A stretch of 64,000 bases of DNA from Impatiens glandulifera (taxonomy: Eukaryota > Streptophyta > Magnoliopsida > Ericales > Balsaminaceae), in the NCBI RefSeq assembly GCF_907164915.1, contig NC_061862.1, positions 142,653,913 through 142,717,912 of the forward strand, in the 5' to 3' direction. Position numbers and translations under genes: made by a program. The notes below the pieces were generated by a model. The model was not told the DNA's origin. It searched no databases and worked only from the letters and a program-made list of their open reading frames with translations. Positions 1 to 64,000 of this stretch are shown here, piece after piece (position 1 is the first letter of the stretch; each line of letters starts with the position of its first letter).

Positions 1-151
1 AAAGATTTTAGAAAATCTATACCAACAGTTGAGATGTATTTTTCGGTAAAAATAACAACTCAACTGAAACTCGTATACCCCTATGTTCTAACATTCCTCT
101 TTTCCTTTTTTCTTTTTTTATTGACATTTGTGTCATCATCGGTTTTTGAAG

Positions 152-2976
152 GCTGTAGCTGGAGAAGCTGGAGTCCCATTTTTTTACAGATCAGGTTCTG
201 AATTTGAAGAGATGTAAGTGCTAAGCTTATTTGTTTGATTCACATATTTGACTGTAGTTGTTGACGTGTGATTATTCTTTTTTTGCCTTCCAAACTTGGT
301 ACCGATTTTGATTTTATCCTCAAACCCATCCTTCCATCCTTAGTTGAAAACCTTTTGATTTTACCCCTACCTAACAGACACCTAAAAACGTCGCTTAGTC
401 GGGGTTGTATACTTGTATTTTCTTTTCATTCATTCTGTTTTCCCTGTTGGGATATGATGGAGCTTGTTGCATACTTGGTATAGACAATGTTTACATTGTT
501 AATCCATTTTAAAAAAAATGTTTACATTGTTAAGTTACTTCATAACAACTCTATTAATACAAACTTTAACATTTCATAAAAGGAAAAAAAATCATGATGG
601 AGCTTATCACATAATTGCTAGTTGAAGAGCCTAATTAGCTCGTGTAATATTGAATCTTTGATCATTATCAGGTTTGTAGGTGTTGGTGCTCGACGCGTGA
701 GATCATTATTTGAAGCCGCAAAGAGAGCGGTATGTCTTGAAATATCTATGTTTCCATTTCCCTGTTTTTATTATTATTTCCAATTTTTGTAATTTTAGAG
801 TAATAATTGAACTGAGAAGAATGTGTAATGTAATTCAAAGTTTTATTTTGATGATGTGTTTGTAGTCACCTTGCATCATTTTCATTGACGAGATTGATGC
901 GGTTGGCTCTACAAGAGGTCAATGGGAAGGCTATACGAAGAAAACACTGCATCAGCTACTGGTTGAAATGGATGGTTTTGAAGAGAATGAGGTAATAATA
1001 ATCCAACCAGCTTCTCTCAGTGATTGTGATTATTTGCTTCAATCATTATTCCTAAATCTCATAATATTTTAGGGAGTAATTTTGATGGCTGCTACAAACT
1101 TGCCGGATATTCTTGATCCAGCTCTTACAAGACCTGGTAGATTTGACAGGCATGTAAGTTTCAAGGCTATGGTAAATCATTTTTATTTTTGGATTTTCAG
1201 AGGATGAAATTCTAACAGTATCTTATTTCCAGATTGTCATTTCAAATCCAGATGTTCGGGGTCGTCAAGAGATTTTAGAACTCTATTTACAGGACAAGCC
1301 ATTAGGTGACGATATTGATGTGAAAACTCTCGCTCGTGGTACACCAGGATTCAATGGAGCAGGTACTATTTTATTTTATTTTAACAAAGAAATAATTTTG
1401 TTTACTAACCTCCTTGTGGAAAATGCTCTGGTTTAAAAAAATAATCATTATTAGGAAAATTTGTGATCATAATCATTATCTGGACACACTTTTTTGTTAC
1501 ATGAAAAAATATCCATTGCAATTATAAGTTTGACAATTTCTCAATGGATTATTGATGCAACAAAATGATTTTTGTGCGATTGCATTGTCTTGTCAAACAG
1601 ATCTGGCCAACTTGGTTAACATTGCTGCCATTAAGGCCGCGATTGATGGTGCTGAAAATCTTACTAGAGCACAATTAGAATTTGCGAAAGACAGGATAAT
1701 CATGGGTGCTCAACGAAAAACAATGTTTATAACCGATGAGTCGAAGAAGGTAAGCTGTAAATGCCATGATTAATTACTTTTGAGCTCCATTCCTAATTAA
1801 ATGTAATCAAAATCACCAAAAGTTACTTATAACAAAATGTTCTATTTTTTTTGTTTAATTAGCTTACAGCATATCACGAAAGTGGCCATGCAGTTGTGGC
1901 TATGAATACCGAGGCTGCTCTTCCAATTCACAAAGCAACGATAATGCCACGTGGATCTGCTTTAGGGATGGTTACTCAGCTTCCTTCAGAAGACGAGACT
2001 TCAGTTAGCAAAAAACAGTTATTGGCACGTCTTGATGTTTACATGGGTGGAAGAGCGGCTGAAGAGCTTATATTTGGTCCGAACCACATCACTACTGGAG
2101 CAAGTAGCGATCTCCAGATGGCAACTGATCTTGCCCGGTTCATGGTATTATGTTTCACTTCATTTTGAAACTCCAATTTTCATTATTATATATAGAAACG
2201 ACTCTTTTAAAATGTGGTTAAATGATTCTGTACAGGTATCTTCTTGTGGGATGAGTGATTCAATTGGGCCGGTTAATGTTGCAAAGAAAACTAGCACGGA
2301 AATGGAGTCTCGAATTGACAATGAAGTACGCGTTTTGTTTTATGTTTTTTCCGTATGTCTTTGTTACAACTTGCTGTGACTAATTTCTGTTTAATGGCCG
2401 GTGTAGGTTGTGAAGTTATTAAGAAATGCTTATGAACAAGCGAAAGCCCTTCTGGAGAAGGTCTAATAGTCGTTTTGTGATATTATTTAGATTTTCTTTT
2501 TAAATTTATATGTTGGTTAGCTTTTAATATTGACTATACCTTTATTCATGCAGCATGAAAATGCTTTACATGCTGTTGCGGCTGCATTACTTGAGTATGA
2601 GACACTTAACGCCGAAGAACTAAATGGCATTCTTTTTCCTTCGAAAGAAGACGGGCTAAACCAGCAACAACAGACACTTGAACCACCGGTTGAGCTTCAG
2701 CAAGATCAAGAACAGACACCGGTTGAGCTTCAGCAAGATCAAGAACAGACACCGGTTGAGCTTCAGAAAGATCAAGAACAGACACCGGTTGAGCTGCAGA
2801 AAGAACAAGAACAGACACTTGAGACACCGGTTGAGCTGCATCAAGAACAAGAACAGACACCGGTTGAGCCACCAGTTGAGCTGCAGCAAGAACAAGAACA
2901 AGAACAAGAACAGACACCGGTTGAGCTGCAGCAAGAGCAAGAACAGATACTTGAGCAGGAAAAAGCCGACACTTGA
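152..2976 (+). CDS. FTSH11: FTSH11-type AAA+ zinc metalloprotease, 3' part (last ten exons)
   Basis: Membrane-bound ATP-dependent protease of plastids/mitochondria that unfolds and degrades membrane proteins. The 5' part lies outside the window. Exons read as 152-213, 672-729, 866-991, 1073-1153, 1233-1362, 1601-1749, 1863-2144, 2236-2325, 2407-2460 and 2554-2976; the reading phases match across all junctions. Visible landmarks, in order, are Walker B ([12 protein letters not shown]), the second region of homology with arginine fingers (ATNLPD...RPGRFDR), the zinc site HESGH at 1875-1889, and the TGASSDL segment. The wording [26 protein letters not shown] around exon 3, and [18 protein letters not shown], is that of FTSH11 rather than FTSH2/5, from memory of the family. 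The last exon ends in a Gln/Glu-rich repeat tail. Catalytic residues look intact, so the gene is probably functional. Confidence 0.93.
2674..2960 (+). repeat. In-frame 33-bp coding minisatellite at the FTSH11 C-terminus
   Basis: The last FTSH11 exon holds tandem copies of a 33-bp unit encoding [11 protein letters not shown], with variants such as [11 protein letters not shown] and [11 protein letters not shown] and some shortened or lengthened units. It adds roughly 95 residues of Gln/Glu/Pro-rich, probably disordered sequence after the conserved helical C-terminal domain. The frame is kept in every unit. Confidence 0.9.
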
Positions 2977-3525
2977 GGAAGATGATTTTAATGCATCAGT
3001 TTTCCATTTGAATTAAAGTATATATACCCAGTGAAGATGAAAAACCACACCTATATAAAATTCTATGGTAACCAAGTTTACTTCAAATTTGCCTAAAAAG
3101 TTCCCACTATTTAGGTACTAGGTTTTAGAATAGAACAAGTCTTTTCTTTTTTTTGTCATGATTTACTAATAACCTTAATTAACAGCAGCCCTTGTTTTGA
3201 AATTTATATAATATTATTATTGTTAGCAAAAACTACTTGTTACAATTAAACAAATGATGGGGAACTAACTCTTTTGTCCCATACAAAGTTCTATCAAGAA
3301 AACTACAAAACTATATACAAGTCTTATAGATGGTATTAATTTTCTCTAAATTCATATTATTTTGCTTTCCCATTAATTCTTTTCATATTGTTGTTTATTT
3401 TTAATACTAATGCAACAACAAAATAAAGGTATATTATTATTAACTAAGTGAATATTTGCATCATTCCCATACTTAATTATTAATAATCAGAGTTTTGAAA
3501 TTATATTAATTTTTTAAAGAGGAAG
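2977..3525. other. Intergenic, AT-rich, downstream of FTSH11
   Basis: Contains the FTSH11 3' untranslated sequence and AT-rich spacer. I see no gene, RNA or element boundary in it. Confidence 0.6.
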
Positions 3526-3707
3526 GATAGGGAGCACGACTTTTGGGGAGCGACTCCTACAGCGAAAGTGACCTCGCTGTTATACAAAAGAGACATTGTC
3601 CCTTTTGTATAACAACGAGGTCTCTTTTGTATAACAGTAATGTCACTTTCGTATAACAGCGATGTCACTTTCGTTGTACGAGTGCTCCCCAAAGTGTGCT
3701 CCCAATC
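3526..3707. mobile_element. Small foldback (MITE-like) element with GGGAGC termini
   Basis: The two ends are inverted copies (GATAGGGAGCACGACTTT on the left; the right end reads the complement of GATTGGGAGCACACTTT). The interior carries four variants of GTTATACAAAAGAGAC in both orientations, so most of the element folds on itself. The terminal GGGAGC resembles the larger elements at 3823 and 6035. I found no convincing target duplication. Confidence 0.7.
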
Positions 3708-3822
3708 TTTTTTTTAATATATTTTCTTATACTTAATCATTAATAATTAAAAGAGTTTATTTATATATTTTTGTGTGTGTTTCATTATTCATTTATTTAG
3801 AAGAGTAGATTGCTGCTGTAAA

Positions 3823-5846
3823 ATGATAGGGGGAGCGAAAAATATGTAGCGAATGGGGCAGCGAACTACGTGGAGTGCTGATTAGACATGCTGACTTATT
3901 ATTTATTTATTTCTCTTTTATATTTATTAATAATATTCTCTCTCTTCTTATTAATTACATTTTCTCTCCCTCTGTCTTAAATAATGTCTTAAATAAGACG
4001 CATTCAATAAAAATATTAATTTTTTATTATTAAAAAACACTTAATAATTTATCTCTTTAATATTTATTATTAAAAATATTCTTTTTTTAAATTATTGTAA
4101 ATGTCACTATAAACACGCATTTTAATTATTTTTCTCTCTCAATAATTTGTTTTCTTTTATTTATTGAAAAATATAAATTTTATTTTCAATAATAAAAATG
4201 ACTCAAATTAAAATAAATAATAATTAATTGTGTTAATTAAAATTTATATATAAGAGAATAAAAAAATATATTTTTTTAATTCAATTAATTAATTCTATCA
4301 TCTATCCATTTAATAATATATATTAATAATAAAAACAAAAATTATTAATCATTTTACTCAACGTATTGATTCTCTTTTTTAAACTCTTAAGTGTTATTTC
4401 TCTCTCTTTTCTCTCTTTAAAAATCTCTTTCTTTTCATGTCGGTTCATCTTCGAGATTTATTAGAAACTCAATCAACTATTGAAGCTCAATCAACTACAT
4501 AAAGGTCAATCAACTACAAAAGCTCAATCAACAACATTAACTTGCACACCATGTTAGTTATTCTCTCTTAGTGGTATTTTATCTATGTTGAATATTAGTT
4601 GTTGGTGATTTGAGTTGTATCTATCTTGAATATTAGTAGTTTGTAGTTTGAGCTGAATCATGTTAGTAGTTAAGGGTTTGTCTCCTAGTGGTCCAATTTC
4701 AAATGAAGTGAAAGATAACAAAAATGATGTGCATCATGACCCATCTTCATCTAGTTCAAATGAGATTAAACTTCCTGAGATTGGAATGATTTTTTCATCT
4801 GAAGACGAAGTTCGTAATTTTTATAAATCTTATGGTCAGAGTGTTGGTTTTGGTATCTCCAAACTTGGTGGTAAAAATGGAGATGATAATAAACAAAAAT
4901 ATTTTTCCATCGGATGTGCCAAAAGTGGTAATAGAGTATCTCGTTCGAAAAATGTATTACAACCAAGACCTTATACTAAGACGAATTGTAAAGCCAAAAT
5001 TAATGTTATTGTTCGAGATGATAAAATTTTTGAGATCACTTCTGTACACCTTCAACACAATCATAATTTGAGCCCTGGAAAATCAAGACATTTTAGATGT
5101 AATAAAATGCTCGATTCAACTACAAAGAGAAAATTGGAGTTAAATGATCAAGCTGGAATAACTTTAAGTAAAAGTTTTCAATCCTTTGTAGTTGAGGCTG
5201 TAGGTTATGATAATCTACCATTTGATGAAAGAAGTTGTAGAAATTATATTTCAGAAGCTAGAAGATTGAGGTTAGGGGATGGAGATGCTGAAGCATTAAG
5301 TAATTATTTTTGTCGAATGCAAAGTAGGAACTCAAACTTCTTCTATGTGCTTGATTTAGATGGTGAATCTCGAATTAAAAATGTTTTTTGGGCGGATGCT
5401 AGATCAATAGCTACATATGATTTTTTTATTCTCTTATATATAAATTTTAATTAACACAATTAATTATTATTTATTTTAATTTGAGTCATTTTTATTATTG
5501 AAAATAAAATTTATATTTTTCAATAAATAAAAGAAAACAAATTATTGAGAGAGAAAAATAATTAAAATGCGTGTTTATAGTGACATTTACAATAATTTAA
5601 AAAAAGAACATTTTTAATAATAAATATTAAAGAGATAAATTATTAAGTGTTTTTTAATAATAAAAAATTAATATTTTTATTGAATGCGTCTTATTTAAGA
5701 GAGAAGGGGAGAAAATGTAATTAATAAGAACAGAGAAATAAATATAAAAGAGAAATAAATAAATAATAGTCAGCATGTCTAATCAGCACTCCACGTAGTT
5801 CGCTGCCCCATTCGCTACATATTTTTCGCTCCCCCTATCATTACTC
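3823..5846 (+). mobile_element. MULE with about 430-bp terminal inverted repeats and a truncated FAR1-type gene
   Basis: Left arm 3823-4269 and right arm about 5420-5846 are near-perfect inverted copies starting AATGATAGGGGGAGCGAAAA. The left arm differs mainly by a short internal duplication of TCTTAAATAATG. Long TIRs plus a FAR1/MURA-like coding region identify a Mutator-like element. The gene stops where the right arm begins, so the catalytic domain has been lost and the element is non-autonomous. The flanks do not show a clear 9-bp duplication. Confidence 0.85.
4660..5454 (+). pseudogene. Truncated FAR1-domain (MURA-like) transposase inside the 3.8-5.8 kb MULE
   Basis: The 264-residue open frame holds a FAR1 DNA-binding domain: a GMIFSSEDEVRNFYKSYG motif at about residues 43-60, the Cys/His pattern NCKAKINV near 109, and HLQHNHNLSP near 131. 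The linker follows, then the very start of the MULE transposase domain (FWADARSIATYDFF). In intact members that phrase leads into the DDE catalytic domain with FDTTY. Here the frame runs into the right TIR, which supplies an accidental tail and the TAA stop. All three catalytic acidic residues are therefore absent. It could still bind DNA if expressed. Confidence 0.85.
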
Positions 5847-6034
5847 TTATTTATTATATATAATAACACCTAAACCATTTTGGAAGACTGGTTAATTGTT
5901 GAACAACTATTTGAATGAACACTAATTAGTCTAAAACTTTTTAAAATAGGATATGATATGATATTATAATTTAATTTATATAAATATAAAATAAAAATAA
6001 ATTAATATTATATAAATAAAAATAAAAGAAGAAT

Positions 6035-6895
6035 AATGATAGGTGGAGCAAAAGAATTGTAACGAATGGGGCAGGAACTAGTGACTCAGTATTTATTTAT
6101 TTTTCTCTTTTATATTCATTAATATTTTTTTCTCTCTTCTCACTACTTACCTTTTCTCACTCTTCTCATTGATTGAGCTTCAGGGAATTTTGAGGAGATG
6201 ATCCTAAAAAATGTCTTAAATGTGGAAAGTGCAGAGTTTAAAAAAAAAAGTTGGTGACCCCTTTTACTGTTTTTGAACGAAAATGCCCCAGTTGCGTGTG
6301 ACGCAATTTTTTATTTTTCAAAAAATTTTAATTATGATTTTTTTTTTGACGAAAATTCCCCAGTTGCGTCACGCAACTCCAGTTGCGTAACGCAATCGCG
6401 AGACGAAAAAAAATTTTGAAAAAAAAATTTCCGGTTGCGTTACGCAATGGTATAATTGTCATTAAAAAAAGGTTATCAGCGCTATTTAATTTATGCCCCC
6501 ACACTATCGGCTATTAGGCCTATCAGTGGAGTCATTTCCTCAAATTTCCCGAGCTTCAATAGTTGATTAAGTTTCTAATAAATCTCAAAAGATAACGAAC
6601 GGACATGAAAAAAAAATTTAAGAAGAGAAAAGAAAGAAAAATAATTAAAATGTGTTTATAGAGGCATGTACAATAATTTAAAAAAAAGAATATTTATAAT
6701 AATAAAAATTAATTTGTTATTTTATTTTATGCATATTATTTAAGATAGAGGGAAAAATTGTAAGTAATGAGAAGAGAGAGAAAATTATTATTGAATATAA
6801 AAGAGAAAAATATATAAATACTGAGTCATCAAGTCTAATCATCATTGTTCCCTGTCTCATTCCTATAAATTTTTCGCTCCCCTTATCATTACTCA
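6035..6895. mobile_element. Deleted relative of the 3.8 kb MULE
   Basis: Termini are AATGATAGGTGGAGCAAAAG on the left and the complement of AATGATAAGGGGAGCGAAAA on the right. The interior near 6560-6610 matches the complement of the 5'-flanking region of the FAR1 gene in the 3823 element (about 4438-4500). It is a shorter, more diverged copy of that family without coding capacity, interrupted by the nested element at 6183-6550. Confidence 0.75.
6183..6550. mobile_element. Nested 368-bp MITE with 8-bp target duplication
   Basis: Ends GGGAATTTTGAGGAGATGA and the complement of GGGAAATTTGAGGAAATGA are flanked on both sides by GAGCTTCA (6175-6182 and 6551-6558), proving insertion into the older element. 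The interior repeats GTTGCGT-ACGCAAC palindromes (about 6290-6450). The termini resemble those of the Pack-MULE at 61422, so they are probably related families. Confidence 0.82.
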
Positions 6896-6920
6896 TAGGT
6901 TATATACATACTTGTATTTT

Positions 6921-8752
6921 TGTTACGCCCCGAACCGAGTCGTGACCAGGCTCCGCATGTCATCTCCTTGAAATACACTTAAATATAACATGCAAGGCTA
7001 ACATAATTCTTTACTAACTTTCTTAATCAAAATATCACCCTTCTTTCATTAACCAAAAATCCTTTCAGCTACAATATGTTCTTGCCACCTCATCAAAAGT
7101 CCAAAAATACAAGGTGACAATGCTACCATCTTAAGGTTTACAAAATACATCGTTCTAACTCTCCCTTAATACACTACTCTAAGGAGAGGACTATTTTTTC
7201 TTACCAAAAGTAGATCGATATCCAAGTCTTCACTGTCCAATAGCTTCTGTTACTTGATTTGGATCCTTCTCTGAAAAGGGGACTCATTAAAATGGGTGAG
7301 CTAAACTTGCCCAGTAAGAAAATCATAATCTCATTACAGTTAGATCAATAGACATTTAATATAAGTATAGAAAGATCAAACCTGTATTAAAAATATAATA
7401 CATACTGTTAATAACCAATATACTTTTCTATATAACTCTGGGATAGTGATAATGACTACATTATTGTGATAACTCATTACCATCAACCAGGACTTTAATG
7501 TCCTGCGTTGACTCATTAACCATCAATGAGGATTTAGGGGTCCTGCGTTGACTCATTAGTCATCAATCATGATTTGGGGATCCTGCATTGACTCATTAAC
7601 CATCAACCGGACGTGACTGTCACGCGTTGACTCATTACCGGTATAAGCACTGGAGACATTAATAATCATTATCAAATAAATAAGTACAGAATCCTATCCA
7701 GAGTAATAAAATCATTTTTGTATTATTCACATAATCAAATTCATACATATGTATCAGTCTTTCACAAAGCATTTAGCATAGGCTTATCAAAAATACTTTA
7801 TCAACTAGTTTCGCAAATTATTTTATAAATCACATTATCAAGTCAATTCTGTCAAACGTTTTATCAAATCCTTTTATCAGACATTTTATCAAAACATTTC
7901 CATGTCAACTTGATCCATAAGTTTAGAAACACATTGTAATAAAACCATTTTATCAACAAAATCACATTTTAGTAAAATAAACGGTAAGAAGGCATGATTT
8001 CTTACCTAACCCCCCAATATCTAGTTATTTCCACTCTTAAGCTCTACCAAATATTCTTTGCTATTTTCAAATGGGCCTTTGACACTTTCTTCCTTCAATT
8101 ATCAAATTAAACTCAAATTAGTCTTTATATTTCCACCTACTAATAATCCATATCACTTACTTCCTTAAATCCAACAATCATTTTCATTCTCTTCCAATAA
8201 ACATTCAAATTTATACATAAACCCTAAATACCTTTTCTCATCTCCAAGTTTATCCAAAACCAAATAATTCATATTCCTTCATTCTCTGTTTTCTTTTCCT
8301 CCTTTCTAAATAATAAACAACCTTAAATTATTCAACCATATCAAACAAATCAACTTCATTATTTCTACCAGCAAACTCCATTTCATTTATAACCCTAATT
8401 CATCCATAACATTATCAAATATCCTTTACTTACCTTTAAATCAAATGAAATGTTGATGATGAAGATAATCTGTTGACTGTGATAATGATGGGTCTTCTGA
8501 GCAGATGAAGAAGAATCGGTTGCTGAACTAATGAAGATTTGTTGGAGATGAGAATGTTGATCTGATGAAGATGATCGGCTGAAGGAGATAAGGTAGGAAG
8601 TTTGCTGGGTTTCTGAAATGAAATAAGACAAGAGATGGATTGTTGATCAATATATCCTTTTTAAAATTCTGCCACCTACGTGTCCCATTTTCAACCACTT
8701 CCCCTTTTTTTATAATTAAAACTTAACTTTACAATTTAAAAAGGGAATAGAT
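6921..8752. repeat. Non-coding dispersed-repeat candidate starting TGTTACGCCCCGAACC
   Basis: A 1.8 kb block without coding capacity. It starts with a GC-rich TGTTACGCCCCGAACCGAG and holds a minisatellite. On the complementary strand it shows a possible 5' exon (about 8640-8440) ending in a good splice donor, GTAAGTAAAGG. This looks like an LTR or another non-coding element, but I could not prove its ends; ATTTT occurs on both suggested sides (6916-6920 and 8753 onward), which is weak evidence in AT-rich DNA. Confidence 0.35.
7455..7645. repeat. Minisatellite, about 48-bp unit, roughly four copies
   Basis: Repeated phrase TGACTCATTAACCATCAA followed by a variable segment and TCCTGCGT. Units diverge by several bases each. 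Non-coding. Confidence 0.85.
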
Positions 8753-8876
8753 GCCATTTTTCGAATTCTAGTTTTAATGACTTTAGAAATTAGATTTACT
8801 TATGAGAAATGAAACGTAAAAGCTCTCCTTTTGAGTTGTTGCTTCGTTTATCGTGAAGTTAATATCACGTACTTAC

Positions 8877-9847
8877 TGTTGAGTTATGGATCCTACACTT
8901 ATAATAAACTCTACATTGTTAATTAGAGTTTATTGAGTTTTATTTTTTTGGTTTTGAGCTTGGGCCTGACCAAAGTTATTTAGGTTTATTACCTGAATAT
9001 TCACCCTATAAATATGTGATTATTAAGGGTTTACATTGTTAAGACATAATTTTAGAGAAATAAAGTGTGAGGCAAAAACTCTGTATTTATTCTTCTTCTT
9101 CATAGTGAAATCTGGTGGTGGCTGAAGTGGATGTAGCTCAATTTGAGTGAACCACTATAAATCTGTGTGTTCTTGTGTTTTCTTTCTTGTGTTTTTACAG
9201 ATTATTTTTAAGCAGGTCGAATTTGAGAGATACAAATCCTAACAACTGATATCAGAGCAGTTAGGCTAGATCTGAGCATTGGAAATGATGGCAAGTGAGA
9301 ACAACATAGGACATGGGATTAGAAGATTCCTGGGAGTGAGAATCCAGCTGATATGTTGACGAAAACTGTGACAAATGAGAAACTGAAGTTGTGTGCAACT
9401 TTAGTTGGTCTTTTTCGTTAAGACACCGAATGGAAAGCCACTACTGATCGAGAGATGATGAAGTTAATCTCCAAGTGAGAGATTATTGAGTTATGGAGCC
9501 TACACTTATAATAAACTCTACATTGTTAATTAGAGTTTATTGAGTTTTCTTTTTTGGTTTTAGGTTTGGGTCTGACCAAAGTTATTTAGGTTTATTACCT
9601 GAATGTTTATCCTATAAATATGTGATTATTAAGAGTTTACATTGCTAAGACAGAATTTTAGAGAGATAAAGTGTGAAGCAAAAACTCTGTATTTCTTTTT
9701 CTTTATAGTGAAATCTGGTGGTGACTGGAGTGGATGTAGCTCAATTTGAGTGAACCACTATAAATATGTGTGTTCTTATGTTCTTCTTTTTGTGTTTTTA
9801 CATATTGTTTTCAAGCAGGTCGAATTTGAGAGATACAAATCTTAACA
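8877..9847 (+). mobile_element. Internally deleted Copia element with two LTRs and 5-bp target duplication
   Basis: LTRs 8877-9244 and 9484-9847 flank only about 240 bp. A primer-binding site (TGATATCAGAGC, a variant of TGGTATCAGAGC) follows the left LTR, then the start of gag, then a jump to the last RNase H residues and the polypurine end. The 5-bp repeat CTTAC abuts both ends (8872-8876, 9848-9852), so the deleted form itself was inserted. It belongs to the same family as 53474-56532. Confidence 0.92.
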
Positions 9848-10140
9848 CTTACTATTAGAAGATTCATTTTTCGAATTATAGTTTTAATGATTTTAGAAAT
9901 TAGAATATGAATTGGAATCTTTGTGAGCTCGTCGGGGAAGATGAAGACTCGTCTTCCTCATATGCTAACATACTTTGAGAGTTCCGTTAGCGATTCAGTG
10001 GCCACTGTTTGACATTGTTAAGTATTTTATCGGCAGGCGTTAGAGCTTTCTTAGCTGTTAGATCATGTTGGATAAGTCAATGACCGTTGGATGATTAAGT
10101 TGTAGCGCTTCCTTCCAATTTCTGCCACACCCGAGGCTTC
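9848..10140. other. Spacer
   Basis: No gene or repeat recognised in this stretch. Confidence 0.5.
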
Positions 10141-10420
10141 GGATCTGCTGTCCCAAAATAATGTTCCACTTGCTGTCTCATAGGAGAGAGAAGAGTGTGG
10201 AAAGAGGAAAAAGAAAATTAAATATTAAAATAAAATGTTATATGTATATAATTTTTTAGGGTTTAGAATTTAGGATTTAAGATTTAGGGTTTAGAATTTA
10301 GGGTTTAGAGTTTAGGATTTAAGGTTTATTTTATATATATAATTTTTTATTTGTCTAATTTATCAAAATTATGTTGTTTTGATAAATGAGAGTGGAACAT
10401 TATTTTGGGACAGCAGATCC
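10141..10420. mobile_element. 280-bp MITE with perfect 30-bp inverted ends
   Basis: 10141-10170 and 10391-10420 are exact inverted copies beginning GGATCTGCTGTCCCAAAATA. The phrase CCACACCCGA lies a few bases outside each end (10125-10134 and 10426-10435) and may be a remnant of the target duplication. The centre (about 10257-10335) is a run of degenerate telomere-like TTTAGGG/TTTAGAATTTAGG units. Confidence 0.85.
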
Positions 10421-11527
<1,107 letters not shown>

Positions 11528-11529
11528 AA

Positions 11530-12190
11530 ATGACACATATCAACCTTTAAATTCCATTCTTTCCCGCTTTAACTTATAAACTTAATTATGGTCGAAAATT
11601 TAAAAAAGAAATAATATATTTAATTATTATATATTTTATATTTACTAAAAAATAATATAATCATTTAAATTATTATTAATTAAATATGGATATGATGTTA
11701 TTGAGAATTTAAAGGAGAAAATTCTATATAAAATTATTATATATATATATATATATATATTTTTAGAAGAAATAACATAATAATTTTAATTTTTTATTAA
11801 TTAAATATATATTACATTAATATTATCTATATGTTGTTGAAAATTTAAAAGAGAAAATTATATATATTTTTTAAGGAGGAATAACATAACATAATAGTTT
11901 TAAATTATTATTAATTAAATATATCACAATAATATTATTTAACACATATTATTAAATATATATCACCTAATAATTTTTTAAAATTATTTTTGTTATTTCT
12001 CATAAAAATATATAAATAATAATTTAATATATATTTAATTAATAATAATTTAAAATGATTATATTATTTTAGTAAAAATAAAATATATATATAATTTAAT
12101 ATATTATTTATTTTTTAAAAATTTTAACCATATTTAAGTTTATGAGTTGAGTGAGAGAGAAATAAATATAAAGATTGACATGTGTCATTT
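11530..12190. mobile_element. AT-rich foldback element
   Basis: The left end AATGACACATATCAACCTTT is an inverted match of the right end (complement TAAATGACACATGTCAATCT), and pairing continues for well over 100 bases (TATAAACTTAAxTATGG on both arms). Non-coding and AT-rich, as in MITEs. Target duplication not resolved. Confidence 0.65.
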
Positions 12191-12221
12191 AGTAATTGGA
12201 TTCAGGCACTATTTGTATGAG

Positions 12222-13236
12222 GAACCAATTCCTGTTCTACTCACCTTTCAAATAATTTTTCCCAAACTACCCACCTTTTCATTCACATTCCCAAACTACC
12301 CACCTTTCTCTCTCTCTAAATCATTAATCAGCCTTTTAATTACACATCTTTCACATTAAATTCACTAATTACTTTATTTTATAAATACAAATATATATAA
12401 TTAAAATTAATAATATATATTAAATAAAATATATTATATAAATATTAAAATAACAAATATATTTTATTTTTACTTAATTTTATAAATATAATATATAATT
12501 AAAAATAAGCATTATAAATTAAATAATACAAATAAATATTATAAACTAAAACAAAAATCATTACTTACACCTTTAATATTATATATTAAAATAAAATATA
12601 TTATATTATATAAATATTAAAATAACACGTATATTACATTAAATATTAAAATAACACATATATTTTATTTCTACTTAATTTTATAAATATAATATATATA
12701 ATTAAAACTAAACCTATTAAATTAAATATCAAAATAAATATTATAAACTAAAATTAAATAAATAACATAAACCTTAAAATAAATTACCTAAATCTTAAAA
12801 TATTTATAAAAGTATTAATTTAAAAAACCTTAAAATTACAATAAACTTTAAAATATACATATTATTTTAATATTTATGTAATATATATATTATTTTAATA
12901 TTTATATAATATAATATATTTTATTTTATTTTAATAAATAATATAATATTAAAATTTTATGTAATGTAATTTATTTTAGTGTATAATATTTTATTTTAGT
13001 TTATAATATTTATTTGAATTATATTTATAATGCTTAATTTTAATTATATATATTAAAATATATATATATATATATATATAAAATAAAGTAATTAGTGAAT
13101 TTAATATGAAAGATGAGTAATTAAAAAGTTGATTAATGATTTAGAGAGAGAAATGTGGGTAGTTTGAGAATGTGAATGAAAATGTGGATAGTTTGGGAAA
13201 AATTGTTTGAAAGGTGGGTAGGACAGAAATTAGTTC
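12222..13236. mobile_element. 1,015-bp long-TIR element with 10-bp target duplication
   Basis: Both ends are inverted copies (GAACCAATTCCTGTTCTACT and GAACTAATTTCTGTCCTACC) extending inward about 300 bp. TTTGTATGAG flanks the element on both sides (12212-12221 and 13237-13246). A 10-bp duplication and long TIRs fit a Mutator-type non-autonomous element. There is no coding content. Confidence 0.88.
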
Positions 13237-13246
13237 TTTGTATGAG

Positions 13247-14453
13247 TAACATCGAATTTAAACAGTAAAATATGTTAATTTGAGAATGAATAAAAAAAGT
13301 AAGTTAATTTGAGAAGTTGAACGTCAAACTAGGTTTGTTTGGGAAACCACCCCTATTCTACAACTAGATCATTTGTGTTTTTTTTTTATTATTAAATATT
13401 AAATTCAAAATATTATAATTGGAATATTTTGAATTTTTTTTTTAAGTTAAGTTTGGAAAAATATCTAATAAAAAATGAATTCAGTTTTTGGTTTGTTTTC
13501 GAGTTGAAATTCAAACTCAAAAATTAATTTGAAAACTGTATTTGAATTCGATCGGATATTCAGTTCAGACCAAATATTAAAAACCTCTAATGATATGTGA
13601 GTAAGAGAATTTTTTTAAAAAAATATCCTTAAATGCACATGGGTAGGAGAGAGAAAATTAATAATGTCCCGAAACGAAACGCACGTAGATAGGAGAGATA
13701 AAATTAAAAATGTCTCGAAACGGTTATTTTGAGACAAATAAAAAATAAATAAAAATAAAAAATCTGGTCCCGAAATGAGCGTTTCGGGATGTGGAGGCAA
13801 CGTGACAGGCCACGTCGAATCTTGGACTTGTTTTCGCTAAAATTTTCGTTGAGATTATAATTCATTTTCTTAATATTATAGTTCAGAACTAAATACGGGT
13901 TATCTTAATTCAACTTATTCTAAGCGCTTAAATACTTTTGTTACCTATTATCTAAAACATGTTATATTTTAATATTTGTTGGGTTCAGAACTAAATATGG
14001 ATTAGTTTAATTTGAATTAGTTTAATTTAACTTATTCTTTAAATGTTTAAATACTTTTGTTGATATTAAACTTCTTCAAAAAACTAACATTTAATATAAT
14101 TGATATACTTAATTGATAAGAAAAAATATATTAAATATAGGGTGTTAGTATGACATTCACAATCCTAACCTTCTCTTCAACTTTGACATTATAAATAAAA
14201 AAAAAAAAAATTGGATCAAACTTTCTTTCTTGTAATACCTATGAAACAAAAACATCTCTTAAAGTGTCTTGAATATGAAGATAGTTTTATCCCAAAAAAA
14301 TAGACATCTCTTCAACTTACTAGCTAGTATATGACATTACTTAAGAGTATATCCCAAAAAAATATATTACTATGTTACATTACCAAACCATAGTAGACAT
14401 CCTTAATTGTACATGAACAAGACAAACAACAATGAGCAAATTTCAATGACACC
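13247..14453. other. Intergenic between TE cluster and first receptor kinase
   Basis: AT-rich spacer. Around 13640-13790 a phrase like AGGAGAGAxAAAATTAAxAATGTC-CGAAACG occurs twice and a GTTTCGGGA-type inverted pair is present. No gene is recognised. The last part is the 3' flank of the minus-strand kinase. Confidence 0.5.
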
Positions 14454-16576
14454 TTAATTCGATACAGAAATAGCAGATTCAGATTCTAAACTACTAATAA
14501 AAGAATCCATACCAATGGTTTCCTTGTTAGTGATTGGATCAATAGAGACAAATGGATTTGGAGGGAGGGTTAGTCCAATTCCATCTCCTTCTAATGTTTG
14601 AACAACCACTTTCATTGAGGGTCGATTGCTCGGGAACCATTGAATACACCAAAGTCCCATAATTGTTAGTTTGTTTATAATCTTTTTGGAGTTTTCATCT
14701 GCTTCATGCTCAATTTCAACCGCTAATTCATCTCCTCGATTCAATCTGTTGTAAATCCACTCTGGAAAGTAAGCATCACTATCATCTTTCTCAGTAGGTT
14801 TTGTCCTTCCTCCAACTATCTCCAATAAGAGCATTCCAAAACTATAAATGTCGGATTTATACGACACACTTCCAAAATTCCTCGAGAAAACCTCAGGTGC
14901 AATATAGCCTATGGTACCCCTAGCAATAGTCATGGAAATAGCACTTTGTTCCTTAGAGCAAAGCTTGGCCAAACCGAAGTCAGAGATTTTTGGGATGAAG
15001 TTACAATCTAATAAGACATTATGAGGCTTAATATCAAAATGTAGGATTCGAAGATCACAACCTTGGTGAAGATACTCTATTCCTTTGGCTATTCCCAAAG
15101 CAATTTCTTCTAGCTTCTTCCACCCAAGTGATTGTTTCTTACCCTCAAAAGATATAAACTTCTCGAGTGAATAATTCATCATGAACTCGTAGATTAAGGC
15201 CCTTTTGGATCCATCAGCACAATAACCGACCAATCGTACTACGTTAACATGGTGAATTTTTCCCATGGTTCCCACCTCATTGATGAACTCATCCCCGTTT
15301 CCCTTGGCATCATTGAGGACTTTAACTGCTACATGAACATCGTTTGATAGCTTTCCTTTGTAAACTGTTCCGTAACCACCTTGACCGATCATGGTAGTGA
15401 AATTGCTAGTTATCTTCTTAATATCTTTGTATGAATATCTCGAGGGTTTAAGAGCTCTATAATCTTCCAAGAATTTGTCAACCTTTAGTTGATATTGTCT
15501 AGTCTTTTTGTCCGAGTTTAGGATGGAGCATGTCAAAATTACTCCAACAAGAAGAACAAGACTAGTTAAGCTACAACCTACACCCAAAGTTGAGAAAACA
15601 TTAAGAGAAGTAATGACCTATTTGGAAACACTTTGAAAACAGAACATTGTCTAATAAATTTATCTCATCTGGATCTCGATTCAGATACAGATCCAGAAAC
15701 AGAAACATAAAGTGTTTCCAAATGGGTGTACAAAAAAATCACAACAAGGTTACCTGCAATAAGAAGTTTTTGGTTAACACCTCTTGACTGATTCAACTCT
15801 CCATAGCACTCTGTTTCAAGTCTCACGATGTTGTGTCGAGTATTATTGTTCTTCCTTAATCTGCAGAGTTTTTGTTGTGATTCACAATGGCCACACATGG
15901 GCTTTGACCAACTCAATGAAAAGTCATGTAAGCTAGAGATTTTGGTGATAGACTTGCATGGCCACGGTGGAAGGTCGTTCAACTCAGCGTAAATGCAAAC
16001 AGAGAACACCTTTTGGTTTGAATCGCTAGCGCAGTCCACTACATAAGGTTTTAGAGGTGAGCATGAGATTGATGGCACCCTACAAAACTTATTATAAGAA
16101 GAACTATTAGGACAACTGAAGTAGTAAGTCGTGTCAGGGTCATGGAACCCTGAGACAATTTTTGTATTTTTTTCTGAAAATCGAGAAGCAACTAATTGGA
16201 AAGAAGAAGCTGAGAAGTTGAAGTTTATATATTTCTTCACAAGACAACCATCTGGATCATATGCAGAAAACAATTGAGCTCCATAGTTTATTTTGGTTAT
16301 GACCACCTTCCATGAAGAAGAAGAAGTGGGCAGATTGAGGATGGTGTGGTTCTTGGGAGAGCAAGAGAGATCAAATCCGAGATAACCACAATGATTTGGA
16401 TGCCTTCCAATAAGCCTGAAAGGAAAGCGGATGACATTATGCCCACATATTTCTGGCTTGCACTCATCATCATGTTCAATTATTGTGGCAGTTTCAAATT
16501 CTAGCTTGAACATGAGGATGAAGATGAAGAACAAAAGAGAGAATGACATTGTCATATCTTTCTTTAGTTCCCTCAA
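14454..16576 (-). CDS. LRK10-like receptor kinase A (GUB_WAK ectodomain, non-RD kinase)
   Basis: Predicted plasma-membrane receptor kinase of 648 residues from two exons, 16576-15754 and 15577-14454, joined in phase with GT-AG ends. The first residues form a hydrophobic signal peptide. The ectodomain starts CKPEICG...IRFPFRL (GUB_WAK_bind) and ends with a Cys-rich WAK-associated pattern (MCGHCESQQKLC). One membrane segment (LTSLVLLVGVILTCSIL) precedes a Ser/Thr kinase with glycine loop IGQGGYGTVYKG, Lys in VAVKVL, catalytic [15 protein letters not shown] and GTIGYIAPE. HFD instead of HRD makes it a non-RD kinase, typical of immune-type receptors in the LRK10L-2 group. It pairs head-to-head with the next gene and is the paralogue of the gene at 48275-50337. 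Ligand unknown. Confidence 0.92.
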
Positions 16577-16832
16577 AATGAAGACAAACTTAAAACGATT
16601 CTTGTGGTAGCCTACTGACTTGACTAAGGGATAAGAAATAGGACAATGATTCCCAATAACCAGCCCACATAGCTATTAATTCCCAACAGCCAAAAATACC
16701 ATTAACTCCCAATAACAAGTCCACATAGCCATTACTGCCCAATAACTACATAGCCATACACTCATAAATAAATATCTACAGGCATAGATAGATCACTTCT
16801 CAAGATCAAGAAAACTTCAATCCTGAAAAAGA
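16577..16832. promoter_or_regulatory. Shared divergent promoter of receptor kinases A and B
   Basis: Only 256 bp separate the two start codons, so both promoters and 5' leaders lie here. About 16645-16757 contains three degenerate copies of a 40-bp phrase with CCCAATAAC and CCACATAGCCATT. TATAAA-like ATAAATAAATATC near 16765 faces gene B. Confidence 0.6.
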
Positions 16833-18941
16833 ATGAAGGAAAGTCGGATTTATCTAGCATTTTACTATGTACCTCTGCTTTCTCTTCTGTTTATAACAGA
16901 ATCCAATGCTCACAAGCTTCATTGTTCGTGTAGCCGTCCTTCTTCATGTGGTAACCATGAAGTGATTGTCCAATACCCATTTCGATTCAGATTCGATCCA
17001 GAAGGATGTGGAATGAAAGACTATGAACTGGAATGCGAGAATGATCGGCCAGTCCTGTACATTGGTTCTGGAAGATACTATGTTTTGGGAATCAACTATG
17101 ACAACTATAGAATCAGAGTTATCGATGACGGCATTCAAAAGGGAAACTATTCTTCTCTTCCTCTTCATTTCCTAACACCTAATATGTGGTACGAGGAACT
17201 GAACGTACCTTATGATAGGATTGGAACGAAGACGGAAAGAGCTGTGATCGCAAATATAAAGTGTGGGAAACTGTCGTCGGTGATAGAATTGGAAGAGGAA
17301 GAGATGGATTTGGCTGTAGTGAAGCTAAAACAGACACATTCAGAAGTTCTTACTCGCTACTTTTTGTTCGGTACTCTTCAAGAGTGGGGGAGAAAGAAGT
17401 TGCCTGAAGGGTGCGGCATAGAGAGCCTGCACTTGACACTCGCGACCTCAATGGATTGGCTTCGTAGGGAGAGGATGAGTAGCAACGATTCCATATTATT
17501 CTCACGCTTCCATAACGATTTGGCTCGTGGATTTGAGCTTGGATGGATTGACGGATATTGTGCTTCTGACCTTGATAGGAATGATTGCTACGTTGTTGAT
17601 AATCCTTACGCCGCCTATTGCAGGGATCGGATTCTGCTTCATATCACTCTTTATCAACGTGGGTATTGTTTGTTTTATGAAGAATGTATCAATTTCAATT
17701 CTTTAGATAAACTTCTCAACCCTAATTTTGCAGGTCTGATGAACTTTATGTACGGTCATCATGGTTTTGCTATCTTGACAGATTTGGGTAATAACCCTTT
17801 CTATAAGTTCTTTAAACCCTTTAAGTAAAATTTTGCAAATGTTTGATTTAGTTTGTCTTTCAATTGGCTAGGTGAGTGTCTTGCAGCAAGAACTTTTTGT
17901 GGATGGATGTTGCTTTGTATTTACTTGATATACAAATATCGAAGAAGACATTTGTCGGTTTTCGATTCCATTGAAAACTTCCTCCAATCCCAAAACAACC
18001 TCGTGCCCATTAGCTACTCTTATCGAGAGATTAGAACAATGACAAAAGGGTTCAAGGATAAACTAGGAGAAGGAGGATTTGGTTCGGTGTACAAAGGTAA
18101 ACTTAGAAGTGGTCATGATGTTGCAATAAAAATGTTAGGCAAGAGCAAAGCGAATGGGCAAGAGTTTATAAACGAAGTAGCCACCATCGGAAGAATTCAC
18201 CATGTTAATGTGGTTCAACTTATTGGATTTTGTGCTCATGGATCTAAACGTGCACTTGTGTATGACTTCATGCCCAATGGTTCCTTAGAGAAGTACATAT
18301 CCTCTCATGAAGGTAATTCGGTTTGTTCTTTAAGTTGTGAACAAATGTATAATGTCTCACTTGGAATCGCACGTGGGATTGAATATTTGCACCGAGGGTG
18401 TGACATGCAGATCCTTCATTTCGATATCAAGCCTCACAACATTCTCCTAGACGGAAATTTTACACCTAAAGTTTCTGACTTTGGACTTGCAAAATTGTAT
18501 CCAATTCATAACAGTGTTGTATCTCTAACCGCTGCAAGAGGAACCATGGGCTACATGGCTCCTGAGTTGTTCTACAAAAACATTGGTGGTATATCTTATA
18601 AAGCGGATGTTTACAGTTTTGGAATGCTCTTGATGGAAATGGCTGGAAGAAAGAAAAGTATGAATGCACATGTAGAAACTCTAAGCAAAGATTACTTTCC
18701 ATCGTGGAGATTCGATCAATTCAATGACGATAATGAGGTAGATACAAGAGAGACTAGAGCTGAGGAAGTGGAGAAAGTGAAGAAAATGGTGATTGTGGCC
18801 TTGTGGTGCATACAATTCAAGCCAAATGATCGACCTCCAATGAACAGAGTGGTAGAGATGTTGGAAGGAGGCCTTGAGCTATTGAAAATGCCTCCAAAAC
18901 CTTTCATTACTTCTTCCGAAATGGTAACAAAGGATAATTAG
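16833..18941 (+). CDS. LRK10-like receptor kinase B
   Basis: Predicted 649-residue membrane receptor kinase. By comparison with its paralogue at 50552 I read exons 16833-17658, 17734-17787 and 17872-18941; phases agree. A second acceptor 15 bp downstream (after CTTGCAG) would drop five codons. Signal peptide ([13 protein letters not shown]), GUB_WAK ectodomain with [14 protein letters not shown], and [14 protein letters not shown] motif ([15 protein letters not shown]). The membrane segment is [17 protein letters not shown]. The kinase has [34 protein letters not shown] and GTMGYMAPE, so it is also non-RD. Its ectodomain differs strongly from gene A, so the pair are distinct LRK10L subtypes sharing one promoter region. 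Exon 2 is the least certain part. Confidence 0.88.
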
Positions 18942-19228
18942 TAGGTAGTTCCTCGATTAAAGGTCGATCAAATATGAAGAAGGTACTTGTTTCTAGTAAC
19001 CAATAGCCATGTATGTATTTTATAGTTTGGTCTTATTAGTAGTTAAATGTATATAAACAATTAAGTTGCAAAGTTATGATGGGTTATGAATGTAAAAGTT
19101 TGGAAGGTATAAGTCATATTCAATACACAAATTAAGTTATTAAAATCAATAGATATAATATATGTATAATATTTATTATGTAATATTCAATATGTGTTTA
19201 ATATTCTTTTAATTAGAATATATATTAT
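18942..19228. other. 3' flank of kinase B
   Basis: AT-rich 3' region with no further gene seen. Confidence 0.5.
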
Positions 19229-19229
19229 T

Positions 19230-19355
19230 CATAAAGGAGATCGGAGATAACTATGGTCCCCGCTGAAACTCAAATCGCTTTCAGATAGAATTGAACTCGT
19301 GACATTTTGATCTCTTAAGTCGACTCTTACCACTGAACTACCTTGGTGTAGTGTT
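19230..19355 (-). mobile_element. tRNA-derived SINE
   Basis: On the minus strand the element reads GGTAGTTCAGTGGTAAGAGT, an RNA polymerase III A box, and about 45 bases on CGAGTTCAATTC, a B box. GAAAGCGATTTGAGTTTCAG and a GGGGACCATAG phrase follow. This architecture, with the tRNA-like head at the higher coordinate, is that of plant SINEs. The tail end is not sharply defined. Confidence 0.75.
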
Positions 19356-19825
19356 TTAATATAATTTAATTTGTTGTGTATGGTTAAATTTTTATTAGTT
19401 AGGTTGTTTAATTAGCAATTCGGTTCTTCATATTAGTCCTCATCTCTTCTAATTTTATTTTATTTAGATTACAAATTCTCTCTTTTTTGTCGGAAACAAC
19501 CAAACTTTTTTGCCAGAAATAACCAAGCTCTTTTGCTGGAAACAGCCCAGCTCTTTTGCCAAAAACTTATCACAATGATAAACTTTGAACATTATTTGCA
19601 CGAAACGAAATGTTTTGTTTTGTTTGGAGAACTAACAAGGTACTTTTATTTTATGAATATTCAGAAAATAAACAACATCAACGAGAATGATCAGTAGTCC
19701 GGTTCTTTGACAATTAAAAGTATAGTATATATACTTTTTTATTGTTATGTTAATTCACCCTTTGCCTCTATCACCGATAATGGTCCAAATTGGGACGAAT
19801 CCAAAATTTATTTTTCGAATCATAT
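19356..19825. other. Spacer with a short triplicated phrase
   Basis: No gene. Near 19490-19565 a 27-bp phrase (GGAAACAxCCxAGCTCTTTTGC) is repeated about three times. Confidence 0.5.
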
Positions 19826-20090
19826 GAAGCATAGTTCACCTGAGTAAACTATACTTTACTTGGGTGAATATACTTCACCTGAGCTTGTATGGATAATGCA
19901 GCTAAAGGTGATTAAACTTCACCATTAACTACATTATTCACCTAGGTGAACTATACTTCACATGCGGATGACCTATGTTTCACCCGGGTGAATAATGCAG
20001 CTAGGGGTGAAGCTTAGTAGCTTAGTTCACCCTTAACTGCATTATTCACCCGAGTGAACTATATTTTACCCGATTCAACTAACAAGCTTT
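19826..20090. repeat. Degenerate array of TTCACCYGRGTGAA palindromes
   Basis: At least eight variants of TTCACC-N-GGGTGAA followed by CTATACTTCAC or ATAATGCAGCT. The arrangement ends about 100 bp before a decayed FAR1/MULE transposase, so it may be the subterminal or promoter array of that relict. Confidence 0.75.
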
Positions 20091-20189
20091 ACTCTCTTCA
20101 CCCGAAACTAATTCACATGAAGCTACTTTATTTTATTTTCTTGGCTGCTTTCTTCACTTCACATTAATCTTCATTTTTTCATTATCTAG

Positions 20190-21440
20190 AAATCAGAATG
20201 AATCTACTAAGTGCCGTCGTCAAGTATATTTTGAGCCAAACTTCAGATTCTGTAGAATATTTCAATAGAATTAATAGCACAAATCGGTTCGGTGGGGAAT
20301 TTGATAAAGAAGAAGATTTCTTTGAATTCTACTTAGCATATGTCAAAGATATCAGATTTGGTATAAGGTACAATACAAATCATAATGACAAATCAGGTTT
20401 ACTATTAGACATGATTTTTTTTGTTTAGTGCATAGGGTTAAAGGGAAAAAGATAAAAGAGATATATATGTCAAACGTAGTGTGCAGAGACAAAGTTTGGT
20501 TATGAGGCTAAAATGAAGATAAAGAGGCAAGATAATTGAGTGTTTAAAGTAGTTGACTTTCACAGTGAGCAATGTCATCCTCTTGAAGTCCAATGAAAAC
20601 TCACTTGTATAGATGTCATATGAATATTTATGCATCTTCAAATTTACAAATTGAGATACATCTGATGTGGGAATCCCTCGAAAGACATCATATGCTCTTT
20701 TGGCGAAACAAGCAGGTGGGAGGGACAATTTAGGTTTTATTCCTAATGATTACAAAAACTACATGCGATCCAAAAGAACAAGAGATTTTGGGGATACGAG
20801 GGTGTCTTAGAATATTTACAGAAAATGAAAATTGATGATTTCGTTTTTTTTTCTTTTATTCAACTTGATGCTGACGATTTAATAACATTTTTTTTTTGGA
20901 TTGATGCTAAGAAACGATCTGATTATTGATATTTTGGAGACGTGATTTTCTTTAACACGACCTATAAGAAGAACAAAAGGTCGTCTTATTGCATTGTTTG
21001 TAGGTGTTAATCATCACAAGCAAACTATTATTTTTGGCGTGACTTTATTATATGATGAAACTGCTTTGAGTTTTGAATGATTGTTTGAGACATTTACTAC
21101 AGCTATGTTTGACAAAAAAACTAACAACTATTCTCACTAATCAAGATGCTTCCATAGCAAATACATTAATCTTCTAAATGGCCTCAAATAAATCACCGTA
21201 TGTGCATTTGGCACCTTTAGAAAAATGTTGTCACACATTTAATTAGAGTCTTCCATGAGTTACGAGAGTTCGCAAAAGATTTTGCATCGTGCATACATGA
21301 TTACGAAGAAGAGAAAGAGTTTCTTAAAGGCTAGAATATAATGATGACAAAGTATGGACTCCAAGACAATGATTGGTTAAGGCATATGTTCCGGGTGAAG
21401 GAAAAATGGACTTTAGCATATGAACGACATATGTTTTATA
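20190..21440 (+). pseudogene. Decayed FAR1-related MULE transposase
   Basis: Homologous along its length to the intact transposase gene at 27504-30257, starting at GAATCTACTAAGTGCCGTCG, which matches the first bases of that gene's third exon. Recognisable pieces include the FAR1 domain (EEDFFEFYLAYVKDIRFGIRY), the FxDTTYKKN region near 20955, the [13 protein letters not shown] stretch near 21005, the TNQDASIA counterpart of the second catalytic region near 21140, and KYGLQDNDWLRHMF near 21350. Several frameshifts and stops (for example a TGA in place of a Trp at about 21078) break the frame. Catalytic positions are altered (TNQD instead of TDQD). The 3' third, with SWIM finger, is missing. 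Non-functional. Confidence 0.88.
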
Positions 21441-23190
21441 TATATATGAGTACATTCCAGAGGATATTCATGTTAGATAGGAATTGATGTTTCAATACCT
21501 ATGATTATTATCCCATAGATTTTACAGGTAATTTCTTAAGTTCTGTAAAATAGGATTCCCAAGAGTTATCCTTGTTAGGATAATCATCACAGAAAGATCC
21601 CTACAGGAACTGTTGGAAGCACCTCAACGAGCTGCAATACACATCATTACCAAGTCACTCCAATAATCAGCATGCTATGGGTTTTATCTTTCTAAATCCC
21701 CTTATTATAAATTGGACTAAATAACCTAGTGTTAGATGTCATACTCAAATCAACGTTTTAAAAAACTAGTTTGTTGTATTCAAACTCGATTCGAGAGGGG
21801 CACTCTATAAGCATCAAAAATCTACACACCAATTTATAAAGTTAAAATAATTATTTTGATTTATTTTTGAATAAATAAAATCAAAATAATTAACTCCATC
21901 GCCAAAACCCTACTTTAAACAGTTAATTAGACTAGTTATTGTAATAATTAAAACCTAATTAATTAAGAAAATGATCAAAATAAAAAATAAAATTATTTGG
22001 GTTAAATGTTGTACTAATTTATCTCAAAATAATTTTAGAAAAAATCAGGGATTAAAATAAATAATTTAGGATCAAATGAGGTACTCATTTCATTCTCCAA
22101 ATTTATTTATTTAACCCTAAAATATAAAAAAAAAATAAAATAAAATAAACTGGTAAAATATTTGTCATATTTATTTTAATATTTTGTGTATTTAAAAAAT
22201 CAAAATTAAAACCAAAAGTGTGAAAGAAAAATATATTTCAAACAAACCCTTAATATTTTAAAATAAAAATAAAATCATAAACGGGTGTAGCCGAAATCTT
22301 GTGAGATAGTTATACTCGAAATCGCGCTAGCTGGATGAGCATTATATATTGATCCAATGCCAAGAAGAAGTCCACGTAGCTTTCTGCAACTGAAGACGCG
22401 CGCGTACAAGAAGTAGACGATTGGTTAACGCCCGTTAGCCAAATCGCTAACAGAACGCCTAGACACAACGACGCCTTGATATATCACTAACAGAACGCTA
22501 AACGTGCGCAAAACGACATTATTTTTTCTTCGATCATCTTTCTCATCGCGACGCTGCAAGGATAAAGATGAAGATCGTCTTCAATTTTGCAAATTTAGAA
22601 TTCATCCGATAATCCACCTTTTCGGTTGATTTAAAAGCTGAAATGATCACCCTACTTCGGTGATAATTTCTACTACTTTTATAGGGTGATTCATCCTTAT
22701 ATCATCAAGTGGCCTCAAGAAAAGCCAAAACACCAATAATGGCTTTTGGCTGATTCAGTCCACTTGAATCATCCACCAACTTAGGGATACTATAAATACA
22801 TCCCTTGAGTCATTTCAAAATCAAGGAATCTAATCTCCACTTTCAAATCGTGATTTACAAAAAAATCACCATTGAAACTTAAAGTTTCTGGATTTTTCAA
22901 AAATCCGTTTATTGCCTTAAAACTTGGATCTGAATATCCCAAAAGCCTTAAAGCTTAAAACTTGAATCCGTTTTGAATAATTTTATCATCTTCTAAGTCA
23001 ATTGATATATTGAGATGATGATCAACATGTTCATTGGAGCTTTGTGAAACTACCCAAACCCTTGGATCAAAGAATCCAAGATAAAAAATGAATTTAAAAA
23101 AATTGCACTTTTGTATTTTCGAAGACCGAAGAGGTCCGACTGATAATCATCGGTCTAGACTGATACCTAGGTACATAATCATGTTAATAA
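21441..23190. other. Intergenic, unrecognised
   Basis: No coding region I could defend. 22270-22560 is more GC-rich, with AACAGAACGC-type direct repeats (GCTAACAGAACGCCTAGAC and CACTAACAGAACGCTAAACG), which suggests an unidentified repeat. Confidence 0.4.
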
Positions 23191-23202
23191 TTAATAACGA
23201 AT

Positions 23203-23286
23203 GTCAGAATATTTGAGTAGTCTAAAGTGTTATACTCAAGTTTTGGTCAACTAACGTGGACGCGGGTTCAAACCCCACTTTTGACA
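23203..23286 (+). pseudogene. tRNA-Leu(CAA) copy 1, degenerate
   Basis: Aligned with the intact copy at 23636. Many transitions hit the acceptor and D arms (GTCAGAATATTTGAGTAGTC), though the anticodon region TCAAGTTTTGG and a T arm remain. Unlikely to fold well. Confidence 0.8.
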
Positions 23287-23434
23287 ATTTTATTTTTACT
23301 TTTTCTCTTATACACAATTGGAAGATGTTAATTTTTTTAAATTTTATTTTGTTCATTATTAAATTTCCATCTATTTCACAATTTTTGACAAGTCTCTAGT
23401 CATGATCTTTTATGGTGAATGATATAAAACAAAT

Positions 23435-23499
23435 GTCAGGATGGTTGAGTGGTCTAAAGCGCCAAACTCGTGGGTGTAGGTTCAAACCCAATTTCTTAT
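23435..23499 (+). pseudogene. tRNA-Leu copy 2, anticodon arm deleted
   Basis: The copy begins GTCAGGATGGTTGAGTGGTC but jumps from CCAAACTC to GTGGGTGTAGG, losing the anticodon loop's 3' half and the variable arm. Not functional. Confidence 0.8.
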
Positions 23500-23635
23500 A
23501 ATTTTATTTTTTTACTTTTTTTTATTACATAATTGGAATATGTTAATTTTTTTTTCTCTATTAAATTTCCATTTATTTCATAATTCTTGACAAGTCTCTG
23601 GTCATGATATGTTATGGTAAGAAAATAAAACAAAT

Positions 23636-23719
23636 GTCAGGATGGCCGAGTGGTCTAAGGCGCCAGACTCAAGTTCTGGTCCACTAATGTGGGCGTGGGT
23701 TCAAACCCCACTTCTGACA
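23636..23719 (+). tRNA. tRNA-Leu(CAA), intact
   Basis: 84 nt without CCA. The acceptor arm pairs (GTCAGGA with TTCTGAC, one G-U). The D arm is GGCCGAGTGGTCTAAGGC, the anticodon stem CCAGA...TCTGG encloses CTCAAGT with anticodon CAA, and a class II long variable arm follows. The T arm is GTGGGTTCAAACCCCAC. An upstream CAA motif and the A and B boxes are present, and a T-rich tract lies downstream. It is the only copy in the array with all arms intact. Confidence 0.92.
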
Positions 23720-23867
23720 ATTTATATTTTTACTTTTTTATCTTACACAATTGGAAGATGTTAATTTTTTTTAATTTTCCTTTGTTTTCTAATAAATTTC
23801 CATTTATTTCACTACTCTTGACAAGTCTCTATTCATGTTCAGTTATGGTGAAGGAAGTAAAACAAAT

Positions 23868-23949
23868 GTCAGGATGGCCGACTGATCTAACGCGCCAAAC
23901 TCAAGTTCTGGTCCACTAACATGGGCATGAGTTCAAACCCATTTTGACA
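23868..23949 (+). pseudogene. tRNA-Leu(CAA) copy 4, degenerate
   Basis: Retains the anticodon arm but carries D-arm changes (CCGACTGATCTAACGC) and a T-arm/acceptor deletion (AACCCATTTTGACA). Probably inactive. Confidence 0.78.
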
Positions 23950-24077
23950 TTTTTGTTTTTTTCTCTTATACAATTGGAAGATGTTACTTTTTTTGCTCTT
24001 TATTAAATTTCAATCTATTTCACAATTCTTGACAAGTCTCTAGTCATAATCTGTTATGCTGAAGTAAATAAACAAAT

Positions 24078-24159
24078 TTCAAGATGGTTGAATGGTCCAA
24101 GGTGCCAGACTCAAGTTTTGGTCCACTACCTAGGCGTGGTTCAAACCCCACTTCTAACA
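24078..24159 (+). pseudogene. tRNA-Leu(CAA) copy 5, degenerate
   Basis: Acceptor and D arms are mutated (TTCAAGATGGTTGAATGG) and the T arm is shortened (GGCGTGGTTCAAACCCCAC). Probably inactive. Confidence 0.78.
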
Positions 24160-24311
24160 ATTTTATTTTTTTTACTTTTTTTTCTTACACAATTGGAAGA
24201 TGTTAAATTTTTTTTGCTCTCTATTAAATTTCCATCTATTACACAATTCTTGACAAGTCTCTAGTCATGGTCTGTTATGGTGAATAAAGTAAAACTATAT
24301 TGTGACAAAAC

Positions 24312-24783
24312 CAGTTCAGATCTTCTGCTACCGATTGCCGTGTTCCCCTGTGGCGGACCAATCAGATTGCAGCATTATTATTTTAATAATAAATCAATCT
24401 GGGCAGGAGACGGAGGGAGGGAGAATCCGGAATCCGGGTTTAGGCCCGGGTTCACACCAGACGCCGTTAACGGAAGCGCCTGTTAACGCCAGGAAATAAT
24501 ATAATATTCATATGATAAACAGATAAGATATCTTCGCTCCGGGACCGTGTCAGAGGGGAGGGTGAGATACGATGGGAGCGAAGATCTACACGCCCGTTGC
24601 ACTGACCCTCATGTAAACCCCGCATACCCACCCATGAGAAGACCGCCTGCCGTTCATGAAAATACACTTACACGTCTATGTAAAGACCGAATTGACAGGG
24701 ATATTATATTTACGTTTATTAAATATTAATTTAATTTATTAAAAAACACATGCAGCGATATAATATTCGCTTCAATTAATTCA
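24312..24783 (+). repeat. Left terminal inverted repeat of the giant MULE
   Basis: Matches the complement of 45987-46458 with only a handful of substitutions (for example GGGCAGGAG against GGGCCGGAG). It contains a GC-rich inner part (GGGTTTAGGCCCGGGTTCAC) and the first AAGATATCTTCGC motif. Confidence 0.93.
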
Positions 24784-25760
24784 TTCATTTATTTTCTACG
24801 AATATTTATTTAATTTTTGTATTTAATTTTTTTTGCCTAGAGACTCTCTGGAGCGAAGATATATTTGCTTCAATTAATTTTAATTAAAACCCATGTAAAC
24901 CCCCCAACCCACCCATGAGAAGACCGCCTGCCTGCCATGGAAAGACACTAACCCGTTTATGTGAAGACCAAAATGACATGGATTTTATATTTCCATTTAT
25001 TAAATATTAATTCAATTAATTGAAGATGACATGCAGCAACCGAACAAATCTTCGCCTCAATTACTTTTCTATTTTTTTCCTTTTTTTTATTTCATTTTTT
25101 TTGGCTGGAGACCCTCATGAGCGAAGATATATTTGCTTCAATTAATTCTAATAAAAACCTCATGTAAAACCCCCCTACCCACCCATGAGAAGACCGCTTG
25201 CCTACCATGTAAAGACACTTACCCGCCTATGTAAAGGCCAAAATGACATGGATTTTATATTTCCGATTATTAAATATTAATTCAATTAATTGAAGATGAC
25301 ATGCAGCAACCGAACAAATCTTCGCCTCAATTACTGGCTAGTTTTTTTCTTGTTTTTTTTATTTCCGTTTATTAATAAATGTTAATTCAATTAATTTAAA
25401 ATGACATGCAGCGATATAATATTCGCTTCAATTAATTCATTAATTTTTTTTTTATTTAAATTTTTTTGCTGGAAGAGAATATTTGTTCGCCTAGACCATG
25501 TTCCATGTAAAATGGATTGAATAGTCGCTTCTCGAGAGAACACTTATTCGCCCCTGGTCCCTGTGTCATGTTACATGGAATGAATAGTCGCTTTTCGAAA
25601 GAAGACATGTTCGCCCCGGTTACATGAATATATATACCCCCTAATATGATTATTTTATAATCATTTCCGCCCGATTCATCTCTCTCTCTTCCTGCCTCCT
25701 TTTCACGGCGATTCGTAACCGGCTCCCCGTCGACCGAACCTGAATCCACATCTTCACGAC
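24784..25760. repeat. Left subterminal repeats of the giant MULE
   Basis: A roughly 240-bp module is repeated at about 24840-25075 and 25090-25340, with a related part in the TIR. It has GAGCGAAGATATATTTGCTT, then CCCACCCATGAGAAGACCGC, ATGTAAAGACACTTACCCG, and GACATGCAGCAACCGAAC. 25480-25640 holds two copies of a TTCGCC...CATGTTCCATGTAAAATGGA type phrase. The module recurs inverted on the right side, so the true inverted zone is about 1.2 kb. Confidence 0.85.
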
Positions 25761-25766
25761 TCCACA

Positions 25767-26936
25767 ATGGTACGTATTCCTGAATAGTAACTTTTCATAT
25801 TTAGGATTATGGAACTACTACACTAGATTCTGTTATGTGATGTTGTTGTCTCTTTAATCTTTAGGAAACCCTACTCTCAAAATGTCACCTTCACTGTAAA
25901 TCAATGTTATTTAGGAAAAATTACCTAGTGTTATGTTTTGGGATATTATTTCCATGAAACCCTAGTACATACTAACAAAGACCGTTTTTTTTTCATGCAC
26001 GTGCAGGCAACCGCCTCAGCATCCGTCCAAAACTTTGGCAAAGACTGGATTTTATGCCCAAATCAATTAACAAGTGAAGAGATAGTACTCTTCGTGACAT
26101 TTCTCCCTTTTTTTTCCATATTGTTTAAGTTTTCATCCTGTTTAACTGAAATATTTATGATTGTTCTTAAACAGCACTTGATGCAACAATATGCTAACAC
26201 ATGTGGTGCCACGGTGACAATGAGGTGGCGAGACGATGTGACCCACGTCATAGCATCCACCGATTCTAATGGTGGATGCGGTCGCACTATCAAAGTATTG
26301 AAGGGCATATTGAACGGGAGTTGGGTCCTTACCATTGATTGTGAGACTCTGTTATTCTTAACCCTTTACTGTTAACTCAATATTCATTTTCACATATATG
26401 AAACTAAAAACACCTCTTACTTTTATACAGGGATAAAATCATCAATCAGATTTAACTGTTACGTGGACGAGGAACCATACGAGGTGCAGCGAGATAATCA
26501 TGGGACTGTGGGCGGTCCAACTGGCAGAATGCGGTATTTGAACAATGTAAGTTTTCTCTTATTCCTACTCCTCCATATGATATTCAATTGTCCATGATTA
26601 CTAATAATGTTTTGTATTTTCTTTCAGCTGCCGAAACTCTTCGACAGTTACACCTTCATATTTGCAGGGGAATTCATCCCGGCTTACAAACTGGATCTTA
26701 TGGGGTTTGTAATTGCTGGAGGAGGTACAACTAAAGAAATGGAGAATCCATTTGTCGAGCCCGAGGACGACAAAACTATAGTTGTATACGACAAGTCTCG
26801 GCACGATGTTAATGAACTTGTTTGGGTATTTGAGGCAGAGAATCCTCTGAAGACATATTTGGATGTGTTTGGTGTTCCTCACACAAGCTTGCTAGAATCC
26901 ATTGCTGCTTGTGATTTGCAGCCTTTGTTTTTGTAA
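25767..26936 (+). CDS. Tandem-BRCT protein, BRCA1/BARD1 C-terminus-like, carried by the giant MULE
   Basis: Five exons, 25767-25769 (only the ATG), 26007-26084, 26175-26340, 26431-26546 and 26628-26936, join in phase into 223 residues. BRCT 1 (about residues 15-95) has GATVTMRWRDDVTHVIAST, GGCGRTIKVLKGILNGSWVL and TIDWIKSS. The linker has DNHGTVGGPTGRMRYLNN. BRCT 2 (about 122-220) starts PKLFDSYTFIFAGEF and ends with LLESIAACDLQPL. This is the arrangement of plant BRCA1 and BARD1, whose BRCT pairs bind phosphopeptides in DNA repair. The RING and other N-terminal parts are absent. All splice signals and the frame are intact, so it may be expressed. The role for the transposon is inferred, perhaps repair of excision or insertion sites. 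Confidence 0.85.
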
Positions 26937-27503
26937 TACACATGTGTTGGTTTAATTTGTTACTTAATATTTGAATATTTTGCATTCTTGAAAATTCAAT
27001 GTCATATTTGATTTCAGATTTATCTTTTTTGTTCTTCGAATTGTTTTTTTTTAAAACATCAGCCTTATATTTAACTAAATCTTGAAACATTAAGAAATAA
27101 TGTATAACTTGAAGTATAAATTTGATAAATAATTAATATTTTTTAAAACTACTGTCAAAATAATATTTCTAAAACAATTGTCAAAATAATAACAGTATGT
27201 GAAGAAATCTTCGCTTACTGATTGATTGATTGATTTATTAATTTTATTTCATAATAATTTTTGTCATTTAATTATTAAAATGAAATAATTTTTTTAACAA
27301 GTCACCTCACCGCCACCTAACACCTGCCACCTTTTCATTAAATGCTGCATGCAGCAAGCCATGCTGCTAGACAAAATTTGTACTATTCTCTCTCTCACCC
27401 GTACGACCATTTCTTCGCCGGAGTTATACTACATTGTCTACCATCGACCTCTCCTTCGCCGGAGACTTCATTATAATATCAATCCATCTTCCTAAATTAT
27501 AAA
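26937..27503. promoter_or_regulatory. BRCT gene 3' flank and transposase 5' region
   Basis: Contains the untranslated ends of the neighbouring genes. A GTGAAGAAATCTTCGCTT motif near 27198 and a pyrimidine-rich CTCTCTCTCACC leader at about 27388 precede the transposase ATG. Confidence 0.5.
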
Positions 27504-30257
27504 ATGGTATGTTTTTGAATGTCATCTATACCTTCTTTACTTTTCGTCCCAACCTTTTCTATGTGTTTTGAATACTCGACATGAAATGTTCTGTTCTGTT
27601 TGATTATCAGGAAGGAACACATATCAGCGAGAATGATATGGACGAGAATGATATTAATGATTTAAGGTAACATTGTTTAACTTCTCCAATATTTTTAGTG
27701 CACATGTAAGCGAAGATCTCTTCACTAATATATTTTTAGATAATATCTTATAAAGCGAAACTATATTCGCCTAATATTACAATCTTCATACTGTTGAAGT
27801 GAAGCTTTCTTCGCTTATATTGTTTTCATTTTCCAATAATCTACAAGTTCTGGTTAGTTGAACCTTTATTTTCCACGTGTTCAAACTGAACAGCGAATCT
27901 GCTACTTGTCGTCGTCAATTGAATTTCGATGCAAACGGCCAACCTTTGGAGGACATCGAAGCCAACTTAATTCCACTTTTAGGTAGAGAATTTGAGAGTG
28001 AAGAAGAAGGCTACGTATTCTACTTAGCATACGCTAAACTAATAGGATTTGGTATAAGGCGCAGTTCAAAACATGTAGACAAGGAGGGTAAAATACTGGA
28101 TAGAGTTTTTTGTTGTAGTGCACAGGGTGAACGGGGAAAGGACAAACGTGATGTCTATGTGAAACGTAGACGTTCTGTGACTCGGTTCTGTTGTGAAGCG
28201 AAATTGAGGATAAAGAGGGCAGACAATGGAAAGTTCCAAGTGGTAAATTTTATTAGTGATCATAGTCATCCTCTTGCAAGTCCAAAGAAAACTCACCTGT
28301 ATAGATGCCATAGGAATATTTCTGCAGTTGCAGGCTTACATATCGAGATGGCCACTAACGTGGGAATTCCTCCTAAGTCATCACATGCTCTAATGTCTAA
28401 ACAAATCGGTGGAAGGGAGAATCTAGGTTTTCTTTCTGAGGATTACAAAAATTACCTGCGCACGAAAAGAACCAGAGAGTGTAATTTTGGGGAAACAGGG
28501 GGTGTATTAGAGTATTTGCAGAAAAAACAATCCAATGATCCTGGTTTTTATAATGCTTTTCAACTTGATGCGGACGATTTGATAACGAATATTTTTTGGT
28601 GTGATTCCAACATGCGGTCCGATTATTCATACTTCGGAGACGTGGTCAGTTTTGACACCACATACAAGAAGAATAATGAAGGTCGTCCAGTTGCGCTTTT
28701 TGTAGGTGTCAATCATCACAAACAATCAATTATTTTTGGAGCAGCTCTATTATACGATGAAACTGCGATGACTTTTGATTGGTTGTTTGAGACTTTCACC
28801 AAAGCTATGCATGGGAAAAAACCAAAAACCATTCTTACAGATCAAGACGCGGCCATGGCTAAGGCCTTGGCGTCTACATGGCCCGAAACAAATCATCGTC
28901 TCTGTATTTGGCACATATTTCAAAATGCAGCCATACATCTTAGCTCGGTGTTCCATAATTTCAGAGATTTTTCTAAGGATTTTTCTTCGTGTATATATGA
29001 TTTTGAAGAAGAGATAGAGTTTGTTGAAGCTTGGAATCAAATGTTGACAAACTACGGGCTTGAAAACAACGATTGGTTGAAACGCATGTTTAGCATCAGG
29101 CGAAAGTGGGCATTAGTGTATGGACGACAAATGTTTTGTGCTGATATGACGACAACACAGAGAAGTGAGAGTATGAACAGTATGTTGAAAAGGTACTGCT
29201 CCTACAAACACAAGTATTTAGAATTTTTCAAACACTTTGAAAGACTACTCGATGAAAGAAGATATGATGTGTTGAAGGCTGATTTCAAATCAATTACCAG
29301 CCAACAGAGTCTTAACTATCCAGTTTTGATCTTAAAGGATGCCTGCAAAGTTTACACCCCAGAGGTCTTTAAGTGCTTTGAACAACAATGGTTTATGTCG
29401 CATGATTGTGGTGTAGAAATGTTAGAGGATGTCGACACACACAGAAAATACAAGGTAACACCCCACACTAGGAGATGCTCTCATACAGTTACAGTTCATA
29501 AGAATGACGATAAGAATATCGAGTGTAGCTGCTGTAAATTTGAATTTGGAGGGATTTTGTGTGCTCACATCCTAAAGATTTTCACAACGATTGACGTGTT
29601 GAAGATTCCTCCGGCGTTGATATTGAAGAGGTGGACAAGAACAGCCAAAGATGGAATATTTGGAACTGATCCAATCGTGGACAGTACTAATGTTGATCCG
29701 AGTGAGCTTCATAACATAAGATACAGAGATTTGTGTGGGTTGTCCATGCATTTATTTACCAAGGCAGCCGAAAGAGATGACACTTACAATCATGTCAAAG
29801 AAATCATGCTGAGCCAGTGCACGTTTGTGGATAAAAAATTGCAGGAGAGTATAAATATGCAAACTCCACCAACCGGTGTATCACGTTCTGCCGAGGGTGC
29901 CCCTGTTCAAGCAAAAGGAATGAAAACTAAGAAGCCCACAAAGTCTGGTAAGAGAAGGAAAGGTGGACTGGAGAAGAACTCAAGAAAACGAAAATCAACA
30001 AGAATAACTAGTGAATCACATATTCCGGTATGAAATTGCTGACTTACCTTCTTTACTAATAATTGTGTTATTAATATTCATATAATAACATACTTTTAAA
30101 TAAATTTGATATTCCTTTCCAGCCATCAAGTGCAATGCCAACGACAACTCCTCAGTTCTCAACTCCTCAACAATGGGACGAAAGTTTCAGCATGGACGCC
30201 AATACTCCGTTCACTGTTCTTTTGTCATCTCAACTATCGAACTCCAGTTTCATGTGA
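27504..30257 (+). CDS. FAR1/MURA-type transposase of the giant MULE, intact
   Basis: Catalyses cut-and-paste transposition by recognising the TIRs. Exons 27504-27506 (only the ATG), 27611-27666, 27894-30027 and 30123-30257 give 775 residues with matching phases. A FAR1-type zinc DNA-binding domain spans about residues 50-150 (EFESEEEGYVFYLAYAKLIG, then CCEAKLRI and HSHPL). The DDE domain shows Asp at about 274 (SFDTTYKKN), Asp at 335/337 (LTDQDAAMAKAL) and Glu at about 445 (TTQRSESMNSM). A SWIM zinc finger (CSCCKF...CAHILKIF) lies at 564-580, then a basic tail rich in KKPTKSGKRRK. Nothing in the frame is broken, so the enzyme should be active if transcribed. The same family includes domesticated FHY3/FAR1, but linkage to TIRs makes this a transposase. 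Confidence 0.94.
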
Positions 30258-31087
30258 AATCTGATATGTATATAGTATTGTATGTATGTTGTATTTGAAA
30301 CCAAGAATAATGTCGAATGTATGCATGCAAAGTTTTATGAAATACCAAATGAATGACCACACTAATTCATTTCTAAAAAATTAAAAACACCCAAATCAAT
30401 CGAATATTTATTCGCCCCCAGTCAACTAATATTAAGTATCCTTTTAGTTACAAATGGAGAAAATGAAACATAAAACTGAGGCGAATATGTGTTCTCTTGA
30501 ACCTCACCATGTATCTCGGGCGAATATTTATTCTCCTCATATTTGTCTGATGAAATTGATATTTATGTTGAAACTGGTATTTACATGTCGGGGTAAGTGC
30601 AGTGACATGACAAGTCATCCCGCTTCTCATGGATGAGATGGTGGCTTTACATGATCAATAATTTGAGGCGAATATGTATTCGCTTCATCGAAAATATGTA
30701 TTTGAGGCGAATATTTATTCTCTTCATATTTCTTTCATGAAATTCGAGGCTTCACATATATATTTTATGAATGGAAGGTCTTTGAAGCGAATATTTATGC
30801 GACTCATGTTTCTTTCACTTAATTTATTCATTTAACACATAATTGAACAAGTATTTGAAAATCAAATTTCATAAAAAACACACTTCATGTATACATGTTC
30901 ACTAAGGATGTGAAGTAACAATTTTTGAGAATTGAAATTACACAACATATTCTTTATTGTAACAATAAATCATTACAATTATAGGAATAGTTTAATTACC
31001 CCATCTGTCTATGAGTACATTATTGTACTCATGTGAACTAAAATTCTTTGTAAAATTTAATTACACAATATGTATACAGTTCCTAAT
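30258..31087. other. Non-coding space between convergent genes of the giant MULE
   Basis: Holds the 3' ends of the transposase gene and the first Ulp1-like gene. At least seven GCGAATAT-TATTCGC-like motifs are clustered between 30400 and 30800. No coding region is supported. Confidence 0.65.
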
Positions 31088-32337
31088 TCATTGACTTATC
31101 CATTTACGGCAGGAATTGTAGACCTTGCTCCTGGCCTTGTTGAGCTCCGAGCCAATGACACGCCAACAGTATTCCATCCTTAATGTCTTTATTTGGTTCC
31201 TTACATTTCTTTTAACTCCAAAGCCAGTTTTCCACCCCTTCACCTCACCTTCATACGTCTCCATGTGTCTCATGCAAAAAATGCCGCAGTCAGTGTAATT
31301 CTTTGAATCATGCCATGGCAATTTCAGACATATCTTTTCCAAACCGCCATACTTTTTAGCAAGAACGGGGTCTACGTCGTTCATATATTGTTGAATGTAG
31401 TCATCCTGATACATCATTACAAACAACATTATGTAATGTATTTTAGTGCTACTAGAATTCCAAAATTGAACTATTTTAAATTTTAATTGTAGTGTCATAC
31501 CAAGATTTGTGCATTCTTATATCTTCTTTCGAAGGGCGATTGCATAGGTGACTGCCGGTTATCAATTACTTGAAATTGCCTTTGTATGAAGTTATAGCAA
31601 ACCAGGTAGAAATGTCTGTCATCAATGATTGGGAAAAACAACTGTGGATAGAATTAAAGAAGATTAGATTTGAACTGAGTGGTAAATGATATTATAAGGT
31701 ATGACAGCCAGAGATGTACTTACGAGGTCCACTTCCCAGAGGTCCATTTTTGAAATTTGGAAAGCCCGACCTTCTAGACAGAACCTGTCATTGAATTTTT
31801 CTCGCGTAGTTATCCCACCTTCACGAAAAATCTGTTTACAGCAGTCTTTAGTCTCACAAGAATAACATAATTGATAAATAACAGTGCTAGTACAACTTAC
31901 GGTGAGCACGGTTGTGTAGAAAATCTTCTTGTAACGACGTTTGACATTTTTCCTAGAAAGGTCGTGCAAAATGTATGACCAAACATCAATAATCATACTG
32001 TCTACCCAGGTTTGATCAGCCATTGTAAGCATGTCCCCGCGCGTCACGTGTAGACATAGGTTTTCCGCAATAAATAACATTTCACTACATGAAAACAGCA
32101 AAACATGTTTCAAAATGGTGTACAATTCCTATTTTTTATGAATAATTAAGCATTTGCAGGAAACATACCTTGGATCAAGTCCTCCAGCAAATTACGAAAC
32201 CCACAAAAATCTTCTGAAAGTTTGTTAGTTTCTTTTCATCCCTAAACATTTTATTGAAATGTGGGGTTTTCAAAGCTGGAGGCAAGTCCAATGCTTTAAG
32301 CCATTCTTTCGTTTGCATGTTTGGACGAGAAGACCCA

Positions 32338-32530
32338 GTTTGAAGTGGCGGTAGTAGACTGGAGATGCCTTCTTCAGGTTCATTCTTTACTATCTCCAAA
32401 GAAGAGGCGGTTTGAAGTGGCGGTAGTAGACTGGAGATGCCTTCTTCAGGTTCATTCTTTACTATCTCCAATGAAGAGGCGGTTTGAAGTGGCTGTGGTA
32501 GACTGGAGATGCATTCTTCAGGTTCCTTTT
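32338..32530 (-). repeat. 72-bp coding repeat in Ulp1-like gene 1
   Basis: Units start at 32341, 32413 and 32485, exactly 72 bp apart, and encode SSLEIVKNEPEEGISSLLPP in the minus-strand frame. Near-identical units imply recent amplification. Confidence 0.88.
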
Positions 32531-32754
32531 AACTATCGCCAAAGAAGGAGAGTTTTTGTTGGTTTCGGTTTTTGATGACATCGGTTAACCAATCAGTTTT
32601 CAAATTTCGTGGGCTTTTCTTTGGACATTTAAGGCCTTTGAAGGTCCTGCTTCCTCTTTTTTGTGATAATTAGGGTAGGAGGCAAGGCTGGGGTGGTTGG
32701 AGTGCTGGTGTTCGTGTTGGTTTCTGTTTTGGGAGTAATTGGGTTGTGCTTTGG

Positions 32755-33200
32755 GTTTGGCTTGTGCCATTGGAGGGGGTGTGGTTTTGAGAGGAGGAAT
32801 GGGGTTTGCTTTGGCTTGTGCCATTGGAGGGGGTGTGGTTTTGAGTGGAGGAATGGGGTTTGCTTTGGCTTGTGCCATTGGAGGGGGTGGGGCTGGGGTT
32901 TTGAGTGGAGGAATGGGTTTGCTTTGGCTTGTGCCATTGGAGGGGGTGTGGTTTTGAGAGGAGGAAGGGGGTTGGCTTTGGCTTGTGCCATTGGAGGGAG
33001 TGTGGTTTTCATTGGAGGAATGGGGTTGGATTTGGCTTGTGCCCTTGGAGGGGGTGTGGTTTTGATTGGAGGAAGGGGGTTGGCTTTGGCTTGTGCCATT
33101 GGAGGGGTGTGTGGTTTTGATTGGAGGAAGGGGGTTGGCTTTGGCTTGTGCCATTGGAGGGGGTGGGGCTGGGGTTTTGGTATCTGTTTTGAGTGGAAGG
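32755..33200 (-). repeat. 54-bp proline-rich minisatellite in Ulp1-like gene 1
   Basis: Eight units begin CTTGTGCCATTGGAGG (plus strand) at 32761, 32815, 32869, 32928, 32982, 33036, 33090 and 33145. Most intervals are 54 bp, but one is 59 and one 55, which break the frame. On the minus strand they encode MAQAKANPLPPIKTTPP-type repeats. Confidence 0.92.
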
Positions 33201-35165
33201 GGGTTCTTGTGGGATTGGGGTGTTGGTGTGAGGGTGGTTTGTGTGTGGTCTAGGGTGTTTAGAGGATGGGTGTTGGATTTGGCTTGGTTGTCTGCGTTGA
33301 TATTTTTTGGATGTTGGGAGAAAAGGGTGCTCTTGTTGGATGGGGCCGTTGGTGGGTGGTTGGCTTTGTCTTCGTTTCGGTGGTGGGGGTGAATGGGTTC
33401 TTGTTCGATGGGGCAGTTGGATTGGTGTTGTCAGGGTTGTTGGTAGGAAGGGTGTTGCCTTTCGCTTGGGTGGTGGCTTCCGTGTTGGGGTTAATGCCAC
33501 TTCCTCTGGGCTGCTGCTTTTTGTTTTGGTCCAGACTCCGCTGTAAGCCTTCCCTCAGGATTGCATTGGAGTTTAGCACCGTGGCCAATGGCTCAAATGC
33601 AGACTGTACAAGTTCCATGTCGTTTATCTAGTGCATCTCATTCAGATATTTAGCCCCTTGTGCCAATTCTTCGGCAGCGGCCGCAACCTTCCTCAAACAT
33701 GACGCCAGGTTTTGTGTAATTGGAGCATGCTCAGTTGGATGGTCATCTCCAGATTGTGGTGGTGTTGGCTGCACATTTTGTTGCATCGGTGGTTGCTCAT
33801 TCGGAATGGCTATGCGAGCAACCACCCTACCATGTCCAAACCCCCCCTGTGCAGCCTCATACTCAACCCTTTCGTACATCTTCTTCTCGTCCCAGCATCC
33901 TAAAATAGGAAAACTCCTTGAGATCTGACTGTTTACCTTGAACTCAACCACACGGTCCAAGTAGCACAACTGATACATTAGCATGAACAAATATATGTTA
34001 CGTTCAAAGTCATCAAAAAATTATGAATGTACAACCTCCAGCAAATAGATTTCTACACTCACCAAAAGAAAGGTTAATGGTCCATGGAAATAGGATGTCT
34101 TCTTTGCTTTCCACTTATAAACACTGTCGACTAGCCCGTCTAACGTGAACTTGCACCAGTTGTAGTCTTTGATTTTAGATACATCCTGGAGGGATTTCAG
34201 TACTTTGAATCTGAAAATAAAAAAGTAGTGACTCAAGCCATTTAAAATGATATTGAAGTTCTAAATGAGATCACATAATTAATGCTAGGTTCTTTGGGTT
34301 TACCTGCACTGTGGATTTTGGGATGTCCACAAAAAACTAGATACAACAAACACCACGAAGTCCATCTTGAAGTTACTGTCTCCTTCTGTGTTCTGTAGAA
34401 TTTTGTCAGGCATTTGGTAGGTTGAAGGACCTCCACTGTTCTCGAATCCCCATCTCCTTCTCCACGCCGTGAGATGGTCCTTGTACACCTTGTCGTCCGT
34501 GTGATTTCCTAAACACTCTGCCACTACTAATTCACCTCTGGGTATGTTCAATACACATTGATCATCCTCTTCATCAATCTGCATCTCCTCTCCACTGTGT
34601 AGGACGATGCTCCTCCTTCTGGGATTGAATAGACTCACAATGCACCGTGAGAATTGAAGTGGGCATTTTGATATGCCAAGTGACAGAAGGGAACCAAATC
34701 CTATGTCCCTCACAGCCTGCTTCTGTTGTTCAGATAACCGGTTAATCAGGTGATGAAGGCCCGATGGAGAGGTTCTGCTCTTGAAATCGACATCAGGGTC
34801 ACGAGTCCTTCTTCTTTTCTTTTGAACCTGGTTCTCACTAAGTGCTTCATTCGCCGCGTTGGCCAGAATATCCAGTGGTGTCGTGGGCGTGCCTGATGCA
34901 TCGGGTTTTCGTTTCCTTTGTTGAACACTACATTATTATTAGCAAATTGGCTTACTTACCTAATCCAAATATAGTCAAATTTGTACAATTGTAACATTCG
35001 CGTAATTACCTTAGTGTGTTCACTTTAGTCGTGGATTCAGTATATGGAACTATTTGCATATCGGAATCCTGATTCTGAGATGTTAAAGTCACATTTAGAT
35101 TCGAACGACCTAAACTAAGAAAACGAAATAGACACAAGCATGCAACCGTAAACACTTCTTACCAT

Positions 35166-38100
35166 TTTCGCTGGAGCAGAAGATATTAACCGGAAGAGAA
35201 ATGGATTCGTAGTCGAAATGCCGGAGACGACAGCGCTAGGTCAGATGGTAGAATAACCTGGGTGTATTACGGCCGGATTCGGGCTTCAGATGTTTTACAG
35301 TTTTACTTTGCAAAGTGCACTGTTAGTGTGAATGTATTTTCATGAGGCCGTATCGGTTTTCACAAACATGAATAAGGAGTTTCTCATGAACTTCGTACGA
35401 GTCGAAGCGATATTCGCTTTTGTAGTGTGAAAGGTAATTATGCATTATGAAAAGTAACATACTACAATAGACGAGGATGTATTCGTGCAGAACTCCGCAA
35501 TGTACGAATATATCTTCGCTTAGTACATGTCTTTCTTGTTTCAGATTATTTGAAAAAAAATTCCCACAAAATGAACAACTATTTGCTTCTCAATGCTGAA
35601 TAAGCGAACAAATCTTCGATCTGCCAATCTAACAGATCGTATCCAATCTAAAGGAATGAAATTTGATTCGATGGTAGCGATTGACTGGCCGTCGTCACAA
35701 AGCCTGAGACTTTGTGACAGTTGACTTGACATGTGGAAAATTTTTTGGCGCTTCATTGTACTAATTTCCTTTTTAATTGAGCTGTCAATTAAATTAAATT
35801 AATTTTTTTTTAAATATAAATGACAATGTATATATTTTACTTTGACACTCATGTAATAAATATAAGGTTTGTTATGTATGAATAATTTAATATTTCATAT
35901 AATGTTAATTATAGTAAATGTAATTTTTTTATTTATGACCGTAGTATTCAGCATTTAGTAATATAAATTTTTGGTTTCGATAATAAGTGTAACAAGATAA
36001 GATCAAACATCACCTAAACTTTTTAATTAACAATATATAAATTATGATTGATGTTCCCTATCTAAAATAATGAAGACTGGTCCGATTCGATGTATAATGA
36101 TTACTTTAAGATATGATGTACCGTACAAAAATATGTCTGTAATGAATTATAAATAAAAATGAAATATGATCCAGGGGATAGAAATTGAAAAATGGTTTGT
36201 AGCGAAGATTTATTCGCGGCGTGTGTTTTCCACCCACATTCATTCATAATTTTGGTCTTCACATACAAGCGTTGGTGTACTTACATCAGGTGTACAGAGT
36301 CTTCTAATGTAAGGGTTGTGTGTTTCACATGTACGTCAACTTAGAATTCATTCAAGCGAAGATTTATTCGCTTCATATTAGTTTCTCATAATTTGCAATT
36401 TTCACTGAACACGGATATATGTTCGCTTCTTTTCATCTATAATTAGATGAATGCATGTGTTTAAAAATAGAAAAATAAAATTAATTTGCAACTGTATTAA
36501 AATATACTATTTTTTACTTTTTGTGATGTGACAACAATACTGCACACTGTTCCGATTTGACATGTCATGACAGGCTTAATACTTTTACTGAATCCATAGA
36601 TATGAAATGATTTCTTTATAGGGTTTTATACAAAAACACACTTCTTTTTCAATGATGACATATAATTTCTGCATGATGTGACAAAACAAAGGACTGCCTA
36701 CTGATCCGCCAAGTCATTTGAGCGAATATTTGTTCGCTTAATGTCAATTATAATAATTTCATATAATATGAAATAAAGGGAAATTTAAAATACATTTAAT
36801 TTTGGTCTACACATACACGGTTTAGTGTCTTTCCATGACAGACAAGCGGGCTTCTCATTGTTGTGTATGGGGGGTGTACACGGGGGACAGGTCGAAAACA
36901 ATTGTGGCGAAGATTTCTTCGCTTATGGAGTTAGTTTAGCTCAGATCTCTTCCCTGTTCGTATAGCAATACTATTATAGTATTATATTGAATATAATTTT
37001 ATAATTATTCATGAAAATATTTTTATTAATGTTGAAATAATTTATTATCTAATATAATGTGAATGACAATATTGAATTATTTCTTTTATTTAATATTATT
37101 AAGTGTTATTACTTTTTCGTGAATGAAATTACTTTTTCATGATGTGACAAAGTGACTACACACTGTTCGGATTTGATATTTCATCACGGGAAATTTACTT
37201 TTTCTGAATCAATAGATCTAAATATTTTATGAAGAAAACAGATTTTCTGTTTGCTATAAATGTAGGGATTACATGAACAATCTTCGTCGGCAGCATGAAA
37301 TATCTATTGAGCGTTGTTGTTGAGAGTGTGTGTTTTTTTCATATAGTTTGTTGGGATGTATCATTTGGGAGATTCTCTGTGATGGAAAACTTGTACAATG
37401 AAGATCAACTGGTGGAAAACATCTTCAGTTACCACGAATGCTTGGTAACTCAAGTAGAAACTACCGATCAAATGAAGATCATTCGTGTACACTGCTGGTG
37501 GGAAGCGCCAACTGTAGGAGATTCCCTGGGATGGAAAACATCTCAAGAGATAACTCAACAGGTGTATGACCCCAGTTATGCGTGAGAGATCCGCTGTGGT
37601 TGCTTCAATGGAGATGCCTTGAAGCTGGAGATGCAGATGAATATTGTTAAAATGTACAAATGTTTATGAAACGGGGAAATGTTTATGAAACTTGTAATGA
37701 AAATTTGTACGTCGAATTATAATAATTATTTGTTATTTATATTTTCATGCAAATGTCATTAAACATTAATAAAATAACGAATTTGTTAGAAATAATAAAG
37801 TATTATCATATCTACTCTTCTGGCTAAGTATACGTTGCCCATAAGTCATATCATTGCCATAATTAAATGTAAGTTTTGGTCCGATTCGATGTGTAATGAT
37901 TATAAATAAAAATTAAATGTGATTAACGGATAGAAATTGAAAAATTTGTTAGAAATAATAAAGTATTATCATATCTACTCTTCTGGCTAAGTATACGTTG
38001 CCCATAAGTCATATCATTGCCATAATTTTAAATGTAAGTTTTGGTCCGATTCGATGTGTAATGATTATAAATAAAAATTAAATGTGATTAACGGATAGAA

Positions 38101-39140
38101 ATTGAAAAATTGTTTGTAGCGAAGATTTATTCGCGGCGTGTATTTTCCTCCCACATTCATTCATCATTTTGGTCTTCACATACAAGCGTTGGTGTACTTA
38201 CATCAGGTGTAAAGGGTCTTCTCATGTAAGGGTTGTGTGTTTCACATGTACGTCAACTTAGAATTCATTCAAGCGAAGATTTATTCGCTTCAAATTAGTT
38301 CCTCATAATTTGCAATTTTCACTGAACACGAATATATGTTCGCTTCTTTTCATATATAATTAGATGAATTCATGTGTTTAAAAATTGAAAAAAAAAACAT
38401 AATTTGCAACTTTATTAAAATATAATATTTATTAATTTTTGTGATGTGACAACAATACTGCACACTGTTCCGATTTGATATGTCAAGACAGGCTTAATAC
38501 AGTAATCCATAGATATGAAATGATTTCTTTATAGGGTTTTATACGAAAACACACTTCTTTTTTCAATGATGAAATATAATTTCAATACATTTCCGTTCAA
38601 TGTGGGCGACCTCAAATATGAAGATCAAGCGAATAGTATTTCGTTTCGTAACAATGTTGTGTTTAATATAGAAACTTACAGGCGAATGATTCTTCGTTTT
38701 CAAATTCATTAGAGTATGACATGAAAGTGTCAACAATAATATGTAACTTCAAAGATTGGATGCGACATCATCTTCGTTTTCAAGGGTTTTACAGGCGAAG
38801 AAATGTCCGTTCGATTTACTGATTAGATCTGTGTAAGGAAGCGAGCAACCAATCGATGGATCAATCTAAGGGGTTTACATGAACAGATCAGTTGTTTTAC
38901 ATTATACTTTGAATTGATCATGACATCCAAATTGCAATCAAAGAATCAAACATAACGACAATGAGTCGATTTATATCACTCCAGAATAAACTCACTACAT
39001 AATGTAAAATATAACTTCAGACTATAATCAAACATAACTTCATAATATTGTTGAATACACAAAAACATTCCATAATCCGTTTACATAAGTACTGCACAGA
39101 TTAACCAACAATATAGCTGTTCAACAATACAAATGAAGCT
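35166..39140. other. 4-kb non-coding core of the giant MULE with a segmental duplication
   Basis: 36090-36650 and about 38035-38590 are diverged direct copies (both contain AGCGAAGATTTATTCGCGGC and the phrase GACAACAATACTGCACACTG). Inside the right part, 37777-37945 and 37946-38110 are near-identical tandem copies (TAGAAATAATAAAGTATTAT start). Many GCGAAGATTTATTCGC motifs occur. A 96-codon open frame at 37295-37585 has internal repeats of DxLxWKT-type sequence, but I would not call it a gene. Confidence 0.75.
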
Positions 39141-40307
39141 CTAGTCTAATTCATGAGAGGATGACTCGTCTATCGGTCCTGTCAGCGACACGACCTCATG
39201 TTCGATGACGGGTGGAATGTATAGCTGAATGGCTTCGTTCACAGCATTGATCCATCGGTTGGGGATGAAAACCGTCAAAGAATTTTCAATTATTGATGCG
39301 TACTCTAAGTAAAGATGGTGAGGAGTAAACATGAAGTCCTCCGGAGGATTGTGTCCATTTGAAGGTAGGGGATTCCGTAGGCCAAATTGTCTGTATATGA
39401 CAGTTGTGCAGTAGGAGGTAGTTCCCTGAAGGCCCAACAAAATGATGAATGGAGAACCCCTCATCTCGTACATCATTTCAGTAAACAGATACCACGGAAC
39501 AATGAACCTAATTGGGTGAATATCCGAAATAAAATTCGGAGGCACGAGTCCATTGACCCTTTGCACTTGTAGATTGGCAAAGGAAGTGTAGGGAATTGAA
39601 GGACGGGGCAACCAATGCAACTTGTCTAACAACCAGAGGTATAGAACCAAAGGTGATCCACGGCGAGAATAGTTGTTTTCCTCGGGAACAAATTCGTTAA
39701 GACCAAGTAATGTCTCAGCAAGTACCAGGCTAGCCAGGTTTGGGGCGTTTCCCATCAGTGCAGGAACTACCCGCAGGATCTTTTCCGAAGGCCGGCGTCC
39801 TGCAGCCGGACATAAAAAAAAATGAGCCAGAACCACAAGCATGATCAGTTTGCTTTGTGTGTGGTTGATGGTCCTCTCAGCTCCCTGGACACGCCAAATG
39901 TACTCGTCTATGTTTGTCATATTCAGAAATCCATGTTGGAGGGTAAACAAAAGAGCATCAAACATTGTACATCCATAGAAGCTGTCGCAAATGTGGACGG
40001 CCATATGAGGATCTTGATGGACAGGCAAGATCATGAGTGCAAGACTACCACACCTAAGGATTGAAGCAAAGTCCTCTATCGTCGGGCATATGTGCATTTC
40101 CCCAATAACAAAAGAACGAGAGTCCGTATTCCATCTGCTTTGCATGTGGGCCATCAGTCCGTCGTTAACGTTTATTCGTAATAGAGGAAGAATCTCATCT
40201 ACATGATAGACACTAAAAGGGACAGGGTCATCGTTGATCAGACTTAAGTATCGCTCCAGTTGTTGCTGCGATAAAACCAGCATGTCTGGGTCCATCTCTA
40301 CATCCAT
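39141..40307 (-). CDS. Plant-mobile-domain-like (PMD/DUF7745-type) protein of the giant MULE
   Basis: Single exon, 388 residues, no stops. The pattern is that of plant mobile domain and related transposon proteins: WNTDSRSFVIGEMHICPTIE near residues 60-80, then IDEYIWRVQGAERTI, a leucine-rich stretch, LVLYLWLLDKLHWLPRP near 225, and IRFIVPWYLFTEMM near 268. PMD proteins occur in Mutator and Gypsy elements and in host genes MAIN and MAIL1, which act in silencing and genome stability. Assignment to this superfamily is by motif memory. Gene starts at MDVEMDPDM; a second in-frame Met lies four codons on. The intact frame inside an otherwise partly decayed set suggests selection or recent origin. 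A role in TE regulation is inferred. Confidence 0.72.
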   Translation of the reverse strand: MDVEMDPDMLVLSQQQLERYLSLINDDPVPFSVYHVDEILPLLRINVNDGLMAHMQSRWNTDSRSFVIGEMHICPTIEDFASILRCGSLALMILPVHQDPHMAVHICDSFYGCTMFDALLFTLQHGFLNMTNIDEYIWRVQGAERTINHTQSKLIMLVVLAHFFLCPAAGRRPSEKILRVVPALMGNAPNLASLVLAETLLGLNEFVPEENNYSRRGSPLVLYLWLLDKLHWLPRPSIPYTSFANLQVQRVNGLVPPNFISDIHPIRFIVPWYLFTEMMYEMRGSPFIILLGLQGTTSYCTTVIYRQFGLRNPLPSNGHNPPEDFMFTPHHLYLEYASIIENSLTVFIPNRWINAVNEAIQLYIPPVIEHEVVSLTGPIDESSSHELD

Positions 40308-40500
40308 CTTATGAGTTTTACACTAAATGACTGAAGGAAAGACAACGGTAGATAGAGATTTGGGAAGGAGTGAGAGTGTAATGTGAGAGTGAGAGTGAGA
40401 GTGAGGGTATGAGAGTGATGATCTTGATACAGAAGTAGTTGAAGTAATAAATGAGTTTTCATTCTTGAATTGACATCAATACATACCACAGGTAGGGGCA
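40308..40500. promoter_or_regulatory. Upstream region of the PMD-like gene
   Basis: A (GTGAGA)n-like tract (GTGAGAGTGAGAGTGAGAGT at about 40382) lies directly upstream of the start on the transcribed side. This purine/pyrimidine leader is common in plant 5' leaders. Confidence 0.5.
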
Positions 40501-41000
40501 TTACATGTTGCGAGGATATCTTCGTTTATGAATTGGCAAACATATAGTGAAGAAGATATCTTCGTCTCGGATATTAAAAATATGGATTGCACCAAAAAAT
40601 AACATAAGAAGATATCTTCGTTTAGGATTTTGAAAATGTATAGTTGCGAGGATATCTTCGTTTATGAATTGGCAAACATATAGTGAAGAAGATATCTTCG
40701 TCTCGGATATTAAAAATATGGATTGCACCAAAAATGAACATTAGAAGATATCTTCGTTTAGGATTTTGAAAATGTATAGTTGCGAGGATATCTTCGTTTA
40801 TGAATTTAAAAACATATAGTGAAGAAGATATCTTCGTCTCGGATTTCCAAAATATGGATTGCACCAAAAATGAACATAAGAAGATATCTTCGTTTATGAA
40901 TTTCAAAATTTTCAGTTAAGAAGATATTACGGTTGCAAGTTTTTCAGTTTCATGATGTTGACAATATATCTTCGTTTAAGAATATTAAAACACACAGTTA
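40500..41000. repeat. Tandem array of GAAGATATCTTCGT-bearing modules
   Basis: A module of about 135 bp (GAGGATATCTTCGTTTATGA, then AGAAGATATCTTCGTCTCGG, then AAGATATCTTCGTTTAGGAT) is repeated nearly three times from 40506. Each module carries three copies of the palindromic GAAGATATCTTC core. It lies between the PMD-like gene and the 3' end of the second Ulp1-like gene, so it could act as a promoter or boundary array. Confidence 0.88.
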
Positions 41001-41235
41001 AGAAATGATCCTCGTTTATGATTTTAAAAAAATCGGTACAAGAAGACACATCAAACATCAATACATTATAACTCCATACATTAACATCTGAATTGCAGTC
41101 CATACATTAAAATCTGAATTGCATTATAATTTATAATTCACTATCAAACATCCATACATTAAAAAAATGTGAATTGACCTGTGTAAACATAAGAATTACT
41201 GTACAAGTATAATTCCGTATAAGACATACGAATAC

Positions 41236-44200
41236 CTAATATCTTGATCTAATTGCAGTCTTTAACTTGAACCTATTGACATTGTGCTCAGACATAAGAA
41301 TTCTGTATAAATATTTTATCCTCAACGTACTCAAAGCTTCTTCGGCCTTCAAAAGAACAAGAGAAAGTATAAGAACATCTAAAATTGTTCAATATCATCT
41401 ACTAAAATATGGTATAACACTTACATTATTTTCGTTGATGTCAATAGACCAATTCTTCGCCGTTCCTCTATATGTTTCCATATGTCTCATTAAGTATACA
41501 CCACAGTCTGTCTTGTTTGTTTTGTCTTGCCAGTCCAGCTTTGGGGCCGTTATCCTGTATTTTTTAACCTTGGCAGTCATTCTTTCCATGCCTTGACTTA
41601 ACAAGAATTTCACAAAACAATCGAGTTGTTTACTCAAAGTGACATACTTGTCCATAATTTTCATTCCATGAGGACGGCCGGAGTTGTCTAGTACAACGAT
41701 TTTGGATTCCTTAATATTCACACAAACAAGGAAGAAATGTCGGGAAACGACAACGGGTAGGAATATCTGCAAAAAGAACACAAACATTTATTACTTTATT
41801 GCATATTCTTTACTTGGAATTGAGGGATATGTACAGACCACGTCAGCGAAGATGAGGTCTTCTTTTGTGACTTGGTAGTTTCTCATGTCTTCTTCAATGG
41901 ATTAGGAAAATAAGGTGGCATCATGCTGCATATTAACCTGCAAAATAAGGGCAGAGCATCAAAGTCATGAACATTGAAGGATACATAGCAAAAAAAAAGA
42001 GATGCACTTACATGTGAACATGATGAGAAACAAATTATTCTTGGTTCATGCCTTGGCAACCTACGGCATTTGAAGTGCACAATTATGGACCAAGCGTCAA
42101 TCACTTCGCTCGAAATTTCGCGACCCATTTTCATTGAACGAAGTAATTCACGGGTGATATTACCAGGTGCACCTTCGTACAGAACCTCACTGCAAAATAC
42201 ATTCATTTAGAAGACCATAACTAAATAATTTCATTTTTAAAATTTCTAAAACAATGCGAACTAACTTACAATCCAGGCAGGTCTTCATCAAACACAAAAT
42301 CGGCTAATCTCTGTTCCTTGTTGGTTATTTTGTGGTCCAACATATCCGCAACCTGTTGCATGTAAGGGGATCGAAGGTGCACATGAATTTTTGAGATCTT
42401 CCTCTTAGGATATTCTTTAATGTTGATGCGTCCCCCCCCATCACCTTCATCTTCATCTTCAGAAGATTCAACGGCCTTAGAAGCCTCAACCTGTTGCTTG
42501 CCTTCACCCTGATCAGTTGGTGCAACAGACTGAGCTTGGGGTTCCTCAACATTTTCCTTCCCTGCACCATGATCATTTGATCAAAATGCTGAGGTTTGGG
42601 TTCCTCAACCTGTTGCTTGCCTTCACCCTGATCACTTGGTGCAACAGACTGAGCTTGGGGTTCCTCAACATTTTCCTTCCCTGCCCCCTGATCATTTGGA
42701 TTTTCATGCGGAGATTTTGGTTCATCAACCTGTTCCTTCCCTTCAACCTGATCATCGTCTTCAACAGTGGTTGTCTGCACTTTGTGTGCCTCATCCGGTT
42801 CCTTCCATTCACCCTCATGATCAATTGGTTCAACACTGGGTGAGTCATCTTTGTTGGGCAGAAATGAATCCTCATGTTCGTCCTGCTGAGGAGGGGGTGA
42901 ATTGGCTTGACTGTGCTGAAATACAGCCTCTACATCTTCCTGTTCAACAAGGAGTGATTCATCTTCAATGTCCTCACGTACATCCTCAACAGATTTCGGT
43001 TGAACAGGGGGTGACGGAGCTTCATTGGGCAGAACGGCAACATCGAGATCATTCTGTTCAACGTGATCTGATGGATTTTCTTGATTTGACATCACCGCAT
43101 CCTCAAAATCATTCAGTTCAGCCTGTGCTGGTGGATTGTCTGCATGGTCCTCCACTGCAGTCTGACATGTGTAATCAACCCGGGGACTATTGACTTTCAA
43201 GCCCGCACACTGTAAAGTGTCCCCAAGTGCATCCCTTGTAGGATCTTCCACACCTACATGAACCGGACCATCGATCACCACCTTCAAGAGTTTCATGAAG
43301 CCTTCAGACTCTCTGAGGTTCAGGAAACCGGCCTCAAAAAAGGGCTTCGGATCGATGTTGCGTTTCTCCAACTCCCCTGATAGGTAATTCAGCTGTTGGG
43401 CTGTATCTTTAAAAGTTTGCAGGATTTTGGATGTCAACATCTGTACATTATGAAAAACAGAGATCATTAATCTTGAAAACAGGATAATAAAGAACAATGG
43501 GAGTCAATTTATAGTTTCCACATACCTCATTATCGTCTTCTTTTAGTTCAACCGAGTCAACTGGATTCTCGGGTTGTTTAACTGCTAGGCGCGCCCTTGC
43601 CCTGCCCAGCCCAAAACCACCGGCACGAACTTCTAAGTTGGTAAACTCTAACACGGTGACGTCATCCCAACAGGAGATAATTGGAAATTTTCTTTCGTAG
43701 GGGATACGTTCACCTTCCACAAAAACACCATCTAGGTAGCAAATCTGGAGTAAAGGAGTGGGAAACATGTTAGAAAATATTACATATCTATAAATCATAT
43801 ATAAGAGAGGCAACAATACTTACCGATAAAAGGGTTATAGGTCCATCGAAATATGGATTTTTATCTTTACTTGCTTTTTCTTTCCAACTTCTTACACTGT
43901 CAACCAATCGTTGTAGTGTAAAGTGGCACCAGTTCAGTTCCTTTATGTTATCAACCTCCATTAAGGATTTGAGAATTTTGAACCTGAAATGAAAAAAATA
44001 CATTTGTCAGTATTCACAAATACAATTAGATATATAATAGGTTTGAATACATGTTTACCTGGCTCGTGAATTTTGAACAGGACATAAAAAACTAGAGACA
44101 ACAAAGACAACGAAGTCTATTTTGAAATCGTTGTCTGCACTTGTGTTACTTAATATCTTGGGGATCATAGAAAGTATTTCGGGAGCTTTTGAGTCTTCCC

Positions 44201-45098
44201 CGGTCCATCTGGTCTTCCAATCCCTCAAGAAATTAAAATAATCAGGGTCCTTAGTCTTGTCCAACCCAACGGACTCGACTACGTTCATTGCCCCTCTAGG
44301 GAGGTTCATCACGAGCTGTACGAGATCTTCATCGATACGGATCTCATCACCGTTGGACAATACCAGAGAACTCTTATCCGGGTCAAAACATTGGATTACG
44401 TGTCTGGAAAAATGAGCCAGGCACTTGGAGACGCCCATTGTAAGAAGAGAACCAAACCCGATTTCCTTCACGGCTTCCCTCTGTTCTACGCTCAATTTAG
44501 GAATGAGTTGAGCGAGGCCATGAGGTGATGATCTGGTTAGAAATGTCAGTTTACGTTTCTTGATGGTTTTGGTTTTTTGGGGAGATGGGGGAAACTCTTC
44601 ATCGAATGGGGTAGTAGACGGAGAAATATTACTGGTTTCTGGGGTGGTTCTGGTAACTCTTCATCGACTGTTGGAGTGGAGGTAGGAATAACATTTGTTT
44701 TTTTTTTAGGGGGAAAAGGTGGTGGTAAAATCTCGTCAGTACCTGCAGCAACATCAGTAGCTTCGACAGCAACTGTGGAAACTGATTCAGCAGTCGATGA
44801 CGACTTAGTATTCGTCTTCGGATTTCTCTTCCTCTTCCTTTCATATGTCCTCGAAGTCATTAATTTTGGTGGGATAGCATAAATCAGTATTATACGAAAT
44901 AAATTGAATAAACATGTGTAAAATTAGTATAAACACAATAAGATTAACATACCTCTCTGGTTTATTGCTGGGATTGACGTTGGATGCCGGAGTGGGTGCA
45001 GTTTCGTTTTCGTTTATGCTCCTACAAACTTGCAAGACGACCTCTCGGGAGTCGATGGGATGATCCACTTCCATGTTGTTGCCTTGGTTACCCGACAT
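41236..45098 (-). pseudogene. Ulp1-like (C48) protease gene 2 of the giant MULE, damaged
   Basis: Paralogue of the 31088-35165 gene. It begins at 45098 (MSGNQGNNMEVDHPID), first exon ending at 44953. The conserved N-terminal block (EIGFGSLLTMGVSKCLAHFS...DFVVFVVSSFL, and ELNWCHFTLQRLVDSV) covers 44495-43850, with CYLDGVFVEGER from 43743. An acidic repeat region follows. The catalytic exon 41766-41425 keeps His (SRHFFLVCVN), Asp (VVLDNS), Gln (DWQD) and Cys (KTDCGVYLMRHMETY). Damage: a frameshift between about 44636 and 44660, a 119-bp instead of 120-bp repeat period near 42531-42650 that shifts frame, an in-frame TAA in the exon near 41905, and a phase mismatch before the last exon. Sequencing or assembly indels could explain some. 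Catalytic residues are better kept than in gene 1. Confidence 0.8.
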
Positions 45099-45299
45099 GT
45101 TCAGAAGAAATCCTTGTAGTATAAACGAAATATCTAGGGTTTCGACGTTCAGTGTTTGGATTATCGCCGGGAGATAGAGAGAGAAGAATATGAACAGTTG
45201 CTTATGAAAATGAAATTGAGGGAGAGTCGGCTTGTAGCGGGAAATTGAAATTATATCAACTAGTCATGGAAGCGAATAAATATTCGTTCGATATCGTAA

Positions 45300-45986
45300 A
45301 TTCATAAAAAATTAATAAAAATAAATGGAAAATAAAAACTATTCATAGAATAGAAGATTTATTCGCGGAATGTAAATGCACGGGTAAGTGAATTTACATG
45401 ACAGGCAAGTTGGCTTCTCATGGGAGGGGAGGTGGTTTTACATGAACGTCAGGCTACAAATATTTGAAAAGAAGAAATCTTCGCTTTCAATCGTCTACTC
45501 GAAAAACAAAATTAAAGCGAATATTTGGTCGTTTACTGATTGTCATTTTAAATTAATTGAATTAACATTTATTAATAAACGGAAAAAAATTAAAAATATA
45601 AAAAAAAATCGAGCCGGTAATTGAGGCGAAGATTTGTTCGGTTGCTGCATGTCATCTTCAATGAATTGAATTAATATTTAATAAACGGAAATATAAAATC
45701 CATGTCATTTTGGTCTTTACATAGACGGGTAAGTGTCTTTACATGATAGGCAAGCGGTCTTCTCATGGGTGGGTAGGGGGGTTTTACATGAGGTTTTGAT
45801 TAGAATTAATTGAAGCAAATATATCTTCGCTCATGAAGGTCTCCAGCCAAAAAAATGAAATAAAAAAAAAGGAAAAAAATAGAAAAGTAATTGAGGCGAA
45901 GAATTGTTCGGTTGCTGCATGTCATCTTCAATTAATTGAATTAATATTTAATAAATGGAAATATAAAATCCATGAAAAAAAAAGAT
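45300..45986. repeat. Right subterminal repeats of the giant MULE
   Basis: Inverted counterparts of the left modules: CAAGCGGTCTTCTCATGGGT with a following TTTTACATGAGG, and AAGCAAATATATCTTCGCTC. Copies lie at about 45370-45650, 45650-45850 and 45890-45985. Confidence 0.85.
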
Positions 45987-46458
45987 TGAATTAATTGAAG
46001 CGAATATTATATCGCTGCATGTGTTTTTTAATAAATTAAATTAATATTTAATAAACGTAAATATAATATCCCTGTCAATTTGGTCTTTACATAGACGTGT
46101 AAGTGTATTTTCATGAACGACAGGCGGTATTCTCATGGGTGGGTAAGGGGGGTTTACATGAGGGTCATTGCAACGGGCGTGTAGATCTTCGCTCCCATCG
46201 TATCTCACCCTCCCCTCTGACACGGTCCCGGAGCGAAGATATCTTATCTGTTTATCATATGAATATTATATTATTTCCTGGCGTTAACAGGCGCTTCCGT
46301 TAACGGCGTCTGGTGTGAACCCGGGCCTAAACCCGGATTCCGGATTCTCCCTCCCTCCGTCTCCGGCCCAGATTGATTTATTATTAAAATAATAATGCTG
46401 CAATCTGATTGGTCCGCCACAGGGGAACACGGCAATCGGTAGCAGAAGATCTGATCTG
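45987..46458 (-). repeat. Right terminal inverted repeat of the giant MULE
   Basis: Near-identical complement of 24312-24783. It ends CAGAAGATCTGATCTG, directly followed by the 10-bp duplication GTGACAAAAC. Confidence 0.93.
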
Positions 46459-46468
46459 GTGACAAAAC

Positions 46469-46980
46469 ATGTAAATCCCAAAACAAACTATCAAGATTAA
46501 ATATTTGAAATAATAAGATTAGAGTAGCCACATAAAACTAAGAAATGAAGAAACATTTATTTTTTTATTATATTGTTGTCAATTTTGTTTATGCAAGTTC
46601 TTTAGGTCCTCAATAGTGGGGTGTAGTTTTACACTTTACCCAGGTTAGAAGAACATAAAGCGTGAAAGAGACCCGTTGAATGGACTTTTAGAACGGGTTA
46701 AAATTGAACGGTAGATACATTCTCCTCCTGAATTGATTTACAATACTTGTAGGTATAGTTCAGGTATGTAGTGTTCTTTTATTAGTATCAAAATTATTAA
46801 TTAAAGATTTCGACATGCTCGAGATATTAAGCTGAATTTGATATCAACTGGAAACTTGATGATGATGGTTTCACGAGTTCTTTTTGGTTTTGGAAAATAA
46901 AAACTTTTTAAAGATAACTTAATTATAGCTTGAGGTCATTAACAACAAAATTAGAAAGAGAAACCTTAAACATTTCACAC
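46469..46980. other. Spacer right of the giant MULE
   Basis: Continues the pre-insertion locus after the second target copy. No gene is recognised. Confidence 0.5.
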
Positions 46981-46984
46981 GAAT

Positions 46985-47780
46985 CAGGTATAGTAGTCAA
47001 TAACCAAAGTCCTCGAACATCATCTTTAAACTTAATTCAATGTCTGACATCTGATAAAACACCCTGAAACTCATTTATATAATCAGCCATAGAAGCGCTA
47101 TCATTATACCTCAAATGAATTAATTTTAGAAACAATAATAATACTTTATTACTTTCAGTCTTTGAAATATATAAATTTTCAAGTTTATTCCATAAATATT
47201 GTGCAGGTTTCTCAATACAAAAAACGGGTAAGTGTAAAGCCTTAACAAACAAAAAGATCTTTCATTTTTCCTTTCCAAATTTGATAATTTGAACCATTCA
47301 ACAAAATTACCCTACTTGTGTTTATCTTCATATTTCAATCAAGTCCAAAAAAGCTAACAAAGCTCTAATACCACGTGTTGGGAAAACCTATAATCGATTC
47401 CCTACTTGTTGAAAACTTAGGAACAAATAAATCACAAATCAAAACGGAAGTAAATAACACAATAAACACACAATATTTTACGTGAAAAAACCTTCTCAAG
47501 TCAAGGAGTAAAACCACGGAAATTTACGTCAAATTCAAGCTTCATTATAATCAGATGTCGGAAATACAATAAAGGTATAACAACTTTTCAATAACGCAGA
47601 GAGATAAAAGGACATATCCAAAAAGATACAAATTTTTTGGTCCCAAATAAGTCAAATATAACTCAAACTAGACAGAAACTTTAAGCTTCAGAAAATCAAA
47701 CTTCGAGACATTCAAACATTGACGGACCTTTGAAAATATAAAGGAATGAGTTACCATCCTCTCTAAAAAAATCAAAAAAA
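46985..47780 (-). mobile_element. Copia fragment: gag piece, primer-binding site and LTR
   Basis: The minus strand at 47252-47037 encodes a UBN2-type gag piece (LWNKLENLYISKTESNKVLL, then LRYNDSASMADYINEFQGVL). Upstream on that strand lies TGGTATTAGAGC (about 47362-47373), a variant of the Copia primer-binding site, directly next to an LTR end (complement of TGTTGGGAAAACCTATAATC at 47376). The LTR continues toward higher coordinates with a typical ACGTGAAAAAACCTTCTCAA stretch; its far end is not resolved. The pol region is absent. Confidence 0.72.
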
Positions 47781-48274
47781 TCATTTATACTCAAAAGCAA
47801 AACTAAAATATAATTTTCCACCGCGACGGGAATCGTCTGGAGGGACGAAGGATCTCCGAGCTTCAATACGATGTTCATGGACGATCGATTGCTCAAGGAT
47901 TTCCATTGCCAGACAGAGACTAGACTGATTATGTTTCCCTCTTCTTCTCATCCCTCGACGACACCATCCAGGTAACTTCACCCCTGTTAGAAACGCTAAT
48001 ATTCAGTGCAGGTCAATGATTATCTTCAAACATCTTCATATCTCGAAGCTCAATCTTGTTACTTTATATATTTAGAACCTTGTTACTTTTACTTTTAACC
48101 CTAGCTTAAGTTGCCTTGGTATGTTTAATTTGACATTGGCATTTACATATGATTGAATTACTTCACAAGATATTAATTAAGCTGTTTATTATGAGATGGG
48201 TAAGTTGAAATTGAATAATAATCGTAAAAGTTCAAGACACATTGCAGCAAACAACAGGTTGAAACTAGAATAAT
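47781..48274. other. Spacer between Copia fragment and kinase C
   Basis: May include the far part of the LTR and the 3' flank of the kinase gene. Short open frames here show no recognisable domain. Confidence 0.4.
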
Positions 48275-50337
48275 TCATTCAGATTCAGATTCAGATATAA
48301 CTTCTAAACTGCTAGTAAAAGTTTCCCTGCGAATGATTCCCTTATTAGCGGTTGAATCCGTAGAGACAAATGGATTTGGAGGGAGTGTTAATGCATTTCC
48401 ATCGCCTTCTAACATTTGAACTACTGCTTTCATGGAAGGCCGATTGCTCGGGTACCACTGAATACACCAAAGTCCCACAATAGTCAGTTTGTTTATGATC
48501 CTTTTCGAGTTTTCATCTGCTTCATGTTCAATCTCAATGGCTAACTCTTTTCCTCGATTCAATCGGTTGTATATCCACTCCGGAAAGTAAGCTTCACTCT
48601 TGTCTTCATCTGTAGGTTTTGTCCTTCCTCCTACTATCTCCAGTAAGAGCATTCCAAAACTGTAGATATCAGATTTATACGACACATTTCCAAAATTCCT
48701 AGAGAAAACTTCGGGTGCAATGTAGCCGATGGTACCCCTGGCAATAGTCATGGAAATAGCACTTTGTTCCTTAGAGCAAAGCTTGGCCAAACCAAAATCA
48801 GAGATTTTTGGGACAAAGTTACTGTCCAACAAAACATTGTGTGGCTTAATATCAAAGTGTAGGATTCGGTGATCACACCCTTGGTGAAGATACTCGATTC
48901 CTTTGGCTATTCCCAAAGCAATTTCTTCTAGCTTCTTCCACCCAAGAGATTTCTTCTTCCCCTCGGAAGATATAAACTTCTCGAGTGAATAATTCATCAT
49001 GAACTCGTAGATGAGCGCCCTTTTGGATCCATCGGCACAATAGCCGGCCAATCGTACTACGTTGACGTGGTGAATATTTCCCATGGTTCCCACCTCATTG
49101 ATGAACTCTTCCCCGTTTCCCTTGACATCATTGAGGACTTTAACAGCTACATGAACATCATTTGAGAGCTTTCCCTTGTAAACTATGCCATAGCCACCCT
49201 TGCCGATCATGGTAGTAAAATTGTTGGTTATCTTCTTAATATCTGAGTATGAATATCTCGAGGGTTTAAGAGCCTTATAATCTTTCAAGAACGTGTCAAT
49301 CTTTAGTTGAGCTTGCCTCTTGTTATCATCAGAAGTTAGGATGGAGTATGTAAGACTTACTCCAACGAGAATAACAAGACTAGTTAAGCAATAACCTACA
49401 CTCAAAATATTGCTCAAAGGGTTGAGAGAACATTAAGAGAAATATAATATGATTGATGAAAGAGAGAAGATCAGGAGAAGGTTACCTGTAATTATAAGTT
49501 TCTTGCTAAAATCTGCAATAAATAAATATTTGTGTTTAACATAATGGAGTATATATATACATAAGAGAGAGAAAACAATAGATCACCTCTTGGTTGCTTG
49601 ACTTGCTTCAGCTCTCCATAACACTCTGTTTCATGTTCCGTGAGGTTGTGTTGAGTATTGTTGATATCCCTGAATCTGCAGAGTTTTTGAAGTGATTCGC
49701 AATGGCCACACATGGGCTCCGACCAATTCAATGAAAAATGTTTTAAGTCAGAGATTTTTGTGATGGATTTGCATGGCCACGGTGGCAGGTTGTACAATTC
49801 GGCGTTAATGGAAACAGCATACACTTGCTGAGTTGAATCACTAGCGCAATCCACGGGGCAAGGTAATTCATAATAAGGTGGGCATAGTTCTGATGAGTTT
49901 ATTCCCTTGTAAGAAGAATCATGAGGACAGCTGAAGTAATAAAAGATGTCGTATGTGTGAAATAGTTGGAAGGGAGAAGCGGAGAAGTTAAAGTTTTCAA
50001 AGTTCTTCACAAAGCAACCGTCTGGGTCTTCTGCATATAGCATTTGAGAACCATAGTCTATGTGGGTAATGACCACTACATTTGAAGAAGAAGAAGAAGA
50101 AGTAGTGAGGGGAAGATTGAGGATGGTTTGGTAGTTGGGAGAGCAAGAGAGATCAAATCCGTGATAACCACAATGATCCGAATGCCTTTCAATAAGTCTG
50201 AAAGGAAAGCGGATAACAATATCTCCACATATTTCTGGCTTGCACTCATCATCATCAGCAGCGCCAACTCCAGGCTGGATCTGCAAAAGGATTGAGAGGA
50301 AGAAGAAGAAGAGAGAGAATAGTACTAGTCTTGCCAT
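48275..50337 (-). CDS. LRK10-like receptor kinase C, paralogue of A
   Basis: Predicted 632-residue membrane receptor kinase from exons 50337-49587, 49512-49486 (27 bp) and 49395-48275, which join in phase. A hydrophobic signal peptide precedes CKPEICGDIVIRFPFRL (GUB_WAK_bind), a Ser run encoded by a GAA-rich microsatellite on the plus strand, and the MCGHCESLQKLC motif. The membrane segment is LTSLVILVGVSLTYSIL. The kinase shows [33 protein letters not shown] and GTIGYIAPE, again non-RD. The kinase half is very close to gene A, the ectodomain less so. Gene A has no separate 27-bp exon, because its corresponding sequence is continuous with exon 1. Head-to-head with gene D. Ligand unknown. Confidence 0.92.
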
Positions 50338-50551
50338 TTCTTTGATTAAAAATGAAGAGAAATTACAAATGCTTTAATACTATAACAGTAATTTCTTGGC
50401 AATTTCACAGTGAAATTTTTGTCTATCAAGTTGACCTTGACTTGTGAACAGTTATTTCATCTGAAATAAATAAAGATATGAAGAGGAAGATGCATCCATC
50501 CACCCCTCAATGTTCCTATTCAACACCATTCATAGATCATAATCCATAAAG
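50338..50551. promoter_or_regulatory. Shared divergent promoter of receptor kinases C and D
   Basis: 214 bp separate the two start codons, the same arrangement as the 256-bp spacer at 16577-16832. I saw no obvious long sequence similarity between the two spacers. Confidence 0.6.
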
Positions 50552-52776
50552 ATGAGTGGAAGGCTTTCATGCCTAGCAGCATTTTGTTTTATTGTTTCTC
50601 TTCTGCTCCTAACAGAGTCCAATAATGCTTTAAATTGTTCTTCTTCCTGTGGCAATTACAAGGAGGTGATTGTCAAATATCCGTTTCAGTTCGAAGACGA
50701 TCCAGAAGGGTGTGGAGTTAAAGCCGTTAATTTTGAGCTAAGATGCGAGAATGGTCGGCCGGTCCACTATATAGACTCTGGAAGGTACTATGTATTGGGA
50801 ATAGACTATGACAAAAATTATACAATCCGACTAGTCGATGAGGGCATCCAAGAGGGAAACTACTCCTCTCTCCCTCTTCATCTCCTAACGCCTTCTATCC
50901 TTCGCCATTATTATTATTATTATTATTATTATTTTGGTTATTGCGAAACACGGTTTATTGCAACTATTAAGTGTGAGAGGCTGCCGGTGGTGGAGTTTGA
51001 AGAAGAGGAATATGCTATTATAATGAATGATACAAATCTTCTTAATAATGCTTCTTCCAACTATATTTTGTTCGGTACTCTTCCATTGGATTTCAACGGT
51101 GTTAAGATACCAGAAGGGTGCGGGCCAGAGAGCATCCACATGACATTCTGTGGCTCAATGCAATGGAGGAATAGTAGGAACGTCAACTCTTCCATATTAT
51201 TCTCCCGCTTCCATACCCAATTGGCTAGTGGATTTGAGCTAAGCTGGATTGGAGCTTATTGTTTTTATAACTTTCAAGGAAGATTACCTGGTCCATACAC
51301 AATTGACAACAATGTTTGTAAAACTTACAACGCCTATTTTTATAATTATCGTGGTCTCTCTCTTTCTGAAAGTGAGTATTAACAATCTAATTTCCAACTT
51401 AATTTAATTTCAATAATATTCATCTTGTGCTAATGGATCATTCTTGGCTGTAATTATGCAGGACTGCAGCAGATTTTGTGTATTAATTTCACTCCCTCCT
51501 TCATCTACTATATAATATATATACTGCTAAATGATTAGACCATCTTCACTTTTATTTTTTTGCAGATTTTTATATTCGTCCGACATTGATAATTCTTGGT
51601 ATTAAAACTTTCCTTATAAGTTATTTAATCACTTAATTAGATATACAGATTTTCAAATGCTGACTTTTATTTATTTTATAATTTTGTCTTCATCCAGTAA
51701 TGATTCTTGGAGCAAGAACATTTTGTGGATGGTTGTTGCTTTCTATCTACTTGATATACAAATGTAGAAGAAGACATTTGTCTGTGTTTGATGCTATCGA
51801 AAGCTTCCTCCAAACTCAAAATAACCTTGTGCCCATTAGCTACTCTTATTGGGAAATTCGTACAATGACAAAATGGTTCAAGAATAAACTAGGGGAAGGA
51901 GGATTTGGCTCTGTGTACAAAGGAAAGCTTCGAAGCGGTAACGATGTTGCAATAAAAATGTTAGAAAATAGCAAAGCGAATGGGCAAGATTTCATCAACG
52001 AAGTAGCCACAATCGGAAGAATTCACCATGTTAACGTGGTTCAACTTATTGGGTTTTGTGCTCAAGGCTCCAAACGTGCCCTTGTCTACGATTTCATGCC
52101 CAATGGCTCCTTGGAGAAGTACATCACCTCTTCTCAAGTGGGTCAGTCGTCTTTGAGTTGCGAACAAATGTACAATATCTCGCTTGGAATCGCAAGAGGA
52201 ATTGAGTATTTGCACCAAGGCTGTGACATGCAAATCCTTCATTTCGATATCAAGCCTCACAACATTCTTCTAGATGAAAACTTTACGCCTAAAGTTTCAG
52301 ACTTTGGGCTTGCAAAGCTGTACCCAGTTCAAAACAGTATCGTATCCCTAACTGCTGCAAGAGGAACCATGGGTTACATGGCTCCGGAGTTGTTCTACAA
52401 AAACATTGGAGGGATTTCATATAAAGCGGATGTTTACAGCTTTGGGATGCTCTTGATGGAAATGGCTGGAAGGAGGAGAAATTTAAATGTAAACATGGAA
52501 ACATTGAGCCAAATTTACTTTCCGTCGTGGATATATGATCAATTCAAAGAAGGAAAGGAGGTGGATATGGGGGAGAGTAGAGTTGAGGAAGTGGAGATGG
52601 TGAAGAAGATGGTGAAGAAGATGGTGATTGTGGCATTGTGGTGCATACAATTGAAGCCGAGTGACCGACCCTCAATGAACAAGGCACTTGAGATGCTCGA
52701 AGGAGGCCTTGACCTATTGCAAATGCCTCCTAAGCCTTTCCTCACTCCCTACGATATGCCAAATCCGGGAAATTAG
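50552..52776 (+). CDS. LRK10-like receptor kinase D, paralogue of B
   Basis: Predicted 643-residue receptor kinase from exons 50552-51371, 51566-51598 and 51698-52776; splice ends and phases agree. Signal peptide ([15 protein letters not shown]), GUB_WAK ectodomain ([35 protein letters not shown]) and a run of eight tyrosines encoded by an ATT/TTA microsatellite at about 50907-50935. Membrane segment [19 protein letters not shown] and on. Kinase with [34 protein letters not shown] and GTMGYMAPE (non-RD). Very close to gene B in the kinase. An extra KKMVKKM duplication lies in the C-lobe (about 52600). Divergently paired with gene C. Confidence 0.92.
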
Positions 52777-53473
52777 TTATTTACTATGATGCATTTGTAT
52801 TTTATAGTGTGAGTTTTATTACTAGTTACAACTCAATACTTACAATATATTTGATAATGGAGTTTGTTATAAAGTTTGTCAAATGTTTTGGAGAATAAAA
52901 AAATCTCATGATATAGTGATATCAAAACTTAATTTTGAATTTTATTTACTCTCCAAATTTTATATCCAATTGAATTTCCAAATAAACTCTTGAGCAATGA
53001 TTAATGGAGTGAAAATTGGTAGGTAATAGTGTAGTGAATAAGTTATAATGCAAATGTAACGGTTTTTTGAAACCGTAAAAAAGACCTTATCTTTTTATTA
53101 TTAATTTTAACATTTAGAAATTTCAAATTTTTAGATTTGAAAGAATAAATACGAAAATCTCAATTTAGCCCTTAAAAAATACAAAATTTCTTAATATAAA
53201 TGAAATATCTAATTAAATATTGTTAGAAAAGTACCACTTAAATATTCTTTTTTAAAACGAATTTGAGATATGTTATCAACTGGGTGTCCTCTCACATGGG
53301 GGTAATGATGATTAAAAAAAATTATTTACATCGATCTGATTGTCTTACAACATAATATTTATAATTCTTATATTTAGTTTTTTTTATTATTTCTTTATAT
53401 ATATATTTATAATTTAATATAAATTCTTTAAAATATATATTATATATTTTGTTCATTTAATTTATCTAATATT
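52777..53473. other. 3' flank of kinase D and AT-rich spacer
   Basis: No gene or element recognised until the Copia LTR. Confidence 0.5.
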
Positions 53474-53882
53474 CGTTGAGTTATGTAGCATACACTTATA
53501 ATAAATTCTACATTGTTAATTAGAATTTATTGAGTTTTTCTTTTTGGTTTAAGTTTATACCTAACCAAAGTTATGTAGGTTTATTACCTGAATGTTTACC
53601 TTATAAATATGTGATTATTAATAGTTTACATTGTTAAAATAAAATTCTAGAGAGATAAAATGTGAGTCAAAAACTTTGTATTCCTTATTCTTCTTCATAG
53701 TGAAATCTGGTGGTGGCTGAAGTGGACGTAGCTCAATTTGAGTGAACCACTATAAATTTGTGTCTTTTTGTGTTCTTCTTTCTTGCATTTTTACAGATTG
53801 TTTCAAGATGGTCGGATTTAGGAGATACAAATCCTAACAACTGGTATCAGAGCAGTTAGGCTAGATTTAAGCATTAGAAACG

Positions 53883-54574
53883 ATGGCAATTGAGAACAGT
53901 ATAGGACATGGGATTGGAAGATTCGATGAGACAGATTATGCCTTCTGGAGAATGCAGATTGAAGATTATCTATATAGAAAGAAGCTTCATGTTCCTTTGA
54001 GTGAGAAACTAGAGAAGATGGATGAAGCTGAATGAAACTCCTTGATAAACAGGTTTTGGGAGTTGTCCGATTGACGCTAGCCAAGACAGTTTCTCACAAT
54101 TTAGCAAAGGAGAAGACCACCATGGGTCTGATGAAAACTCTTTCTGATATGTATGAGAAACCATCTGCTAATAACAAGGTACACTTAATGAAAAGACTCT
54201 TTTATTTAAGAATGGTTGATGGTACTTTTGTCACTATTCATTTGAATGAATTCAATACAATTGTGAATCAATTGCTATCTGTTGAGATTGATTTTGGGGA
54301 TGAAGTTAGTGCCTTGAGTTTGTTAGCATCTCTACCAAATAGTTGGGAACCTATGAGGGCAGCAATTAGTAATTCAGTTGGAAATGCTAAACTAAAATTT
54401 GTTGAAGTTAGAGATCATATTCTTGCTGAAGAGGTTCGTAAAATTGATTCTAGTGAAACGTTCAAAGGTTCTGCTCTGAATGTGGAAAATAGAGGCAGAG
54501 GTAATGATAGAAATTTCAACCGAGAAGGTCGTCAAGGAATCGAAAATCAGTCAAGAGGTGGTCTCCATCTCTGA
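53883..54574 (+). pseudogene. Copia gag, broken
   Basis: Starts MAIENSIGHGIGRFDETDY with a UBN2-type gag domain (FWRMQIEDYLYRKKLH). A TGA at about 54033 and a frame change split it. The second part, in another frame, runs GVVRLTLAKTVSHNLAKEKT to LHLNEF-like and LASLPNSWEPMRAAISN motifs. The RNA-binding zinc knuckle expected next is not present. Confidence 0.88.
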
Positions 54575-54589
54575 ACTATATATTGTTGA

Positions 54590-56010
54590 CAAATAGAGGT
54601 GAACCTGAATGCTATGAGGAAGCAATACAATCTAAATGGACTCTTTGACGTTGAATCAGACTTGGGAGCTCACTAAGCTACCAAAGGGAAATAAAACACT
54701 TCACAACAAATGGATCTTCAGGAATAAAGAAAAACATGATAAAATAATGAGGTACAAGGCAAGATTGGTTGTGAAAGGATTTCAACAGAAAGAAGGTATT
54801 GACTACAATGAGATCTTCTCTCTAGTAGTTAAATTGATGACAATCAGAACTATTTTGAGTTTGGTTGTGAAAGAAGACCTTCATCTTCAACAAATGGATG
54901 TCAAAACTGCTTTTATTCATGGTGATTTAGATGAAGAGATTAAATGCGACAACTAGAAAGATTTGAAATCAAAGGAAAATATGAGCTTGTGTGTAAGTTT
55001 TAGAAAAGTCTGTATGGTTTGAAACATGCTCCAAGGAAATGGTACAAGAAGTTCGATAACTTCATGAAAAGTAACAATTTTCTAAGGTGTGAAGCTGATC
55101 ATTGCTGCTATATCAAGAGGTTTGATAAATCGTACATTATTCTGCTCATCTACGTTGATGACATGTTGATTATTGGAGAAAACTTGTATGAGATTAACAA
55201 GCTCAAGAAAGAGTTGTCTGAAAATTTTGTAATGAAGGATTTGGGTGCTACAAAATAAATCCTTGGGATGAGAATTTTCAGGGATGAAAAAGTTCTCAAG
55301 CTTTACAAGAAGAATATGTGAAGAAAGTTCTTACCAGGTTTAACTTGTATGATACAAAACCAGTTACTACCCCCTTAGCTAGTTACTTCAGACTATCTAA
55401 AGATCAGTCGCCTTCAACAGAGGAGGAGAAAAATTACATGGTCACTGTTCCGCATGCCTCTGTCATTGGTTGTATTATGTATGCAATGATTTTACAAGAC
55501 CAGACATAGCACATGCAGTGAGAGTTGTTAGCAGGTTCATGAGCAACCCGGGTAGACAATATTGGGAAACAGAAAAAGTGGATACTACGATACTTAAGAG
55601 GAAGTACGAGTCTCGCTTTGTGTTTTCGAAAGTCTAATATGAGTTTGAAAGGAAATATTGATGCTGACAATGGTGGTGATGTTGATAGTAGGAAGAGCAC
55701 AACATGGTACATTTATACTCTGGGAGGTACTGCAATCAGTTGAGTTTCAAAATTACAGAAGATTATTGTTCTTTCTAGTTGTGAGGCAGAGTATGTTGCT
55801 GTGACAGAGGCTACTGAGGAGATAATGTGGTTACAACCCTTTTTGCTAGAATTGGGTCAAGACTGCGAGGAAAGTGTGTTGCGATGCGACAGTCAGAGTG
55901 TCATTCATTTGGCAAAGAATCATGCTTATCATGGCAGGACGAAGCATATACATGTTCGTTATCATTTCATCCGGTCAGCTTTAGAAGATGGAGTATTAGC
56001 TCTTGAGTAG
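54590..56010 (+). pseudogene. Copia reverse transcriptase and RNase H, broken
   Basis: Pieces in order: KWIFRNKEKHDKIMRYKARL and GIDYNEIFSLVVKL near 54700-54840, QQMDVKTAFIHGDL near 54890, the catalytic YVDDMLIIG motif near 55155, and the RNase H end (EIMWLQPFLLELG, CDSQSVIHLAKN) near 55815-55920. Stops and frameshifts occur at about 54953, 55256, 55508 and 55741. Integrase and protease are absent. Non-functional. Confidence 0.9.
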
Positions 56011-56532
56011 ATTCCCGGGAGTGAGAATCCAGCTGATATGTTGACGAAAGCTGTGACAAATGAGAAACTGAAGTTGTGTGCAACTTCAGTTGATCTTCTT
56101 CGTTAAGACATCAGATGGAAAACCACTACCGATCGAGAGATGATGAAGTTAGTCTCCAACTGAAGATTGTTGAGTTATGAAGCATACACTTATAATAAAC
56201 TCTACATTGTTAATTAGAGTTTATTGAGTTTTCTTTTTGGTTTTGGGTTTGGGCCTGACCAAAGTTATTTAGGTTTATTACCTGAATGTTTACCCTATAA
56301 ATATGTGATTATTAAGTTTAGATTGTTAAAACAGAATTCTAGAGAAATAAAGTGTGAGGCAAAAACTATGTATTCTTTTTTTTTTCTTCATAGTGAAATC
56401 TGGTGGTGGCTGAAATGGACGTAGCTCAATTTGAGTAAACCACTATAAATCTGTGTCTTCTTGTATTCTTCTGTTTGCATTTTTATAGATTGTTTCAAGT
56501 TGGTCGGATTTGGAAGATACAAATCCTAACAA

Positions 56533-57598
56533 TATTTTTATTATAACTTAGTTTAAAAATACATAAATAATTAATAATCTAATTAATTAACACAAAATTT
56601 ATAATTATATATTTAAAAATTAATAGATAAGAAAAAAGAGAAATTGGTATGTCCATATTTTTAGAATGACAGTGCCAACTGCCAACTGCCAACTCATTTG
56701 CTGCTACACCATTCACTTCAAATATTTGGATTCCTATCATCACTATATAGGTTCTTGTCCTTTATATCAAATGTACTTAAATAATGATTCAGTAATATTT
56801 TCCAAAACTCGTGATTGATCACACCATTCTTGTTACTCTCCCTTACCATCAATTTTGCTAAAACTCGATTGTTATCCTAGGTGATTATTCAAATCTTGTT
56901 AGATATCTTTATAATCTTAGTTTTTCCTTTAACTATGTTTCTTCTTATTAATATTTTATTTTCTTAAACAACATATCTTCTTTAAATACCGAAATACAAA
57001 TCTCAAATAAATTGTTTCTTTCCAGAAAATAAAAATCATTACTTTCTTCTTGTTATCTTGTTTGTGTTATACAGATTTTAAGAAATTTATCCCACTTGGT
57101 AATATATCTTTTTGTAAATCTGTTTCCTTTTGTTTAAATAAAACACTCAATTAGAAAAAAAAAATTACTTACTATTTTGTGGTCCAAACAATCATTAATA
57201 TTTTGATAAAATGTTTGATTAATTGACTTGTTCTTCCCTAAAAATAATTCTACATTATGGTAGTACAAATTGACTACAATCAATCCATCTTTCTAGTGCA
57301 CAAAGTTGATTAATACTTGTTTTTCAAGAGATTTAAAATCATGATTATGATTTTAAGGTCAAAATTTTCTTTCATTATTTTTTTTCTTTATTTTAAAATT
57401 TGAACACAGTATTTATAATCACGATTTTCATTTTAATTTAAAACGTTTGTACAACTTTTTGCTTTTTTTTTTTTTTTTTTTTGCTATCTTTGGATCGATG
57501 AGAAAATTAGTTTGTCTTGAGATTGGGTGTGTGAGTGTGATCATGATTTAGTGTTTTTTATATTTGACTTTGAAGTTTTGATAATTTTATGAAATTCT
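56533..57598. other. Intergenic spacer
   Basis: AT-rich, with a poly-T tract near 57460. No gene is recognised. Confidence 0.5.
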
Positions 57599-57809
57599 TT
57601 AGGGTGTGTTTGATAACCCTGGAATTGACATTGAAATTGGAATTGGAATTGGAATTTGAATTGGAGTATCCAATTCCAATTTTTATGTTTGTTAGACACT
57701 TTAATATTAAGAATTAGAATTGGAATTAGAATTCCAATGAAATTCAATATAGTGTAATTTGATAGTTCTCAATTCCAATATTTATAGGTTGGAATTGTAA
57801 TTCCAAATT

Positions 57810-58490
57810 AACACGTTTTTTATGTTTCTGACATTTTTAACACGTTTTTCACACATTAAACACGTTTTTAACACGTTTAACATATTTTCATATTTTGACA
57901 CGTTTAACACGTTTTTGACACATTAACACGTTTTTTACGTCATTGACACGTTTTGACACGTTTAACATGATTTTCATGATTTTAATACGTTTAACACGTT
58001 TTTGACACGTTTAACACGTTTTTGGCACGTTTAACACGTTTTTGGCACGTTTAACACGTTTTTGACACGTTTAACACGTTTTGACACATTTAACACGTTT
58101 TTCACATCCTTGACACGTTTAACACGTTTTTAACACATTTAACACGTTTTTCATGTCCTTGACACGTTTAACACGTTTAACATGATTTTCACATTTTTAA
58201 CACGTTTAACACGTTTTTGGCACGTTTAACACGTTTTTGACACGTTTAACACGTTTTGACACATTTAACACATTTTTCACGTCCTTGACACGTTTAACAC
58301 GTTTCACATGTTTTTTACGTTTTTGAAAACGTTTGACACATTTTTAACACATTTAACACGTTTAACACATTTTTCACGTTTTGGCACGTTTAACAAGTTT
58401 TACACTTATTTGGCACGTTTAACACATTTTTGATACGTTTGACACGTACATATGTTTTTGACATGTTTAACACGTTTTAAACCTATCAAA
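57810..58490 (+). repeat. Array of TTTAACACGTTTTTGACACG units, left arm
   Basis: About 20-bp units, each with one or two ACACGTTT octamers, repeated dozens of times with point changes and small length changes. Confidence 0.92.
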
Positions 58491-59650
58491 ATGTGTGAAA
58501 AACATGTTAAACGTATTAAAAAGGTCAAAATTGTGTTAAATGTGCAAAAAATGTGAAAAATGTGTTAAAAATGTGAATATGTGTGAAAAATGTGTTAATA
58601 TGTGTGAAAAATGTGTGAAAAACATGTGAAAACGTGAAAACGTGTTAAAACGTGTGAAAACATGTTAAACTTGCCAAAACGTGAAAAACATGTTTAAGGT
58701 GTCAAAAATGTGTAAAACGTGTGAAAAACGTGTTAGATATGCCAAAAATGTGTTTAACGTGCCAAAAATGTGAAAAACATGTTAAACGTGTGAAAAACGT
58801 GTTAGATGTGGAAAACGTGTGAAAACGTGTTAACCGTGTTAAACATGTGAAAAACGTGTTAAATATGCCAAAACGTGAAAAAATGTGTTAAACGTGTCAA
58901 AAATGTGTAAAACGTGTTAGACATGCCAAAAACGTATTAAACGTGTGAAAAACGTGAAAATATGTTAAACATGTGAAAACGTATTAAACATGTTAAAAAC
59001 GCGCCAAAAACGTGAAAAACGTGTTAAACTTGTTAAGATATGTGAAAAACGTGTTAAACTTGTTAAAACGAGTGAAAACGTGAAAAACGTGTTAAAACGT
59101 GAAAAACGTGTTAAAACGTGTGAAAACGTGTGAGAAAAACGTGAAAAACGTGTGACAACGTGAAAAATGTGTTAAAACGTGTGAAAAACGTGAAAAACAT
59201 GTTTAACGTGTGAAAAACGTGTTAAACGTGAAAAACGTGTGATAGTGTGTGAAAAACGTGTTAAATGTGCCAAAACGTGTTAAACGTGTCAAAAATGTAT
59301 AAAACGTGTTAGACATGCCAAAAACGTGTTAAACGTGTGAAAACGTGAAAAACATGTTAAACGTGTGAAAAATGTATTAAACATGTTAAAAACGCGCCAA
59401 AAACGTGAAAACCGTGTTAAATTTGTTAAAACGTGTGATAAACATGTTAAACGTATTAAAAATGTTTAAAACGTGTTAAGCATACCAAAAACGTGAAAAC
59501 ATGTTAAACGTGTGAAAATGTGTTTTAAGTGTGAAAATGTGTTAAATATGTCAAAAACGTGTTTGAAAGTGCCAAAAACGTGTAAAAATGTGTTAAACAT
59601 GTCAAAAACGTGTTAAACATGTCAAAAACGTATTAAACGTGAAAACATAT
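58491..59650 (-). repeat. Array of the same unit in inverted orientation, right arm
   Basis: Reads GTGAAAAACGTGTTAAACGT on the plus strand, the complement of the left-arm unit. The longer right arm and the left arm could form a very large imperfect hairpin. Confidence 0.92.
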
Positions 59651-59888
59651 TTAAAAAGTTAATATTTTGAACCGATATTTATTTTACAAACATAGGAATT
59701 AGAATTGAATTACAATTCTATCATTTTCCCAAACATAAGAATTTTAATTGAATTACAATTCTATAATTTTTCAAACATAAGAATTGAATTGTAATTCAAT
59801 GCCAATTCTCATGGAATTGGAATTAGAATTCCAATGTCAATTTTAATTTTAATTTCAATTCCAATTCCCCTCATCAAACACAACCTTA

Positions 59889-61412
59889 GTGAGTTTGATT
59901 GAATATGTAATTTTGTGTTTCATTATTCACAACTTTATGTCCCTTATATTTTGTTTGTATCAGGCTGGCCGCAGTCGAGCTCATATCTGGTTGTAACACT
60001 TATTTTACCACCACTAAATTGAGATTATTAATTGTCTCGACAACACTAAATTTTCAAGTTATTCAAAAACTGTCAATTCGTGTGCAAAATTGAGGGTTTT
60101 ATTACTCTCTGAATTATATATATATCCTTCCCTCAAAATAAACTAACAGTTCTTTTATATCAAATAAACTACTTTAAACTATATAAAACTGTGTTACTAA
60201 ATTAAGTTGGTCCTTCAAAAATATAATATGGTTTGGCTGGCCCTTGCTGGTCTTCAATTTTCAGCCCCCACTGTGTGTTTTCATTTACTTTTTGGGGTCC
60301 ATGCACACAATAAAGAGCATTAACATTTTGAAAATACATGAGAGATTATTGTTCTCTTCACTGAAATTAATTGAACATTATGATTATACAAATTGACTAC
60401 AAATAATTCACATTTCTATATATTCCACAAAGCTGGCTTGACCTAGGCTTATTTTCCAAGAGAATTTAAATCATGATTGTGATATTAAAGTGAGAAAAAT
60501 ATTTATAATAGAATAAATCTACAATTATTATTATTTATTAATTTATTAATTTGAGAAGTACAAATGACAAGGTAGTTAAAAGGAGAGTAACATGTGAAAG
60601 AGCTGGTAATGTTCCTAAACTCCAATATTTGACTTCATACTGATGAGTTAGTTTAGAAACCTCATCTAACTTATTGGAAACTCATTACAAAATAATAATA
60701 ATTGATTTTTCAAAGAGATGACAATACATTTTTAAAGTATAAACATGACTTTGGATATTAGGTTTTGGTTAGAAGAGGAGAGTACAACATTTTTTATATT
60801 ATTTTGGGCTATTCTTTGGATATGTGGGAAATTTAATGGATCTTGGATGATTTAATGTTTTGTGATTGTTTTTATGGTAAATCCTCTAGTAGATTGGATT
60901 GAAAATGTCATAAAATATGTGTTATGATTTGAAACTCCTCTAGTTTGTTTAAGGAGGGTGATTGAGAAATTGAATGAATAAGTATCACTATTGTCATAAA
61001 GTAATGCCCATCTGAATAATATAAATGAATATAATAAAGGAGTAAAATTGAAACATGTTCAATGAAAAAAAATATCAACTTAATTGATTTTCTCTTTATA
61101 AATATACTATAATCAAATTTGTATTTTTAATTTTTTTTTTTGGAACAAAACACCATAGATGTTTGAGTTCGAATTAGAATTTTGATTCAATTGAAGAAGA
61201 AAAAGGGTAAGCATCTCTATCTCGGATGCTAACACGAGGACTTCTAGATAGGTCACATGGCCTCTTTCCTCCTCCCTACGAGTTAAAATATATATTTTTT
61301 TTATAAATAATTTATATACATATTATATATATATATATTTTTAATAGAGTTAACTTATATATATTATATTATTTTTCATCATTAATTTTATATAATTACA
61401 TTTTAAATCATA
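59889..61412. other. Intergenic spacer
   Basis: No gene or element recognised. AT-rich, with TA microsatellite near 61325. Confidence 0.5.
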
Positions 61413-61844
61413 CATTTTATCGGGAAATTTGACGAAATGACCTTAAAGACTGGGTTATTTGACCTGGTGGTAATTTGATAATTTAATTGCGCTTGTGGTG
61501 ATTTTATTTTTTTTGGACGATTTTGCCATTGTCGCGAAACGCTAAGTCACTTAGCGTTTGCGAAGTGAAAATGTGTGAAATGTCCAAATTACCCTTACTA
61601 TTTAATATAACTTCCCTCATTTTTTTTATTTCTTTTCTTCTCCTTCTCTCTCTTCCCGTTCTTCTCCTCCTTCTCTCTAAACTGGGCGGCGGCGATCGGT
61701 GGCGACGGCGGCGAAACGACAATGAGTTTCACGACGAGCACGAGCACTGTTCCACTTGGTACGTTTATCTTATGATATTTCAAGTTTATTGATGTTTGGT
61801 TTATGCATCTTCGAATCACTGTTGTTTAGGGTTTACTTCCCGTT

Positions 61845-61895
61845 TCGCTAAGGACTTCCCGTTTCGCTAAGGACTTATCGTTTCGCTAAATATTT
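61845..61895. repeat. TTTCGCTAAG-type motif cluster, left side of the Pack-MULE
   Basis: Three direct copies of CGTTTCGCTAAGGACTT-like sequence, related to the palindromes in both TIRs. Confidence 0.8.
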
Positions 61896-61903
61896 TAACA
61901 TGA

Positions 61904-61976
61904 GTTGTCTTAACTCAGCTGGTAGAGTGCGTGGCTTTTAACCATGTGGTTGTGGGTTCAATTCCCACAGATGGTG
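61904..61976 (+). pseudogene. tRNA-Lys(TTT) relic
   Basis: 73 nt with D arm (ACTCAGCTGGTAGAGT), anticodon loop CTTTTAA with TTT, and T arm GTGGGTTCAATTCCCAC. The acceptor arm pairs GTTGTCT with AGATGGT only through many G-U pairs. Compared with the usual plant tRNA-Lys from memory, all the changes I see are C-to-T or G-to-A. Confidence 0.82.
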
Positions 61977-62359
61977 TTTTTATAGTTTTTTTTTTTTTTT
62001 ACTTTTACATAAATCAAATGCTCATTTGTAGAGAAATGATTATTTTTAATTTGATACATAAATGAAATGGTATAGAAAATGTTTGTTATGGTTATGTTTT
62101 AATTTGATACATAAATGAAATGGTATAGAAAATGTTTGTTTGTTTTTTTTACTTTTGCATAAATCAAATGTTCATTTGTAGAGAAATGGTTATGTTTTAG
62201 TTTGATGCATAAATGAAATGGTATAGAAAGAAATGAAACAAAATCAGCTTAAACATTCATTAACAAATACCAAAAGCAGCTTAAACATTCATTAACAAAT
62301 ACCAAAGAAAGTAGTTCACTTTTTACATATTATTATTTTCTTAATTAGAATTAATTTAT

Positions 62360-62830
62360 TTATTTACTGAAGTAATCTTCAGTCCTGCCCTTGAATCCAA
62401 TTTGTCCAAAAGTCAATGCCAAGAACAATCTCAAGTGTCAAGTAACCAGCCTAACCTGTTTGTTTACTTGTTTATGTATATTAATATTAGAAAGAAACAA
62501 AAATATATTTTAATTGCTCAGTCCCAATGCTGGAAAGAGTCCGTTGATCGCCAGAATACTGGAAGGTGCTAACCATCCGATCAACCCAAACCCAATCACG
62601 TTCAGATCTTTCCGTAGCCAATCCCTCTCGAAACTACAATCGATCAAACAAACAAATTTCAATTATACTCTTATTTTCTTACATTACATACATACATACA
62701 TGATACATACCATGTAAGCTTTCCACCTAAGGCTTTTGCAACCATCAAAGGATTCATGGTTCTAACTGGGATTCATGGCTCTAACTGGAGCCTTTAGGAA
62801 TCCTGAGCTCAGTCTCACCGGTGATGAAGA
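62360..62830 (-). pseudogene. PSAO: Captured photosystem I subunit PsaO fragment
   Basis: On the minus strand, three exon-like pieces appear in the order of the host gene. The first, about 62830-62711, has LSSGFLKAPVRAMNP, a 19-bp tandem duplication, then MVAKALGGKLTC and a splice donor. The second, 62633 to about 62520, reads FERDWLRKDLNVIGFGLIGW and then LAPSSILAING. The third, about 62452-62360, reads LALTFGQIGFKGRTEDYFSK with a natural stop. PsaO is a small two-helix subunit of photosystem I; these phrases match it from memory. The middle portion after AING (luminal loop) is missing, and a Trp codon is TGA in LVT-stop-HLRLF. Non-functional passenger. Confidence 0.85.
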
Positions 62831-62841
62831 CAGACAAGATC

Positions 62842-62950
62842 CGTTTCGCTAAGTGCTTAGCACTTAGCGAAATGCTAATCACTTAGGGAAACGCTAAGCA
62901 CTTAGCGAAACGCTAAGCACTTAGCGAAACGGTAAGTCCTTAGCGAATCT
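62842..62950. repeat. CACTTAGCGAAACGCTAAG array in the Pack-MULE
   Basis: Five to six copies of GCGAAACGCTAAGCACTTA and variants, forming overlapping palindromes. The same motif sits in both TIRs. Confidence 0.88.
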
Positions 62951-63615
62951 TCCCTGAAACGGAACTCATATGATCCAAGATTATATGCAAAACCCATTAA
63001 TGAACCACACTTAACGAAATGGTCAAATATGAACCAAATAACAAATATGAACCCACAAATATGAACAAATATGAACCAAATATGAACCAAATATGAACGA
63101 AATATGAACATGTTTTGAAATAAAGAAAATGTAAACATGAACATAACTGTTTATCAGATCTGAAATGAACATCTACCTCGACGACCTTCAAATCCTTAGA
63201 ATCGGAGATCTGCATACCCTAAACCCTAGAATCGGAAACCTGTATGCAAAATAGATTTAGGGTTATAAATCTTGTAAATCTTTATAGATAAAAACATAAA
63301 TGGATTATGTTAGAAGATCTTGTAAATCTGTATAGATCTGTATAGATAACCGCCGCCGTCCGTCGTCACCGCTGGCCGCCGTGAAGGAGAGAACGGGAGA
63401 AGAGAGAGAAAGAAAACTAAGAAAATGAAAATATTTGAGTATTTATACTAACCCTAATCCACTTCGCGAAACGCTAAGTCACTTAGCGTTTCGCGACAAG
63501 GGAAAAATCGTATAAAAAAAAATATAGAACCACGAGCGCAATTAAATTATCAAATTACCACCAGGTCAAATAACCCAGTCTTTAAGGTCATTTCGTCAAA
63601 TTTCCCCATTTTATC

Positions 63616-64000
63616 TCTTATCATATATATATATATATATATTTCTTTATGAGTATACAAAATTAACTAATTACTAATAAATATTAAATATAAAATATAT
63701 ATATACATACACAAAATAATAATATTTTTCCAATAATTTCAAGTTTAGCGATTAAAGTTTTCATATTTAATGCTTACCAGAGTTTAATCCCAAAACATAC
63801 AAATTTATATTTTCAAAAGTCATTCGTGACTTTTATATATGGTAACACAACTTTTAAAGAAATGATACGAGACATCTGAATGTATGAGGTCAAAATTAGT
63901 GGTTGGTTTGACGAGTATTTAAAAGTGTGAGGTCATGAGATGAAGATTGGGTGGTGGGTGATTTGTCGAGTGTGAGGTTAGAATTAGTGGTTAGTTTAAC
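63616..64000. other. Right-hand spacer
   Basis: TA microsatellite near 63628-63645 and AT-rich sequence. GTGAGGT-AGAATTAGTGGTTxGTTT is repeated near 63885 and 63970. No gene. Confidence 0.5.

Follow-up and report, generated by a model that had tools for sequence, protein, structure and literature searches.

Accessory genes carried by Mutator-like elements (MULEs) are usually taken to be captured passengers. Among the closest described systems are the ULP-containing Jittery-like MULEs of grapevine (Jitvine) and also of melon, which have a Jittery/FAR1-type transposase and, in some families, a ULP gene downstream of it (PMC2528002). In the available text of that report Jitvine-1 measures 11.9 kb and Jitvine-2 14.4 kb, the families are tabulated without lengths for the terminal inverted repeats (TIRs) or target site duplications (TSDs), and no BRCT, PMD or second ULP gene is described (PMC2528002). 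VANDAL elements with VANC proteins, including the KIU/Kaonashi type, have an accessory protein built from an N-domain and a repeat-associated variable region, to which KIU adds an Ulp1 domain; as far as the accessible parts of these sources go, VANDAL elements and KI-MULEs are non-TIR MULEs with another three-gene set (PMC5735166, PMC10398659, PMC13317346). For the VANC proteins themselves, DUF1985, repeat-associated variable regions and targets in tandem-repeat motifs are described in the available sections (PMC5735166). PMD-C genes captured by MULEs in grasses and Amborella, for which anti-silencing has been proposed, are fused to the transposase according to the portion of that report at hand (PMC5418596). 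Abermu, a large multi-ORF MULE with an extra ORF in opposite orientation, is closer to MuDR; its ORFRs are stated to show no similarity among distant plants, nor to MURB, and a five-gene set like the one below is not described in the accessible text (PMC9168764). Finally, Pack-MULEs carry a host-like gene between MULE ends and are, in the available passages, usually small and non-autonomous (PMC13317346, PMC9168764).

The element considered here lies in a 64,000-nucleotide stretch of the Impatiens glandulifera genome (the window), where a 22,147-bp unit is flanked by a perfect 10-bp target duplication at 24302–46468. The left copy, GTGACAAAAC at 24302–24311, matches the right copy at 46459–46468 exactly. 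A sequence-only reading of this DNA had proposed a single mobile unit with perfect boundaries, and both the exact duplication and the presence of TIR-bounded copies elsewhere in the genome bear this out. It had also described near-identical inverted ends of 470 bp; inversion and near-identity stand, but the length was underestimated, as the arms measure approximately 0.95–1.1 kb. The left arm (24312–25433, forward strand), which contains tandem subterminal units of ~270 bp, aligns to the right arm (45510–46458, reverse strand) with 97.7% identity over the outer 487 bp and 93.3% over a further ~466 bp, and between these two aligned blocks the left arm has one extra subrepeat. In the 654 Mb of genome searched, the outer 489 bp of the left arm gave 40 scored near-full-length matches at 97–100%. 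A target duplication within the 9–11-bp range, a MULE transposase domain and long TIRs place the element in the Mutator superfamily as a TIR-MULE.

The interior of the unit contains a third GTGACAAAAC at 36678 and a subterminal repeat unit at 36718–36890 (reverse strand; ~73–77% to arm positions 240–470), and these might be taken to mean that two smaller elements with common ends were assembled by chance. However, the third GTGACAAAAC adjoins no terminus, and within the element interior the outermost 240 bp of the arm find no better match than in shuffled sequence, which rules out an internal end at that position and leaves the subterminal unit without one. Furthermore, the 22-kb layout recurs elsewhere with its own TSDs. 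We consider a chance assembly extremely improbable; the absence of the outer arm from the interior, together with the recurring TIR-bounded five-gene layout, rules out a composite of two elements. Two internal non-coding direct repeats (36138–36669 and 38057–38583, both forward strand, 92.7% identical) were also considered as a nested LTR element. This reading is disfavoured, because the repeats are matched in five of the six other copies compared (the stretch is absent from copy C1_84.1), and they contain subterminal-type and motif sequence.

The genome search with the TIR that the earlier reading had called for yielded 12 complete TIR-bounded copies for comparison, the window copy included; a further fetched locus, C5_53.9, was excluded as its second end lies outside the fetched stretch. 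Eleven of the 12 are 21.9–23.1 kb long and one is 13.2 kb. Perfect TSDs of 9–10 bp, differing between sites, flank eight of them, and the remainder have an 8-bp TSD (one copy), a 9-bp TSD with a mismatch (one copy) or none (two copies). All five genes are present in 10 of the 12, in identical order and strand: tandem-BRCT (BARD1-like), FAR1-type MULE transposase, Ulp1-like A, PMD-like and Ulp1-like B. The alternative that the earlier reading had set against itself, namely that the termini belong to separate elements or that the genes never occur together, is refuted by these ten copies and by the eight perfect, different TSDs. At least 150 genome places are listed as BRCT matches and at least 106 as PMD-like matches; among those listed, 42 of the 106 PMD places are linked to a listed BRCT place as in the element, with none linked the wrong way and ~0.27 expected by chance. 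It is virtually certain, then, that the element moves as a single unit carrying a fixed set of five genes, and it forms a family in this genome. Open frames of 431–461 aa were considered as a second type of PMD-bearing element; this was rejected, since in one 3.3-kb stretch (L044) the sequences flanking the PMD gene on either side align to the element, and the stretch so belongs to the element's own or a close family.

The transposase gene (27638–30254, forward strand; exons 27638–27666, 27894–30027 and 30123–30254) had been called intact, and this is confirmed: in the window copy it encodes 765 aa, with GT/AG at both introns, and its domains match Pfam MULE PF10551 (1.2e-29, profile positions 1–99 of 99), FAR1 (3.5e-20) and SWIM (8e-8). 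The FAR1 DNA-binding, MULE and SWIM composition is that of Jittery/FAR1-type MULEs, for which JITA, as given in the available part of its description, served as comparison (PMC9569675). Close transposases occur in Zingiber, Salvia, Coffea and Cannabis. The 765-aa frame is open in six of the 12 copies and not open to its end in the other six. Upstream lies the tandem-BRCT gene (26007–26933, forward strand; exons ~26007–26340, 26431–26546 and 26628–26933), whose 5' end is uncertain and whose first exon may contain one more intron; GT/AG is kept at its two introns in all 12 copies by alignment. The BRCT domain scores above the Pfam cut-off (E=3.8e-6 on one exon, 3.7e-9 on the spliced model), and the best PDB matches are BARD1 (3.5e-12) as against BRCA1 (2.6e-9). 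The gene is 42–47% identical to three plant proteins, one of which has PF13771/PF13832, presumably ePHD-type domains, beside its BRCT. By these comparisons the gene appears most like plant BARD1 in its tandem BRCT; an N-terminal RING and ePHD were not noticed on inspection of the open frames of 24–27 kb.

The three remaining genes lie on the reverse strand. Ulp1-like gene A (31091–34932) has a weak PMD/DUF1985-like N-domain, a repeat-rich linker and a C48-like C-domain just under the Pfam cut-off (20.3 versus 20.7 bits). Its linker contains tandem repeats of 72 bp and 54 bp (TRF; 32338–33165, reverse strand) and varies in length between copies, with the linker exon open in six of 12. Gene B (41236–44660) has the same layout, and its Peptidase_C48 domain lies above the cut-off (E=1.2e-7 on one exon; 7.3e-10 on joined exons, with an imperfect query start). 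The N-domains of these proteins match DUF1985/PMD at E=0.016–0.13, far under threshold, with DUF1985 itself at 0.024 and 0.13, and an artificial chimeric Ulp1+PMD protein query, which carries little weight, gave no match at E<=0.001. In the window copy both genes are broken, each by one premature stop and one frame change; in gene B the frame change falls in the repeat-rich exon and the stop before the catalytic exons, the latter being present in the window copy and absent from the five other copies readable there. The PMD-like gene (39144–40307) is a single 388-aa exon named from a sub-threshold Pfam match to DUF7745 (E=6e-4); its AlphaFold model (mean pLDDT 35.5) was set aside. The frame is open in five of 10 copies, and the same 1-base gap splits it in the other five. 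Upstream is an ATCTTCG-rich 136-bp tandem array (40507–40927, unstranded; TRF), with two to seven unit matches in each of the 10 copies that have the PMD-like gene.

Capture of genes by MULEs is frequent according to the accessible parts of two reports (PMC13317346, PMC2528002), and it could be argued that the transposase and the ends do all the work while the other four genes are old, hitch-hiking and decaying captures. The broken Ulp1-like genes of the window copy would fit this, as would the fact that no copy of the 12 has open frames for all five genes together: among the six with an open transposase, both Ulp1-like genes are broken in the window copy, the PMD-like gene is missing from C1_84.1 and the PMD frame is split in the other four. 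It follows that copies may complement each other, or that an open copy was not sampled. In addition, the 13.2-kb copy, which is without the PMD-like gene and gene B, still has a perfect TSD. Selection was assessed on part of each gene, by counting non-synonymous and synonymous (N/S) changes in chosen codon blocks against an expectation derived from non-coding DNA. By this measure neutrality is not rejected for BRCT (22N/11S, ratio 0.61, P=0.13, a trend) or for gene B exon 1 (ratio 0.67, P=0.2), both of which agree with passengers. Against this, we show purifying selection on the transposase (exon 2, 55N/27S, ratio 0.53, P=0.006) and on two accessory genes, the PMD-like gene (28/22, ratio 0.41, P=0.0016) and Ulp1-like A (first and last exons, 24/31, ratio 0.22, P=5e-8), the latter having the lowest ratio among the five. 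Between gene B subfamilies dN/dS is 0.41–0.47 in the catalytic part and 0.22–0.32 in exon 5 (four pairs), and 1.1–1.4 in the repeat-rich exon (two pairs); within seven copies, kept after dropping those below 85% identity or 60% cover, the catalytic exons give a ratio of 1.20. The accessory exons analysed contain three stops versus 17.6 expected, and stops are absent from 143 of the 150 BRCT exon-3 matches listed and from 88 of the 106 listed for PMD; both listings favour the best matches, and the five frame-split PMD copies are missing from the second. On balance we regard mere hitch-hiking as rather unlikely. The word 'cargo' in the sequence-only reading undersells these genes, because at least two are under purifying selection.

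A TCTTCG/TTCGC motif, element-specific when compared against the window flanks and the gene spans, is dense in every intergenic interval. The 10.0 kb of intergenic DNA contain ATCTTCG 31 times (mean 1.4 and maximum 3 over 40 shuffles), as against two occurrences in 12.1 kb of gene spans and three in 39.8 kb outside the element (an array at 57.7–59.7 kb being left out). In all 12 copies there are 3.9–13.9 motif hits per kb in each intergenic interval as against 0.95–1.71 in the pooled genes, a count that excludes gene B of C1_84.1. TTCG words chosen from the left arm alone reappear in held-out interior non-coding DNA; GC-rich arm words (GACCGC and AGACCGC, for example) have no counterpart inside the element, and A/T-rich words were all that an EM motif search returned after training on the arms. 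A short motif that is peculiar to the element and lies in non-coding tandem repeats is a VANDAL-type feature, and on this likeness the Ulp1-like proteins and the motif may form a pair for self-directed anti-silencing, a reading to which we give close to even chances. Motif words are unshifted between the two gene B subfamilies, and co-evolution of gene B with the motif is therefore not seen. A tentative alternative, with clearly less than an even chance, is that the arrays serve as promoters or as sites to which the transposase binds. Proteins of the FAR1 family recognise short CG-containing sites, the motif is dense in the arm-holding intervals (6.5 and 8.3 per kb) and it is densest, at 11.0 per kb, beside the 5' end of the PMD-like gene, all of which would suit this alternative; however, there are 10.8 per kb between the 3' ends of the transposase gene and gene A, where neither function is expected.

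Taken together, the explanation that we think probable is a ~22-kb FAR1/Jittery-type TIR-MULE family with five fixed genes and predicted accessory functions. The transposase would bind the inverted arms and mobilise the unit through the standard MULE reaction. With their weakly DUF1985/PMD-like N-domain, fast-evolving repeat linker and protease-like C-domain, the Ulp1-like proteins may act like the VANC/KIU anti-silencing factors, recognising the TCTTCG/TTCGC motif and removing silencing marks from copies of the element itself, and the PMD-like protein could assist them. The BARD1-like tandem-BRCT protein, probably of host-gene origin, might engage host chromatin or break repair, and repair of excision gaps under its influence could keep or raise copy number. 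Double-strand breaks arise from MULE excision, as stated in the available part of one report (PMC11511760), which makes a repair-type protein a sensible accessory; a repair or chromatin role is predicted on these grounds, though we consider it somewhat doubtful. The fullest version would be a self-contained and hitherto undescribed type of unit for transposition and counter-defence. In it, two VANC-like Ulp1-like proteins and the PMD-like protein would de-silence copies marked by the element-specific motif, and the element would encode a mimic of BARD1 that either draws the host's homologous repair to the breaks left by excision or blocks it there. Donor sites would be refilled as a result, and the number of copies in one genome would rise above 150. 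This version we judge unlikely.

In comparison with VANDAL elements, the Impatiens element differs in its FAR1-type transposase, long TIRs, two Ulp1-like genes, and PMD-like and BRCT genes. It shares a reverse-oriented Ulp1 gene with the Kaonashi KI-MULE, which is, however, a non-TIR element, and its PMD-like gene, unlike the PMD-C fusions, is separate and nearer DUF7745. Nor is it a Pack-MULE, which would hold gene fragments and no transposase, whereas here a full 765-aa transposase accompanies whole multi-exon accessory genes. Our literature searches met no published account of the five-gene set. ULP-bearing Jittery-type MULEs and MULE-captured PMD genes are already in print, so the 'new class' of the sequence-only reading should give way to a new MULE variant of very large size, with function predicted. 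The autonomy claimed in that reading is at most putative, the transposase being open in six of the 12 copies and none of them having five open frames. Our results suggest that the element carries along its own means of evading silencing by the host and, perhaps, of influencing how DNA is repaired. Many copies within a single genome show that the set has moved as a whole, parts of it are under purifying selection, and its motif system resembles the VANDAL anti-silencing targets yet accompanies a FAR1-type transposase and long TIRs. Two questions thereby become directly testable: whether motif-targeted anti-silencing had several origins among MULEs, and whether a transposon may control the repair of its own breaks with its own BARD1-type protein.

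The five genes carried by the Mutator-like element (MULE) at 24302..46468, in order a tandem-BRCT (BARD1-like) gene, a FAR1-type transposase, Ulp1-like gene A, a PMD-like gene and Ulp1-like gene B, are parts of one element. This is shown by motif arrays in all of its intervals, a gene order common to its copies and repeated insertion with separate target site duplications (TSDs). In the 64 kb of the window (GC 0.337), the perfect 10-bp duplication claimed by the sequence-only reading is exact at both sites, with GTGACAAAAC at 24302-24311 and 46459-46468 bracketing a unit of 22,147 bp. The inverted ends described there as near-identical over 470 bp are indeed so (97.7 % over the outer 487 bp), but their length had been underestimated, as a further 466 bp match at 93.3 %. 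The first ten terminal positions of the two arms differ by one mismatch. A subterminal unit of ~270 bp is present once more in the left arm than in the right and occurs a single time internally (36718-36890). No copy of the outer 240 bp of the arm was found inside the element, and no arm sequence was found outside it within the 64-kb window. The insertion point lies a few bases beyond the end of a tandem array of ~232-bp units (23196-24295) that includes a tRNA-Leu(CAA) gene along with another, weaker tRNA match. The surroundings also include two duplicated gene pairs that lie to both sides of the element (14457-18938 and 48278-52773; best exons 84-86 % identical as DNA) and appear from their translation to be of receptor-like-kinase type, a stretch upstream of the element, 3 kb from its left end, with 73 % DNA identity to the transposase (20288-21437), and a large imperfect palindromic array of short repeats (57808-59660; core TTTAACACG/CGTGTTAAA).

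Searching the genome (653.9 Mb, 1110 contigs; the window lies on C1, 162,159,313 bp) with the outer arm gave 143 matches, and those listed (best 40 of 1276 candidates scored) included ten pairs that face each other across 21.9-23.1 kb and a further pair at 13.2 kb. The window and 12 further loci were compared; both ends are present in twelve of these, and the thirteenth, C5_53.9, was excluded from the counts, its sequence stopping short of the other end. Eleven of the twelve complete copies span 21.9-23.1 kb and one spans 13.2 kb. Perfect TSDs of 9-10 bp flank eight of the twelve, while one copy has a TSD of 8 bp and another a TSD of 9 bp with one mismatch; no TSD was found in C5_26.0, which contains 100 N, or in C1_21.1 (C1:21153190-21175960), where the flanks beside the ends are near-inverted copies of each other. 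Further copies with such ends and the same five genes, which the earlier reading had proposed to look for, do exist: all five genes are present in a single order in 10 of the 12, with C1_84.1 lacking the PMD-like gene and carrying an insert of ~5 kb in gene B, and C329 lacking both the PMD-like gene and gene B. Present is here distinct from open, and in none of the twelve complete copies were all five frames found open together. The BRCT-transposase stretch is 98.2-99.7 % identical among copies.

The transposase, claimed to be intact, proved to be so in the window copy, with three exons, GT/AG sites, a frame of 765 aa from the ATG and Pfam matches to FAR1, MULE (entire profile) and SWIM; it is open in six of the twelve complete copies. 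The tandem BRCT is spread over three exons separated by introns of 81 and 90 bp and is open in 11 of 12; among solved structures it is closest to BARD1, followed by BRCA1, and a protein search returned three plant proteins at 42-47 % identity. The PMD-like gene has one exon (388 aa), with DUF7745, under the cut-off, as its sole Pfam match. Its frame is open in five of the ten copies that have it and is split in the other five (C1_109.4, C1_133.9, C1_124.3, C5_26.0 and C1_139.0) by the same 1-base gap in the same alignment column. These come from both gene B subfamilies, and the gap may be due to recurrent slippage, recombination or assembly error.

The first exons of genes A and B are paralogous (45 % identical), and their N-domains match DUF1985/PMD weakly. 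In both, a linker with many tandem repeats follows, and the end of the protein resembles a C48 peptidase; for this domain gene B scores above and gene A slightly below the Pfam cut-off. In the window copy, two lesions in the linker, a stop and a frame change, break gene A, which also has H for Q in a conserved PWQD (Q in the 12 other loci), while gene B has a frame change in its repeat-rich exon and a premature stop ahead of the catalytic exons. Six of 12 copies have an open linker exon in gene A (556-672 aa), and 5 of the 11 that carry gene B have an open repeat-rich exon in it (412-413 aa). The premature stop was not found in the five other copies with a readable stretch, a check leaving out C1_84.1 and four second-subfamily copies that were unreadable with the pattern used.

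Selection was assessed from changes among copies against rates from 5308 non-coding sites in the same copies, counting variants tree-free against the majority codon. The blocks were transposase exon 2, the whole PMD-like gene, parts of three BRCT exons (including exon 2), the first and last exons of gene A, and the first and catalytic exons of gene B. Non-synonymous/synonymous ratios were 0.53 for the transposase (P=0.006), 0.41 for the PMD-like gene (P=0.0016), 0.22 for gene A (P=5e-8), 0.61 for BRCT (P=0.13), 0.67 for gene B exon 1 (P=0.2) and 1.20 for its catalytic part (7 copies, P=0.71). Since copies decay once inserted, selection on active copies is understated by these ratios, and owing to the shared ancestry of the copies the sites are not fully independent. 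Gene B falls into two subfamilies (6 and 4 of 10 copies compared), which are ~97-99 % alike in transposase and N-domain and diverge strongly between window positions ~43160 and 41360. Between them, dN/dS is 0.41-0.47 in the catalytic part and 0.22-0.32 in exon 5 (four pairs each), and 1.1-1.4 over the entire repeat-rich exon (two comparable pairs). The left half of C1_139.0 groups with one subfamily and its right half with the other, so it is a recombinant copy, and element copies recombine.

The linkage extends genome-wide. At least 106 PMD-like matches, 85-100 % identical, were obtained (best 106 of 3056 candidates), a lower bound because the five frame-split copies are missing among them, and the BRCT search, in which 150 places out of 1366 candidates were scored, gave 450 matches, exon 3 being 93-99 % identical at at least 150 places among the matches listed. 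For at least 42 of the 106 PMD places, one of the BRCT exons listed lies 3-25 kb upstream (in the orientation of the element) and on the other strand, compared with about 0.27 expected by chance. In 36 of the 42 the spacing is 11.2-15.1 kb, and no wrong arrangement was found among the 106 PMD and 150 BRCT places listed. Among the matches listed, many near-equal PMD-like copies have longer frames (431-461 aa), a sign of a subfamily that has amplified recently; at one such place (L044), a stretch of 3.3 kb aligns with the element to either side of the gene.

Words of the TCTTCG and TTCGC types are in strong excess in the element's non-coding parts. ATCTTCG is found 31 times in the intergenic DNA (10.0 kb; 18 times with duplicated stretches removed; mean 1.4, maximum 3 in 40 shuffles), compared with 2 in 12.1 kb of gene spans and 3 in 39.8 kb outside the element, although the motif was selected from the same data as these counts. 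In a held-out check, the 15 7-letter words most enriched in the left arm relative to the left flank reached 10.4/kb in interior non-coding DNA, against 3.5/kb within genes and 4.6/kb across the right flank. This contrast is mostly due to TTCG words (ATCTTCG 20, 1 and 1, respectively); GACCGC-type words and most A/T-rich words did not stand out in this way against the right flank. In all 12 copies, each intergenic interval has 3.9-13.9 matches/kb against 0.95-1.71 in pooled genes, with unit numbers varying from copy to copy. Non-coding CpG observed/expected is 1.12 (0.94 without the motif; flanks 0.54-0.68), which fits weak methylation or young arrays but is proof of neither.

In the published text available to us, ULP domains are reported for TIR, non-TIR and Jittery-like MULEs (PMC2528002), as are PMD genes within MULEs (PMC5418596) and multi-ORF MULEs (PMC9168764). 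No element of the present kind was found in literature on BRCT with Mutator-like elements or MULEs, where the matching papers, as far as their accessible parts go, concern other matters, or in the mostly open-access literature on Ulp1/PMD/VANC MULEs, gene capture, giant MULEs and Impatiens; an unnamed Repbase entry for such an element is possible.

According to the portions available, MULE excision creates breaks (PMC11511760). Judging by its protein family, one might guess that the BARD1-like protein acts on the repair of excision breaks or on newly replicated chromatin. The anti-silencing protein VANC is described, in the parts accessible, as a conserved N-domain with a repeat-associated variable region, and KIU as having a Ulp1 domain (PMC5735166, PMC10398659, PMC13317346). 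Ulp1-like A and B appear to share the first layout with VANC and the Ulp1 domain with KIU, and the element's motif arrays resemble VANC targets in layout (PMC5735166, PMC10398659, PMC13317346). On the basis of these likenesses in protein and array, anti-silencing of the element's own copies would be the most probable role for one or both of the Ulp1-like proteins.
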